Shown here: positions 1 to 64,000 of the stretch, piece by piece | Numbering within the stretch: the first letter of the stretch is position 1 | How the letters are laid out: each line of letters begins with the position of its first letter | Assembly: GCA_963662175.1 (NCBI GenBank) | Contig: OY759214.1 | Location: forward strand, 75,218,037-75,282,036 | Length of the DNA: 64,000 nucleotides | Source: Aradus depressus | Lineage: Eukaryota > Arthropoda > Insecta > Hemiptera > Aradidae | Direction: 5' to 3' | Made by a program: the position numbers and the translations under genes | The notes under the pieces: model-generated | Database searches by the model: none | What the model was told of the DNA's origin: nothing | Seen by the model: only the letters and a program-made list of their open reading frames with translations

Positions 1-89
1 CTTTAAGTTTATTTAAAATTTATTAAAATAAAAATAAAAATAAAATTTACAGTTATGCTAATTAGGATAATTATTTTAATTATGTTAAT

Positions 90-432
90 GTAGCTCAGTG
101 GTATGCGTGCTTGTCTTCTGAGCTCAAGAACGTGGGTTCAAAACCCAACCGAGGCCCTTAGTTTATTTTATCTGGGAGGTAAAATAAACTTAAGCACGCC
201 GTCCTTCGGATGGGACGTTAAGCGATGGTCCCAAGCCTGTACGATGTCAGGTACTCGTTAAAGGTCCCTACCCTAAGAAAACAAAAATTTAGGGTAGGTA
301 AAATTTAGAACACCCATAGTAGAGTCGGGCTCATGTCCACCAGAGTGACGAAAGAGCGCTCTGGTAGTAGGCGATATGACCTCGTTGTTAAAGCCCGGGC
401 ATGAGTCATAAAACCTAACCTAACCTAACCTA
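90..432 (+). mobile_element. tRNA-derived SINE (SINE-1), slightly 5'-truncated
   Basis: Pol III type SINE: box-A-like TAGCTCAGTGGTATGCG at its start and a box-B-like GGTTCAAAACC near 135, then a non-tRNA body with small inverted segments (GTCCTTCGG..., AGAGCGCTCT) and a 3' tail of four CCTAA units. The usual 5' GAGGGCGCCGG leader is missing. Other copies lie at 1450, 3462, 40323, 46652, 47855, 51681 and 58021. Non-autonomous; the partner LINE is not identified. Confidence 0.85.
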
Positions 433-962
433 TATTAAACATGAAACTCCTTTTAGTTCTTTTATCTTTCCATAATACTTTTAAGAGTATCTACGTCCGT
501 TATTAACTCGGGATTTGCTTTTGTTATGTGAAAATCATTTCACATTGGCATTACTGGGTATAACCAGGACTGTACAATGAAACGAAGAAAACCACTGACG
601 CCGCTGAATTTGGAAGGGTCGAGGTGAGAGAGTGAACTGTAAAACTGGGGTTGGTATAAACAAGTCCTGTTATGGTCACATCACCGAAAGTCAGCATAAA
701 TCTCCTAGCAACTATGTGGAAACAGAGAGCAGGTGTAAAGCAATGCTGGATAAGCACTATTAGGACGAGGTGGGGGCTCACATAAACCATTCTTATCCCA
801 AACGAGGCCGGTCTCCGTGCCATTTCCTCTGGTCATGTTTCTTGGAAACTCTGGCAAATGGGAGAAACTGATCTATTGCCCTCAAACTATATCCTCCTTT
901 ATAATCTTTATTTATTATATCATAATTATATTTATTATATTCTTTAATAATATATAAAAGTT
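433..962. other. unassigned spacer
   Basis: No recognisable coding region or repeat. Moderately AT-rich. Open frames on the minus strand (551-823, 793-981) show no family motif and are most likely chance. Confidence 0.4.
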
Positions 963-1165
963 GTCGGTAAATCACCGGCAATGTACTTCCCCAGAATTAA
1001 TAAATTAACGAGTCGACCGTTTGCGCTAATATTCAACAGTTGACTTACATAGTGGCTCTTAAATCATCACACAAAATTTTGTGTGAAAAATTAATTACAT
1101 TTATTAAAATGTTTTAAATTTCCCTCCCCTGTACCCCCTTCCCTTCAGCCGAATCGCTTAAATTT
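963..1165 (+). repeat. R700 dispersed repeat, head part
   Basis: Starts with the R700 head signature (a near-palindrome around AAATCACCGGCAATGTACTT, then a CCCCAG/AATTAA block) and runs through the GCGCTAATATTCAAC block to the CCCTTCAGCCGAAT module. Shares these blocks with copies near 8100, 14180, 23510, 52230 and 63300. No coding capacity. Confidence 0.75.
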
Positions 1166-1447
1166 GATAGGTCATGTGCTCCGAGTGGATACGAAGAGAG
1201 AGTGGTCCGGTCATGCCATCCCTTGTCCCTGGGTCCGGTTTGCTTCGCGGGTTGGGTGCTCCGGGGTTCCCGGTCTGGTCCTCCTCCTTACCCTCCATAT
1301 CCGAACATACTCGCTCCGGCTTTATAGGACTACAATTAGTCTTACGGCAACATAAAATAAAAAAAAATTATTAAGCTGTAGTATTCTTACTTTATTATTA
1401 TATCGGATGTATATTCAAATTGTATCCCAATTCTCTACAATAAGCCT
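1166..1447. other. GC-richer segment with A-rich end, origin unknown
   Basis: GC-rich compared with its surroundings (about 1190-1330) and followed by an A-rich run near 1360. It could be the 3' end of a retrotransposon on the plus strand, but no protein motif or duplicated flank was seen. Confidence 0.3.
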
Positions 1448-1449
1448 TA

Positions 1450-1712
1450 ATAGGTTAGGTTTTATGACTCATGGCCGGGCTTTAACTATGAGGTCATATC
1501 ATCTACTACCAGAGCGCTCTTTCGTCACTCTGGTGGACATGAGCCCGACCCTACTGTGAGAATCCTAACTTTTTATTCACCTAGGTTAGGGGTCTTTAAC
1601 GAGTACCTAACATCGTACAGGCTCGGGACCATCGGTTAACGTCCCATCCGAAGGAGGGCGTGCTTAAGTTTATTTTACCTCTCATATACAATCTTGAGCT
1701 AAGAAGACAATG
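1450..1712 (-). mobile_element. SINE-1, 5'-truncated, minus strand
   Basis: Reverse complement of the SINE-1 body: the tail appears as TAGGTTAGG at the left, then the CCCGGGC-like, AGAGCGCTCT and CGTCCTTCGG-like blocks. The copy stops inside the tRNA-like head near 1712, so box B is gone. Base substitutions make it older than the 46652 and 47855 copies. Confidence 0.8.
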
Positions 1713-2589
1713 GAGATATTATATATAAAGAGATTTGCTGTCCTGAACAGCGCCTCTTATAAAAGACATGCAGGTACATACTCGTATTATCCTGTTTGTA
1801 CGTCGATGATAGCGACCTCTCTTCCTTCCTTACAAGTATTGGAAAAGTTATGACTTCTTTATTCATAGCCCTGACCAAGTTTCTTATTGAGTTTGGTATT
1901 CTTGGTTTTTACTCTTCTCAAAGTTTCTTCGTAAAAGCAAGAAGAAAAAAAAAAAAAATGGTAACGGTGTCTTAAATGGGAATGTCCGTATACATTCTTA
2001 TACCTTTCGTATAAGGAAGTACATATTGTAATCGTATCTCAAAATATGGAAGAACCGAGATCCACTCATTTAACGTTTCAAATTGCCCTGAACATGTTTT
2101 GACCATTTTCGACATGGTGAGCGTTGAATTGTTCAACTCTTGAATTGTTTATTTCACTTTCTGCTGAAAAATCAACAATTACTGACCTGAATCGTAAATT
2201 ATTTATTTTACTCTGGCTAAGTTGTAATAACAAAAATAAAGGTTCATATCTGTAGAAAGTAATATAACAATGTACATTTGTACCACAGGAGACGCAACGA
2301 TCATATGTAGAGTGGGGCTGATCTGCGGATGAAGAAGGTTTGATAGAAGGTTTGATGTTTTTTTTTTTTATATAATGATATTTATTGTGAATTCAAGTCT
2401 GTGATAATATTTTTAACAATGTATTTATTTATGTATTTATTTTTTATGTATTTTATGACAACAAATAATTTCTTTGGCTGTATGATGAAAAATGTTTATA
2501 TTATGTACAGACTTAATGTATTTATTAGAATGAATGGTTTTTACATGTTGTGAGTGAGTGAACCTGGCTACCCCCACCCCTTAGAGCTA
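1713..2589. other. unassigned AT-rich spacer
   Basis: AT-rich sequence with short poly-A and poly-T runs. No coding motif, no tRNA, no long inverted repeat seen. Confidence 0.4.
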
Positions 2590-2757
2590 TGCCAGTTATC
2601 TTCCAACCGCTGTGCTGTTTGGGTGGGTAAGTTAATTTTATAATTTTACTCTGTACCCTGATGCTTTAAGAATTATTTATACTTTTTATTATTTGTATAT
2701 TTTGATATTCTATGATAGATGAACCACTGATGATGACGCTGTTGCTTCGAAAACCGG
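2590..2757 (+). mobile_element. hammerhead element family A, decayed copy
   Basis: Carries the family A order: CCAGTTATCTTCCAACCGCTGT, then GTGGGT, then CUGAUGA (2727-2733) and GAAA (2749-2752). Stem II is damaged (GACGC faces GCTTC) and a G run replaces the usual GGTTCTGGT, so ribozyme function is unlikely. Confidence 0.65.
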
Positions 2758-2759
2758 GG

Positions 2760-3080
2760 GGGGGTAATGAATGTATCAATATAAAATTTTATATTTAAAT
2801 TCTAAACCCCATGAAGACAGCAGCCTTCAATTTTTCACAAAGTTAATTAGAGGGATATGGGTGAACAGAAGAGATAAGATAACTGCCGATGTAATGAATG
2901 TATCGACACAAAATTTAGTAGGATTCGGAAGCCAACTATTATAACATAAATAAAAGTGAATGAAAGGAAGTTCTTAATGACTTTTGTAAGATTCTTCATG
3001 CCAACCAAATTATATAAAAACGTCAAACACAATAATAATATAATGTCATTCAAACGAGATTAAACTAAGCTGTAAATCTT
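2760..3080 (-). repeat. R700 dispersed repeat, internal modules
   Basis: Minus-oriented R700 modules: two occurrences of the unit around GAATGTATCGACACAAAATTT (2770 and 2893) and the GCCAACTATTATAACAT block. Interrupted and diverged. Confidence 0.6.
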
Positions 3081-3215
3081 GGAAAGACGAAGTAATTACT
3101 TCCATCCAACTGCCCCCTTTAATCTGTCAGTGTTATTGACAGGTATTTTAAAAACAAATGCCTTGTCTTCCATTTAAAAAACCTTTATCGACTGCCATTT
3201 GAAAAAATTCGTAGA

Positions 3216-3460
3216 ATTTTTATTAAATACTCATAGGGAAGGTTATATAATCATAACAAAATTCGAAATTGGCATTTCGTTGTACTATTGCAGCAATTCG
3301 ATGTTGAGTCCCTCTAAGAGACTGGAGAAATGTTCATTAAATACTCATAGGGAAGGTTATATATTCATAACAAAATTCGAAATTGACATTTCGTTGTACT
3401 ATCGCAGCAATTCGATGTTGAGTCCCTCTAAGGGACTGGAGAAATTTTTATTAAATACTG
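3216..3460 (+). repeat. tandem array, ~117-bp unit
   Basis: Two consecutive units, each with ATTAAATACTCATAGGGAAG, a CATAACAAAATTCGAAATTG block and GATGTTGAGTCCCTCTAAG. A third unit begins at ~3447, is split by the SINE at 3462-3805, resumes to ~3850 and is then cut by a LINE. A weak fourth unit may follow at 4312. The open frame through it (3199-3501) is a by-product of the repetition. Confidence 0.8.
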
Positions 3461-3461
3461 A

Positions 3462-3805
3462 GGGCGCCGGTAGCTCAGTGGTATGCGTGCTTGACTTCTA
3501 AGCTCAAGGTCGTGGGTTCGAAACCCGACCAAGGCCCTTAGTTTATTTTATCTGGGAGGTAAAATAAACTTAAGCACGCCGTCCTTCGGATGGGACGTTA
3601 AGCGATGGTCCCGAGCCTGTACGATGTCAGGTACTCGTTAAAGACCCCTAGCCTAGGTGAATAAAAATTTAGGGTAAGCAAAATTTAGGACTCCCACAGT
3701 AGAGTCGGGCTCATGTCCACCAGAGTGACGAAAGAGCGCTTTGGTAGTAGGCGATATGACCTCGTTGTTAAAGCCCGGGCATGAGTCATAAAACCTAACC
3801 TAACC
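3462..3805 (+). mobile_element. SINE-1, full length with 13-bp target-site duplication
   Basis: Starts GGGCGCCGGTAGCTCAG; box B GGTTCGAAACC at 3515-3525; body intact; tail ends in CCTAA repeats. The 13-mer tattaaatactga flanks it at 3449-3461 and 3806-3818, proving insertion into the third unit of the 117-bp array. Box A and box B are both intact, so Pol III transcription is conceivable. Confidence 0.93.
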
Positions 3806-3850
3806 TATTAAATACTGATAGGGAAGGTTATATAATCATAACAAAATTCG

Positions 3851-4311
3851 AAATTGATAGATAGATACACTTTTATTGCACTAAAGATTACAACCTTTAT
3901 GGCAATGAGTGTTTTTTTTTTTACAAAATAAATATTCTTATGGTTAAGTATATAAAATAAAATAAAAGGAAAAATATCTATATAAAGAATTGTACAAAAT
4001 AAGCAACTAAATAAAAAGATACCAATAATATTGGAATAGTAAAAAATGGACATGCTCTTTAAATATGAATAGTGCAAGCAACCAGGATAAATGAAACAAT
4101 TCAAAAATTATATAAAACAAGATATGACATGAACATGAATAAATAAATTAAAAATAAATATATCCATCTTACTTTCAACAAATTAAATTATTTTATTCTT
4201 TATTTTCAAGCCAACAGTGAAAAATAAAAATAAATTGTTCATTTTTCTTACATCAAAATTATTTAAAATATGCACAATTCGTTCTGAGTCGTATTCTGGT
4301 CTATTGGTGAG
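3851..4311 (-). mobile_element. LINE-X 3' end (untranslated part plus last codons)
   Basis: Minus-strand 3' end of the LINE whose coding part is seen at 30179-31202. The tail is a GATA/TATC run at ~3855-3866, followed (in plus coordinates) by TTTTATTGCACTAAAGATTA and the same AT-rich 3' UTR order as at 29946. It is 5'-truncated in the last codons (GGTCTATTGGTGAGA). Inserted in the 117-bp array. Confidence 0.8.
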
Positions 4312-5065
4312 ACTTCATTGGGAAGGTTATGAAATCATAAAATTTGGCAGCCATTCATTTTGGAGTTTTCTCCGCAGGGACGAGCCTAAAACAATAATGA
4401 GCCTATAGTTAACATGTAGGTATGTTAAAACTATACTGGCTAAGAACAAATTACATTTTTACGTATTTCTGAAGGAAAAGGTCTTGCAAATACTATTTCT
4501 TTCTTGAAGTACACTCCTAACCTGCATCTCTCTCTTTGTTTCGAACAACATCGCCCCACTCGGATATTTTTATAGGCCTTTTTCTTACATTATTCAGTCT
4601 TTTTTCATGGTTGGGAGAGATAGATACCTATTTAAATAAAAACATAGAACTCAACAGAGAGCAAATAAAACTTGCTCTAAAAGAGAGGTTAGAACGAAAC
4701 CTTCGTCTGTTTCCCGCAACAAATCCTTATTCCCGCTCATTTAACAGCTGACTGTTAGAAACACATAGATCCCTGTTCCAACCTTCTCCGCTCATGGTGA
4801 ACCATAGATTTGGACCCCTATTCCAAGAGGTACTTTTTCGATCCCTCCATTGTGAATCGATTTTTAGCTAATAATGATATCTTTATATCGACTAAAACTG
4901 ATGCTGCTATGTTCTTGGATGTTCATAGATCGCTATTCCGCAAAAAATCGAAAATCGAACGATTGAAATTTCTTTTGAGAGCAAAATTTTTTAAACATAA
5001 ACTATATAGGTAGGTACATTGTTATTAACGTAATTAGGGTACTCTTAAGCTGGTCTTTGCTAAAA
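4312..5065. other. unassigned spacer
   Basis: Possible diverged fourth unit of the 117-bp array at 4312-4345 (GGGAAGGTTATGAAATCATAA). The rest shows no recognisable gene. Open frames at 4536-4751 and 4810-5013 have no family motif and include a repeated CATAGATCCCTGTTC-like phrase near 4766 and 4805. Confidence 0.4.
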
Positions 5066-5069
5066 ACGT

Positions 5070-5260
5070 CCTCAATCTGATTGAGGTTCGTTCGCTGAGG
5101 TCGACCCCTTCCAACCCCCCCATCCACACTCGTCTTGTATACTTATTTCGTCTATCTTCTTTCGTTCATCCTCTCTATATGTCCACATCTCAACATACCT
5201 TTCTCAATCCTCGACACTACATCTTCTTTCACTCCACAACCCTCCCTAAAATTAACTTAA
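5070..5260 (-). pseudogene. RTE-type LINE C-terminal relic
   Basis: Minus-strand translation gives GVKEDVVSRIEKGMLRCGH, then IERMNERR, and after a stop VYKTSVDGGVGRGRPQRT. This is the order of the C-terminal tail of insect RTE-type reverse transcriptases (LRWFGH, ERM, GRGRPR). Stops and frame breaks make it non-functional; there is no RT domain here. Confidence 0.6.
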
Positions 5261-5305
5261 TAAACTTTACTTAAAGTTTTAAGTCTTATTTAAACTATAG
5301 GTGCT

Positions 5306-5568
5306 TTTTTTTTTTTTTAAAGAGGGTGCGCCTTGCATTGCAGCAACATCACCAAGTCTACGTTTGGTCAAAGCTCAGGGATCAAGGGGTTACTATCTTA
5401 CATTGCCTGTTTCTGCTCCCGCCAGGAGCCGACGAATCGGCAGAACACCGGGTAGTCTGTTTCCGTCACCATCTGCCGCAGGTCCAGTCCCAAATAGGAT
5501 CTTGTCCCATGAATCAACTCCACCCTAGCTTGGTCGTACAGCGAACATTCGAGGACTACATGTTAAAA
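5306..5568 (-). mobile_element. R1-like LINE 3' end, 10-bp target-site duplication
   Basis: Poly-T at the left is the A tail of a minus-strand insertion. The body (GGGTGCGCC..., AGGAGCCGACGAATCGGC, CAGGTCCAGTCCCAAATAGG, GAGGACTACATG) aligns in order with the R1-like 3' end at 11701. The 10-mer tataggtgct occurs at 5296-5305 and 5569-5578. Only the last part of the element is present; no domain survives. Confidence 0.8.
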
Positions 5569-5614
5569 TATAGGTGCTGAATAAAACTTGTTATAATAAT
5601 TAATAACGATATTA

Positions 5615-5640
5615 TTTCGGCCGCGGTTTGCCGACCACTG
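5615..5640. mobile_element. hAT-type terminal sequence, solitary
   Basis: GGCCGCGGTTTGCCGACCACTG is the reverse of a typical hAT terminus beginning CAGTGGTCGGCAAAC. The partner end and an 8-bp duplication (expected ggcaatac) were not found to the left, so this is a lone end. Confidence 0.45.
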
Positions 5641-6215
5641 GGCAATACGCATAAATTGATTAAATTTTATCTCGGTCCGATCAATGGTGTGGGAACCATA
5701 TATGGGGACACACACAAGAGCACACCTCGTTCGTTATATATAAGATACACACAAAACTTCTTGTCAAATATTATCACAACATTGAAGAGGTTCGAGTTCC
5801 ACCTCCGTCAAACATTGACCTCTCATCTACCGGAAGGAAATGGGATGGCAGGATTGGTGTCTCAGACTGAAGTCATTCAATACACTTCACTTCATTCATT
5901 TTACACCTTTGAGAACTGTAGGATTCCATGAAGAAGGACCATAGGAAGAAAAAACTAGCCGGAAAAGTAAAAGAGTGTTTTAAGAGTGGTAGGAAGAGTC
6001 AGCATTGTAAAGAATGGGACCGACTTTCTTGGGGAGCATCGCTTTTCCAGGCATGTAGCCAGAATACTCATTTCCCCGATGAACCTTGAAGGAGCAGTTG
6101 GAAAACGTCGCAACCTCTAGAAAGGCATCGGAACAATAGTTCTTGCACTTCAAAGGAAGTGATATATAATATGAAAACCATGCTAAACGGTCGAATGGTG
6201 TGTTAAAAGACTGAA
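5641..6215. other. unassigned spacer
   Basis: Less AT-rich than average. Open frame 5656-5931 has no recognised motif. No repeat shared with the rest of the window was noticed. Confidence 0.4.
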
Positions 6216-6218
6216 TTA

Positions 6219-6918
6219 TAGCCCAGTAAAATTCCTAGTAAATGGGGCACGAAGAACGCGTGATTTTCTCGGGCATGATTTTTGTTCGATGACGTTTAAA
6301 TGCGTCCCATTTTTCGGGATTTTAATCTTTTAAAAAAATTCAAAGTACGTTCAATAGAGGACACTTTTATCCTGGCGATGAACTTAGTTTCATGAAAAAA
6401 TATTTATTTTCTGACAAATGAGAGACAAAACACGCGAACATTTATACTACGCTATCAACTCTACCGTATTCAGTTGAATACAAATGTTCAATTATGTTAT
6501 ATCGACTTATATTAAAATTTATAAAGCTTTTCAATTGATTCTTACCTTTTTGACGAAACAAAGTAATATTTTACAAGTGCGGCACATAACAACCCTATAA
6601 TTTTCAATTTTTTCCGCGTTTTCCGGGCCGCCATTCCAAGTTCTGAGTTCATAATCGTAATCAGCGACCCCAAAAACCCCCGAGTAAGAATTTTACATCA
6701 TCTTTGATAATTATATTCGGAGATATTGCATTTATTCATTAAATTTGTTAATTATAAATTATTTAAACTCCGATTACAACAATTAAAAAGTATTTGCGCA
6801 ACTTGGGATGTTGTGCATTCTTCTTATATGGTCTTTCTGAAAGGGATGCAAAAGGTTTCATTAAAAAACTTCCTTGCTCAAAGAGATTCATAAGTTTTTA
6901 CCAAATTTTACTGGGCTA
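6219..6918. mobile_element. MITE, 700 bp, TIR TAGCCCAGTAAAATT
   Basis: Perfect 15-bp terminal inverted repeats TAGCCCAGTAAAATT, flanked by a 3-bp duplication TTA (6216-6218 and 6919-6921). No transposase remnant was recognised inside. The 3-bp TTA target fits PIF/Harbinger-like elements, but the TIR itself does not identify the superfamily. Confidence 0.65.
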
Positions 6919-7054
6919 TTAGCTATTAATGACGTTTTTGAACTCAAGGTTTAAATGAAAAAAAATTGTGCATTCAGCGGGAAAGGCTGCAATTCAAAAT
7001 ACGCAAATATTATTGTATGTAAAAAATGCTTTTCAGGGGAGATTCTGCAGATTC

Positions 7055-7175
7055 AGGGACACAGATAGACAAACATTTTTTCTTCATATTTGAGGAGATC
7101 GAAAAACATGAAATTCCGAAAATTCGATTTTTTTACCGATTGTATAACTTTTTCTATACTTGAAAGCTAGGGGAA
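7055..7175 (+). repeat. R700 dispersed repeat, tail part
   Basis: Contains the R700 tail order: CACAGATAGACAAAC, T run, GAGGAGATCGAAAAACATGAA, CCGATTGTATAACTT, CTATACTTGAAAG. It is a solo tail fragment. Confidence 0.65.
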
Positions 7176-7303
7176 TAAAAATATAATTTTTTATTCTTAT
7201 ACTTACATACTAACACTTATTTGGAAAATTTTGGTGCTGGCCAAGAGACTTGTCAGTTTCAAATGTCTATTATTAGGAAGAGCAGTATTTTTGGATAGAT
7301 AAT

Positions 7304-7662
7304 AATAATAATAATAACCTTTTTATTTGCTTCCTTAAAGTTAACAATAATAATAGTAATAAATATACATCTATACAAATTGGAAACCAGGCCCATCTTT
7401 GGGCATAGGCCTCTCCCATCTTATTCCATACACCCCTGTCCCAGGCCGACCTGTGCCAAAGACTCCCTGCTAACCTGTCCAGATCGCCACCGCACCAGTT
7501 GTCTTCCTCTTCTTCTCTTCAGGTAAATACCTCTCTGTCGTCCTCTTGGCCCATCTTCCTTCTTCCATCCTCGCCACATGTCCTGCCCATTTCCACTTTT
7601 GTTGCAGGATCACATCCTTCACGTCCCGAACTCTATCCTTCTTCTTAATTCCCACCATGCTG
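7304..7662 (-). mobile_element. RTE-type LINE 3' end, 11-bp target-site duplication
   Basis: Minus-strand translation from 7658 reads KKKDRVRDVKDVILQQKWKW followed by AGHVARMEEGRWAKRTTERY, the conserved RTE C-terminal tail. The 3' end is an AAT microsatellite (7301-7317). The 11-mer ggatagataat flanks it at 7293-7303 and 7663-7673. Heavily 5'-truncated; no endonuclease or RT domain. Confidence 0.85.
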
Positions 7663-7674
7663 GGATAGATAATG

Positions 7675-8095
7675 AGATATTAAATAAAAACTATAAATTC
7701 CAAACTTTCGTTAATATTTGTTCGTACTTGTTGCTTTTCTAAGTTATTATTTGATTTCCGAATCTAACTAAAACACCAAATGGAAACGTTTAGTCCAATA
7801 TTTAGTTAAGACCGCAGACACTAAATCAACAGAGTTATTTCACCTTTAAGACTTACTAGTTGGCAAGTTAGTTGAGTTTAATTGGAGTTTCTACAGTGGA
7901 ATTACTTCTGTGAGAAACAATGGGAATGCTGAATTCTGGGGAGTTCCGGACAAAAGGGAAGATGGTGTAGCAAGCTCCAAATGTCCAAGGGAACAGTGAA
8001 AAATACCTGGGGCCATTTTAAAAGACACAAAAATTCACCGGTGAATTTACTTCTCAGAACGTAATAATTTAGATTCCACTCTCTTTCTAAAATGA
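7675..8095. other. unassigned spacer
   Basis: No motif recognised. Minus-strand frame 7902-8123 looks like chance. Confidence 0.4.
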
Positions 8096-8310
8096 ATAGA
8101 CTGTTTGTTGGGCTACAAATCAATAGTTGACTTATATAGGTCCTTCTGAATCCTTATACTAAATTTTGTGTCGATAGATTCATTACATTGGCAGTCAATA
8201 GGGTTATGAGTCCAACCCCCTTCCCCCTCCCCAACTTGGAAACACAGCCCATTTCGTAGAAAATTAATAGGTGTCGTCATTGTGTGGTTTAAAATTTACA
8301 TATACATGTT
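8096..8310 (+). repeat. R700 dispersed repeat, head to first module
   Basis: Order CAAATCAATAGTTGACTTAT, CTAAATTTTGTGTCGATAGA, CATTGGCAGT, AAATTAATAGGTGTCGTC, matching R700 copies at 14200 and 63300. Confidence 0.75.
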
Positions 8311-8815
8311 AATGAACTTTGATCGGAAACAGATTGTTTTTCCAGAAATATTTGAATATTTTGAATGAACGCTTGCCACTTGTGAACACAAAACCAATCC
8401 AATTCCTAGTATAGAGGGCTAAACACATCCAATTTAAGGGATCCTCTCTTGAGACGCCACCAAAAAACTTATAAACCGACACCCGAGACCAAACAACCCA
8501 CTGCAAAAGCTGGATCACTGCCTACTGTTTCATAAAGTTTTACAAAAATATTTTTCGTCAATTGGTAATTAATTTTATTGTTTTATAAAAGTTGTTGATT
8601 TAAATAAAAATTGTTGAATATAATACCATTGTACCTTCTTGATTGTTTTTTGGTTATCTTCAATAAGTGTTTTTAAACTTTAATTAATTATTATGTTAAT
8701 ATTCTTGCCAACTTAATTCTATTATTTTCGACAGAAAATGTTATTTCCATAAAATAAAAGTTCTTATTCGATTGATATTTGTATTCCCCTTTCATCCTCC
8801 ATAGCATATATTAAC
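8311..8815. other. unassigned AT-rich spacer
   Basis: No motif recognised; frame 8309-8518 (minus) has no family similarity that I can see. Confidence 0.4.
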
Positions 8816-8829
8816 TAAGCTAATAAGAA

Positions 8830-9240
8830 TCCAGGTGTTCCAAAACAAAATCCTAAGAATAGCTGTGAACTCTCCGTGGTTTGTTAGAAACTCTCAGCTT
8901 CACCACGACCTGGACCTACCTTCTGTAGATGAGTTCATCCACTCCAAATCCGTAGATACTACGACATGCTGACCAATGTTCCAGGTGCAGACTACGTACA
9001 ACATTGGACAACCCACCACTACCAGACGCCTCAAACCCAGACTCCTCCAAGACACATTACTCTAATAACTTTTCCCGTTATTATTCAAATCTCATGTTAA
9101 TTATTTCATATTATGAGTCAAGGGTAACTCAGTTATGTGAAGATCCCTAATCATGTGTATATCTTATGTTACCCGCACCATGTTTAACATATTTCTTGTT
9201 GATCTGGTGAAATAAAGAATAAAGAAAGAAGAAAATTTAC
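8830..9240 (+). mobile_element. Jockey-like LINE 3' end (family J1)
   Basis: Plus-strand translation gives QNKILRIAVNSPWFVRNSQL followed by HHDLDLPSVDEFIHSKSV, the C-terminal tail of Jockey-type reverse transcriptases. A 3' UTR follows with GTTACCCGCACCATG and GGTGAAATAAAG, ending in an A-rich tail near 9235. A second copy of this tail lies in reverse at 17475-17735. Severely 5'-truncated. Confidence 0.75.
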
Positions 9241-9800
9241 ATCTGTATTTTCGTGTTAATACATTCATTACAACGGCAGTTATTAGCGTTTTTGTCATAA
9301 GTCCCCCCAAATCTTCTCCTTCCTTTTGGCTGAAAATTGATTGGTGTATTTATGGGGTTCTGGATACATAGGTACATAAAATTTCAAAAGAAATAAAAGA
9401 TGTTTCCTTCGCACTGTTTTATTTTTGACCAGAACTAGTTTTCAACGCAACAGCGACCGATATCATCAATGGTAAATCCCACCCATACAGCGTTAAAGGA
9501 CAAATTTAACGCTGTATGGGTGGGATTTACCATTGATGATGTCCTTTCCTCTGCCAATTTCTCGCATTATATAAATAATAACGGATTATATATATCTTAT
9601 AATAATAAATAGTTTTGAATTTACATATGAAATTTTGTATCGTTATATCTTCACAATGGCAGTTATTAAAGTTTTTGTGTTAATCCTCTCCCCCCCCCCC
9701 CCCATTTTGTTTTATCATCAGGGGTCGGAAACATGAAATTTCGTTCAAAACTCAATATCTGACCAATTATACAAGTTCCCCTGTACTTCTTAACGCTGAA
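9241..9800 (+). repeat. R700 copy split by a hammerhead element
   Basis: Modules 9241-9385 and 9600-9800 are consecutive R700 segments (CGTGTTAATACATTCATTAC..., then TTTACATATGAAATTTTG..., CATGAAATTTCGTT, GACCAATTATACAAGTTCC). The family A relic at 9390-9560 interrupts them. Confidence 0.65.
9405..9545 (-). mobile_element. hammerhead element family A, decayed, with 36-bp perfect inverted repeat
   Basis: Minus strand holds TTGATGA, a disrupted stem II and GAAA (complement at 9440-9443) followed by ACTAGTTCTGGT. The spacer part is duplicated in reverse: 9462-9497 and 9505-9540 are perfect 36-bp complements with a 7-nt loop. C3 of the core is now U and stem II carries extra bases, so activity is doubtful. 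Confidence 0.7.
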
Positions 9801-10362
9801 GAAGTTAGAATGCTTGGTAAAAAAAGTAATATCAAGAAAATAATTTCCTTGTTTGTTTATGAAAATAACTAATAATGTTATAGTTAGTATAACTATTATA
9901 ATTATTAATTAGTATATTATTAATATTTATATTTTATATAAATAATATATATATTCTAATATTATCTAATTGTTTGTAAGGGAGGTGTCGAGAATTAAAT
10001 ACGTTGAGAAACCTTGTCTTCTCTAACCAAGAAACCTCGTTTTTTCTAACCATTCCAATTTCAATTCCGTTTCAGTATTTTTTTTCCCTTATCTTTTCTC
10101 TAAAGTATCATCTCTTTCTGTAGTTGTGTTATCTTTCAATTTCTTTTTTTCAAAGAACTTCTTGCTTTGAAAAAGGGAAAAGCCCCGTTTCAAATAACAT
10201 ATCTATTTTGCTAGTCAGTATATTTAAAAAATTCAAAATGTAGTTTAACATTAATTCTAATGTTTCTCAAATGTTATAAGGAAAAGTTAGTCACTTGCAA
10301 TGTACTCTCCAGCATGAATTAATCAATTCACTATCTCTCTAAAACCAATAGACCATATTGGC
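9801..10362. other. AT-rich spacer with R700 head fragment
   Basis: 9900-9960 is almost pure A/T. 10285-10362 matches the R700 head (TGCAATGTACTCTCCAGCAT..., AAACCAATAGACC). Nothing else recognised. Confidence 0.45.
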
Positions 10363-10363
10363 C

Positions 10364-10410
10364 AGGGGCGTAGCCAGGGGGAGGCAGGGGGGGGGGGGGG
10401 GGGGGAGTGT
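10364..10410. mobile_element. possible hAT-type terminus with poly-G run
   Basis: CAGGGGCGTAGCCAGG resembles termini of some hAT elements and is followed by an uninterrupted G run (about 10387-10404). No partner terminus or 8-bp duplication was found. Confidence 0.35.
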
Positions 10411-10644
10411 CCCCCTGACCAGAGCAAAACACCAAGATGAAAATTAAATAAAGTGAAAAAATAGTTTTTATTAAAAATGGATTGCTTGCAAGTTACCAGT
10501 AGGATCTTCAAACCCGTGCGTCTGATTCCTAAATCAGCAATCAGCTGTTACACAAATGTACATGTACAAAACAAGTCATAAATTCTTTTGACATATCCTA
10601 TTACCATGTATTGGTCTAACGGAAATAAATGTATTATTATTCTT
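10411..10644. other. unassigned AT-rich spacer
   Basis: Nothing recognised. Its right edge contains ttattattctt (10634-10644), the left target-site duplication of the next element. Confidence 0.4.
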
Positions 10645-11682
10645 TTTTTTTTTTTTTTTTTCACCTTTATTACATAATTTCCAACTATGAAATATATCAC
10701 AACAAGGAAATATAATCACAAAGAAAAACAGAAATACCACTTGAGTCTCTTGATGAGACGGCTGGTCAATACCACCGCCTCCTCAGGGGTCCTCCTCAGG
10801 CAGGAGGTCACGCGGCCAACGACGATTCAGTCGCCGAGGAGGCCCGCCCGGCAAGGACCGGACCGACATGGCTTCCACCAGTGTATTCGGATGTGACGTG
10901 AACTTGTTGTGCAAATTTGTGTATAATTGTTGTCTAACTTCGTGTAAGAATGGTATGTTCAGGTCATGATGTAATGTTATGTTTGATACGTAGTAAGGGC
11001 ATTGTGTGATTGTTCGGAGGATTTTATTTTGAATGGCTTGAATTCTTTTTGTGTGTGAGGGCTTAGCTGAACCCCAGAGCTGAACGCCATACGTCCAGAT
11101 AGGCCTGATAACGGTCTTGTAGACACCCAGTTTGTGGTTGAGGTGAAGTTGAGATCGCTTGTCTAGTAGTCTTTTGAGTAGTCCAAATCGCCGTTTCATT
11201 TTCTGTCGAGTCTGTGTAACATGTTTATTCCATGTCAGTCGTCTGTCAAGATAGAGTCCTAAGTATCGTACGTCTTTGTCATGTTTTAGAGGGACATTAT
11301 TCAGCCATACAGTTGGGCAGTCACCGCGCCTCAAGGCGAATGTAACATGAAGGGATTTGATCTAATTTATTTTCACCTTCCACAGACGCAACCAACCCTC
11401 TAGAAGGTGTAAGTGCTCCTGCAGAGATTTGGATGCGTCCCCAGCCGATTTATTAGTAGCTAAAATTGCTATGTCATCGGCGTAGGTGGCTAACACCGTC
11501 TCAGGCGATGTTGGGATGCTGGATGTGCTTGCAACATAGAGAAGTGGACCCAGAATGCTCCCCTGTGGGACACCAGCTCTTATGGGTTGAACGTCAGAGT
11601 GGACACTGCCCTGTCTGACCTGGAAAAAACGATCATCCAGGTAAGAGCGGAGAAGACGATAATAACCGTCAGGGTTCACATG
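10645..11682 (-). mobile_element. Jockey-like LINE (family J2), 5'-truncated, 11-bp target-site duplication
   Basis: Poly-T at 10645-10660 is the A tail of a minus-strand insertion. The 11-mer ttattattctt is at 10634-10644 and 11683-11693. The right duplication lies inside the left flank of the neighbouring R1 insertion, so this element entered beside an already present R1 tail. Relatives of the same family lie at 15425, 24930 and 42800. Confidence 0.9.
10783..11679 (-). pseudogene. Jockey-type reverse transcriptase, C-terminal part, one in-frame stop
   Basis: RNA-directed DNA polymerase fragment. The upstream half (11679-11362) has AGVPQGSILG (residues 35-44) and the catalytic YADD box (residues 66-69). 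After KVKIN comes a single TAG stop at ~11359-11361, and the same frame continues as IKSLHVTFALRRGDCP, VRYLGLYLDRRLTW, WTYGVQLWGSAKPSHTKRIQ, NPF-type tail NITLHHDLNIPF. There is no frameshift between the halves. The palm N-terminus, endonuclease and ORF1 are missing because of 5' truncation. Not functional, but young. Confidence 0.9.
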
Positions 11683-11696
11683 TTATTATTCTTAAT

Positions 11697-11700
<4 letters not shown>

Positions 11701-11731
<31 letters not shown>

Positions 11732-12908
11732 GGTGCCCCTGACCCCCTGAGGGGGGGTCGGTCACATCACCCTATTTCCGCGAGGAAATGGGTAACCTTC
11801 CTCCGTTTTTATTTACAATTTACTTGGTGCTATGGACGGCTGTGGACCGGCTCGATGGCTACGGTTCGCAGTCGGCATTGGTTCCTCAACGCCTCATTGC
11901 GCCGAGTAAGCTCGAGATTCTTCGGTGGGTTCTCTTCTGCCTATCTCCCGGAGCCGGGGGCAGCCACCGCTGCGCCTGTTGGATGTCGGCGGGGCCCCCG
12001 GCACCGGGTTAGAAGGCTTTCTTAATTTTTCGTCAGGAGGAGACGAACCGACCAAAGGCCGGGTAGCCAGCCTCCGTCATCAGTCCCGGCAGGTTCAGTC
12101 CCAGGTACGATCCTGTCCGGCGAATCAGCGCCGCCCTAGGCCCGTCTTATAGCGGGCATTCAAGGACTACGTGTTCCGCAGTCTCGACGCCGCCACACGA
12201 GCAGGCAGGGCTGTTCTTCCTCTTAAAGAAGAAGAGCTTGGCGCTGAAGTCGCCGTGACCTGATAGCACCTGTGACATCCAGTGGTCTGGTTGTATCCAT
12301 GGAGAGTCAAGGCGCGTCCGGACGCTCGAGAAATAGGCGAAGGTGGTTCGGCCATCTGTCGATTGCGCCCAACGCCGTTGCCATCTTTCCACAATCCAAT
12401 CCTGGACAATGCCCCTCACGCGCTCCGGTCTCGCCTGTCCTTGCATCCCCTCCTCTAAGGCAGCCGTGGAAACTGTACGGTAGGCCTTGGTAACCCTGAG
12501 GAGGGCCGCTCTTTGAGCTTGTAATAGCAACGTACGCTGTCGTTTGGTGGGGCGATGCCACCATCCGGCAGCGGCGTATCTTGCTACGGCCTCGAAGACC
12601 CCGGTGTAAATAGTTTTACCCGCGGAATACCCGAGGCCCCACGTCGCTCGGGCTAGATAGCTCAGAGCGTTAAAGGTAGCTGTTGTCTTATCCTTGATGG
12701 CAACTGCGTGGGGCGTAACGTTGAATCCCGGCCCAATCCCCACACCTAGGTACGTGACCACGGCCGGAAACTCAACGCGTCGGCCGTGTACTGCAAGAAC
12801 CAGGGGGTGGCGGGCGTCAGTTTTTCCTCTCATCAGCATGGCCGCTGTCTTGCTGGGAGAGAGGGTTAACTTGTCCAGTCGGCACCATGTGTCAGTAGAG
12901 TCGATAAT
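11701..12908 (-). mobile_element. R1-clade LINE, 3' part
   Basis: Long poly-T (11701-11728) is the A tail. The 3' UTR (11729-12146) has GGGGGGTCGGTCACATCACC, shared with the copies at 17069 and 38336. The full insertion extends to 13165 because it carries ~255 bp of non-R1 DNA at its 5' side; its 13-bp target-site duplication attcttaataact is at 11688-11700 and 13166-13178. Relative to 38336 it lacks ~135 bp in the coding part. Confidence 0.9.
12147..12908 (-). pseudogene. R1-clade reverse transcriptase C-terminal region with zinc-finger-like tail
   Basis: Open from about DTWCRLDKLTLSPSKTAAML through TYLGVGIGPGFNVTPH, then RATWGLGYSAGKTIYTGVF, ending in QVLSGHGDFSAKL and a cysteine/histidine knot C251-S-C253...H261...C266 (CSCGGVETAEHVVLEC). 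This order is characteristic of R1-clade LINEs. The catalytic palm is missing. The first ~24 codons of the open frame (12909-12953) are flanking DNA. The internal deletion happens to keep frame. Confidence 0.88.
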
Positions 12909-13165
12909 AAATATATTAACTGTAAAATTGATTTTTTTTTTTTCATAAATCATTTTTTCAAACTTACATATTTATATGTTTTTTTAATCAATCCGAGTTC
13001 CGATCCCGGCATTGCAATTCCTAGTGTTGATGAGTTGAACTAACTTAGAAACGATTGCAGCTATGAACATAAATTTTGAACTGGAGATGTCACAACAAGT
13101 GGGTAGCGTCAATCGCGGCTTGGGCTCGGGCGGTTAAAGTAGCTCGACTGTCAGCGTGCACCTTA
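12909..13165 (-). repeat. non-R1 DNA carried at the 5' side of the R1 tail
   Basis: From aaatatattaact (12909-12921) to ~13106 it is nearly identical to 39216-39415, the DNA lying next to the second R1 copy; 13107-13165 is unlike that locus. It lies inside the 13-bp duplication that bounds the whole insertion, so it travelled with the R1 fragment. Confidence 0.8.
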
Positions 13166-13178
13166 ATTCTTAATAACT

Positions 13179-13865
13179 GCCGTTGTAATGACACGACACT
13201 AAATGTGTGAATTCAAAGGGCGACACCTATTTATTTTCAGAGAAATCAGCCGAAGGGGAGGGAAGGTTCAGTGGGGGTTCAACTCAAAAACCCCAATGAC
13301 GACCGATGTATTGACATAAAATTTCATATTTAGAGTCGAAACCCCATGAGAGCAATACTTGCTAACTTTAATCGAAATAAGCTAAAAGGAAAAGGGAGGG
13401 ATCAACTCCGTTCTCATGAATGCATCGACATAAAATTCATATTTGAATGCAAAACTCCATAAGGCCGACACTTATTAACTTTCAGCGGAATCGGCAGAAG
13501 GGGCTCTACTCAAAAATCCAAATAAAAGCCGATGTAAGGATTGTATCGACACGAATTTAATAACTGAAGTCAAAACCCAATGAGGACATAACCTGATAAA
13601 TTTCAGCGATATCGGCCGAAGGGAAGGGGGGTTCAGGGGAGGGGGCACTTATCAAAAAACTCTAAAAATTTTCAATATAATGAATTTGTAGACACATAAT
13701 TTCATATGAGGATTCAGGAATCCATATGTAAGTCAACTATTGAATATTAACGTAAAAGGTCGACTGGTTTTAAAAGGGGAGCGAAAAATTAATTGATTAA
13801 TTCGTTCTGGGGAAGTATATTGCCGGTGATTCACTGAAGATTTTTTCTATTTATTTCTCATAACG
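13179..13865 (-). repeat. R700 dispersed repeat, near full length
   Basis: Minus-oriented copy with at least three internal modules (AATGAATGTATCGACA-type phrases near 13190, 13310, 13430 and 13540, each followed by a GCCGAAGGG phrase) and the head at the right end (CTGGGGAAGTATATTGCCGG, TGATTCACTGA). It was the target of the R1 insertion. Confidence 0.8.
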
Positions 13866-13924
13866 TTTGAATTTTCTTTTGTGGCTCGCACCAAAAAATT
13901 CCTCATACCTGGTACAGACATATG

Positions 13925-14150
13925 TCAGCCCAGCCGATGTATAGTTCAGGCTAAATAAATAAATACCCCTCTAAAATAAATAAATAAACATCTATTGCAG
14001 AAGCTGTCATGACGCAAGTTGCAGATATTTATTTATTTATTAAGTCCCAGACATATTGCACCACTGAACCCTAGGCTGACATAGGATGCAGAAAATATAT
14101 AAATGAATAAATAGAGTGAACGGCTTGAGAGAGGAAGAACTGACAATTAA
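13925..14150 (+). repeat. inverted repeat arm, left
   Basis: Reverse complement, with substitutions, of 16075-16286: AAATAAATAAATACCCCTCT, CATCTATTGCAGAAGCTGTC, ATGACGCAAGTT, GAACGGCTTGAGAGAG. The arms are ~2 kb apart and enclose R700 copies, a Harbinger-like MITE and a broken Jockey copy. Confidence 0.75.
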
Positions 14151-14179
14151 CCTTCATGGCGGATCTTGGGGTACATATT

Positions 14180-15380
14180 AAGAACGTCATCGGTGAATCA
14201 GAACCAATGTACTTCCCCAGATCAAATTAATCAATTACCTTTCCGCTCTTTCTCCAAAATGAGTCGAACATATGCGCTAATATTCAATAATTGACATACA
14301 TAGGAGCTCCTAAATCCTCATATTAAACGCCCGGCCACACAGAGGGCGGTCTGTCGCGGCGGGAAGCGATCCAGCGGTCGTCGCGGCGATCTGCGATACT
14401 GTGACGCTACACAGAACGCGATATCTTGTGTGCGGTCGGTCCAGTCGGTCGTGATCCTTCGGTGTATTATGAGCTCCTTACAAAACGAAGAACTGTTGCT
14501 ATTATTATTAGCTTTGCAAAAGACAGTTCTATAATGTTCGTGTGAACTATCATACAGATACGTGTATTTACTCACAGTTTCAATGAATATTTCCGTTTGG
14601 TCAGTCATTTCAGTCGCACACGTGTAGACAGCGAGGTCGATCACGCGGGAAATCTGTGATTGTGTGCAAGCGGATCGCTCGTTGTCGCGACAAACACTGA
14701 CCGTCGGCGGGAGACCGTGTTCTGTCTGACAGAGATGATGCAACATTGCGTAGTACAACAAGACCGCCTGATTGCCTCGGTCAAATATCGCTTCCCGCCG
14801 CGACAGACCGCCTGCTGTGTGGCCGGGCCTTAAATATTGTGTTAATGAATTCATTATATTTGTATTTTTTAGGTTTTTTGAATTGAGTCCCCTTCCCTGA
14901 ACCCCCTTCCCTTCGGCCGATATTGCTGAAATTTTACAGGTTATATCCTCATTTCTTCTGGTTTTGACTTCATCAAATTTCATCTCGAAATATTCATTAC
15001 ATTGGCAGATATTGGGGTTTTTGAGTTGTGTTCTTCTAAACCCACCTTTCCCTTCTGCCGATTTCGCCGAAAATTAATACGTGTCATCCTTATGAAATTT
15101 TGAATTCACATATGAAATTATGTTAAGCTTCTCCTCTAATCTCCCTTAGATCAATTTGGCTGAAAATCAATAGGTGTTGTTAGAGGATTCTGGATTCACA
15201 TACGAAATTTCGTGTCGATAAATTCATTCTAAAATATGTTCACATACACAGATTTTTTTTTTCATATTTGAATCTAGAGGCCGGAAACATGAAATTTCGT
15301 TAAAAACTTCCCATTGAAATTTTGACCGAATACTTCCTCAATACTTCTTATAGTAAAATTACACGAATTGATTAGTGTGT
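14180..15380 (+). repeat. R700 dispersed repeat, near full length, carrying a MITE
   Basis: Head at 14190 (GGTGAATCAG, TGTACTTCCCCAG), GCGCTAATATTCAATAATTG, then a MITE, then modules at 14835, 14985, 15110 and 15195 and the R700 tail (GGCCGGAAACATGAAATTTC, AATACTTCTTATAG). Confidence 0.8.
14327..14830. mobile_element. Harbinger-like MITE, 504 bp, 44-bp TIRs
   Basis: TIRs 14327-14370 and 14787-14830 differ at only a few positions (inner part GGCGGTCTGTCGCGGCGGGA identical) and are GC-rich, unlike the surroundings. Target duplication TAA at 14324-14326 and 14831-14833, as expected for PIF/Harbinger. Inside, a plus-strand ATG at ~14469 reads MSSLQNEELLLLLLALQKTVL then stop, resembling the leucine-rich start of Harbinger nucleases; the rest of a transposase is absent. 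Minus-strand frame 14318-14983 is incidental. Confidence 0.75.
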
Positions 15381-15424
15381 AAATGAATTTTGTTATAGAA
15401 TCGTTGTTCGCATTCAGAGTCCGC

Positions 15425-15828
15425 TTCTCTATGTTGCAAGCACAACCAGCATCCCATCGTCGTCTTAGAAATTAGTCACCTAAGCCGATGACATACCTAT
15501 AAATCGCGTGAGGATGCATCCAAATATCTGCAGGAGCAGTTACACCTCCTATTGGAGGGTTGGTTGCGTCAGTGAAAGGTAGAAAATAAATGAAGCCAAA
15601 TCGTTTGTTGGCCTTGAGACGTGGTGACTGTCCAACTGTATGGCTCAATAATGTCCCTCTGAAACATGACAAAGACGTACGATACTCAAGACTCTTGAAA
15701 GACGACTCAAGGAGAAACACGTTACGCAGACTCGACAGAAAATGAAACGACGATCTGGACTGCTCAAAAGACTAGCGATCACAACTTTGCCTCATCCACA
15801 AACTTAGTCTCTACAAGACCTATAGTGT
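15425..15828 (+). pseudogene. Jockey-like (J2) reverse transcriptase relic, first piece
   Basis: Plus-strand reading in shifting frames: LLYVASTTSIPSS-like start, then ALRRGDCPTVWLNNVPLKHD, KDVRYS, RQKMKRRSGLLKRL, HKLSLYKTY, following the order of the 10783-11679 element. Stops and indels throughout. It breaks at CTATAG and continues at ~16287 after an insertion. Confidence 0.75.
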
Positions 15829-16050
15829 TTTTTAGGATTTTTGAATTGAGCCCTCTTCCCTGAACCCCCCCTTCCCTTCGGCCGATATTGCTGAAATTTG
15901 ACAGGTTATATCCTAACTGGGATTTGACTTCATGTGTGAAATTTAATCTCGAAATATTCATTACATTGGCAGATACTGAGGTTTTTGAGTTGAGTGTTCC
16001 TCTGAACCCACCTTTCCCTTCTGCCGATTTCACTGAAAATTAATAATTAT
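15829..16050 (+). repeat. R700 fragment inside the Jockey relic
   Basis: One and a half R700 modules (AGGATTTTTGAATTGAGCCC, CGGCCGATATTGCTGAAATT, GGCAGATACTGAGG), very close to 14875-15085. Confidence 0.7.
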
Positions 16051-16074
16051 ATAATATAATAAATCAACGGTTAA

Positions 16075-16286
16075 TTGAGATTTCTTTCTCTCTCAAGCCG
16101 TTCACTCTATTTATTCATTTATATATTTTCTACATCCTACGTCAGCCTAGGGGTTAGTGGTGCAATCCGATACGCCTGGGGCTTAATAAATAAATAAATA
16201 TCTGAAACTTGCGTCATGACAGCTTCTGCAATAGATGTTTATTTATTTATTTTAGAGGGGTATTTATTTATTTAACCTGAACTTCG
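16075..16286 (-). repeat. inverted repeat arm, right
   Basis: Partner of 13925-14150. Immediately right of it (16287-16330) the Jockey frame resumes as YSVQFWSSAKPKA, so 15829-16286 is an insertion or rearrangement within that Jockey copy. Confidence 0.7.
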
Positions 16287-16330
16287 TATAGTGTTCAGTT
16301 CTGGAGTTCTGCTAAACCAAAAGCTACATT

Positions 16331-16924
16331 GCGCGAGGGACCGGGGTAGGTTAGTCGTGGGCAAATGGCTGTTCATCACCCCAAGAACTCCTAACTCCCA
16401 CGTTTTATTGTCTTGACAAATTCCTGGCTACACGAGTTGAAATGTTTATTTTCAACTTATAATAAAAAACTTTTACCTATTTAAGATGATGAAGTTGGTC
16501 CGATTTAATTCAAATTTGTCGAGGAGGAGACTAAGGTAGGCTGAACAATAGTGTCTTGAATGCAGGAGCCTTATTAAACTTTCAACAAGTTGTTCAACTC
16601 GGCCTATCTGATGTGTACCCCCATCCTTGTCCTCAAATCAGAACAAAGCTCTTTTCACACAATCATAAGTCCATAGAATTTCTATTGATATTACACGTTT
16701 TTATGTCTCAAGGCATTATAGAATACTTCAGCATAATGCCCTGTTATACAAAACTTATTCTGTATAACTCTCCGGTGTACTTAATAAAAATAATTTGATC
16801 CCATTTGTCAGAGAGATATTTTCAAGTTTATATAAGAGATTTGTATCCTAAAAAATGTTCTGTTTACTCTGGGGTATCCCAAGGCTCTATTTACTAATTA
16901 GGGAGAGATTGACCAACGATGTAA
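16331..16924. other. unassigned spacer
   Basis: No motif recognised. Frame 16556-16798 shows no family similarity. Confidence 0.4.
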
Positions 16925-17068
16925 TATGAAGGAGGAGAGATGAGGCTTGTGGTCGATAAAACAAACTTCAAGAATTTCTGCCAAGCTTTCGGCAGTGAGT
17001 GTGCTTTATTTAGGGCCGGTATTGACATAATATGTCAATATGTCATACATATTATGTATATACATTAT

Positions 17069-17420
17069 ACGACGGGCCCAGGGCGGCGCTGATTAGCCAG
17101 ACAGGATCATACCTGGGACTGGACCTGCCGGGACTGATGACGGAGGCTGGCTATCTGGCTTTTGGTCGGTTCGTCTCGTCCTGGCGGAGAATCAAGAAAA
17201 CCTGACTGGTGACAGGAATGCGGCGGCTGCCCCCGGCTCTGGGATGCAGGTAGAACAGAACCCCCGAAAAGATCCCAAGTTCACTCGGCGTAAAGCGCCG
17301 GAAACTAAGGACTATCGTGGACCGTAGCCATCGAGCCGGTCCACACCCAAAGAACCCGTTTTTCTAACGCAATAGAGTGATGTGACCGACCCCCCCCCCT
17401 CAGGGGAAAAAAAAAAAAAA
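17069..17420 (+). mobile_element. R1-like LINE 3' end, 15-bp target-site duplication
   Basis: Plus-strand copy of the R1-like 3' UTR (CCTGGGACTGGACCTGCCGG, GGTTCGTCTCGTCCTGGCGG, GAGTGATGTGACCGACCCC) with internal deletions, ending in a 17-nt A tail. The 15-mer atgtatatacattat is at 17054-17068 and 17421-17435. Confidence 0.88.
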
Positions 17421-17474
17421 ATGTATATACATTATCAGTAAGATTATATAAGTTACAGTAAAAAAACTGCGAAT

Positions 17475-17735
17475 ATAACTTTAAAATATTTTTCTTTATT
17501 TCACCTGCTCAACAAAATGTATGTTATACATGGTGGGGGTAACATGGGGAATTTTATTAGGGAATGTCTCTAAGTAGAGATACCCTTAACTATTTACATC
17601 AAAATTATATTGAAAACATTCGGTAAAAGTCCTCAAATTAACGTGATCTGAAGAAGTCTAGCGAAGTCGTGTAGCGCTGGGTTGTCCGTAGTTGTATGTG
17701 GTAGCTCCTGGAACAGTGGACAGCCTGAACTTTAA
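17475..17735 (-). mobile_element. Jockey-like J1 LINE 3' end
   Basis: On the minus strand: CTGTTCCAGGAGCTACCACA, CTACGGACAACCCAGC, CATGTTACCCCCACCATG, AGGTGAAATAAAG, the same order as 8960-9230. A non-coding tail with the last codons only. Confidence 0.75.
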
Positions 17736-18032
17736 AATTATTTACACTATAACGATATACACAAAATAATTATTACTAAATAAAACGTATTTGAGATGAA
17801 AAATAAATTATAAATTATAAACATATATTTTGTTTTTCTATCGCATAATTTTATTGTTCATTTCATGGATGTTTCATATAGATATAATTGTTTGTGTTTA
17901 TTTCGATATAGTGTAAATAATTTGAAGTTATATTCGCTCTTGATGTTATTTAGTCACATTTAGTTTTATTGTTATACTTTATAAGCAATTCTAGCTCATA
18001 TAACCTCACTAATAATGTATATATGTCAATAC

Positions 18033-18078
18033 AGGAGGCCCTGAAGAAGGCACATTCAATGCGAAAGCTTGGCAGAAA
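18033..18078 (+). ncRNA. hammerhead-like ribozyme, family H (right arm)
   Basis: CUGAAGA core at 18041-18047, one extra A, GGC...GC stem II of modest strength, GAAA at 18063-18066, then GC (self-complementary) and UU. The left arm version (complement of GAAA at 16987-16990) has a mutated core. Confidence 0.5.
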
Positions 18079-18129
18079 TTCTACAAGTTTGTTTTTATCT
18101 ACCACATGACTCATTTCTCCTTCTTCCTA

Positions 18130-18831
18130 TTATTATTTATAATTTATATAAATGATAGCTAATAGATTATGTAGTTTCTGCTTTTTTTACAATTAGAATA
18201 CTAAATTATCCAGTGCAAAATGTTAAGTAGAAGGCATGCAATTGCCTGCAATTTTTTGGGCGGCTTTCAGAATGTAAAATTTCCAACAAACAACTTTATG
18301 CATTGAATTTAATTAATTTATGCACTATTTTGGCAAAATAAACAATATAGATTATTAACTTACTTTCTCCTGAATCAGACATATTAGCTAAAGTTTAAAA
18401 AATTAATGAACTGCACTGTACCACTGTCAGAATGTAACTGATGTGAAAAGATAATGACTTTTCTCTCTATGTTTACATGCCGGCTTTGCGCACTTATTGT
18501 AAACAACCGAGGCCCACCTCTTGGGTTCAATGTCTACAACTAGTCTACTTCCAATACCAATTGTTCCCATCTTTCTAGTGCGAGTTTCATAATTTGAATT
18601 TTTTCGTGCTAAGTTTGTGAATTGCCCATCTCTGGAGCGCTCAAAAAGTGCCAATCACGTATGTACATACACACACACAGAACAACGCGAAAATGATCAA
18701 AACGTATACAAGAAACCGTGAAACATAAAGTCCGTTGTAAACTCACGGATTTTCACATAGCTTTAAGAAAGTAAATAACAAACGTATGAAAAAAGCTTGT
18801 ATACACGAAATACGACATTTATATGATTATT
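18130..18831. other. unassigned AT-rich spacer
   Basis: No motif recognised; minus frame 18427-18654 has no family similarity that I can see. Confidence 0.4.
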
Positions 18832-18847
18832 TCTTTTCATATGTGGC

Positions 18848-19008
18848 AGTGAGATGTTGTGGGACGAGATTTCTCATAGAAATAAGTGGCCAGTTGTCCT
18901 TTAACCGCTGTACTGTGTGGGTGGGATGACCACTGATGATGACGCTGTTGCGTTGAAAACCGGTTCTGGTCTAAAATAAGACAATGGGAAGACAACATTT
19001 TTTATTTC
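18848..19008 (+). mobile_element. hammerhead element family A, single unit, 16-bp target-site duplication
   Basis: 161-bp insertion bounded by tatgattatttctttt at 18832-18847 and 19009-19024. Order: GAGATGTTGTGGGACGAGAT, GTGGCCAG, CCGCTGTACTGTGTGGGTGG, hammerhead, GGGAAGACAAC, T-rich end. No coding capacity: a short non-autonomous retroelement of retrozyme type or a Penelope-derived terminus. Confidence 0.85.
18928..18972 (+). ncRNA. hammerhead ribozyme motif, family A
   Basis: CUGAUGA at 18933-18939, extra U, stem II GACGC/GCGUU (one wobble) with loop UGUU, GAAA 18955-18958, then ACCGGU (self-complementary) followed by UC. Upstream ACCA can pair with downstream UGGU as a short stem I. Confidence 0.7.
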
Positions 19009-19024
19009 TATGATTATTTCTTTT

Positions 19025-19730
19025 GTTTCCAAATAGAAAATTTCCTCTAACATAAACATTTTAAATAGAATTTTAAACTTTATAGTGATCCACTGAAAAG
19101 AATTGTTTTTTCAAGTTATCCCATAAAGAAGACTGGGGCTGGGAGAGGACAGGACTGATGGGTCTGAAGACAAACTCGGTGAGGAAATCCACAAGTCTTC
19201 TACAAAATGATTCTCGGATCATTTAACATCAAACAGATTATCCCAGAGTCAGTCCTGAATTTAGATCGGCTCCTCTCCAGGATCAATTCTTACTTGAAGA
19301 ACAATGACTCCAACAAAGGACATAGCCTTGTTTTTCAATTCCATTTTCCTCTCTTTCCAGTCTTTTTAATTTTTTTTTTTTTTTCCAATTCAAAATCTAT
19401 TGACGACTTCAAGTTTGTTCTAATAGCTTCTTGATTGATCGTTATATTTAAAAAAAGTATTCAAACCTCTCCATTCTATTATCAGCGAACAAAAGTTCAT
19501 AATGGAAAATTCAAAACAGATTCTAAGTTTTTTTTTTTTAAGTGAAAAAAAATAGTCCAATTTCCGTTCATGATAAAGGATAACGAAGTGAAAATTTTTT
19601 CATGACTTTGTTACATGCAATAAAATTGTTTTGTGGTTATAATTCTTTAGTTAATTTCTTGGGCAATGAAAGCGTTCAGGTGAACAACTTTTATTTTACC
19701 GGTTATAATGGACCGTTTGAGCTATAAATC
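19025..19730. other. unassigned AT-rich spacer
   Basis: Nothing recognised; frame 19207-19434 lacks motifs. Confidence 0.4.
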
Positions 19731-20905
19731 AGTATTTGAGTTATTTAGGGACTTCTGAATCCTCATATAACATCGGCAGTTATCAAAGGTTCTGAAGCAC
19801 CCTTCGGCCGATTTTGCGGAAAATTAATAGGTGCCGTCCTTGTCGCGTTTTGTATTTAAAAATAAAATTTCATATCGATACATTAATTAAATTGGAAGTT
19901 ATTGGGATTTTTGTGTTGAGCTCCTCCTCCTGTTGTACCCGCTGAAAATTGATAGGTATGGTCCTTATGGGTTTTTGAATTTATATATGAGATTTACATT
20001 TACCCTCAGACACAACACTTGTCCACCAGATTACATTAACAACAAGCCCATCTCTGCATCCGACACTGTCCGATATCTAGGAGTTCATTTAAACAGACGT
20101 TTAACTTGGACAACTCATATCAGACTGAAACACACAGACCTCAAAAGACGATTTGGACGACTGAAATCAATCATCGGACGACGATCGACATTATCGCTTG
20201 AAAACCAACTTCACATATATACAACACTATATTAAAACCCATCTGGACTTACGGCATCGAGATATGGGGATCAGCCAAAAAATCAAACACATCTTCAGTC
20301 AATACAATCCATTATACTACGCCAACCTCACATTACATAATGACCTCAACATCCCATTTGTACCTTCTGTTATCAGAACACAATATCAAACTTTTCACGA
20401 CAACCTCCATCATCACGCCAATCCACTTATACAAGAATTATTTACAAACACTCTTCCCACAAATCCACCACGACGCCTCAAGCGGATATGGCTGCTCCAG
20501 GACTAGCCTGGACTCCTCTTCGGTCACGTAGCTCAGCAGTAAAGCCACGCACCTGACACTGCACTATTTATCGCAATTGTTAATGGCAAATGTTATGCCG
20601 TTGTAAATATATAAATAAATAAAAATATATGAGATTTCGTGACAATACAATTCATTACAACTGCAGTTGTTGCTAATTCGGCTGAAAAACAATAGGTGTC
20701 TTTAGAGGGTATGGTTCACTTATAAACTTTTGTGTCGGTGCGATCATTATATGAGAGTAATCGTGCACGCAGACAAACTTTTTTTTTTGCATTTTTGGGA
20801 TGAGGATGTCGGAAAATATGAAATTCCGTTGAAAACTCATTTTCTCACTCAATTTCTGACCGACTACATAAGTTCCTCTATACTTCGTTTAGCTTAGAAA
20901 GTAAA
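19731..20905 (+). repeat. R700 copy carrying a Jockey insertion
   Basis: Modules 19731-19995 and 20625-20905 are contiguous R700 sequence (GTATTTGAGTTATTTAGGGA..., CCCTTCGGCCGATTTTGCGG, then GAGATTTCGTGACAATACAA, GTCGGAAAATATGAAATTCC, GACCGACTACATAAGTTCC), split by the LINE at 19996. Confidence 0.8.
19996..20624 (+). mobile_element. Jockey-like LINE (family J3) 3' end, 13-bp target-site duplication
   Basis: Bounded by atatatgagattt at 19983-19995 and 20625-20637. Translation shows DTVRYLGVHLNRRLTWTTH, LKRRFGRLKSIIGRRSTLSL, then after a frameshift near 20230 NDLNIPFVPSVIRTQYQTFH and PTNPPRRLKRIW. Ends GTTGTAAATATATAAATAAA. It is the C-terminal thumb/tail only; no YADD box. Relatives: 25815, 49950. 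Confidence 0.9.
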
Positions 20906-20929
20906 AGTTTATTGTCACAAAATTTAGTT

Positions 20930-21125
20930 TGAAGAATTAGAATCCCCTATGTAAGTCAACTGTTGAATATTAGCGCAAAAGGTTGACCTGGTTTTGGAGG
21001 GGGAGCGAAAAGATAGTTGATTATTCTGGGGATTCGCCATTTTTATTTTTTCGTTTTTGAATTGAAGTAGTCGGAAAACGTATCGAATTTCTGACTGGTT
21101 ACAATAACTTCGTATATACTTGGAG
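20930..21125. repeat. R700 pieces in both orientations
   Basis: 20930-21045 is the minus-oriented head (TATGTAAGTCAACTGTTGAA, GCGCAAAAGGTTGACC, TCTGGGGATTCGCC). 21046-21125 is a plus-oriented tail (GTCGGAAAACG, TTTCTGACTGGTTAC, CTTCGTATATACTTGG). Confidence 0.6.
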
Positions 21126-21885
21126 GAGTAATAGCACTGCTGACATCTTAATAAAACGTTACTCCCTTATCAGATGCATGATAACCAAGAGGCAGGGACG
21201 AGAGGAGCCGATCGTAGCCGAGAGCTCTCGGACAAGACTGAGTAGTTCCAACATGTTCTCAGATCGTATCGGTATCAGTGAAAATGGCTGTCACAACCAA
21301 ACCCTTACCATTAAATCAATGTAACCTACCCAGTGGGATTTTGTTTTGACATATTGAGTCTACCGTAAGATTTCAGGCGCACAAATAAACAGGGAGAAAT
21401 TTCTAGTTTTGTGTATTTGGTTTGAGCTGGGAGATAAGCAGGATCAGGATCATGTACTTGTCCTAAGAATCCTGTAATTCGTACTCCCGCTCTTATCCTA
21501 AGAACTCTTATCCACTGTTGTCTTTATAACCTTTAACATCCCGATTGAAATAAGGGCCCAAGCAGCTAACTTAAATTTAACGAGCTGTACCAGTTGTAAC
21601 TCGATGCGGAACAGGAATATATGTCCCTATTTATGAAATTTTAAATTTTCCTTTTAGAATTTTTTATTTTTTGGACAGTTTTATTTTATTTATTCACCTT
21701 TTTCAAATTATGTTTAAAAAAATGTTTTTTTCAGGTATGTAAATGTTTAAAGCTTTTATATATCACTTTATTCTTTGTTGCTTGGTAATTGATTTTATTT
21801 ATATTTATTAATTTTATTAATATAGCCAATATGTTTATGTACTTATTTTAGCAATTAGAATTTTATAACGTATTCACTTTCTTTT
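21126..21885. other. unassigned spacer
   Basis: No recognisable gene. 21180-21330 is less AT-rich; 21650-21860 is very AT-rich. Confidence 0.4.
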
Positions 21886-21889
21886 TACT

Positions 21890-22585
21890 TCCCCCAACTG
21901 TACGAAGTTATGTAATCGGTAAGAAATTTGAACGTGAGTTTTTCGACACCCTGATTCCAAAAATGAAAAAAATATGTGCTGTCTGTGTGTGTGTTTCTGT
22001 GAACTCGATTATTTTCGATCAACATGAAATGCTATATATGTGAACCGAACTTATAACGGCAAAACCTATTGAATTTCTGCCAAATCGGCCAAAAAAAAAT
22101 AAGGATTAGGGGGGAGACATCACAAAAATTTTATAACTGCCATTATAATGAACATATTGACATTAAATTTCAAATGTAAATTCAAAACCTCATAAGGATG
22201 ACACTTATAAATTCTCAGAAAAATCGGCCGAAGGGAAAGGACAGTTCAGGGGAGAGGCTTAACACAACAACCCCAATAACTACTTATATAATGAACGTAT
22301 CGACATGAAATTTCATATTTAAAGTCAAAACCCAATGAGAGGACATTACCTGTCTAACTTCCATATCGGCTGAAGGAAAGGCGGGTAGGAGAGGGGCTCA
22401 ATACAAAAACCCTAATAACGGCCGATCTAATGAATTTATTGACACAAAATTTATTATGAGAATTTATAAGTCCCTATGTAAGTAAACTGTTTAATATTAG
22501 CACAAATGGTCGACTGGTTTTGGAGGGGGAGCGAATAGTTAATTGAATAATTTGTTCTGGGGAAGTATATCACGATGAATCACCG
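21890..22585 (-). repeat. R700 dispersed repeat, near full length
   Basis: Minus orientation: tail at left (TACGAAGTTATGTAATCGGT, AAATTTGAACGTGAGTTTT), four modules (22070, 22140, 22275 and 22400 regions, each with a GAACATATTGAC-like or GAACGTATCGACATGAAATT phrase), head at right (GGGGAGCGAATAGTTAATTG, TTCTGGGGAAGTATATCACG, ATGAATCACCG). Length ~695 bp. No coding frame. Confidence 0.8.
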
Positions 22586-23365
22586 TTTTTTTTTCTTTTC
22601 TATTTTAGAAAAATCATAAATTGATCATTGACGGCACATGGCTTTTTTTACTCAAAGATGGATTTCTTATTTTGCAATTTGTGAATGAATCACTTCTAAC
22701 TGCATTAGTCATCTTAACATTATCTTCACGCTAATAGTAACTAGAGTAGAGTCGAAGAAGTTGGCTAGTTGAATTAGGTGTGCAGTATTGCCAAGACTTG
22801 CATCCTCGCCCTGCCTCCAGACGTGGCAATGCACCCCTTCCATTGGCTATTGGCAAATTTAAATTTTAACATTAGACAAGAGGGAAGGAAATTGAGATTA
22901 GTAGTGTGAAAAGCCTTTTGAATTCTCACATTGACATGAGCCCTCAAAAGCAAAAAGTCACTCCATCCTCAGACTTATGAACGTATCACTAAATCTCTTG
23001 ACAAAGCAAATGTGAATTTTTTTTTTTCTTTTTTTTTACAGCTACTTTGATCATTCATCCGAACAAATTGGTTTGAATTTAACTGGATTAGGTCTGTCGT
23101 AGGGGGACTTCAAAAGGAGGTCATAATGAGTCTGTCAAACGGCCATTTGACAAAAAGGCCAAGTGACAAATGAGGTTATGTGAGTTGGCAGGTGGAAGGG
23201 GGAGGGAGATGTGAGAGTGTTTAAGAGGGGGATGTTCCTACGATGATGTCGTAAGAGGGACGTTGAGTGGTTGGGACAAATCCTCCGTTAGAGAGTGATA
23301 GATGTGACCTCATCTCTGGCATCCCTCTCAAAGAAAATACGGGGGCTTTACTTCACAGGTTCAAA
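22586..23365. other. unassigned spacer
   Basis: Contains a G-rich/purine-rich stretch (23165-23270) with no recognised motif. Confidence 0.4.
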
Positions 23366-23475
23366 AATAAAAATGTCGTCTGACCTCTCACAGATTTTAT
23401 TATTATGTGCTTGCCGGCTTTCGAGGTTACCCTCATATTTAGGCAGTCTACATAAAACCCATCATTTAGTAAAAA
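23366..23475 (-). mobile_element. Penelope-like terminus (family D), decayed
   Basis: TCTGACCTCTCACAGATTTT, GCCGGCTTTCGAGG, CCTC, GGCAGTCTAC match the family D terminus at 34371. Stem II GAGG/CCUC and GAAA (complement 23419-23422) survive, but the CUGAUGA core has become CUAAAUA, so the ribozyme is dead. Confidence 0.7.
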
Positions 23476-23509
23476 AATCTTCGTTGAATGTATGCATGTG
23501 TATGCAATG

Positions 23510-23640
23510 TATTTCCCCTTGCACGAATTCTTCAATTCAGTTTTTGCTCTTTCTCCAAAACCAATCGATCGTTTTGGGCTAAAAATTATTAATTTTTTTT
23601 TGTTTGTTTGTGGTCTTATGGTCAATGCATATTAGCCATG
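23510..23640 (+). repeat. R700 head fragment
   Basis: CAATGTATTTCCCCTTGCACGAATTC, GCTCTTTCTCCAAAACCAAT, GACCGTTTTGGGCT-like block. Confidence 0.5.
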
Positions 23641-23749
23641 ACATTAATGAGTTAAGACTTTGACAAGGGGGGATTAAATAAGTTAATTTGAGAATTTTGC
23701 AAGAGGGGGGACTGAAAAAAGGGTACTAAATAATTTTACAAGTGAAGAT

Positions 23750-24130
23750 AGCACTACCGTTGTAGTGACTAACTGAAATACCAATATTACCAACTATAAA
23801 ATGATCTTTCGGTAAGAAACTGTTAGGTTAAGATGCTTCAATGCTTAAATTTGTCACAATAAATAAAATTTGTGGTAAAATAAAATAATACGGGAGTGTA
23901 AATTTAAAAAAGAAATATAATTATTTTAGCGTTCACAAACTTATAATTTCATGTATAAAAGAAATTGAAGAACTATAAGTTAAATTTATCATATTAATTT
24001 TCTTATTGTAACATTATAAAACAAATTTTAATCAAAATCAGTGTACGACAGCAAATTTTTGAAACTAAAGCAGACGTTTACATATCAATTCTCATGAGTA
24101 CTGCCTCACTCCCACATTTTTTTTTAAGAT
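23750..24130 (+). repeat. dispersed repeat DR2, copy 1
   Basis: Shares with 32536-33110 the blocks AATGATCTTTCGGTAAGAAA, CACAATAAATA, TAATTTCATGTATAAAAGAA, AAATTGAAGAAC, TTTTTGAAAC and GAGTAC...TCACTC...CACATTTT. No coding capacity seen. Confidence 0.7.
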
Positions 24131-24511
24131 GGAATTTTACATATTTTTATGTTATTCAACATTTTATTTATTTCATATTAGATTATAGAAAAATCCCATA
24201 ATATGATCACTGATGGCAGACTCTATGAAAATAGTTTTCATTCATCTGTGGACCTCTTTTATAAAAAATAATTTGAATTAATTGAATCAGTTTTAAATCT
24301 CTTGTTTAGCAAACAGAAAACTAATTGAATGCAAACAAGAGTACATGGGACTAATTTATAGTGTAAAAGAGGCGGGTTTCGGAAAAGGGCTCTGCGGGTA
24401 ATTTTCTGACAACATTTAGAATGGAGTACACTTAATTCTGTACACATAATGTTAATAATATTAACAATAATAAAAATAATAATACTTATTTCCGTAAACC
24501 ATAAAATGGTG
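24131..24511. other. unassigned AT-rich spacer
   Basis: Nothing recognised. Its right edge holds cataaaatggtg (24500-24511), the left target duplication of the next element. Confidence 0.4.
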
Positions 24512-24597
24512 TAAACAATCGGACCTCACTGTAAGGATAACCAATAAAAAAGAAAATAAACACCTTCCTTACAAAATAGACTTTATTAATTAATGCA

Positions 24598-24625
24598 TTT
24601 CGAACGCAGAAGCGTTCATCATCAG
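24598..24625 (-). ncRNA. hammerhead ribozyme motif, family B (left arm)
   Basis: Minus strand: CUGAUGA (complement of 24619-24625), extra U, six-pair stem II GAACGC/GCGUUC with loop UUCU, GAAA (complement of 24598-24601), then self-complementary UGCA and UU. Confidence 0.75.
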
Positions 24626-24742
24626 AGCTACATATAAACTGTAAACAATAGTTCGGAATCAAAACGGCTCTTAATTGAGTCTAACAACAATCGATTTGAG
24701 CCGTTTTGATTCCGAACTATTGTTTACAGTTTATATGTAGCT

Positions 24743-24778
24743 CTGATGATGAACGCTTCTGCGTTCGAAATGCATTAA
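24743..24778 (+). ncRNA. hammerhead ribozyme motif, family B (right arm)
   Basis: CUGAUGA 24743-24749, extra U, GAACGC 24751-24756, loop UUCU, GCGUUC 24761-24766, GAAA 24767-24770, UGCA, UU. All invariant core residues are present. Confidence 0.75.
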
Positions 24779-24929
24779 TTAATAAAGTCTATTTAGTAAG
24801 GAAGGTGTTTATTTTCTTTTTTACATAAAATGGTGGTTTGGATACTCCATATAATTTATCTTTGATGAGTTGTATCATTTTTAAAAATCAAAATAGCTCA
24901 TCAATTATACATACAATTATTTAATAAAT

Positions 24930-25715
24930 CTTAGAATACTCTTGGATGTGTCAGGCTTTCGACCGTGTCTGGCATGTTGGTGGTGTATTAGCTGAAACAT
25001 GCGGTCCCAGACTGATATTATCGTCTTCTCCGCTCTCATCTGGATGAAAGCCAGGTCAGAGAGGGGGCAGTGCCATTGTGACGTTCATCGCATAAGAGCT
25101 GGTGTCGGACAGGGGAGCATTCTGTGACCATTTCTCTATGTTGCAAGCACATCCAGCATCCCAACATCAACTGAGACGGTATTAGCCACCTAAACCGATG
25201 ACATAGCAATTTTAGCTTCTAATAAATCCGCTGGGGATGCATACAAATTTTTGCAGGAGCACTTACACCTTCTGGAGGGTTGGCTGCTTCTGTGGAAGGT
25301 AAAAATAAATTAGATCAAATCCCTTCATGTTAAATTAGCCTCTAGCTAGGGTTCACACACCAAAAGAAATGAAGCTCATTCAAAATAAAATCCTCCGAAC
25401 AATCACACAATGTCCATACCATGTATCAAACATAACATTAAACCATGACCTGAACATACCATTCTTACTCGAAGTGAGACAACAATAATTGTTAATAATT
25501 ATTATTAATTGTAAATAATTATTATTCACAATATTGTAAATAATTATTATTCACATATTAGATCAACAAGTTCACGACACATCCGAACACGCTGGTGAAA
25601 GCTATGTCTACCTCCTCGGCGACTCAATTGTTGTTGGCCGCGTGAACCTCCTGCCTGAGGAGGGCCCCGGAGGAGATGATGGTGTTGAACAGCCGAGTTG
25701 AGATGAATAATTTTT
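24930..25715 (+). pseudogene. Jockey-like (J2) LINE, 3' part, decayed
   Basis: Shifting plus-strand frames give AFDRVWHVGGVLAETCGP, then FLYVASTSSIPTSTE-like, ADDIAILASNKSAGD-like, a LEGWLLLWKVKIN-like phrase, then KLIQNKILRTITQCPYHVSN and a C-terminal tail with PPRRLNRRWP-type DNA (25,590-25,680). AT microsatellite (25490-25555) interrupts it. About 750 bp of the same family as 10783-11679, with many frame breaks. Confidence 0.75.
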
Positions 25716-25814
25716 TTTTAAATTAATGATTTGGGATAAATCAATATAAAATTCCTAATATTAATAGATATAATAGATACTGTAGTTTTTTTAATATAAC
25801 TATTTTATATTTAC

Positions 25815-26400
25815 AACCAGCCCATTCCTGTATCCGACACTGTCCGATATCTAGGACTTCATTTAGACAGATGTTTAAATTGGACAACTCATATCTGAAA
25901 TCAATCATCGGACGACGATCGACATTATCGCTTGAAAACAAACTTCACATATACAACAACATACTAAAACCCATCTGGACTTACGGCATCGAGATAAGGG
26001 GATCAGCAAAAAAATCAAACATACAACGTCTTCAGTCAATGCAATACATTATACTTATAGGCCAAATTGCCGATGTGCCATTTTACGTTTCCAACCTCTC
26101 ATTGCATAATGACCTCAACATCCCATTTGTATCTTCTGTTATCAGGACACGATATCAAAATTTTCCCGACAAATTCAATCATCACGCCAATTCACTTATT
26201 CTGCATCCACGAACAGTCTCCCCACAAATCCGCCACGACGTCTCAAGCGGGCATGGCAGAGGGACCTGCTCCAGTACTAGCCTGGACTCTTCTTCGGTCA
26301 CGTACCTCAGCAGTACAAATACACACTTGCCTCTGCTCAACATCACAATTACCTACTAATGACTAATGTTCTGTCGTTGTAAATATGTAAATAAATAAAT
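25815..26400 (+). pseudogene. Jockey-like (J3) LINE 3' end
   Basis: DTVRYLGLHLDRCLNWTTHI, then an internal deletion, then LKSIIGRRSTLSLENKLHIY, KPIWTYGIEIRGSAKKSNIQ, LSLHNDLNIPFVSSVIRTRY. Ends with the J3 signature GTTGTAAATATGTAAATAAA. No catalytic residues present. Confidence 0.85.
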
Positions 26401-26404
26401 ATTT

Positions 26405-26475
26405 ATATTTCGTTGAAGTTATTTTCATTTCATGACTATATTTCGGGGCAGTTACACGCCCCTTCCTCAGCTCAG
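26405..26475 (-). ncRNA. hammerhead ribozyme motif, family J
   Basis: Minus strand: CUGAGGA (complement 26464-26470), extra A, stem II GGGGC/GCCCC (26445-26449 with 26458-26462), GAAA (complement 26441-26444), then UA and UA. Core complete. The element boundaries are not clear. Confidence 0.65.
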
Positions 26476-26515
26476 GTCACAAATAGTAATAAATAGATGA
26501 AAAAAGAGTATATAA

Positions 26516-26595
26516 GAGTGGCGGATACAAGAGGGGGGGGGGGGGGGGGGGGGGTAAAAGCAGAATCCCCCCCCCCCCTCCCCCGTAGCGCAGAG
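26516..26595. repeat. long G run followed by C runs
   Basis: GTGGCGGATACAAGAG leads into an uninterrupted G tract of over 20 nt, then TAAAAGCAGAAT and C tracts. The leader resembles CAGTGGCGGAT-type hAT termini, but no partner end was found. The G and C tracts can pair as a hairpin. Confidence 0.5.
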
Positions 26596-27339
26596 GTTCA
26601 TAAGTCAGTTTCGTTAAGGATAAAGAAAAATGCACGTTAAATTGGGAAAGACGTCCTATGTGTGAAGGACCTCTTGCGGTCTTGTGCCAGAATGACGTCA
26701 TTCGTTTACAGACTCAGACTGTTTCTCAACCTGTTACTATTATAATAATATTTCAGTCTTGATTATTAATTCATGCGCTTCGTCAAACCAGCCGAAATAA
26801 GCCCCATTGTCCTTTATCCTTCCAAATCTTGTGAATCGTGTATAACATCCAAATCTTGAACCAAAATAAAAAATCAAATAAAAATAAATTGAATAGTAAA
26901 TAACTGATTAAATTAATGATAATGATAAATCTATTAGGCTAAAGTAATTGCTAAATTAACTTCTTTTTTGAAATATTGTGTATTCAACAAAATACTTAAA
27001 CTACCGGTTTCATCGATCCAGTTCGGCATAATGCCGAAATCGCATATTTTTTTTAGCAGAAAAATAAATTTATTATATTTATTTAAGACATATTTCCACA
27101 ATACGTCCGCATTTTTCAACTTAGAAGTTGTAAAGTATTTATGTTAGAACATGCAGGATATTGGTATAGGACCTCAGCCAAAAATAATAAAAGCTAGTAT
27201 AAATTACAGAACACGACTTTTATATGATAGTTTATTGGGAAAACAATTCCGTTTCCGAATAGAGGGTTTTCTCTTATATGAATAGAATTTTAAATTTTTA
27301 TACTGTATCTATTACACTTTTTTTCAAAAAATGAGGAAC
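26596..27339. other. unassigned AT-rich spacer
   Basis: Nothing recognised. Confidence 0.4.
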
Positions 27340-27408
27340 AAGGATTACAAACCCGGGATCTTGAGTTCACTAGGCAAGCACGCTACCTTTAACCCACCGG
27401 CGCCCTCT
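27340..27408 (-). mobile_element. SINE-1 head fragment, minus strand
   Basis: Reverse complement of the SINE-1 tRNA-like head: ...CGGCGCCCTC at 27398-27407, degraded box A and box B. The plus-oriented tail of a SINE-1 lies 320 bp away (27725), suggesting an internal inversion of one copy or two separate relics. Confidence 0.65.
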
Positions 27409-27724
27409 TTCATTGATTAATATTATTTATTATTCTTAGTGCTTTCTTTTGAAGTCTGAAAATACTAGCTGGGAGCTCCCCACTTTATTAAACCGTAATA
27501 ATGGTTGTACGAAAATATTGTGAAAAAAGTGACCTAGCACGGAATGTCCCTACCCTTATAAGTAAATGCCAGTTTCATGGTTCGTGTTCAGAAGGGGGCT
27601 GAGGAATTCTTCAATTTTAGAGAGGAGACTCATGGAGAAAATCAATGAGGACCTGGGTATCAGATGCCTATGCTTGAGAAATAGACCTCGAACTTCATTC
27701 GAAAGAAGAAAGATACAGAATCTT
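27409..27724. other. unassigned spacer between SINE halves
   Basis: No motif recognised. Confidence 0.4.
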
Positions 27725-27905
27725 GAGCGATGGAACCAAGTCTGTACGATGTCAGGTAAATGATCCCTACCCTTATAAACCTGGGTAGGCAAAATTAAAG
27801 ACTATCATTTTAGAGTCGGGCTGATGTCCACCAGAGTGACGAAAGAATAGTCTGGTAGGCGATATGGCCTTGTAGTTAAAGTCTAGGCATGAGTCAGAAT
27901 GACTA
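27725..27905 (+). mobile_element. SINE-1 tail half
   Basis: GCGATGG..., CCAAGTCTGTACGATGTCAG, TAGAGTCGGGCTGATGTCCA, AGAGTGACGAAAGA, GGCGATATGGCC, GGCATGAGTCA in SINE-1 order, with deletions. The CCTAA tail is lost. Confidence 0.75.
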
Positions 27906-28330
27906 AATAACTACATAATCTGTTTAGCGGAAAAATAAGACAAAATGTTTGCCATTGGAAATGGACACCGATACGATGCTGGGTGTATCTCCATTGAAAT
28001 ATATACAGGGACAAATGTATCTGGATGGCCTGAACCGCCCCGTATATATCTCATGCACATGACTCGCTAACCTGCACTGCTTCATCCTGGCTCATCGTTA
28101 GAGCCCGGATTTCCATGCAATTGCATTTTTTTTTGCTTGCTTGAAATTATTAAATAACAATTTATTTTTACGAATTAAGGCATCCTGATTGATAAACTTT
28201 ATTTTGCACGAAATTGAACTTTTTAAACTTTTTTGGCAAAATTACACGTTTTAGGTTTTTACTGCACAAAATTGCATTTTTTGTCGTAATTAGAAAATTT
28301 ATTTGTAAGTTAGTTTGAAAATGTATACAT

Positions 28331-28540
28331 TTGTTAATCGACAAATTTACAAAAGTTTTGAGAAAAAATCCTGGATATGAGCAACACAAAAAGTCCAATG
28401 CGGCCATAAATGGTGAAGATATTGGATTGAATCTACAACCTGACAGCTACAAAAAATGTCCCATCACAAGCGTCAGCGTCGGGAGATCGTTTTCTCTGCT
28501 GAAATACACAGTGGTAAATTTTAACGCATTAAATGCTTAA
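28331..28540 (+). pseudogene. hAT transposase C-terminal (dimerisation) fragment
   Basis: Reads VLRKNPGYEQHKKSNAA and then YKKCPITSVSVGRSFSLLKY, matching the hAT dimerisation signature (KNPG ... PITSVDVERSFS). The E of VERSFS is a G here. Only about 70 residues remain, ending with a stop; the DDE catalytic core is absent. Confidence 0.65.
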
Positions 28541-28803
28541 CATAAAAGTATTTATCAATTTAATTGAAGTCAAATTCTATGCCTCGAGTAATGTGGTAAA
28601 CTGTTTTGTATTTTATACATCTCTAGTATTTTTTTAATCAAAAATTTATACATATATGCTTTTGTAATTAAAATATGGAGGTAAAAAAAAAACTTTTGTT
28701 TTGAGTAAATATTTTTTATAAATTGTATAAATAAATTACTTTAGGCTTTTTATTTTATAGATTTATTTTTAAACCCTACCCAATTTCATGCTGAAAATCG
28801 AAT

Positions 28804-29295
28804 GGTCGGATCGTGATGAAATTTGACATGAAGTATTCTTAAGAGCCAATTGAAATATAGACTATCTGGAGTCACGAAATTCTTAAGGGGAAGGGGGTTT
28901 AAGCATAAAAATAGGTCTAGCTCATCAAAGGATTATTGGATTTTAATGAAGTTTAACATGTAGTATTCTTAAAAGCCAAATTGGAAAATAGGGTGTTGTC
29001 TCCGAATTCTTAACAGGAGTTATAGGGGGGGGGGGGGGGGGGGGGGGGGGGGGAGCATAAAAAATGTGCTAACACATAACGGATAATCGATTGTAATGAA
29101 ATTTGACATGTACTATTCTTAAAAGCCAAATTGAAAAAAAGGGTGTGTGACGTCTCAAAATAACGGGTTAACCCTACCCTAGTGTAATAGGAGGAGGGAC
29201 TGTGAGTAGAGAATGAGCATACAAGTAGTTCAACCTAGGATTGTCATTAAATTTTACATGTAGTAGTTTTAAAAGCAAAATAAATAAAAAATAGG
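28804..29295 (+). repeat. minisatellite, four ~140-bp units
   Basis: The phrase GATGAAATTTGACATG...AGTATTCTTAAGAGCCAA recurs at 28811, 28943, 29096 and 29249 with spacing of about 130-155 bp. It lies inside the hAT-like element, and a G run at ~29024-29053 sits in the second unit. Confidence 0.8.
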
Positions 29296-29844
29296 CTGAC
29301 ATGTGACCTATGTGCTTTTGTATATCAATTAAAAGTCCATGTATAGATTAATGAATAAATAATTCTGTACTGAATAAAATGCCTAGTTTTGTGATATTAT
29401 TATTAATGATATTGATACCATGCTGGGAAGTTTGCCATGTGGACCTCAAGGGCCGCACTTAGTTACAAATGCCACCACCTTTGTAGAGTCCTAATACACG
29501 GTCCAGTAATTTCCTCTGATTTAGGGTTGCAAAGAGACGAAACACACACATCCGAGAACCTGCTTGTTTGATTTACAAATTGGATCCAATTTTTTTTTTT
29601 TTTCCCAGAAAAACAGTTAATGACAGGATTTTATTTTTTGTTGCACATTTTTGTACGTTTTGGCCTATTTATTGCACTTTTTTAAATTTTTCTTACTGCA
29701 CGAAATCCAGGCTCTACTCATCACCATTTTGTCTCTTTCAATCTCTTCTAAGTTGAGGAACGCGGACATATTGTGGAATTTGTAATAAATAAATAAAACA
29801 AAATTATTTTTTAAATATTGTTTATTCCACCAAAGATATTTACA

Positions 29845-29878
29845 AAAATACCGGTTTCGGCCTTACACCATCGTCAGG
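29845..29878 (-). ncRNA. hammerhead-like motif, family C (left arm)
   Basis: Minus strand: CUGACGA (complement 29871-29877), extra U, GG...CC stem II, GAAA (complement 29855-29858), self-complementary CCGG, then UA. Position 7 is C, which the core tolerates. Confidence 0.6.
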
Positions 29879-29887
29879 TAGGGCCTT

Positions 29888-29945
29888 ACACCCTCCTACA
29901 TCTTCCAAATGCTCCATTTTAAATCCCATATCCACCAGAAAGTCA
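29888..29945 (+). pseudogene. LINE reverse transcriptase C-terminus, upstream piece (split by LINE-X)
   Basis: Reads TPSYIFQMLHFKSHIHQKV. It joins in frame to the piece at 31219 once LINE-X and one copy of the 16-bp duplication are removed. Confidence 0.7.
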
Positions 29946-31202
29946 GATAGATAGATAGATAAACTTTTTTATTGCACAAAAGATTACAATCCTCATGGCA
30001 ATGAGTGGGTTTTTTTTTCACAAAATAAATAACAAAAGAAGTGTAAATGAAACAATTCGAAAATTATATAAAACAAAAAAACACATGAATAAATAAAAAA
30101 AAACATACTACATGTATAAATAAATAAAGTAATAATAATAAAAACAAAAAATATATATCTCCATCTTACAAGCACAAATTAAATTAGATTATTCTTTATT
30201 TTTAAAGCAACCGAAAAAAATAAAAATAAATCGTTAATTTCTCTAACTTTTAAATTATTTAAAATATGTACAAATGTTTCTGAGTTATATTCTGGTCTAT
30301 TGGTGAGATGATTGTGGAGAAATGCTTGCCTGGGGATACACAAGGCGGGACAATTGAGCAAAAAGTGTATGAGATCATCCTTCTCATCTAAGGTACAGAG
30401 CCTGCAGACACTTTCAGGACAAAACTCATACCTAAGCCCTCCAAGTAATATTCTAAAATTTTTATTGGTATTGTGGAGACGGATTTGAGCTAGAAGTCGG
30501 AGTTTTTCAATATGGCAGTTTATTGAAAGATAGCTTTCCTGAGGTCCTAAAGCACTGACCAATCGGTAGAGGGAGTTGTATTTAGAATTTACTATTGAAT
30601 TTATATCGAGACAGACCAGATGATTCCTCATAGCTGCTACCAAATCACCACGGAGGGGCCGGATATCAGAAATATAGGGGCCATCCAGAAGGTGGTCAGC
30701 CCCGATCAAGGCCAGGTAACACCTGAGTTGGGTGACCCTGTTGAAGGGCAAAACAAAGTTTCGGCTGAGTTGGGCAAGGCGAAGGTAACAGAGTCTTGGG
30801 AGACGGTCCTCCGACATGGCCAGGAGTTTCTGCCACCAGCCCAACTTCCTGCTGAATATCTTCACTTTAGTGTGAACCCGGCCTGTTTCCATTCTAACAT
30901 AGGCGCTGGGGGTGCTCACTGGAAGCCCTAGAACTGACTTAAAGAAGCCCAGCTGACCCCGCTCAACTACCTCCACGTACTCACATCCCCAAACCTCGGA
31001 CAAGTATAGAAGTACACTCTCAGCTATCGAGTCGAAAAGGTAGCATTTCGCCTCCCAGGAATCAGATCTCGTGGATCTTAACAGGTTCATTACTGCCGAA
31101 TTTCCCGCTGCCAATTTTCCCAAAAAATGATTGGAGGCGGCGCGAAATTTGCCGGAGGAAGAGAATGGCACACCCAGATATGTGAAACTATTTACCAGGA
31201 CC
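29946..31202 (-). mobile_element. LINE-X, 5'-truncated, 16-bp target-site duplication
   Basis: 1,257-bp minus-strand insertion. The 16-mer atccaccagaaagtca is at 29930-29945 and 31203-31218. The 3' end is a GATA run (29946-29962); the 3' UTR occupies 29963-30178. Same family as 3851, 40700 and 47460. No poly-A: the microsatellite tail is typical of some I/Jockey-group LINEs. Confidence 0.93.
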
Positions 31203-31204
31203 AT
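30179..31204 (-). CDS. LINE-X reverse transcriptase C-terminal region, open over ~341 codons
   Basis: Uninterrupted frame from the truncation point to the stop. Starts VNSFTYLGVPFSSSGKF (end of the RT domain), then LLRSTRSDSWEAKCYLFDSI, YLSEVWGCEYVEVVERGQLG, VLGLPVSTPSAYVRMETGR, and a C-terminal Cys-His cluster VCRLCTLDEKDDLIHFLLNC (C-x2-C-x8-H-x4-C). The order fits LINEs of the I/R1/Nimb group; exact clade uncertain. The first five codons of the longest frame (31219-31205) belong to the target DNA. The catalytic palm is missing, so no activity is expected. Absence of stops argues for a recent insertion. Confidence 0.85.
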   Translation of the reverse strand: MVLVNSFTYLGVPFSSSGKFRAASNHFLGKLAAGNSAVMNLLRSTRSDSWEAKCYLFDSIAESVLLYLSEVWGCEYVEVVERGQLGFFKSVLGLPVSTPSAYVRMETGRVHTKVKIFSRKLGWWQKLLAMSEDRLPRLCYLRLAQLSRNFVLPFNRVTQLRCYLALIGADHLLDGPYISDIRPLRGDLVAAMRNHLVCLDINSIVNSKYNSLYRLVSALGPQESYLSINCHIEKLRLLAQIRLHNTNKNFRILLGGLRYEFCPESVCRLCTLDEKDDLIHFLLNCPALCIPRQAFLHNHLTNRPEYNSETFVHILNNLKVREINDLFLFFSVALKIKNNLI

Positions 31205-31218
31205 CCACCAGAAAGTCA

Positions 31219-31860
31219 CTAGATCCCGTTCCTCTGATCTTTATCTCTCTTCCCACAGGACAACAACCTACCACAACTCCTTCCTTATCCAGGCTAACTC
31301 CCTCTGGAACTCTCTCCCTCTCCAGATTCGCCATGCTTCTACTCTCCTTTCATTTAAGTCCGTACTTTTCCATTATCTCCTAACTCAGCAAACCTCTGAT
31401 TCCTAAGGCGGGCTCCTATGTGATAATTTTCGTCTTCCTATAGGTATCTCACTCCACTGGACAGATTGTCACTCTTCTGTTTCATCGGTCCAGTTTTAGC
31501 GATTAAATTCATATATAACTCACTATTGTTATTATGTTTTACATTATTTTTCATACTTTGTTTTTCTTATTTTTATTTTATTTGGGGGAGTGTCACCACA
31601 AAATAAAATAATAATATTTTATTTATTCATTTTATTATTATTATTTTTATTTTTTCCATTAATTTTCACCAGTTTATTTTATTGTTTTAATCATTGCCTC
31701 TCTTTAACATTTAATATTTATTACTAGAGACCTCTTTTCTTTTATTTTTATTTTCAACTGGTTGATATTTATATACTCTTGTTTATTCTTTATATTATTA
31801 TTCTTAGGGGACGTAAGTCCCAGAATAAATATTATTTTTCATTTCATTTCAGGTCTAGTT
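31219..31860 (+). pseudogene. CR1/Jockey-type LINE C-terminus and 3' UTR, downstream piece
   Basis: Reads TRSRSSDLYLSSHRTTTYHN and NSLWNSLPLQIRHASTLLSF, KSVLFHYLL, stop at 31406: the WNSLP motif is the hallmark C-terminal end of CR1/L2/Jockey-type reverse transcriptases. 31407-31860 is its AT-rich 3' UTR with two similar phrases (GGGGGAGTGTCACCACAAAA, GGGGACGTAAGTCCCAGAAT). The reading frame was disrupted by LINE-X. Confidence 0.85.
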
Positions 31861-31875
31861 ATGAACTAAGGACTT

Positions 31876-31910
31876 AGTCCTGACGATGTTGTAAGGCCGA
31901 AACCGGTATT
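31876..31910 (+). ncRNA. hammerhead-like motif, family C (right arm)
   Basis: CUGACGA 31880-31886, extra U, stem II weak (GUUGUAAGGC, mutated relative to the left arm), GAAA 31899-31902, CCGG 31903-31906, UA. Confidence 0.55.
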
Positions 31911-31974
31911 TTTGTAAATATCTTTGGTGGAATAGACAATATTTCGAAAATAAGTTTGTTTTATTTATTTCAAT

Positions 31975-32530
31975 CTCATATGAATACACCTGGGAGAGTA
32001 TCTTGACTATAAAACCATCCAAGAACCTCATAAGACATCTTCAATTAAAGGAAAGATAAGTCCTTTGATGTGATTTCTATGATGGACACTAAGAAAGTCC
32101 ATTAATAACTGATAAAGTACAAGTATAAGGCAAAGTTGGAGATGAAAATGGAACCAGTTTCCGTTGATTCCTCCTTGAATGGGCAGATTTGGGTCCTTTA
32201 TTGAATATTAATAGCTATCTTGTTAATTAGCTAATGGAGCTTAGAGCCGAGATAGGGTCAGTCCATTGTTAAGTCAATAAGGGTCACTTCTAGTCCGATA
32301 TTATATCCTTTTGATAGAAACAATACAAAAGACAAAATTTAGGAGTTCTCTTGAAAAAAAAAAATGATCCATAATTCCGATTTTTAAACATTTTTTTTTT
32401 TTTAAGTAAACATCTTAGCTCTCGGAAGGGCTATGGCTCGTTGATGTGCATGCGTAACCTCTGCAAACACACACAACTACACAGCGTGTCAGCTTTTTTT
32501 GAGCATTTCTATTGTACTTTTTAATTATTG
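31975..32530. other. unassigned spacer
   Basis: Nothing recognised. Confidence 0.4.
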
Positions 32531-32535
32531 ATCAT

Positions 32536-33115
32536 CTATAAAATGATCTTTCGGTAAGAAACTTTTAGATTAAGACGCTTCGATACCTTAAATTTGCCAC
32601 AATAAATACAATTTATGATAAAAGAAAATAATATAGCAGTGTAAATCTAAAAAAAATATAATATATAATATTGTTATTGATATATAATAGTAATAATAAC
32701 TGCTGAAAATATCGATCAATAAATAATATATTTGTTGTCATTTTGTCACAACAAATAATATAATGTTTTTACCCATTTCAGGAGACACCGAACAGGTTAT
32801 TTCATTTTTAAACTAAATCAAGAAATGAATACGAATCAAAGCATTTCAACAACAAATTCGAAAACTACCATCGAGACTGTATTCTCGTGGTATTTAGAGA
32901 CACTACAATCACAGTTGTATATAACTTATTTTAGCTATCACAAACCTATAATTTCATGTATAAAAGAAATTGAAGAACAATAAATTTGAAAGTTTAATTT
33001 CTAATACTATTTTTCTTATATTTATCAAAATAGTGCACAATAGCAAGTTTTTGAAACAAAAGCAGAAATTTACACATAAATTCTCGTGAGTACCGCGTCA
33101 CTCACACATTTTCCT
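32536..33115 (+). repeat. dispersed repeat DR2, copy 2, with ~250-bp insertion
   Basis: Matches 23750-24130 in two parts (32536-32665 and 32928-33115). The intervening sequence (~32670-32925) is absent from copy 1; it includes CATTTTGTCACAACAAAT and no recognised motif. Confidence 0.7.
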
Positions 33116-33685
33116 GGGAATTTAAGAAACACTGATCTAAAGATGAAAATACTCATTGAAAAATATGATGTAACGAGAATATATATATTATATATATAGG
33201 TGGAAAAAAGTGTTTTTGAAAATGTTTTTAGAGTAAAGACTGAATTATGCATTCCTGACTCAAGGGCTTGTCTTATGCACCAATCTATATAGACATTCGG
33301 TGGTGAAGATTTACTATTATTTGGAAGCTAATTTCAAAAATTCACCTATTTTCGATTGGGCGGTGAGCCAAAAATGGTATGATAAGATCATTTTTAATGC
33401 TGAGCGGAACCGTTTATTTGGAAAGAGCAGTTATCTGAAATCCAATAATTCTAGAAATAAGTGGAGAGAAAAATAGAGAATCAAATTTTATATAAAATTA
33501 AGTCGGGGTGAGGGTGAAATTTTAAAGGTGAATTTTAAATAGAGAAATAATCCAAAATAGGGGTAACTTGGTGGAAGAGATATGGTAAGAAGGTCTTCTT
33601 TTACAAGAGATTCACGTTCTAACTTCGTTCGATAGTCCTATTTTCTGACATCGCTTCCATTCCTGGGGAAAAAAAAAAAAAAAAA
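33116..33685. other. unassigned AT-rich spacer
   Basis: Nothing recognised; contains a TATATA-rich run near 33180. Confidence 0.4.
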
Positions 33686-33786
33686 TCGACCGTGAATCAA
33701 CGGCAATTTACGTCCCCAGCACGAATCAATTAATTTCCTTTTCGCTGACCTTCCAGAACCAATCCATCATTCAGCCTACAAATCAA
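33686..33786 (+). repeat. R700 head fragment
   Basis: CGACCGTGAATCAACGGCAA, TTTACGTCCCCAGCACGAAT, CCTTCCAGAACCAATCCATC. Confidence 0.65.
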
Positions 33787-33787
33787 T

Positions 33788-33940
33788 AGTAGCTCAGAGG
33801 TAGCTAGCTTGCGTCCTGAGCACAAGATCGCGGGTTCGAAACCCGGCCGAGGCCTTTAGGTTTTTAATCTTGGAGGTGAAAAAATCCTGAGCAAGCTGTC
33901 TAGCGTTTAACATCCCGACCGAAGGACGGCGTGCTCAAGG
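33788..33940 (+). mobile_element. SINE-1-related tRNA-like head
   Basis: TAGCTCAGAGGTAGCTAGCTTG (box A), GGTTCGAAACC at ~33833-33843 (box B), then a shortened and rearranged body (CCGACCGAAGGACGGCGTGC in reverse sense). The tRNA-like half is well kept but it has no CCA or acceptor-stem complement, so it is not a working tRNA. Confidence 0.7.
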
Positions 33941-33944
33941 TTTA

Positions 33945-34030
33945 TCCTCTTGTCTATTGTATCCTCCCTTCAATATAACTGTATACATTATTTTGTACCT
34001 GTCAGTGAACAGTGAGATGTGAATATTTAT
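33945..34030 (+). repeat. short duplicate of 35513-35590
   Basis: CTCTTGTCTATTGTA, CAATATAACTGTATA, ATTATTT, CAGTCAGTGAACA-like blocks are shared with 35513-35590. Both copies lie beside SINE-1 heads. Confidence 0.6.
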
Positions 34031-34370
34031 ACAATTTACAATTTATTGAGTACACTTATTTAACTAAATAAATTTACAAACGAAAAAAAATAAATAAATA
34101 AAATAAATGCATACAGATACATCCACATTATAAATATATTTACATTATATCTGTGGAAGAATAACAAATAAAGTTTGAATATTCAACATGAAATAATTAT
34201 ATGTTAAAATTGGACAGAAAATAAAAACTTTAATTTAAACAATATACATTAATAAAGATACAATAATAATACAATAATACAATTTAATAATATGAATATA
34301 ATATGAATATGGCTGATGTAGTGAGAACAGATTATTTCACAGGTTGTCAAATAAAATATAGTATGACCTC

Positions 34371-34445
34371 TCACAGATTTTTATTACAAGTAGCTAGCCG
34401 GCTTTCGAGGTTTCCCTCATCATCAGGCAGTCTACAAAAGAAACC
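34371..34445 (-). ncRNA. hammerhead ribozyme motif, family D (Penelope-like terminus)
   Basis: Minus strand: CUGAUGA (complement 34420-34426), extra U, stem II GAGG/CCUC closed by a 4-nt loop (GAAA), catalytic GAAA (complement 34403-34406), self-complementary GCCGGC, then UA. All core residues present. Location downstream of the nuclease coding region is where Penelope-like terminal repeats carry hammerheads. Confidence 0.8.
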
Positions 34446-34597
34446 ATCCTTAATATAATATAAAGACAACATAGATAAATATATTAGATTGAAAAAATTA
34501 AAAAAATTTTGAAATAACCATACCTGATATAAAATTAAAAAACTAAATAATTTTATAATAAAATAAATAAATAAATAAATAAAACAATGTAAAAACG

Positions 34598-34990
34598 TTA
34601 ACAATTTAAAATATCATGGATGGGGACAGATGAGTTATTCCTGTCCACCATCTGAGTCACAACTGGGAGAACGGAGTACGTGAGACGGGACAGACCTCCC
34701 ATCCCCTCTCTAGAGTTGAGGAGGGGGGACTCTCTCTTCCTCCTTTCCAATTTAATTTCTATACTTTCCAATGTATCCATCTTTCTACTTTTTTGGATAT
34801 GATGCAGTAACGAGACTGAACACGACCTCATGTCCTGTGTTTTGGAGGTGTTGGGGCTCCTCAAATGTTCCCTCACTCTAGTCCTCAGCTTCCGGCCTGT
34901 CTGCCCAAGATAAAAACATTCACAATCTTTACAATTAATCCTATAACCTGTACTTTGAGACAATTTAATAAGTAAGAAAACATTGAAAAA
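34598..34990 (-). pseudogene. Penelope-like GIY-YIG endonuclease domain fragment
   Basis: Reads GYRINCKDCECFYLGQTGRK then LRTRVREHLRSPN, LLHHIQKSRKMD, LERRKRESPLLNSREGMGGL, TYSVLPVV. Known family facts: Penelope-like elements fuse RT to a GIY-YIG nuclease with a Cys pair just before YIGQTGR, exactly as the NCKDC...YLGQTGR block here. Y, R (of TRVREH) and a downstream E-rich helix are present. The first ~25 residues of the open frame are upstream AT-rich sequence, and the RT half is missing. Confidence 0.85.
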
Positions 34991-35049
34991 TTTTAGAAAA
35001 AAATAACAAAAAGAAAAATAGATATTTATACATATATACAAATAAATCA

Positions 35050-35510
35050 TTTAAAATAGATAATAATAGACAAGTAGTAATAATAATTACAGGGACACTA
35101 AGATGGTTCTAATAACAACTCCAGCGCCCTCTCCATATAGTTATTACTTTGATACCAATCGCTCCACAAAGTATGACTACAGCATTAGAAGACCTGATCT
35201 GAATACAATTTTGGTTGAATTTATTTTATTTGTGTTTACTCAAGGCGATGTTGAAACAACAGAGAGCAGCAGTGTGGAGGGGTGGCGACGAGTTTGAACC
35301 GGAACCAATTTAGATTCTGTTCAGATAGACGCTTTTGTTTGGATTCTAGAAGTGCCCCCCCAGAAAGATAATTGCACAGGATGTTCAACAGTCCCGTGGG
35401 TATTCAAAGCCATGGAGCGCTAACACAGACGCTATATGTGTGTCATGAACAGTGATGTAGTGTCGGTCTCACAGTTTCCAGTTATCACATGGACCTATTC
35501 ATTATCACGT
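35050..35510. other. unassigned spacer
   Basis: Includes GCGCCCTCTCCATATAGTTATT near 35122; nothing assignable. Confidence 0.35.
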
Positions 35511-35512
35511 TC

Positions 35513-35590
35513 CTCTCTTGTCTATTGTACTCTCCGTCTCCAATATAACTGTATATATTATTTAGTAGCAGTCAGTGAACAACAAGATGG
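35513..35590 (+). repeat. short duplicate of 33945-34030
   Basis: See the partner; about 80% similar by eye. Confidence 0.6.
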
Positions 35591-35625
35591 GGCTAATAAT
35601 AATAATAATAATCATCGAGGGCGCC

Positions 35626-35808
35626 GGAAGCTCAGTGATGTGCATGCTTGCTTATTGAGCTCAAGATCGTAGGTTCGAAACCCGGCCCAGACCAATAGTT
35701 CATTTCATCTGGTAGTTAAAATAAATTTAAGCACGCCATCCTTCGGATGGGACGGTGGTCCCGAGCCTGTACTCTGTCAGGTACTCGTTAAAGACCCTAC
35801 CCCTCCTA
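35626..35808 (+). mobile_element. SINE-1, 5' half
   Basis: GAGGGCGCCGGAAGCTCAG, box B GGTTCGAAACC, CCATCCTTCGGATGGGACG, GTACTCTGTCAGGTACTCG; the copy ends at CCTACCCCTCCTAG, without the 3' half or tail. Confidence 0.8.
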
Positions 35809-35999
35809 GATGGATTTAGTGTAATAATAATATTAATCGCAATAATAATGTTAATACTGGATACAGATAACGTTTAAAAGAAAATAATAGTAAGAAACAT
35901 AGAATATTATAAATAGAAAATAATAATGTCAATACAGGAATGAAAAATTATGTAGAAATAAAAGACGTTGTCTTCCCACTGTTTTATTTATACCAGAAC

Positions 36000-36029
36000 C
36001 GGTTTTCGACGCAACAGCGTCATCATCAG
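36000..36029 (-). ncRNA. hammerhead ribozyme motif, family A (left arm)
   Basis: Minus strand: CUGAUGA (complement 36023-36029), extra U, stem II GACGC/GCGUC (36017-36021 with 36008-36012), GAAA (complement 36004-36007), ACCGGU, UC. Core complete. Confidence 0.75.
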
Positions 36030-36097
36030 TGGTTCATCCACCCACACAACACAGCAGTTGGAAGATAACTGGCCAGCTGTGCTGTGTGGGTGGATGA

Positions 36098-36139
36098 ACC
36101 ACTGATGATGACGCTGTTGCGTCGAAAACCGGTTCTGGT
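36098..36139 (+). ncRNA. hammerhead ribozyme motif, family A (right arm)
   Basis: CUGAUGA 36102-36108, U 36109, GACGC 36110-36114, UGUU, GCGUC 36119-36123, GAAA 36124-36127, ACCGGU 36128-36133, UC; UGGU 36136-36139 can pair with ACCA 36098-36101 (stem I). Confidence 0.78.
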
Positions 36140-36369
36140 ATAAATAAAACAGTGGGAAGACAACGTCTTTTATTTCTATTAGAAATCTCGTCCCACAACA
36201 TCTTACTATCACATATGAAAAATTATGTATTTGTTCGGAACAACAAATGTAAATTACTCAAGATCACTTCTTATAATATTACATACATATTATGTATTAT
36301 ACTTTTTGATAATTATTAATTAATATTCATATTCCATCATGAAATTCCTGTTATGGCCACATCAATTTT

Positions 36370-36720
36370 CTACGCAGACTTATTGTACATTTTTTGTGCG
36401 TTAAAACTTTAGTCATATCTTTAACCTAAGAGCACACAAATGCTTGGAAATTTGGCAAGGAACTTTTTTGGTGAGGACCAGTTTTTTCTATAGGTTTAAC
36501 TATTTTTGCATAAATGAAGCAAACGTATAAAAAAAATGTTTCGAGATGTCATTTCGACAATTTTCCGCGTGTATCTCGTAAAGTGGGCGACCATCCAAAA
36601 ATTTTATTTAACATAAAACGTGCTATTTCGTTTTGTCTACAATTTTTATTTAAGAAGATTTTTGATTAGTTCATCAATATAAACGGTAATCGGTAAAATG
36701 TACTTAGGCCCCGAAGTAAT
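36370..36720 (-). repeat. dispersed repeat DR3
   Basis: Shares with 48610-48850, 39420-39700, 55665-55950 and 60970-61230 blocks such as TGTATCTCGTAAAGTGGGCGACC (complement: GGTCGCCCGGTTTGCGAG at 39576), a TATAAAATGT phrase and GTACTTAGGCCCCGAAGTAA. Non-coding. Confidence 0.6.
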
Positions 36721-36899
36721 GTGGTTTCATATTTATTCTCATTATATTGCTTTTCCATAAGAGGAACTTCAATGAAGAATATTTCATGAAAGTGAATATC
36801 TCCTAATTTTCCTTTTGAGGTTGGCCCTATCATGTACAGAGTGGATCCCACAAATTCCTTTCAAACTTCCCCTCCAGATAAACTCCATAACGTTGTGAA

Positions 36900-37485
36900 T
36901 TTCCTTCTGTACGTATTCTAGGTTACCGAAGGAGAAATAACTAAACAGCTTGTAAATTGGGAAATTGGCAAACCGATATCGTTTTAAAGAAGGTTTTTAT
37001 TTAGCCATCGCATAAAAAATTGTTATCCCTGGACTGCTTCCAAACCACAGTCGGGTCTGACAGACCTAAACCCTTTTTCTCCTAATAACATGTTTACTGT
37101 TCAATACTTTTTTGTATAAGGAAGTAAATTTCAAGATTGAATTTTCGCTATGATGTGCGTGTGTGTCGGAATATTCGGGATTTATTTTATTTTAAGATTT
37201 TATTAATTATTTTAATTATCTTAAAATCTTTAAGAAAAAGTATGTATGCATTTTAAGGGAATAACAGTAAAGTATAACATTAAAAGAAGGCAAGTAGGGA
37301 TTTTATGTAAATTTGAGAGACTTCAGTAGACCTTCGAAAGCTTTTTGAAATAGCTGGGTATACACTTCCTTGGTCTTCGAATACAATCCAATCTAAATTA
37401 TTAAGTTAATAACTTCCCGAACCCGGATGGTAAAAAATCAATGAGAATAGCACGAATAATGCACGCAAATAAATGGGAAATAAAA
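36900..37485. other. unassigned AT-rich spacer
   Basis: Nothing certain; it may contain more 5' sequence of the hAT relic that follows. Confidence 0.35.
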
Positions 37486-37489
37486 AAAT

Positions 37490-38316
37490 TTACTACCGTA
37501 AGTTCACCGAAGAGAACGAAAGAAGATCTAGAGAGCTAGCTGAAGAAAGAGATGAAAGTTTTCGAAAACGAAAACAGTGGTAAAAGAGGATTGTACGTAA
37601 ACTTTGTATATAGATAATTGCTAACAATTCCATCGAACAGTGTAGAGCCGTGGTCGCCAAACCGTAGCTCGGGAAATTTTTGGTAGCTCGCGGGGAAATT
37701 TCAGACGCAGCGCTTGGGTTGGCTAATCTGTACTACTCATCCCCCTCATCCTCGCAAAAATATCCAATTTTAGTTCAGGTTGGTTTACGAGTGAAGGCAA
37801 TGTTCACCCCTACATATCTGTGTCAGATTTCATTTTCCAGTATGAAATTCATTAAAAACAAGTACAGGAACCCGTTGACTGATGAACATTAGGACACTAA
37901 CATTAAAAAAAATGTTGATGACAAAAAAGAGTGCCACCCCCCACATTGAACTATGTTTTTCTAATGCAAATATTTTGTTATATAAATTCTTATGCTATTA
38001 ATTGCAATGTTAGACATTTCATTTAATTAGATTTAATATAAACTAGAAATGTATATTTATAGGTAATAAACAACTGTGTGATTTAAACAAAAACATGTTT
38101 TATTCCCCCCCCCCCTCTCCATACTTTCTTGGGTAGCTCACAGTAAAGTTTATGAGCTGTAAGGTAGCTCAGTCGCTTAAAAGTTTGGCGACCACTGGTG
38201 TAGAGGCTGAAAGGGCCTTTTCTGTGACTGGGTACTTCTGTACCAAGCTGAGGTCAAGATTAGGCAATAACTCTTTGGAAACATTATGCTTTTTAAGGGC
38301 ATATTTTTCACCATAA
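37490..38316 (+). pseudogene. hAT transposase C-terminus, interrupted by a hAT MITE
   Basis: Frame: SSPKRTKEDLES, stop, LKKEMKVFENENSGKRGLY, VNFVYR, stop, LLTIPSNSV; then, after removing 37648-38205, EAERAFSVTGYFCTKLRSRL, GNNSLETLCFLRAYFSP and the native stop at 38314-38316. This is the hAT dimerisation domain (P-S-x-V-E-A-E-R-x-F-S ... L-R-S-R-L). The catalytic core upstream is unrecognisable. Two in-frame stops plus the insertion make it dead. Confidence 0.88.
37648..38197. mobile_element. hAT MITE, 550 bp, 8-bp target-site duplication
   Basis: 8-bp duplication gtgtagag at 37640-37647 and 38198-38205. Ends CCGTGGTCGCCAAAC and, reversed, CAGTGGTCGCCAAAC; GTAGCTC motifs recur near both ends. 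Inside (37800-37892) is a remnant of its own transposase C-terminus, FTPTYLCQISFSSMKFIKNK then YRNPLTDEH and a stop, from the hAT group with the FGSTYLCE...FS.MK.IKSKYR signature, different from the host copy. Confidence 0.92.
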
Positions 38317-38335
38317 ATATGTAAATATATTAACT

Positions 38336-39215
38336 TTTTTTTTTTTTTTTTTTTATTTTTTCGGGTGCTCCTGACTCCTTAGGGGGGTCGGTCACATCAC
38401 CCTATGTTCTCCCGGCTTCTTACGCCGAGTGATCTCGGGATCTTATCGGGGGTTCTGTTCTGCCTGTGCCCCGGAGCCGGGGGCAGCCGCCGCACGCCTG
38501 TCGGTGGGGCCCCCGGCACCGGGTTAGTAGGCTTTCTTGATTCTCCGCCAGGAGGAGACGAACCGACCAAAAGCCAGGTAGCCAGCCTCTGTCATCAGTC
38601 CCTCAGGCGATCTGGTCTCGCCCGTCCTTGCATCTCCCTTTCCAGGGCTTGACGCAAGGCCATGTCCGTGTCTGCCTCTATTGGTAAGCCGCGTCTACAG
38701 AAGTACGAGGCGACGGCCCCATCCAAGACAAGGTCTATGGGTGGGGCCCCCGCCAGCACCTGCAGCGCAGCCGTGGAGACTGTACGGTAGGCTTTGGTAA
38801 TCCTGAGGAGGGCTGCTCTTTGAGCTTGAAGTAGCAACGTACGCCGTCGCTTGGTGGGGTGAACCCACCATCCGGCAGCGGCGTACCTTGCTACTGCCTC
38901 GAAAACCCCGGTGTAAATAGTTTTACACGCGGAGTAGCCGAGACCCCACGTCGCTCGGGCTAGGTAGCTCAGAGCGTTAAAGGTAGCTGTTGTCCTATCC
39001 TTGATGGCAACAGCGTGGGGCGTGACGTTGAATCCCGGCCCAATCCCCACACCCAGGTACGTGATCACGGCCGGAAATTCAACGCGTCGGTCGTGTACTG
39101 CAAGAACCAGGGGGTGGCGGGCGTCAGTTTTTCCTCTCATCAGCATAGCCGCTGTCTTGCTGGGAGAGAGGGTTAACTTGTTCAGTCGGCACCAAGTGTC
39201 AGTAGAGTCGATAAT
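38336..39215 (-). mobile_element. R1-clade LINE 3' part, second copy, 13-bp target-site duplication
   Basis: Poly-T 38336-38354; GGGGGGTCGGTCACATCACC at ~38382. The 13-mer aaatatattaact is at 38323-38335 and 39216-39228. Coding remnant: DTWCRLNKLTLSPSKTAAML, YLGVGIGPGFNVTPH, then QVLAGAPPIDLVLDGAVASY and LRQALEREMQGRARPDRLRD, after which ~330 bp (including the Cys-His tail) are deleted. It landed just after the stop codon of the hAT relic. Confidence 0.92.
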
Positions 39216-39228
39216 AAATATATTAACT

Positions 39229-39705
39229 GTAAAATTGATTTTTTTTTTTTCATAAATCATTTTTTCAAACTTACATATTTATATGTTTTTTTAATCAATC
39301 CGAGTTCCGATCCCGGCATTGCAATTCCTAGTGTTGATGAGTTGAACTAACTTAGAAACGATTGCAGCTATGAACATAAATTTTGAACTGAAGATGTCAC
39401 AACAAGTGGGTAACTTAGATTCGATAAGATCTTAGCCGAAATTGGACAAGTCCACTTTGCTTCGGGGCCTGAGTACATTTTACAAGATACCACATATATT
39501 TATGACATTCACAAATCTCTTGAAATAAACAAACGTTGTCGAACTAAAAAAACTTCATATAAAATAAATGTTTTTCTGGTCGCCCGGTTTGCGAGCTACA
39601 TGGCGAAATCCGTCCTAAAAAGTCGTTTTGAGATCTATTTTACTAACATTCGCTCGATTTGCATGAAAACAATTATCTGATTCCTACCAAAAATGTTACT
39701 TATAC
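39229..39705. repeat. hAT-flanking DNA and dispersed repeat DR3
   Basis: 39229-39415 is near-identical to 12922-13106. 39400-39700 is DR3 (GATGTCACAACAAGTGGGTA, AACTTAGATTCGATAAGATC, TTTGCGAGCTACATGGCGAA). Confidence 0.7.
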
Positions 39706-39707
39706 AA

Positions 39708-39850
39708 TTTCAAGGCCTTTAACTACGAGGTCGTATCGCCTACTACGAAAGCGCTCTTTCGTCGCTCTGCAGATGAGCATCGTACAGGCTCGGGATCATC
39801 GCTTAACGTTCCATCTGAAGAACGGCGTGCTCATGGTTTTTCCACTTCCC
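39708..39850 (-). mobile_element. SINE-1 relic, minus strand
   Basis: AACTACGAGGTCGTATCGCC, AAAGCGCTCTTTCGTC, CATCGTACAGGCTCGGG, GCTTAACGTTCCATC, AACGGCGTGCTCA: reverse SINE-1 with a deletion in the middle. Head and tail missing. Confidence 0.7.
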
Positions 39851-40320
39851 AGAAAAGAATTGTGAACTATTTTTCTGTTGATATGTGAATTTTTTTCTGT
39901 CTGGGCTCCTCCCTCCAGTATCCCGTCTTTGGCAGAATTATCTTTTATAGTGTAGTTTTAAGAATAGCTAATGGCTAGTGTGGTGTCTGCCGAGGCCAAA
40001 AAGAAAACAGAAAAAAAAAAAAATAGTGTACAGTTGAATGCTGTTTTGACTTACATAAGAAAATGTCATCGTTGTTTGTGCAAAAAGTAAAAAAATTCAA
40101 CTTTTTAGGTTGGAGAAAAAACATATATATTTCATTTGGGTCAGGTATATTGACGTCAAATTTTGACTGTTTGCTTATAAGGATATTTGACATCACAGAA
40201 AACATCAATCAAAATGTCATCAAGATGGACAACAGATTTATTACAACATACGACATTGTGTAAATTATTATTTACAAAATTGTGACGTAGGACCCTTTTG
40301 TATTGATAAATATAAGGTGC
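39851..40320. other. unassigned AT-rich spacer
   Basis: Nothing recognised; overlapping open frames on both strands (39975-40263) carry no motif. Confidence 0.4.
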
Positions 40321-40322
40321 TG

Positions 40323-40590
40323 GAGGGCGTTGGTAGCTCAGCTAGAGTACTGAGCTCGAGATTCGAAACCCCGTCGAGGCCCTCAGTTTTTTTATCTGGA
40401 AAGTGAAAAAATCTGTTGGCACTATAAGCGATGGTCCCGAGCCGGTACGATGTCAGGTACTTGTTAAAGACACCTTCCCAAGGTGAATAATCGTGAGTAC
40501 CCACAGTAGTCAGGTTAATGTCCACTAGAGTGACAAAAGTGCACTCAACCAAAGGTGGTTAAAAGTCCGGGCATGATTCACAACAACTAA
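40323..40590 (+). mobile_element. SINE-1, degenerate full copy
   Basis: GAGGGCGTTGGTAGCTCAGC, shortened head, box B ATTCGAAACC, GGTCCCGAGCCGGTACGATG, CCACTAGAGTGACAAAAG, GTCCGGGCATGATTCA; tail CAACTAACAAAC. Many small deletions: an old copy. Confidence 0.8.
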
Positions 40591-40699
40591 CAAACTTTGT
40601 CCTAAGGTAAATCTTACTTTTTTTTTAAACATTCTATTATTTCTCTATTTTAGAGAACATTTGACGACATTTTTATACAAGTTGAAGGCCTTTAAACCG
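40591..40699. other. AT-rich spacer
   Basis: Short; nothing recognised. Confidence 0.4.
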
Positions 40700-41040
40700 A
40701 CCTTCTGCAGTAATTAAGAAAATAATAAATAGATAAACTAAAAAAAAGACCCAAATAATATTAAAATAATAAAAATGGTCATGCTCTTTAATAGAAATAG
40801 TGCAAGCAACTAGGACACAGAAACGATTCAAAATTATATAAATAAAATATGATCTTTGATACGAGAAAATAGTAAAATAGTAATCGTAACACAAAACCTC
40901 ACAAGCAATAAATTAAATTATATTTTTCTTCATTTTTAAGTCATAGTAAAAAATAAAAACAAATTGTAGATTTTTTTAACAGCTACATTATCAAAAAGTG
41001 CACAATATTCTGAGTCGAATTTTGGTCTCTTTTTTGGTTT
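40700..41040 (-). mobile_element. LINE-X 3' end, degenerate
   Basis: Same order as 3990-4310: AATATTAAAATAATAAAAATGG, CATGCTCTTTAATAG, AGTGCAAGCAACTAGGAC, AATTCTGAGTCG-like end (ATTCTGAGTCGAATTTTGGTC). Poorly preserved. Confidence 0.65.
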
Positions 41041-41325
41041 TCAAGCATCTTTGGGATGCTTTTTGGATTTTTTCCCTCTTCTCCGAAGATATTTTCTTCT
41101 ATAATTCAGATCGGCGGGACTTTATGAACGCGTTATCGTTTCGAAATATCGCCGGTGTATTGTGCCAGAATAAACGAACCTTGGGATGAGAGCTTCTTCT
41201 AAATCTTCGGTATTCACCTTACACTGCTCTTTCTGACCGGGTGGTCTTTAGGTCGACTGATGAACAACAGTAGATGTATGAAAAGCCGAATATATGGAAA
41301 AACATGGAGACTCAATGCCAAACTA
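41041..41325. other. unassigned spacer
   Basis: Nothing recognised. Confidence 0.35.
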
Positions 41326-41329
41326 AAGT

Positions 41330-41560
41330 GGTGGAGACCCATAATAACTTACAACTTCCCAGTCTGGTGACAGAAAGCCGATATAGGACAAAGAAGGAAA
41401 CAACTGGACAAAGACTTGCCTGCTTGGAAATCATGGGAACACCACCACTATAGCAATGAAGGAAACCCTTCTAAACCTCTTTGATGGTGAAAGCGGATAC
41501 AAGAAGGGAAGCCTATAGACTCAGAACAGTACCTAATACCGGGCAACATACCGAGGACCG
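41330..41560 (+). pseudogene. LINE reverse transcriptase C-terminal relic (I/Jockey group)
   Basis: Frame with stops reads TGQRLACLEIMGTPPL, then LMVKADTRREAYRLRT, matching the LA(C)L.ITGA..TTP..AL..LL...PL ... EA...AYRL tail of I/R1-type LINEs. Upstream KWWRPIITYNFPVW-like words appear in another frame. Confidence 0.5.
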
Positions 41561-42795
41561 GGCATACAGTAATGTTTAAAGTATGAAAGTGTGAAATTTA
41601 AAGTATCAATATGTCTGGACTTTCAGTATTACGATCGGGCTAAGCTTATCTGGTTCAAAAACTGCGAGGGGTTGGAGTTGGAATACATTGGATAAAGTAC
41701 AATTAAGGGAGATATCCCACTGTCGGGTATGTCATCCTCCTGTGCGCTTGGCTCATCAAGAGATGGAATATCAGGGAAGGGCCTATTCCAATATTGTCGA
41801 TATATACATTTTGAAATCGTCCTGGAAGAACATTGGAGTCCCTCTCGGACCAAAACAGAGTTGAGTTGGAATGTAACGAAAGACTAGATCAATTCGTCAG
41901 GTTGGGAGCTGAAAAGGCACTCGTTTTTATTTTATTTACACATGGATATTTACAACTGTATTAAAAAAAAAAGTGTGTGTTTGCAGTTTGCAGTGTAACT
42001 TCCGTACCTAACTCTTCTAGATTCAGTTCCTCTTTGAACTAATAAACTATATTTTTATTTTAACTATTTTCATTAACAATTGGTACAGGGTAGGAAATAA
42101 TTTATTTCAGAAATTGTTTTTAATGTTATTTATTTATATTAACAGTTAAGGATACATTAATTTATTAACTTATAGAGAATACGAGTAGAATAGAATAATT
42201 TTATTTATCAGCGTCCAATGCCATATATTTTTGACGCCGAATACTTGATTAAATTAGTTCGATGAGGTGGGTTGTCTTCATTGAGCTTAGGCCAGCTTCG
42301 ATAGATAAGTGTTTCTTTTTGAATTGTATTGTGACATTTTATGCGATACACAATAAATTTAAATACAATAAGTACACTTATAAGATGCACAATAAGTAAA
42401 TTTAAAGCGTTGTACACTCAAAAAAAAAAATCAGATAAAGAGATAAAAAGTTTTTAAAAAACATATAACATATAGTCTCTAACCCCTCACCGTTTTTTAT
42501 ATTTTATTATTTTTCAGCACTAAATTAGATTTTTTAATAGAAAATATTATCATATTATTCATTTTTTATTACTAAGCATTGAAACGGTATATAGAAATAT
42601 ATTAAAAAGTATCAAAAGTGAAAGGTCAAGAATGTTACGAATGTTTTCGTTTGCGTTTTGGAGGGGGAAAACGCGCATCTACCTCAAAAAGTCCTGCTAT
42701 AACTAACAGTAAGTAACGAAGTAACACTTCAATAAATAAAAGCAAATGTGCTAAGAGAGAGACAATAGCATTGTCAAAATGTCAAGAGGGCAGAT
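41561..42795. other. unassigned AT-rich spacer
   Basis: No gene, repeat unit or inverted repeat recognised over ~1.2 kb. Open frames 41629-41853 and 42208-42417 lack family motifs. Confidence 0.4.
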
Positions 42796-42799
42796 ATCA

Positions 42800-43092
42800 C
42801 CCAGTAGTGACACTTCCTAGGCCTTGAGTTACCTCACTAATTACTGTCACTGTTGCTGCTAAGGAGGTCTCTAGGCTATTGACCCTTAAGCAATCGTTAG
42901 GGAAGTGTGTCTGAAGGGCGTCTAGAGGATTATTGTGGAGACCAAGAGTAACAAATAATTTTTTTACACTTGGGTTTAGCAACTTCGGTGACAAAAGGTA
43001 CGTTAAGGTCAGTGTGAAGAGGTTTGTTGGAGACGTAATAAGGAGCATTGGCTATTGTACAATGATTTTGAATTGAAGGGATTGGATGCGCG
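42800..43092 (-). pseudogene. Jockey-like LINE C-terminal relic
   Basis: Minus strand: PIPSIQNHCTIANAPYYVSN, KPLHTDLNVPFVTEVAK, then in another frame NPLDALQTHFPNDCLRVNSL. Corresponds to the IQNKILR...APYYVSN..LH.DLNIPF tail of the J2/J3 elements. Confidence 0.7.
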
Positions 43093-44190
43093 TAGAACCG
43101 GAACTCTCCAAGAGCACCGCCAGGGCGACGATAAACAAACTGACCAGTAAACAAACGAGTTCTAGAACGGGTTCCCTAAACAATTCTCAGGGAAGAGAGC
43201 CGAGAGCTTCTGAACATGGACAGAATGAATTACATAATTCTTGCTACTCTACACCTCTGTATAGCAAATGTGTCGAGAAAAATGAGACTCCGGTCTAGGT
43301 TTTAAGTCCGTGTAAAACTCTAGAGAGTTAAAGGTTATACTTCTTCGGGTATGCTCTAACAGAATCGAGACAAGCTATGGAAGGAAGGCAGAAACCTGGA
43401 CTTTATTAAAGATACAGGGCTCCTGTAGGGATCAACATACACAAGGACCACAATAGACCTTACTCTGCCCACGGTGACACCTTATTCCCTCGTTAAAAAA
43501 AGGTAGGTTCCTTTTTTCCAGTATTTCTTCCAGAGATATCTTTCCAACGTTTGACAATATTTAGGGAGACATTCAAGTCTCTTCTTCGGGCCACAATGAG
43601 CGTTCGTCGCAAAAAAAAAAGGAACCTACAATCATCCCAGACAAGCTTAAGGAACACGATATAAAATAGTCCAAATATCTGATTAAAACTCTCTTTAGCA
43701 GTTTTATGCGTTTCTGTGGTGGTTGGCAAAAAAGAATTTCTACTTTACATTTTTTTAAAAAAAATATTTGATTTTTGTGTACATAGAATCGATAGGCGTA
43801 ATCGAATCTCTCAATAGTTCTATTTTTATGGTTCCGAAGTCGGTATATGGAAAGTCTATTAACGAGTGTTTGTCCCCTATTTTTGTGATATGTTTTCAAT
43901 TTCTTTAGGCATGAAGTCAATTCAACTTTCAATAAATATAATCTACTGTTACTTTTCCATAATTAAGTGACTTTGATATAACTTTAATCAGACTTGAAAG
44001 CAATTTAAAGACTTACCTATGTTGTGCTGGGGAAAAAGTTGTTCTACTATAACTTAATAGTTTGACTTTAGGTTCGCATTATTTATATGACTTTATGAAA
44101 AGTATTAGAAGTTGTAACACCTTCTTTTGGGGCTAAAGAAGTAATAGAAGGAAACTTTGTGCCAACGAATAACGATGGGTACATATACTC
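43093..44190. other. unassigned spacer
   Basis: Short inverted repeat GGTAGGTTCCTTTTTT / AAAAAAGGAACCTAC at ~43502 and ~43613. No gene recognised. Confidence 0.4.
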
Positions 44191-44262
44191 CTGCTTAGAG
44201 TTACCAACCTGTGTAAAGTTACTAACCTGCTTAAAGTTAGTAACCTGTGTAAAGTTACTCCG
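44191..44262 (+). repeat. 18-bp minisatellite, four units
   Basis: Units at 44191, 44209, 44227 and 44245. Units 1 and 3 start CTGCTTA, units 2 and 4 start CTGTGTA, so the array is also a 36-bp dimeric repeat. Confidence 0.85.
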
Positions 44263-44944
44263 AGCTTGTTATATATATGTATACACACAATTTTTAAGGT
44301 CCGAGATAATTATAATACAGATGACAAACTATCTCAATAGTCCAGCCCAGGTTTTCCACGAGGTCGACAAACCTTGAAACCAATCTACCATGGAGGCATC
44401 CTGATGAAATACGAAGAAGTTCCACGTGGAGCCAAGATGAATAGGCTTACTGCGAGAGTCGGGACTTTTTCATTAGTTCTCTTAAAGAAATCCATCCCCC
44501 AGACCTCCTACTGCCATTCAATCGTATTCCTCTGTATCTCCGTTACAACAGAGCCAACTGAAGAGGACTTATTGAGAATTTTTCCAATCAATGAAACAAT
44601 AAATCTGTATTGATAATTACCATCAAATCAGAATTCTGAACATATGCCCTTTATGAACCTTTGTAATGTATCAAAGCTGCACAGAACTTGACCATTGGGT
44701 TATGAATAGGTTTTGGTTACTCCCAATTCTCTCTAAATCTGATCCTAACAAGGTCGAATAACATGAAACAAATGCAAAGCCTCAAACTCGATTTGTGTGA
44801 CAAACGTTTAGGTACAATATATTTACTGTAAGAATTGGGAGGGGCTGATCTTTAATAATTTGTGAATTCTAGTGATCTTTAAAAAAACAAAAAATCGCTC
44901 AAGTGCAAACTACATTTGCACAATCGCTCTAGAATTTTTCAATC
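44263..44944. other. unassigned spacer
   Basis: Open frame 44374-44613 has no recognised motif. Confidence 0.4.
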
Positions 44945-44957
44945 CTGATAATTTTGG

Positions 44958-45189
44958 ATAGATAATTAAAATACACAATTTCTTTGTCAAACTTCACTAT
45001 ATATTCTCAAATACTCTCTTGTACTTCTACTCTTGAGTTTGTAAGTAGTCACTTGATAATGCCTTAACACGGCGAAACTAGTTGAGTATTTGAGAATATA
45101 AAGTGAAGTTTGACAAAGAAATTGGGTTATTTTAATTATCTATTCCTAGAATGGAGCTTCACAAAGTAAATCTGGAAACCATAAACTAT
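44958..45189 (+). mobile_element. hammerhead element family E, 13-bp target-site duplication
   Basis: 232-bp insertion bounded by ctgataattttgg at 44945-44957 and 45190-45202. Inner inverted arms 44961-45015 and 45085-45140 (~55 nt, few mismatches) enclose a 69-nt centre carrying the ribozyme-like core; the last ~50 nt (45141-45189) are outside the arms. Confidence 0.88.
45050..45085 (+). ncRNA. hammerhead-like motif with U3-A8 pair, family E
   Basis: UUGAUAA at 45053-45059 replaces CUGAUGA: C3 and G8 are both changed (to U and A), keeping a Watson-Crick pair. Extra U, GCC 45061-45063, loop, GGC 45071-45073, GAAA 45074-45077, self-complementary CUAG, UU. Confidence 0.55.
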
Positions 45190-45204
45190 CTGATAATTTT
45201 GGCT

Positions 45205-45514
45205 CAATCTATACTTAATTCTCAATTTTCATGATTTTTTTCAGATTCTTCTGAGCCATCCTTTTGGTGACAAGGGTGGGGGAAAGCAATTTTTAAGTGT
45301 TTCTCCCGAAAAATGTAAAAAAAAATACATCATATATACATATTGTTGAATTCGTGCTTCAATAAGCTTTCATTTGACAGCCTACACGGTCGAATAGTTT
45401 TAGAAAAAATCACCTGTGACAGACGGAAATAAGTGATTCCATAAGTGTTCCGTTTTGCTAATTTTGACGCAAAACATTAGAAAATGGCTTATGTATGTTC
45501 AGATTTACCACCTG
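45205..45514. other. unassigned spacer
   Basis: Nothing recognised. Confidence 0.4.
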
Positions 45515-45570
45515 ATGATGGTTGTTGATGGCCGAAGCTAGTTGTGAAATAAAATATATTGTTGCAGTTG
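45515..45570 (+). ncRNA. hammerhead-like motif, family F
   Basis: CUGAUGA 45522-45528, extra U, GGUUG/UGGCC stem II (with wobble pairs), GAAG at 45544-45547 in place of GAAA, then CUAG and UU. The A15.1 to G change would weaken activity. A GAAATAAAATATATTG tail follows as in other families. Confidence 0.5.
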
Positions 45571-45894
45571 TTACTATTGGTTACTTCTTTGTGCTAATCG
45601 GATTGAGGCCGTGTTCTTGAACAACGGCGAATATACGTCCGAACGATTCGTATCAGATTGACTTTTATATTGCCGTACTAACAAATTAACACAGAATATA
45701 CATGAGAGGCTCGAAATTATGTACCCTCCTGAGTCTCCCGACGCAGCATTCAATTTAAACTTATAATTAGTTGAAATCGTAAGATGATCAACTTGTCAAC
45801 AGCGCTTATTAAACGTTCTACATATTTCGTCATGAGAGAGCAAGATGGTGCCTTGATTTGAAAATGTATTTATAAGCCAAGGTCGAAAATATGG

Positions 45895-45930
45895 GGCCTC
45901 TGAAGAAGGCGTTGTGTCGAAGATGATTAA
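45895..45930 (+). ncRNA. hammerhead-like motif, family G, degenerate
   Basis: CUGAAGA 45900-45906, extra A, GGC/GUC stem II, GAAG 45919-45922. Palindromic stem III is lost. Probably dead. Confidence 0.4.
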
Positions 45931-46556
45931 ACCCTTTAATTTTCTTCAAAGTCTCCAGATTAGCTTTGTGTTAATTAAACTTAAACTAAGCTCCAAAGAG
46001 TTTTCTACCTCTTAACCTTCTCAGGACTTTAAGGAATTATATTCTTATTCGGAGCGGAATTATATAGCATAAATACATAGCGTAACTATTAGGTGAATCA
46101 GTCAACTTATTGGGGGAAATTTCGAAGAATCCAAATGATTTAGCTGGCTAAACTGTAATTACTTGTAGAATTTTAGTAGAATTTCGATTCGAGATTAAAC
46201 CAGATTGTGAAGGGAAGTGAGTTTGGAAAATATTTTTTCAACGAATATGAGTTTGGGAGGTATCAAATTTCAATATTTTCGATATTGCCAGTGGTCCAGT
46301 CATTTTTGACATTATCACTGCTCACTTATTAAGGAAAACAGTATGTCAGAATCATTTAAAGTGTTATAATGTTAATTTTTAGGAATAATATATAGTTTTT
46401 AAGGAGGAAAGATGTAAAAACAGGTTAATAAATAAAACTTTATAGTATATATTAAACATAGAAATTTAGTCATTATGAAGTAAAAATAATATTTATTGTA
46501 GTTAAAAAATTAATGTAACATAGAAATTGAGTTAATAATAATAAATTTTTACAATC
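45931..46556. other. unassigned AT-rich spacer
   Basis: Nothing recognised. Confidence 0.4.
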
Positions 46557-46606
46557 ATAGAGAAATACCATTTGCATAGAGAAATACCATTTGCATAGAG
46601 AAATAC
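46557..46606 (+). repeat. 19-bp tandem repeat, 2.6 units
   Basis: ATAGAGAAATACCATTTGC at 46557-46575 and 46576-46594, then a partial third unit. Confidence 0.85.
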
Positions 46607-46651
46607 AAATTATAACATATTTTCATCATGCCGTATGCCCACATCTGTAAA

Positions 46652-46992
46652 GAGGGCGCCGGTAGCTCAGTGGTATGCGTGCTTGCCTTCTGAGCTCAGG
46701 ATCGTGGGTTCGAAACCCGACCGAGGCCTTTAGTTTATTTTATCTGGGAGGTAAAATAAACTTAAGCACGCCGTCCTTCGGATGGGACGTTAAGTGATGG
46801 TCCCGAGCCTGTACGATGTCAGGTACTCGTTAAAGACCCCTACCCTAGGTGAATAAAAATTTAGGGTAGACAAAATTTAGGACTCCCATAGTAGAGTCGG
46901 GCTCAAGTCCACCAGAGTGACGAAAGAGCGCTCTGGTAGTAGGCGATATGACCTCGTAGTTTAAGCCCGGGCATGAGTCATAAAACTTAACC
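46652..46992 (+). mobile_element. SINE-1, full length
   Basis: GAGGGCGCCGGTAGCTCAG start; box A ~46662-46678; box B GGTTCGAAACC at 46707-46717; complete body; shortened tail (AAACTTAACC). No clear flanking duplication. Close to the 47855 copy. Confidence 0.9.
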
Positions 46993-47004
46993 TACTAAAT
47001 TTGG

Positions 47005-47220
47005 GGGCCATGGTGGCCGTGCGGGCTAGAGCGTAGGGCTTTGGTCGCATGGTCTCACCATGGTTTGCGGGTTCGAATCCCGTCCGGGAGTGAGTTTTAT
47101 TTCGTAGATAGAACTCCCTCCCGGGGCCATGGATGTCTTAAATAATTATATATTACACATTGACATGGCTAATATGCACCGTACATGAAGCCAAACAAAA
47201 AAAAAAAAAAAAAAAAAAAA
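47005..47220 (+). mobile_element. second tRNA-derived SINE (SINE-2), class II tRNA-like
   Basis: Head GGGCCATGGTGGCCGTGCGG has a Ser/Leu-type box A (TGGCCG-G-GG); a hairpin CATGGT/ACCATG sits where a class II variable arm would be; box B GGTTCGAATCC at 47070-47080. A 3' body then a 24-nt A tail. Flanked by aaatttgg (46997-47004 and 47218-47225, A's shared with the tail). The A tail implies a different partner LINE from SINE-1. Confidence 0.82.
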
Positions 47221-47310
47221 TTTGGTGTTGATGTATAAGATAGGTACTTTGACAGTTTTTTTGAGACAAACTCCTCTGGTCCCCCATTTTCTTCAGTCAA
47301 TTTAATTGAA
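47221..47310 (+). repeat. R700 fragment, target of SINE-2
   Basis: TTTGGTGTTGATGTATAAGA, TACTTTGACAGTTTTTTTGA, GGTCCCCCATTTTCTTCAGT; the same stretch is uninterrupted at 52425-52510. Confidence 0.8.
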
Positions 47311-47330
47311 ATTATAAATTATATTATATA

Positions 47331-47389
47331 TTTATTATTATTATTATTAATAATGTACAATGTACATTATTAATAATAATAATAATAAA
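47331..47389. repeat. perfect 29-bp AT palindrome
   Basis: 47331-47359 and 47361-47389 are exact complements around one base; made of ATT/AAT repeats and TGTACA. A second palindrome of 10-bp arms (CAGATGTACA / TGTACATCTG) follows near 47417-47437. Confidence 0.85.
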
Positions 47390-47459
47390 ATTCTATAAAA
47401 TTCTATAAAATAAACAGATGTACATTGTACATCTGTAAAAAGAAAAAGAAATAAAGGCG

Positions 47460-47686
47460 TTTATTATTGTTATTACATATGACTTTTAGTACATTATAAG
47501 GAAAAATTTGAGGAATTTAATTTGTTGCATGTAAGATGGATATATATATTTATTATTATTATTATTTATTTTTATTTATTCATGTTCACGTCATATCTTG
47601 TTTTATATAATTTTTGAATTGTTTCTTTTATCCTGGTATCTTGCACTATTCATATTAGCACGTCCATTTTTACTATTTCAATATTA
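47460..47686 (+). mobile_element. LINE-X 3' UTR, plus strand
   Basis: Plus-strand GTAAGATGGATATAT, TTTATTCATGTTCACGTCAT, TATAATTTTTGAATTGTTTC, ATCCTGG, TTGCACTATTCATATTAGCA, CGTCCATTTTTACTATTTCA matches the reverse of 4000-4180. Truncated at 47686, where the family B palindrome starts. Confidence 0.75.
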
Positions 47687-47850
47687 AAGAAAATAAGCAC
47701 CTTCCTTACAAAATATACTTTATTAATTAATGCATTTCGAACGCAGAAGCGTTCATCATCAGAGCTACTTATAAACTCAGTGCACGAAATGCATTAATTA
47801 ATAAAGTATATTTTGTAAGGAAGGTGCTTATTTTCTTTAATATTGAAATA
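47674..47850. mobile_element. hammerhead element family B, palindromic copy
   Basis: Arms 47674-47739 and 47785-47850 are perfect 66-nt complements with a 45-nt loop. The outer 12 nt of the left arm are LINE-X sequence, and their complement closes the right arm. Only the minus strand has the whole ribozyme. Confidence 0.85.
47735..47762 (-). ncRNA. hammerhead ribozyme motif, family B
   Basis: Minus strand: CUGAUGA (complement 47756-47762), extra U, six-pair stem II GAACGC/GCGUUC, loop UUCU, GAAA (complement 47735-47738), UGCA, UU. Same as the 24512 element. Confidence 0.75.
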
Positions 47851-47854
47851 TCCT

Positions 47855-48197
47855 GAGGGCGCCGGTAGCTCAGTGGTATGCGTGCTTGACTTCTGAGCTC
47901 AAGGTCGTGGGTTCGTAGCCCGACCGAGGCCCTTAGTTTATTTTATCTGGGAGGTTAGATAAACTTAAGCACGCCGCCCTTCGGATGGGACGTTAAGCGA
48001 TGGTCCCGAGCCTGTACGATGTCAGGTACTCGTTAAAAGCCCCTACCCTAGATGAATAAAAATTTAGGGTAGGCAAAATTTAGGACTCCCACAGTAGAGT
48101 CGGGCTCATGTCCACCAGAGTGACGAAAGAGCGCTCTGGTAGTAGGCGATATGACCTCGTAGTTAAAGCCCGGGCATGAGTTATAAAACCTAACCTA
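47855..48197 (+). mobile_element. SINE-1, full length
   Basis: Begins immediately after the palindrome at GAGGGCGCCGGTAGCTCAG; box B is altered (GGTTCGTAGCC); tail AAACCTAACCTAA. Confidence 0.9.
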
Positions 48198-48605
48198 AGG
48201 AAAAATCTTAATAAGATTTTGAGAAATCAGTTCATCTGCTGTTATATTTTGTTTATTAAATAGGTAGGTGCAAACTATTTCTCTCTTGAAATTTTTAAAA
48301 ATTCAAAAATTCATTTCCAAAATATGCGAGTGCGTTATCGAAATCGAGCGAGGCAGCTTTTTAAGCATTGTACAGAATATTTCTGAAAGTCATTTTCCTA
48401 TTTCAATTGATATGTATAAAAGTAATTGGTTTTAAAAAAATCCTGTAATTACATCACATTAAAAAAAAATGTATTTCTATCCTTTTTAATAAAAAAAACT
48501 ACCAATAATAAGAGTATATTCTTAAAATTCGCAGCTATGCGCCATCATTCAAACAGTTTGTTAAAATATTTCATACGGAAATTTATTTTACATTTTATGG
48601 AGCGC
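48198..48605. other. unassigned AT-rich spacer
   Basis: Nothing recognised. Confidence 0.4.
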
Positions 48606-49060
48606 TATAACTTTAAATAAGGAACATGTTTGGTAAGAACCTAGTTTTCGATAAGACTAATCGTTGTTGCCCATATCGACAAGAAATGGGTTTCAAACAA
48701 GATTTCAGAACGGTTCTCGGCTTGTATGTCAAAAACTGGGCGACTAGCGAAAAATCACATTTCGTATAAAATGTTTCTTTCAGTTTAGTTTTTTGACAAC
48801 GTTTATTTAAAAAGATTTTTATTGAGTCATAATAATAAAATATACTGAGACCCCCAAGTAAAGAGAGCTCAATTATAGTCCTTTTGCCGCCAAAATATAA
48901 TCAGTATACAGTATACATAGCTATAATCGTTTCTGAGACACCATCGCAAAAATGGACAAAACATATTCAGGAGAATTTGAATCGTGAAATTCTGTTGAAA
49001 ACTTGATTTCGGATTTTCCCACGATTACAATACTTTTTTTATACTATAGGTGTATAGGTT
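48606..49060. repeat. dispersed repeat DR3 followed by an R700-tail-like piece
   Basis: 48610-48870: GGAACATGTTTGGTAAGAAC, ACTGGGCGACTAGCGAAAAA, ACTGAGACCCCCAAGTAA as in 36370-36720. 48950-49050: TGAATCGTGAAATTCTGTTG, AAACTTGATTTCGGA, ACGATTACAATACTT resembles the R700 tail. Confidence 0.55.
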
Positions 49061-49425
49061 CGAAGTATACATGTTTGAAATCCCATTCACAGCCCGCAAA
49101 GGTATCAGATTTTTGTAAAAAGCTACAATAAACACTACTTCCATTTTGGGTCGAGAAACAAAAAAAAAAAAAAAATGTGTTGGCAGCCTGCCAAGATGAA
49201 CGTCTACATCAAATTTGAGTAAACAAACTTTTTATGTATGCAGATAGAGTTATTTGCCGGGTCTTACAATCATAAAATGTATGAGTATTCCCGGATAAGA
49301 GGATTTACTTTATGAAGATTGAATTTCTGTATGCAAAGCCTGATTTGAGGGGAATATATGTAAACTATGAAAAACAGCTAATAAAACATTTTACGGGGAG
49401 ATCAATAGTAAAATAATGGGATATA
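49061..49425. other. unassigned spacer
   Basis: Nothing recognised. Confidence 0.4.
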
Positions 49426-49427
49426 AC

Positions 49428-49745
49428 ACAAATCGGGGAATCACTGGCAATAGTCCTTCCCCGTCACGAATTATATAATTGTTTTACTTCTCTACCTCAT
49501 ATTAAATTAGTTATTCAGGTTTTAGTGTTGAGAAGTTGCGAAGAATTAGTATGTGTCATCCTAATGAGATTTTGAATTTGGATATAAAATTTCGTGTCGA
49601 TACATTCATTATATCGGCAGTTATTCGGGTTTTAGTGTTGAGAAGTTGCGAAGCATGTGTCATCCTTATGAGATTTTGAATTTCGATATAAAGTTTCGTG
49701 TCAATACATTCTTTATATCAAGAGTTATTCGTGTTTACAAGGTAG
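49428..49745 (+). repeat. R700 dispersed repeat with tandem ~115-bp modules
   Basis: Head GGGGAATCACTGGCAATAGT, then two near-identical modules beginning TTATTCAGGTTTTAGTGTTG (49511) and TTATTCGGGTTTTAGTGTTG (49621), each ending in TTTCGTGTCGATACATTC or a variant. It shows directly that R700 grows by internal module duplication. Confidence 0.75.
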
Positions 49746-49949
49746 ACTGGAAACTGTTTTGCATTTTTGAATCTTCAGAATTCAGCTCTTGTAGTAAACG
49801 TAAAAGTTAGAAACGTCTTGCCTCTTCATCAGCCACTTCTTCATCCAGTATCTGGGTTTATGTTTTTTTTTTTCGCAAACTTTTCGATTTTAACTTCAAC
49901 AGGTATACGGCACATAACACTAACCAAATTAGCTCTTCGTTCATCTTGA
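49746..49949. other. unassigned spacer
   Basis: Short; nothing recognised. Confidence 0.35.
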
Positions 49950-50480
49950 CATACCTCAAAAGACGATTTGGACGACTGAAATCAATCATCGGACGACGAT
50001 CGACATTATCGCTTGAAAAAAAACTTCACATATACAACACTATACTAAAACCCATCTGGACTTACGGCATCGAGATATGGGAATCAGCAAAAAAATCAAA
50101 CATACAACGTCTTCAGTCAATACAATCCATTATACTACGCCACATTGCCAATGCGCCATTTTACTTTTCCAACCTCACATTACATAATGCCCTCAACATC
50201 CCATTCGTACCATCTGTTATCAGGACACGCTATCAAACTTTTTACGACAAACTCTATCATCAGGCCAATCCACTTACACAAGAATTATCTACAAACACCC
50301 TCTCCACAAATCCATCACGACGCCTCAAGCGGATATGTCAGAGGGACCTGCTCCAGGACTAGCCTGGACTCCTCTTCGGCCACGTACCTCAGTAGTACAG
50401 CCACGCACCTGACACTGCACTACCTATTTATCGCAATTGCTAATGGCAAATGTTATGGCGTTGTAAATATATAAATAAAA
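49950..50480 (+). mobile_element. Jockey-like LINE (J3) 3' end
   Basis: Open over ~135 codons (to 50362): LKRRFGRLKSIIGRRSTLSL, KPIWTYGIEIWESAKKSNIQ, NAPFYFSNLTLHNALNIPF, SRRLKRICQRDLLQD. 3' end GTTGTAAATATATAAATAAA then an A run. Best kept copy of this 3' tail; it lacks the RT palm. Confidence 0.88.
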
Positions 50481-51065
50481 AAAAATCTGCGATGCTGGTA
50501 TTTTAATAAGTCTATTTGGATTTTAAGACAGCCCCAATCGCTCATTGAGGTTCCGAAGAGTCACATTTTGTATTCAATGAACTAATTAATGACTGATTTC
50601 CTTTATCTGTAAACCCCAACATGATATCTGCATTGAAATGTCATATTATCTCTAATCTTTATCCTAAATCTGTACCTCAAACATATATTCAAGATAACTA
50701 ATGTTCTTCTTTATAATGTCTCATGTTGTGAGATATACCAAGACATTTTGTTCTATACAAGAGAGCTCATCAGATCCGACCAGCTATAAGGCTGTATAGA
50801 TACAGTGTGTATAGATACAGGGAGTGTATGGATACAGTCCTGTGTAGATTCTAGCGCCGGCGGCCTCCATTCAATCCCGTCTGTCTTAATGAGGGACTAA
50901 ACACGACTGTTTCTCCTCTGAACACCCTTCTCTCCCTTAGCATTCACAAAACATTTTACAGAAATAATTGAGGGCCTTTCATTCACAAAACTCACTAACT
51001 ACTTATATTTTTATAATAAATATAGTTTACAATAACTTTTTTCCCTAAAATTCCTTTTCTAACTC
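50481..51065. other. unassigned spacer
   Basis: Contains three GTATAGATACAG-like phrases at 50794-50840. No gene recognised. Confidence 0.4.
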
Positions 51066-51069
51066 ATTT

Positions 51070-51680
51070 CTCCTTGAGCTAAACATTTTGAAATTTCAAA
51101 ATTTCGTGTCAATACAGTCGTTACATAGGCAATTAGGGTATTAAGTCGAGTCCCTATTCTCTGATCTCTCTTCTAGTCGAAAGACTTATTTCGCGAAAAC
51201 AGGGGACATCCTTATGAAGTTTTGATTTTAAATATAAAATTTCGTGTCAATACAACAATTCATTACAACAGTTATTAGAGTTTTGTTTTAAGCTGTTCCC
51301 TTCGGCCGATTTGGCTGACAATCAATAAGTATCGTCCTTAGAGAGCTCTGGGGTAAATATACAAAATTTCCTTTCGATTCATTTTTTCTATCGGGAGTTA
51401 TCGTGTTCACAGCAAACAAAGACAGACAGTTTTTTTTCTTTCATTTTTGAATCAGAGGGTCGGGAAACACGAATACCTAGTGAAATTCATATACCTTTCC
51501 TTTTAGCAGAAAATTTTTTTCAACCCAAAAACATCACGGAGGAGCTTCGCTCCTGTCGCGCAACCCGCGACGTACACTTTTTTTTTTTTTTTTTTTGAAT
51601 CAGGAGGATGTGAAATTCCATTCAAATTTCCGCATCGAATTTTGGATCGATTACTTAACTTTCCCTATACTTAATATAAC
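51070..51680 (+). repeat. R700 dispersed repeat, modules and tail
   Basis: Modules at 51095, 51235 and 51350 (TTTCGTGTCAATACA, CCCTTCGGCCGATTTGGCTG), tail at 51460-51670. Its end, ACTTAATATAAC, was the target of the next SINE; after the SINE the sequence goes into a reversed R700 head (51960-52020). Confidence 0.8.
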
Positions 51681-51947
51681 CAAAGGCGCCGGTAGCTGAG
51701 TGGTATGAGTGCTTGCTTACTAAGCTCAAGTTCGCGGCTCCGAAACCCGGCCGAGGCCCTTAGTTTTGTTTATCAGAGAGATAAAATAATCTTAAGGACG
51801 CCGGATGGGACGTTAAGCGATTGTCCTGAACCTGTATGATGTCAGATACTCGATAAAGACTCCTGTGACAAAAGAGCGCTCTGGTAGTAGGCGATATGAC
51901 CTCGTAGTTAAAGCCCGGGCATGAGTCATAATAACTAACTTAATATA
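51681..51947 (+). mobile_element. SINE-1, internally deleted, 12-bp target-site duplication
   Basis: acttaatataac at 51669-51680 and 51948-51959. Head CAAAGGCGCCGGTAGCTGAG, box B CTCCGAAACC (mutated); ~80 bp missing in the second half; the tail lacks CCTAA units. Confidence 0.9.
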
Positions 51948-51959
51948 ACTGGGAAAGTA

Positions 51960-52950
51960 ATAGTTGATTAATTCACACTGGATTAAATTGCCGGTAATTC
52001 ACCGACGATATTTTTTTTGAAGCTATAAATGTAGTTGTAGTACTAATTATAAGTTAATCCGGATCAATTGAGGCTGCTTGCTCAATGCATATTCAAATGA
52101 CTTAATGATCTGAGCCTGAAAAGTTGTTGTCAATCCAAAACTCTGATTGTAAACTTGTGTTGAGATTAGCATTACATGAATAGTTGATTAACTCGAAATA
52201 TATCTTTGATACATTCTCTGTCGACACAAACTATTATGTATTTTAATTCACTGAATGTCGGTTTTCTCATTTGTGAATTAGGGCAATTATTGGTGAATCC
52301 CAGCAATGTACTTCTTCAGCTCGAATTTATCAAATGTGTTTTTGCTTTCCCTCCGAAATCAATTTACAAAATTTGGTTGATAATCAGGTGCCTTACTCAG
52401 CGACTTCTGAATCATTTTATACTAAATTTGGTGTTGATGTATAAGATACTTTGACAGTTTTTTTGAGACAAACTCCTCTGGTCCCCCATTTTCTTCAGTC
52501 GATTTTATTGAAATTTGGGGATAAAATTTCGTGTCGAAACGTAATTTTAAATAAGCAGTTATTAGGATGTTTTAGTAAAACTCACCACCCTATTATTTCC
52601 ATTTCTTTTAGCCGATTTCACGAACACTTAATAGAGAACATCTTTATGGGGTTTTCAATTGACATATTCAATTTTGTGTCGATACATTCATTTCTTCGGC
52701 AGTTAACCCCCTCTCCCCACTCTTTCCATTTCTTTCTGACTGGTTTTTCTAAAAATTAATAGGTGTCGTCCTTATGAGGTTCTGGGTGTACATATAAAAT
52801 GTTTGTCCGATTATTCATCAATTTCGTTCTCACAGAAAGGTATTTTTTTTAAAAATTGTTGGTAACAGGTATAAAAAAACTTGAACTTCTGACCGATTGC
52901 ATTTTTTTTCCCCCTACCTTTCGTATATCTGAGGAAGTAAAGCGATCACA
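51960..52950. repeat. R700 head (reverse), then a near full-length R700 (forward)
   Basis: 51960-52020 reads AGTAATAGTTGATTAATTCA, TTGCCGGTAATTCACCGACG (reverse head). 52021-52225 is unassigned. 52230-52950 is a forward copy: GGTGAATCCCAGCAATGTAC, CTAAATTTGGTGTTGATG, ... CTTATGAGGTTCTGGGTGTA, CTTGAACTTCTGACCGATTG, CCTTTCGTATATCTGAGGAA. Confidence 0.75.
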
Positions 52951-53575
52951 CCAGATAGACCAGCTAGATTTTTCCCTCATGTTACACCCTTGCAAACATG
53001 TATGTAGACGAAACCAATGGTGAATGATGTACCGCTTGTTCCTGAGGCACGTATGTTGGTTTAAACCCAGTTGACCTGCATATATTTTGAGTTTTTATTT
53101 TAAAAAATCCGAAAAAAAATAAATTAAACAAATAAAATAAAAAATTCAAAAAAATAAAAGGCAGAATAAATGGGATGAGTTCCCGTGGGATGAAAACTGG
53201 GATCAATGAACTCCTAAAGAAACAGTTTCATATTTAGGGTCATATATCAAAACCCACATTTTTTGTAGGGACCTCACCTCACCTCTGGGACCTCTCAAAT
53301 GATAGAATATTGTTTGTTTTTTGGCATTGTTGCCATTTTGCAATTGCAATGATGAACTGGAAGAAGCCGTTTTGTTTCAAGATTTATTCTATTTACAACC
53401 ACGGAAATTCATGTTTTAAACATGTGAGATGTTAATTTATCAATGAGCTGCGACTCTTGAAAAATGTAATTTGTACTTAGAGCGAATCCTCACTCAATGA
53501 AAGCAGACTAATTCAAAGAAAGGGCCCGTGAAAAGGAAATCCGACCTTTCTGGGTGCCAGGACATAGGGCAGTGG
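52951..53575. other. unassigned spacer
   Basis: Nothing recognised. Confidence 0.4.
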
Positions 53576-53581
53576 AAGGAG

Positions 53582-54118
53582 CTATCTAGGCTGCAGCCTA
53601 TGGGCCCACAAAGGCGATCTGTCGTGCGCCACCGGTCGCCAGTTCACCACGTGGTGTTCCACAGCATCCTTCTTCACCAGGTCAGTCCACCTCAGTCGTG
53701 ATCTGGCTCCTTGGACCTGAGCGTCCATGATGCGTCCTATAGCTGTCTGCTGTCCGCTTCTCACCACGTGTCCAGCCCATCTTAAGCGCCGTGATTTCAT
53801 ATCTGCAACTACGGTCGGGTGTTGCCAGAAGATGTCCCTCAGCTCCCTGTTGTTTCTGATCCTCCACTCTTGGGTTTCTCTATCCTTGACCGGACCTGTT
53901 ATTTTCCTCAGCACTTTATTTTCAAACGTCTGGAAACGTTTCTCCAAATGTGAGGTCAGGGTCCAGGTTTCACACCCATAGTTCAGAACGGGCTTTACCA
54001 TGGAGCTGTAGATCCTATACTTCAGGTTCCTTGACAAGGCTCTGGATCGTAGTAGCTTGATGACAGAGAAATACGCTCTTTGGGCCTGCAGAAGTCTCCT
54101 GTCCACCTCTTCCAGCAT
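53582..54118 (-). pseudogene. RTE-type LINE reverse transcriptase C-terminal region (RTE-b)
   Basis: Open over 178 codons. LLQAQRAYFSVIKLLRSRAL, KPVLNYGCETWTLTSHLEKR, FQTFENKVLRKITGPVKDRE, TQEWRIRNNRELRDIFWQHP, SRRLRWAGHVVR, LRWTDLVKKDAVEHHVV: the standard RTE tail (YGCETW ... FE.K.LR.I.GP ... RRLRW.GHV.R). A 12-bp in-frame deletion compared with 58549 removes a piece of GARSRERPRLRW. No RT catalytic box; 5' truncated. Confidence 0.88.
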
Positions 54119-54955
54119 CGAGTTGATGCTAGTTGGTCATAGTTTTAGAAGGTCTTTATATCAGTTCTCTCAGATCAGTGAGTTCTGAAAACTAAAATAT
54201 ACAGGAAAGCCAATAAAACAAAATATACGTTTACACAGAATTCACACGACTTAACAAAACATTATTCCATGAAGAAAAACATTTAAAACAATATTTTTTG
54301 TGGTACGTAAGCGTAAATGAACAATTTATAATATTTTAGACTATGAGACTTATTTTGTTCATAGTTATTATCAGAAGGGATAATTCAAATATTTGCTAGA
54401 CTAGTTGTTCATAGCTTACCTTAATGATTTTCTGCTCTTTCCATTTTTATTATCTCTTCAATACATTATCTTCTAAATACTGTAGAGTAAAAATGTTTCT
54501 AATTTTCGATAAAACCCCCTCCCCCCGTTAGGGCCGGCCCACACCACAGGTTCAGCCAAATACGGCACTAAAGCCGACTAACTGGCTCGTGTAGCAACGG
54601 AAGAGGACCTCATTGGAACCCGGTCTCTCAATAAGGATATTGCAACATAGTCGTGGAGGAATGCGGAATGAAAACTGTTGTCGACAGTCAAATGAGTTGA
54701 ATAGAGGACCGTATGACAAAAGAAGAAACTTCTTGACCAACCCCAGAGGTCATAAAGAAAAGTGATCGGGGGCCCAACAGGGCATTGCTCTCTTTAAAAT
54801 GGGTTCCAGGTTCCCATTCTGCAGAAGATGTGAAATGGAGGAAACGACACGCTACACAACCTGGGTGAATGTGACGATTATTCACATCCCGGATATACTC
54901 AACCAATACCCACCGGACCAGGGTTTTGGAATTAGGATGACATGGATTTCATACA
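54119..54955. other. unassigned spacer, with possible DNA-transposon end
   Basis: 54533-54560 (TTAGGGCCGGCCCACACCAC) resembles the GGCCCGGCCACACAG terminus of the 14327 Harbinger-like MITE. No matching inverted end was found to the right, so it is only a candidate. Confidence 0.35.
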
Positions 54956-54959
54956 TATA

Positions 54960-55990
54960 GAATGACTTTCTTATACATACAGTACTAGAAAGTATTGTAA
55001 TCCTGCAAAAATCCGATATCGAGTTTTCCACGGAATTTCACGTCCTAAGATCCCTTGAATACGTGTTGTCCACGGTATCTCTTTTTATGTGTGTATGTGA
55101 CTGGAGGTCACTCTAACTCAGAAACCATTGTATCAACTTGAAATTTGGAACGAAGATGTCACATGTTGATAACGGCCGGGAATAGATGCTACCGGTCACT
55201 ACAGAAGGTGCTTGGATCAATGCCAAAATAGCAATTTATAAAACAGTCCTGAGACCGGTCGTCACATATGCGAGTGAAACCTCGGTCCTGACTAGGAGGG
55301 TCGAAGTCTTACTCAATACGTGGGAGAGGAAGGTATTGAGAAAGATATACGTCCCTACTCCAGAGGGGGATAGATGGGGAATACGGACCAATGCTGAGGG
55401 ACCTGTAGAGAGCCCGGACCTGGTGGTCTTAGTGAAGCTGGGGCGGCTGCGATGTCCGGGGCATTTACAGAGGCTGGAACCAGACATATTGCCGAGGAGG
55501 GTACTGGAGTGACACCCGGGACGACCTCAGAACGATGGGCGTGAGAAGATGGAGACGGGAGGCCGAGGATAGAGAAGAATGGCGGAAGATCGTTGCGGAG
55601 GCCCAGGTTCTACAAGGACCGTAGCGCCAGGGAAAGAAAAAGAAAAGAAAATGTGTCACATGTTCTTTTTAACTCTTGGTCAGCTCTGTATACATTTTGG
55701 TCGAAATCGGACAAAAATTAAGATCTTGTTTTCGGGACCTTTAACAAAATACCGCTTACATTTATGAGACACATTTTATTTTGCAGATTGCTCGGTTTGC
55801 GAGATACATGGCAAAAACCATCCTAAAATGTCGTTATAAACCAATTTTTTTAGACGTTTTCTTAATGTCCCGAAAACGGTTTGTCATATCGACACATTGA
55901 TCTTTACCAAACATTTTTCTTATAAAATTTCCAATGGCCAATTTGTTCCCAAATTTGAGATAGAATTATTACAACCAAAGTTTTAGCGAT
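54960..55990 (+). repeat. dispersed repeat DR3, split by an RTE insertion
   Basis: 54985-55167 (CTGCAAAAATCCGATATCGAG, AACTTGAAATTTGGAACGAA, GATGTCACATGTT) continues at 55665-55990 (TTGGTCGAAATCGGACAAAA, CTCGGTTTGCGAGATACATG, ATCCTAAAATGTCG, TATAAAATTTCCAATGGCC). Confidence 0.75.
55168..55653 (+). mobile_element. RTE-type LINE 3' end (RTE-c), 11-bp target-site duplication
   Basis: tgtcacatgtt at 55157-55167 and 55654-55664. Plus-strand: AIYKTVLRPVVTYASETSVL, LLNTWERKVLRKIYVPTPEG, WGIRTNAE, DLVVLVKLGRLRCPGHLQRL; then, after a frameshift near 55515, MGVRRWRREAEDREEWRKIV, AEAQVLQGP and a stop: the complete C-terminal end of this RTE family. Ends with an AG-rich tail (GAAAAAGAAAAGAAA). Confidence 0.92.
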
Positions 55991-56465
55991 TAACAACCGC
56001 TAACAACCCTTTTCCTGTCTACAATTTCCCTTTACTTAACCTATTTCTAAAGAGCTATAAAAGATACCTCAATAGAATTTCAATTTTCCTGTTTATATTA
56101 ACTTAACCAATTTCCCTTCTTGATTTGATATAATCAAATGAATACCCACCTGAACGAGGTCTTTTGATTGAGTCCTGTTTTTGTCAAGAACAAACTAAAT
56201 ACTTGATTCCTGAACCGTATTCGTTCATTCATTGAAATGCAAATTCCCATTCACTGAACATTTGACGCTACAGATTGAAATTTCGTTATTCATGACTGAG
56301 ACTTTACCCAACTAGCAGGTTCAGATTCAGGTTTAATTGAATATTTCATTTCAAGTATCCCTTTTTCTCTCCTACGGTCTACTTTACCTGTTATTTATTC
56401 AATCTTATTGATCAATGAAGTGTTGAATGTAATGTATTATCAGGAGTTACGGTTTCCGTTATTCA
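55991..56465. other. unassigned spacer
   Basis: Nothing recognised. Confidence 0.4.
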
Positions 56466-56467
56466 TA

Positions 56468-56545
56468 TGTGATAGTAAGATGTCTTCCCACTTTTATTTC
56501 CGAACAGAGCGTCATCATCAGTGGCACATGTCTAGGCACAACATT
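56468..56545 (-). mobile_element. hammerhead element family A, decayed relic
   Basis: GTGATAGTAAGATG, CTTCCCACTTTTATTTCC and GAGCGTCATCATCAGTGG are family A phrases in reverse. The GAAA/stem III segment is deleted, so the ribozyme is dead. Confidence 0.65.
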
Positions 56546-58015
56546 CGTAAACATGGCACACACTGAGTGGACTGTATCCGATAGGTGCTAGTTCATGAAT
56601 AAACTAACTTTAACATAAAATAATGAAAACTGTGATTCTGTTAATATTTCTTAAACACTATTATGTACTTACGGATAGCTGTAACTCCTGATACTGGATT
56701 TTGCCGCATCTATAAGGTACGTAATAAAGGGGGAAACAATGCTATATGGAATTAATATATATAGTGCCTGGCCAGGCTTATATTAAATAGAATAGGGCTT
56801 GACTGCTCGGTTTGTCTATAAGCAAACATAAACTGAGAAAACATAATTAACACATTATGAACGGTTTCCCAACCTGGAAACTATATAAGATAAGCGAAGT
56901 ACCACGTGTACTTTCACACACACTGAGTAGCCAAATTACACTGCTTTACACGAGACGATTTGTAGAATCGTCTTTCTCACACAAGTGCGGCACTACTGAG
57001 CTGGCTATGGACTTCTATGAACTACACACTAGGGTGATTTTGGGACGACCGAATTGAGCTGGCGCTGGGGCCGAACTGTATACACGAGAATAGCTAGAGG
57101 TCAACTTACACAAGCTGATGCCGAGGTCGAACTACATACACACGAGTTGACTGTGGAAGCCGAACTGGTACATACGAGCTGTACATGTACATTGTGATAA
57201 TAAAAAAATATATAATATAATATAATAAATTATCATCACATTCACACAATTATCACATTTCCTGTAGAAATTTTTGTCTGGTCTTCTACTAAATTTAGAT
57301 TTCTATAGTAGTTTCCGAAAAGGGCTCTAATAAAATTATAGAAAGTTTATGTAATGCAATTTTCAACAAAGTGCACCTATATAAATAAATTTCAATTAAT
57401 ATATACTTCATCTGGTTTTCTTATAAAATATATATAATTCTGAGATGCCATCCAATTTTTCTAAAATAAGGGAAAATAAATAGCATAGAATTGAGAACAA
57501 AATATTGGGTTTATTTAAACTTAACCTACATTATAAAAATGAAAAAATTATATAAATTTGGAAAATTAAAATCAATTATTAAAAAATTTTTTAATATTAA
57601 TTACTAAAATTAAATCAGTCTTCTTTCTGTGGCCACTCTCTAAATTAAATATAATTAAATTAAAAAAAAAAAAAAAAAAACAGTACCTTCTTTTGTAGCT
57701 CACTCTATATTTGTCCTTTAATCTTCTATATTTTGCCATTCTTTTTAATGTATATACTGTCTCTTTCATCACCGGTTCATGTCTGTAATTCGACTGTTAA
57801 CACTCGTGAACTGTCTCGCTTCATATCTCTCACTCGACTGTGTTGTGTATAAAACAGCTGATCTGCCGGCATTTGTTTCGATCGTCTATTGTCTGCCTTT
57901 CATTTTTAATAAAAGCGCATTTTATTAATAGTATTTTTATTGTTATCACTAATTAATTTACTAATTTTTTAACAGCTGTTTTTGTTTTAAAAGATCAATA
58001 TTTCAGCCGTTTTTC
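56546..58015. other. unassigned spacer
   Basis: No gene, tRNA or dispersed repeat recognised over ~1.5 kb. 57060-57190 is less AT-rich with three GCCGA.../GAACT phrases of no known meaning; 57190-57240 and 57340-57660 are very AT-rich. Confidence 0.4.
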
Positions 58016-58020
58016 AATAA

Positions 58021-58231
58021 GAGGGCGCCGGTAGCTCTGTGGTATGCGTCGTTGCTTATTGAGGCCAAAAGATCGCTGGTTCGAAACCCGGCTGAGACCC
58101 TCAATTTATTTTATCTGGAGATAAAGTAAACTTAAGCACGCCGTCCTTCGGATGGGACGTTTGAATGATGTTTCCGAGCCTCTATGATGTCAGGTACTTC
58201 TTAAAGACCCCTACACTAGGTGAATAAAAAT
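58021..58231 (+). mobile_element. SINE-1, 5' two-thirds
   Basis: GAGGGCGCCGGTAGCTCTG, box B GGTTCGAAACC, ACGCCGTCCTTCGGATGGGA, CTACACTAGGTGAATAAAAA; stops before the 3' third. Confidence 0.85.
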
Positions 58232-58314
58232 AGCTCATGTCTTCTCGTCCTCTTCTCTTTAGCCGACTCAACTGAGAATAGATAATATACTAATAATAGA
58301 TAGATCACCCTTTT

Positions 58315-59100
58315 GGATTCAAATATAAAATTTCATGTTCTTACATTCATTTGAACCGCAGTTATTGGGGCTTTTGTGTTAAGCCTTCCTATTCCCCCTT
58401 TTCCCCAATGGCCGATTTGGCTTCTAGGTATACATGAATGTCATGTCGAGACATTCATTACATCTATTGTTATTAGAGTTTCTGTGCTGTCTCTCCCCTA
58501 TTCCTCCCAGTCCTTTGGTCGATTTGGCTGTAAATAACTTACTCTTACTTACTCCGTTGGCGACGAACCCTGAAGATCCTTAGCCGCCCACACTAGCCTT
58601 CTCCACCGCGATCTGTCGTGCGCCACCGGTCGCCAGTTCACCACATGGTGTTCCACAGCATCCTTCTTCACCAGGTCAGCCCACCTCAGCCTTGGTCTTT
58701 CTCGTGATCTGGCTCCTTGGACCTGAGCGTCCATGATGCGTCCTATGTAGGTATGGCTGTAAATAAATAGGTATATAAAATTTCACTTTAAATAATTCAA
58801 ATATAAAATTTCACTTTGATACTTTCATTACAAAATTATTTTTTTGAGTGTTTTGGGTTATGGCCCCCTAATTGACAAAAAATCAATAGGTGTTGTCTTT
58901 TCGGGGTCGGATGCACTTACTGAGTGTTTTATATATAAAATTTCATAATGATATATTCATTCTAATCGCGTTCACAGACCCGCAGGATTTTTTTTTGGGG
59001 ATCAGAGGAACGAAAAGCATTAAATTCTGGTGAAAACTCTACATCGAATTTCTGACCGATTGCGTAACTTCCCCTCTACTTCTTATATATAGGAATGTAA
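58315..59100 (+). repeat. R700 dispersed repeat, near full length, carrying an RTE insertion
   Basis: Modules at 58320, 58435, 58790 and 58935, and tail at 58980-59100 (GAACGAAAAGCATTAAATTC, TTTCTGACCGATTGCGTAAC, CTACTTCTTATATATAGG). Confidence 0.8.
58538..58753 (-). mobile_element. RTE-b LINE 3' end, 13-bp target-site duplication
   Basis: tggctgtaaataa at 58525-58537 and 58754-58766. Minus-strand MDAQVQGARSRERPRLRWAD, LVKKDAVEHHVVNWRPVAHD, then LVWAAKDLQGSSPTE and stop; 3' microsatellite CTTACTCTTACTTACT (plus-strand view at 58538). It gives the true 3' end of the element seen at 53582. Confidence 0.93.
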
Positions 59101-59484
59101 AAGTATCTACATAAGCCCAGAATAGCGAAGTACAGTCAAGAAATAGTTACCGCAAACCGTCTGGATCTTCAATTAGTAACGTGAAGACTTATAAGGGAGG
59201 TTATTTGCCATTGGTAACATGAGCTCATGTAAATTTTTGCCTAATTTCCTTAAACGGTTCTCTCTTCAGTGTATAGTGTTTCATCTACTGACGTAATCCT
59301 TTTTGTTCTCAATATTGCGCATATTTTAGACGCTGGTTTCTTGATAAACCTGTACTATTTTGTATAACATTTTGTATGCGTTATATTCTTTGTTTCATCG
59401 GAAAGACTAAGCCGATGAACCGATTTTAATGAATTATATGTCATTTGATTCGTTGTAATCTCCCGAGTGTCATTATTCATGTGA
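59101..59484. other. unassigned spacer
   Basis: Nothing recognised. Confidence 0.4.
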
Positions 59485-59486
59485 TA

Positions 59487-60209
59487 TCGTCGGTGATAGT
59501 ACAAGACTGCATAAGAGCAGTTTGTAAATACCGCGTAACAGCTTTTTCACAATTGTACAGGACGAAGAAAAAGGGTAACATGTTGACCATTTGAATGTAA
59601 TTTTCCGACTGAACTTGTTTGCTCCTTCTTTAGGGCTACTTTCTTAATGTGACATAAATTTACCAATAGCTTGTTTAGATTCTGTGTAAAGTCATTTATT
59701 CATTTATTATTCATTGCAATACCGCGTAAGTGACTATAACACCAAAACTCCGTAATATCAAGACCGCGGAACTACATCTTAAACTGAAATGATCAAATAA
59801 TTTAACCTCCTAAGGCCCAGAGTCCCATAGAAAGGATATAAGGGTAATTTTAATTTAAACTCTCCATATCACTTAGGCATAGTAATAATATAAAAAATAC
59901 GATGTACATACTTGATAACTATTCAGGACAAAATAATTATATTTGGGATCACTCACTAACCGTGTTGCGACTTGTTCTAGAATAACGTAAATACGCGGAT
60001 TTGCTGGCAAGTTCAGGTCTGTGACTGGTACGCGGTATTGTTTGAATAGCGAAAACGAGGTTCTCTATTGGCTATTTCAAATAGCGTGTGATTTAATATA
60101 AGCGAATCAGCGTTAGGAATCTGTTGGCGCGATATTTCAATTTTGCGACTTTCGCTGTTGCGCGGTTTTTACAACCTGCTCTTACGCAGTCTTGAACTAT
60201 CACTGACGA
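59487..60209. mobile_element. MITE, 723 bp, 54-bp TIRs
   Basis: TIRs 59487-59540 and 60156-60209 match at about 48 of 54 positions (TCGTCAGTGATAGTTCAAGA..., AAGAGCAG, ACCGCG, AACAG). Flanking TA on both sides fits a TA target (Tc1/mariner-like), but ATAT flanks make this ambiguous. ACCGCG words recur inside (59724, 59763). No transposase motif seen. Confidence 0.75.
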
Positions 60210-60655
60210 TATTCCAGAAAATACAAAATGGCGGACGATGTCTACCATTTTACCAAACTCTAAAAAGTCAATAAAACCCATGGGTATCAAATTGAGGGGC
60301 TTAGAAAGAAAATTCCAAAAATATATGTATTGTATAGGTTTGTATTTAAAATAATGAAATAACGCTAAAAACGCCCTCTCTCTGGATCCTCGCCTGCCAT
60401 GATATTTTCTGTTCCTAAAGTGTCTGGACTGCTTGCTATAGTCTAACACTTTCCCATCTAAGGTAACTTTTCACTTTGTTGAATGGAGTCAATGAAAGAG
60501 TCGTTAGATTTTATCTGTCAAACTGATCAGAAAGTTCCATGGGTGGGATAATGAAGTTACTTGATAAACTCCTACCGGTATCACACTAACATCAAGTTTT
60601 TCAAAAACTCCTCCACACCCAAAAAAGTTTTTTATAAATTATATTTTTCTATTAA
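60210..60655. other. unassigned spacer
   Basis: Minus frame 60093-60449 has no recognised motif and overlaps the MITE end. Confidence 0.35.
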
Positions 60656-61230
60656 CGCTTATCAGATTGGCGTCGCTATTTTTTTTTGTCAACCATAATG
60701 ATTCGATTATTGATTGAATTTTTAGCAGTTATTATTGAGACTTTTTTTATTTTTAATTTTTTTTTAGTCATGCAAAAATCCGAGATCGAGTTTTCAATGG
60801 AATTTAACGGTTCTATGGAATTTAATTATTAATCAGATTGGCGTCGATATTTTTTTTTTGTCAACCATAATGATACAATAATATTTTTTTTTTATTTTCC
60901 ATCAATTTTCTTGATTTTTATCAGTTATTATTAGGATTTTTTATTAACAATTTTTACTGTTTAAATTGAAATGAGTTAAATGATGATGTCACATTTGCTA
61001 ACTTAGATCTGATTAGATTGTGGCCGAAATTAAGAGCACTTTACTTTATGCACACGAGTTACCGCTAACATTTATGACTTAATCAAAAATCTCTTCATAT
61101 AAAAGGCGTAGAGTGAACTAAAAGGCACATTTTATAAGCACATTTTTTTTATGGTCGATTTGACTTTTGGAGAAACACATTGAATGACCCAATACTATAT
61201 TTCTAAGATATGTACAAAAGTCTCATCACA
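60656..61230 (+). repeat. DR3 with an internal tandem duplication
   Basis: ATCAGATTGGCGTCG...TTTTTTTTGTCAACCATAAT occurs at 60661 and again at 60833; ATGCAAAAATCCGAGATCGAG at 60772; GATGTCACATTTGCTAACTTAG at 60983. Non-coding. Confidence 0.65.
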
Positions 61231-61234
61231 TATA

Positions 61235-61345
61235 TAAAATAAAATGTAGTCTGACCTCTCACAGGTTTTATTACTTTATGCTAGCTGGCTTTCGATGTAG
61301 CCCTCAACATCTGCCTCATTATGTAGACTGCCTTTCTGCAAAAAT
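61235..61345 (-). mobile_element. Penelope-like terminus (family D), decayed
   Basis: TGTAGTCTGACCTCTCACAGG, GCTAGCTGGCTTTCGATGTA, GTAGACTGCC match the terminus at 34371. GCUUUCGA survives, but the core is interrupted and stem II is gone. Confidence 0.65.
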
Positions 61346-62150
61346 CTATCATTTAGTAAAAAAAAAGAAAGTAAAACAAGCATAATTCTCGTTGCGACAA
61401 TACATACATAAAATATTGTATTTATACGTTAAATAAATATAATAAATAAATTCAATAAACAAAATAAAAATTCAATAAATAAATAAACAACAAAAACCTG
61501 GTAAAACAATATTAAAAATATAATTTTTTTCTTCAAGAGTAAGTGTATAAATAACAAGCTACGATAAGATAGCGTCCTGAAAGTGCAAGTAGTGACCATG
61601 CTCTTCCCTCATTGTCGCCTCTCTTCAGCTCTCTTGTCCCTCTCGGTCTGCCTCCACTGCTAGTCTGAGGCTAGGCAGACTCAGGGGGTACGGGGGACCA
61701 CCCGCGCCCCCGTGACCTCCTCTAACTCCAGTTGTTGGAATGAGGGGAGTACAGTTGTTGTTCTTATGATTTACCATATTATTTTGTACATTCTTTTCTT
61801 TATTTTGTTTTATGATTTCTTTATCTATTTTACTTTTTTCACATTTATTTAATTTAGTTATTTTGTTATTATTATTTAGTTTATATGTATTAATTTTTAT
61901 ATACTTTATATTATTATTCTTGTTTTCCTTATTATTATTATTTTATTTTATCCTATTTTGTGTATATTGCCATTTATTTTTTTATTTTTATTTTTTTTAT
62001 TTTTTTTTTTTTTATACTCTGTCATCAAATTTACTTATATGTAGTTCTATTTTAACTGATTGTAATTATACCAAATAAACAAAAAAAAAAGTTTAAAAGA
62101 AAAAAAAAATCTCCAAGAAATAAAAAATACATAAAACTTATCAAAAATTA
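61346..62150. other. AT-rich segment with an isolated GC-rich patch
   Basis: 61560-61760 is GC-richer and contains GGGGGTACGGGGGACCACCC; the rest, notably 61790-62110, is almost pure A/T. It lies between two Penelope-like relics and may be their 3' UTR. No protein motif identified. Confidence 0.4.
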
Positions 62151-62154
62151 ACAT

Positions 62155-62475
62155 TTTAAATTTCATGGATAGGAGTGGATAGTTTATGTTTGTATTAGTA
62201 ACTGGGAGAACGGAGTGCGTGAGATTGGACAACGTATCCCCTTTCTAGAAGTGTGGAGACTCTCCTTTCTTCCTTTACAATATAATCTTCATACTTACAA
62301 TGATATCCATCTTCCTACTTTTTGAAATATTGTATAATAACGAGACCGAGCCGGTCTCATGTCCTGCACTTTGAAGATGATGGAAAAATTCAGAAACGCT
62401 TCTTCTCATATGTTCCCCCACTCTAGTCTTCAGCTTTCGGCCTGTCTGACCAAGATAAAAACAGTTACAATTTTA
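62155..62475 (-). pseudogene. Penelope-like GIY-YIG endonuclease relic
   Basis: Minus strand: CNCFYLGQTGRKLKTRVGEH, SVSLLYNISKSRKMD, after stops KGDTLSNLTHSVLPV. Collinear with 34990-34598 but with several stops and frame breaks. Together with the terminus at 61235 it outlines a second, older copy of the same element. Confidence 0.75.
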
Positions 62476-62998
62476 AAAATTAAATGGTATTTAGTTTTTG
62501 AGAGGATCTCCTTAAGGTTCTACAAAATCTATTCAAAACAAGAGTTCGGAAACGACTGAAAGTATTCAACTCATTATGATTACCTTGAGGACAGACACAA
62601 AAATATAATTTAGGCCCCCAAAATTGAATTTGAAAAAGGATGATCCTGGATGATGTATTGTCGTTCTAGTTTGAGTAATCTTGTCAGGTTGCCTGGAGTT
62701 GGCATTTTCATTTTTAATGTTCTCACGTTTCGTCTGTCTCTCCAATAACCCCGAGATCAAAAAAAAAAAAAATAACATTTCCGTCCGATGGGGAACTTCA
62801 ATTTTTTTCTATTACTTTTTAACCAGTTTTTCTGGTTCAGACTTTGGCAAAGTGATGGTTCATCCTCTGGTTGTCTGTTTTTAGGAAGATGAGCAGCGTT
62901 TTGAAACGTGGACACATACAAACTTGTAATAAATAAAACAAACTTCTTTATTTGAAATATTTTATATACATATATATTTTTTTTTTGGAAACGTCTAA
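62476..62998. other. unassigned spacer with weak hammerhead-like phrase
   Basis: 62885-62945 has GAAGATGAGCAGCGTTTTG AAACG followed by AATAAATAAAACAAAC, reminiscent of family C termini, but no acceptable core or stem II can be drawn. Confidence 0.3.
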
Positions 62999-62999
62999 G

Positions 63000-63835
63000 A
63001 AAAAAATCGTCGGTGAATCATCGGCAATGTACTTTTCCAGAACGAATTAATCAATTAACTTTTAATATGAACATGGCTCATGTAGTGAGAAGTGATTATT
63101 TCACAGGTTGTCAAATAAGATGTAGTCTGACTTCTCACAGATTTTTATCACTATTAGCTAGCCGGCTTTCGAGATTTCCTTCGTCATAGGCAGACTAAAA
63201 AAGAAACCACCCTTTCGCAACAAAAAACCAAAACTATAAAAACACAAAAAAACAAGTTCTGTTGGTAACAATCATAAAATACATATATATTATATGTATT
63301 TGACAATTAACTTTTTGCTCCTACTCTAAAACCAATTGACCGTTTGCGCTAATATTCAATAGCTGACATATATATTGACTCTTAAGTCCTCATACTAATT
63401 TTTATGTCGATAAATTCATTACATCGCCAGTTATTGGGGTTTATGAGCTGAGCCCTCCTTGCCTTCTGCCGATTCCTCTGGAACTTAACATGTATCGTCC
63501 TTATGGGGTTTTAAGTTCACATATGAAATTTTGTGTCGATACATTCATTCTATCGGCAGTTATTAGAGTTTTTATTTTAAGGCTTCCTCCTAAGCACCCC
63601 TTCCCTTTGGTAGATTTGGCTGAAAAACAATAGATGTCGTAGTAAGAGAGTTTTGGATTCACTTATCAAATTTCATGTTGATACATTCATTCTATTGGGA
63701 GTTATTGTGTTTACAGACGCACTTTTTTCTTGGCTTTCTAAGGGCGGAAAACATGAAATTCGGATGAAAACTCACATCGAATTTTTGATTACATAACTTC
63801 TTCTATACTTTGTATACTTCGAAAGTAAGAAAGTC
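63000..63835 (+). repeat. R700 dispersed repeat, near full length, split by a Penelope terminus
   Basis: Head 63008-63063 (CGTCGGTGAATCATCGGCAA, TGTACTTTTCCAG), resuming at 63304 (TTGCTCCTACTCTAAAACCA, GCGCTAATATTCAATAGCTG), modules at 63395, 63525 and 63660, tail 63735-63835. Confidence 0.85.
63064..63303 (-). mobile_element. solo Penelope-like terminus (family D), 12-bp target-site duplication
   Basis: 240-bp insertion bounded by caattaactttt at 63052-63063 and 63304-63315. Minus-strand sequence contains GGTGGTTTCTTTTTTAGTCTGCC, a mutated hammerhead (GAAA complement 63167-63170, GCCGGC, UA kept), TCTGTGAGAAGTCAGACTAC and the same outer end as at 34306. No coding sequence. Confidence 0.9.
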
Positions 63836-64000
63836 GTGTTCTTAAAATGTGCGTTTTAGTTTTCCCTACTACTTTTATTAGTAGTGATTTTTGATTAAGT
63901 CGTAAATATAATCAGTATCGTGTATAATGTACTTAATAAATTGGACTTAATATTAGTTCGATTTAGGACAAAATGTAACCAAACCTAAGAGCGAATTCCG

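Follow-up and report, generated by a model that had tools for sequence, protein, structure and literature searches.

Hammerhead-like sites in the window and in the genome

Why should a single stretch of the Aradus depressus genome (the window, 64,000 nucleotides of contig OY759214.1) hold several families of hammerhead-like sites whose stem III is reduced to a short self-complementary word, and by what route did these sites arrive there? The layout scanned for was CUGANGA, one extra base, stem II, GAAR, the palindrome and UH. Among 15 matches in the 64-kb window, 10 have a palindromic stem III (Table 1), compared with a mean of 1.14 matches overall (maximum 6) and 0.11 palindromic ones (maximum 1) in 100 first-order Markov shuffles; the 10 sites form six families and so do not represent 10 independent events. 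Each of the 10 has a one-base insertion after A9, the canonical core without insertion being found at none of them. Stem I has at least three pairs at four sites (three A, one E) and fewer at the other six (D 2, B 1, C 0, J 0). What is found is a conserved core together with a short stem III able to pair between copies, as in a dimeric minimal hammerhead.

The initial annotation had listed nine hammerhead-like families with this layout, G having lost stem III. The layout stands for A, B, C, D, E and J, which supply the 10 sites, whereas the core of F is degenerate (CUUGAUAA, about +45053..45083) and H-like sites (GC-UU) occur only at +18041 and as a decayed copy near -17.0 kb, outside the range considered there; a better H copy, with five stem II pairs by eye, is present at locus L060. 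Family G we guess to be the site at +45900 (extra A, no stem III), for which a relative was not found in the window. The accompanying view that the families are unrelated outside the core has to be given up: A, B, C and D have a common 3' layout (by eye: AATAAA, a G/A-rich stretch and TTTTATTT), C aligns to a genome family (74%, E 3e-9), and E aligns to a different one, of CUAG type (77%, E 1e-5).

In the genome at large, the extra-U form has 2,262 exact matches, as against 92 for the form without extra base and 16 for a reversed control pattern. The extra base after A9, proposed earlier as a shared trait, is accordingly the rule in this genome and constitutes an apparently new detail. Its possible use in making an ORF start codon was considered and rejected: read by eye in A, B, C and D, every frame opened by the ATG so formed meets a stop before 12 codons have passed. 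Stem II pairs covary beyond 2,000 shuffles. The perfect palindrome is absent from 53 of 86 distinct genome matches, and the outer positions of the 4-nt word, paired in 29 of the 86, are in no excess over the shuffle mean of 24.7 (equalled in 236 of 2,000). Clear inverted arms over the motif were seen at only 6 of 20 sampled loci, and weak ones at 2 more. No hammerhead family of Rfam was matched in the window, whether at gathering score or at E ≤ 10. The RF00008 search of the species' own genome was without match, but it was equally silent in 14 of 14 control genomes and so carries no weight. The pattern scan of viral contigs returned 0 matches; five bacterial matches among prokaryote contigs were put down to chance by a rough estimate. 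The hammerhead junction did not appear when A, B and D were folded by energy as monomers and as dimers, and in the A dimer fold ACCGG pairs with CUGGU on the other strand rather than palindrome with palindrome, which counts against a simple palindrome–palindrome reading.

Table 1. Positions of hammerhead-bearing elements and associated features in the window (strand given by sign or in its own column).
Family	Feature	Position	Strand	Scan core	Remarks
A	Mirror pair	35953..36219			Arms 35953-36055 (-) and 36076-36178 (+), head-to-head, 99% alike; tail on right only
A	Right-arm hammerhead	36098..36139	+	+36102	Extra U 36109; stem II GACGC/GCGTC; GAAA; palindrome ACCGGT, then UC; stem I ACCA/TGGT
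A	Left-arm hammerhead	35992..36033	-	-36029	Core starts at 36029
A	TSD of mirror pair	35940..35954 (left), 36215-36229 (right)			ATGAAAAATTATGTA
A	Copy	18841..19009	+	+18933	Short left arm with tail; 16-nt TSD at 18822 and 19009
A	Diverged copy	9381..9543	-		Mutated core; ACTAGT replaces ACCGGT
A	Relic, internal deletion	56455..56542	-		nhmmer E 0.0025-0.005; 22-nt exact tail match
B	Mirror pair	24512..24823		-24625, +24743	Palindrome TGCA; tail on left
B	TSD of mirror pair	24500 and 24824			CATAAAATGGTG
B	Copy B3	47674..47850		-47762	Short right arm
C	Arms	29787-29888 (-), 31867-31970 (+)		-29877	91% alike, ~2 kb apart
D	End with hammerhead	34320..34451	-	-34426	Palindrome GCCGGC
D	PLE frame fragment, GIY-YIG	34598..35047	-		Upstream of D hammerhead; PF01541 E 6.8e-6
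D	D-type end relics	63084-63214, 61237-61311	-		Flank GIY-YIG-like remnant
E	Hammerhead	45507..45545	+	+45512	Palindrome CTAG; stem I 3 bp
F	Mirror pair	44958..45143			Degenerate hammerhead near +45053..45083, with CTAG
H	Copy	18018..18123	+		Core 18041, GC-UU; decayed partner 16929-17029 (-)
J	Site	26430..26470	-	-26470	Extra A; 6-bp stem II; palindrome TA; without stem I

Family D is an autonomous Penelope-like element

The Penelope link suggested by the initial annotation is borne out for D, which is an autonomous Penelope-like element (PLE), by reverse transcriptase (RT) and GIY-YIG domains and by tandem units. Of 30 loci, 28 have the hammerhead 71-174 nt behind a PLE GIY-YIG domain, and in 25 of these 28 the palindrome is intact. 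At locus L066, two cores lying 2,819 bp apart (the unit length) flank an intact 859-aa frame that combines RVT_1 (PF00078, E 1.7e-12) with a C-terminal GIY-YIG domain (PF01541, E 1.8e-6), hence reverse transcriptase and endonuclease both; its relatives, of at most 35% identity, have PF00078/PF28514, and the long frame has its first ATG 150 nt 3' of the core. Tandem or partial units, end repeats, an inverted partner, tail and target-site duplication (TSD) were all found among five PLE loci read, of which four were fully resolved and L069 was not; a TSD of 13-15 nt and exactly one tail were present in four of the five, and the 5' junctions of L066, L067, L068 and L070 lie away from the cut site. 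The 149-aa GIY-YIG piece, used as query in a protein search, had no relative at E ≤ 0.001. In the window, the remnant between the D-type relics, near 62.2-62.5 kb, was recognised as GIY-YIG-like by eye.

Mirror pairs of family A and the other short families

Head-to-head pairing is seen in families A, B, C and F. The TSD of the A pair is of a length (at least 15 nt) that random flank pairs share with P 0.0005, and the diverged A copy is still palindromic after two changes. Head-to-head arms, one tail and TSD are together present in the B pair at 24.5 kb and at locus L079; neither tail nor TSD was found for B3, and flank comparison in the window found no TSD for C, F or D. A second C site (+31880) failed to pass the scan. 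C, E, F and H are represented by older copies, and J is uncertain.

The repeat of family A is short and has no long frame. From 1,519 first-look candidates, 40 were scored; the query included 20 nt from the opposite arm, which biased this first sample. It gave one tail in 40/40, a TSD of at least 9 nt in 39/40, 34 distinct junctions per 40 and 0/80 arms starting at the cut site. A second sample of 36 copies was chosen without regard to tail or junction. It contains 31 two-armed inverted pairs, 30 of them with exactly one tail and 27 with a TSD of at least 9 nt; among these 31 there are 27 distinct junctions, and 0/62 arms start at the cut site. Two tails are present at L121 (complex) and at locus L086, and three single-armed A copies have none. 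An apparent rule of the first sample, that the arm without tail reaches the RNA 5' end (37/40 start at position 1-2), was dropped because the first query had selected such junctions and the second sample is without it. Given one tail in nearly every pair, the varied junctions and no arm at the cut site, every A mirror pair looks newly made, by reverse transcription of uncut RNA from both cut ends. The tandem or rolling-circle processing initially proposed finds no support in family A, no arm starting at the cut site in either sample and the copies being mostly inverted pairs.

At marker indels the two arms of an A pair agree in 36/39 and 38/39 cases of the first sample, where random pairing gives 22.8 and 19.5, and in 20/24, 26/29 and 29/30 cases of the second. 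Arm differences of a single indel may reflect slippage.

Proposed insertion mechanism

The sites are probably minimal hammerheads of PLE ends, their mirror pairs arising from two-ended reverse transcription of uncut RNA. From the anatomy, TSDs, tails, junctions and the association of D with RT and GIY-YIG, all directly observed, we infer the following order of steps. The target would be cut with a stagger in A, B and D, leaving TSDs mostly of 9-16 nt. Each DNA end would then prime reverse transcription within an element RNA left uncut by the hammerhead, one priming site being inner and the other ~37-41 nt further 3', the difference corresponding to the tail. Both cDNAs would extend in the direction of the RNA 5' end and be joined into the head-to-head mirror pair. 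Through the palindromic stem III, a dimeric hammerhead may form between two RNAs or between two tandem units. Families A and B, short and without reading frame in the copies read, are probably moved by PLE enzymes. Their mirror pairs of 260-315 bp are too short to hold an RT/GIY-YIG frame. We can only infer that helper, since a limited search turned up no autonomous PLE whose ends are of A or B type.

Other origins have to be weighed against two-ended reverse transcription. Chance assembly of cores and palindromes in an AT-rich, repeat-dense window has a negligible probability in view of the shuffles and the reversed control, even though J and +45900 stand alone and Rfam sees nothing. Animal retrozymes, tandem repeats from which dimeric hammerheads release single RNA units that then form circles and are reverse-transcribed into the genome, are known as short type I hammerhead repeats from many invertebrates including insects, as the account in PMC7229834 has it, and locus L080 has two direct copies 276 bp apart; an origin of this kind is nonetheless very unlikely, as A arms do not start at the cut site, sampled A copies are inverted pairs in 31 of 36 cases rather than direct tandems, and the four D loci also have 5' junctions away from that site.

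TSDs and long inverted arms would equally suit DNA foldback or MITE-like elements copied unchanged by a transposase, which the diversity of junctions in both A samples, the tail on a single arm and the same anatomy around frames with RT and GIY-YIG render highly improbable. The agreement of arms at marker indels would be expected if a single cDNA folded back and primed its own second strand, both arms deriving from one RNA, and self-priming has been proposed for Penelope palindromes (PMC3846280). Yet a self-copied arm should have the same tail state, which differs in 30/31 pairs, and arms differ at one or more markers in 7/31 loci, at two of them in L120 (no TSD); L007 of the first sample, with a 12-nt TSD, likewise differs at two. 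We consider this origin unlikely. Within two-ended reverse transcription, the palindrome could conceivably serve as an RNA-dimer handle, a dimer of the PLE protein then bringing one template to each cut DNA end, two in all, so that head-to-head insertions with one tail each result. The idea is a doubtful one; if true, pairing of RNAs would be as much a reason for retaining the hammerhead as its cutting is.

Relation to known systems

Minimal PLE hammerheads with palindromic stem III are of an already-known kind. Small PLE hammerhead variants are described as cleaving as dimers (Lunse, Weinberg, Breaker, RNA Biol); like the sites here, they are reported from PLE ends with a type I layout and an extremely short stem III, and the palindrome, also present here, is reportedly required for their dimers. 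Dimer action via a palindromic stem III, putative for the present sites, fits these published variants. Hammerheads of Aedes and others are likewise described with a self-complementary stem III that permits a dimer (PMC3088659), although that description draws no PLE link, unlike here. Animal retrozymes, in the account cited above, share with A the non-coding short repeat and the type I hammerhead, but are tandem and canonical and yield circular RNA, whereas A copies are inverted pairs.

The insertions of Adineta vaga Penelope, as portrayed in PMC3846280, come close to those seen here, with head-to-head inverted ends, palindromic junctions, an optional 31-bp tail and short TSDs of 8-10 bp; that element is of low copy number, while the short A copies are numerous. 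According to a 2020 review (PMC7761336), the in vivo activity and role of PLE hammerheads are still a mystery. The present genome offers more than 2,000 exact motif matches, and many of its insertions are nearly identical and cleanly bounded by target duplications. The presence of a single tail, the varied junctions and the lack of cut-site ends bear both on the mode of PLE insertion and on the question of ribozyme action on the template RNA. A biochemical counterpart is the Poseidon PLE of Anolis, PAc (PMC11167929), which has its hammerhead at the pLTR-ORF border, as here. In purified form this PLE cleaves and extends the two strands, reverse transcription having two internal starts, there 30-40 nt apart, and its insertion in vitro proceeds without need for hammerhead cutting, in likeness to what is proposed here; the ORF of PAc starts at stem II, whereas the first ATG of D comes well after the core.

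Hammerhead families and their elements

Scanning the window for CUGANGA, 0–1 extra base, stem II, GAAR, a palindrome of 2–10 nt and UH gave 15 matches, ten of them palindromic, compared with 1.14 (maximum 6) and 0.11 palindromic (maximum 1) in 100 first-order shuffles. The ten palindromic sites, only four of which have a stem I of at least 3 pairs, represent families A, B, C, D, E and J of the initial annotation's list of hammerhead families; the core of claimed family F is degenerate, and H falls outside the range assigned to it. Genome-wide, the form with an extra U (CTGATGATG N8-16 CGAAANNNNT) matched 2,262 times (reversed control, 16), and the form lacking it 92 times (control, 12), despite a pattern with one fixed base fewer.

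Among the 86 distinct sequences in 100 matches listed, all from contig C1, pairs 10.2/11.2 and 10.3/11.3 were present in 70 and 68 (maxima of 2,000 shuffles, 59 and 52), 4-nt palindromes in 16 (maximum 13) and a 2-nt palindrome with UH in 17 (equalled in two shuffles), an excess inflated by kinship among the matches. Outer pairs (29/86) were not enriched over the 2,000 shuffles. Of the 86, 33 carry either a perfect palindrome of 4 nt or one of 2 nt together with UH, and 53 carry neither; we read many of the latter as decayed copies. One diverged A copy carries ACTAGT in place of ACCGGT. The C1 matches listed also include a large additional family, GGGAGTGCTTCCC-GAAACGTT, with the 2-nt palindrome CG, which is not one of the clear window families.

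Family D is a Penelope-like element (PLE) whose window hammerhead lies 174 nt downstream of the GIY-YIG stretch. From the 697.7-Mb genome, 150 of 5,759 first-look candidate relatives of that stretch were scored; in 28 of 30 fetched loci the hammerhead follows GIY-YIG by 71–174 nt, with GCCGGC unbroken in 25 of the 28. Locus L066 holds an 859-aa frame, with reverse transcriptase and C-terminal GIY-YIG, between hammerhead cores 2,819 bp apart. Four of five PLE loci read show a target-site duplication (TSD) of 13–15 nt and exactly one tailed end (~40 nt). The exception, L069, has a complex, template-jump-like junction (940–1022) with short unit pieces in both orientations.

One-tailed mirror pairs

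Family A, a short repeat without a long frame, forms head-to-head pairs. The best 40 of 1,519 first-look candidates, window copy included and found with a tailed arm, all had a single tail, and 39 a TSD of at least 9 nt. Because that query contained part of the opposite arm, a second sample was drawn with 86 nt free of tail and junction; the best 40 of 816 candidates were grouped by hand into 39 loci and, apart from the window copy and two further loci, all of these (36) were read. Two arms were present in 31 copies, with 27 distinct junctions, one tail in 30 (L121 has two) and, counted by hand, a TSD of at least 9 nt in 27 (the 9-nt TSD of L107 is doubtful). None of the 62 arms starts within 2 nt of the predicted cleavage site. 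Three of the five single-armed copies lack the tail, and the apparent TSD of one, L105, which an automatic tally of 28 in 36 counts, is false.

Elsewhere, a single tail and a TSD of 12–13 nt mark the family B copies at 24.5 kb in the window and at L079; neither was found for the 47.7-kb copy. When every fifth listed match of the 100 was taken, giving 20 motif loci, inverted arms over the motif were clear at six (L075, L079, L080, L081, L086, L087) and weak at another two (L077, L084); by eye, L081 has one tail and L086 two. L080, of a CUAG family, also carries direct hammerhead copies 276 bp apart (584 and 860) adjoining an inverted arm.

Insertion mechanism

The insertion anatomy fits two-ended target-primed reverse transcription. 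Each cut DNA end would prime cDNA inside the element RNA from one of two starts, and the two cDNAs would then become joined; A junctions mostly carry 0–16 nt of filler or 1–8 nt of overlap. One purified PLE protein cuts both strands and extends them, with two internal starts (PMC11167929).

Arms matched at two marker indels in 36/39 and 38/39 copies of the first sample (22.8 and 19.5 under random pairing) and at three markers in 20/24, 26/29 and 29/30 of the second, so both arms usually share one source. Seven of 31 second-sample loci disagree at one marker or more; single-indel differences may reflect slippage. The best case for two RNAs is L007, with two differing markers and a 12-nt TSD; L120 also differs at two, with TSD absent.

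Other repeats

A 300-nt repeat is probably, we presume from its box, a tRNA-derived SINE; ARAGORN called no tRNA in it. A LINE-like frame without a Pfam match appears nested within the family C pair. The CCTAA runs we take to resemble insect TTAGG telomere repeats.

Other repeats in the window
Feature	Positions	Remarks
300-nt repeat, four copies	75-374, 3455-3754, 46647-46946, 47850-48149	89-100%; tRNA-like GGTTCGAAACCC box
LINE-like frame	29950-31220	353 aa; by eye; flanked on both sides by CCACCAGAAAGTCA
Tandem repeat	3215-3459	two 114-bp copies; 93% matches
CCTAA runs	345-433	adjoining a repeat

Relation to known elements

The hammerhead is missing from the energy folds computed for A, B and D, both as monomers and as dimers, so the case for putative ribozyme activity rests on published relatives. 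PLE hammerheads cleaving as dimers are already in print, by a title cited in PMC6466107 and PMC8490949, as is the palindromic stem III, recorded in 2011 (PMC3088659); the window families are thus a new set of members. Searches of open-licence papers yielded no account of frame-less PLE families as one-tailed mirror pairs. The canonical Penelope layout (PMC11167929; PMC3846280) is that of family D and L066.
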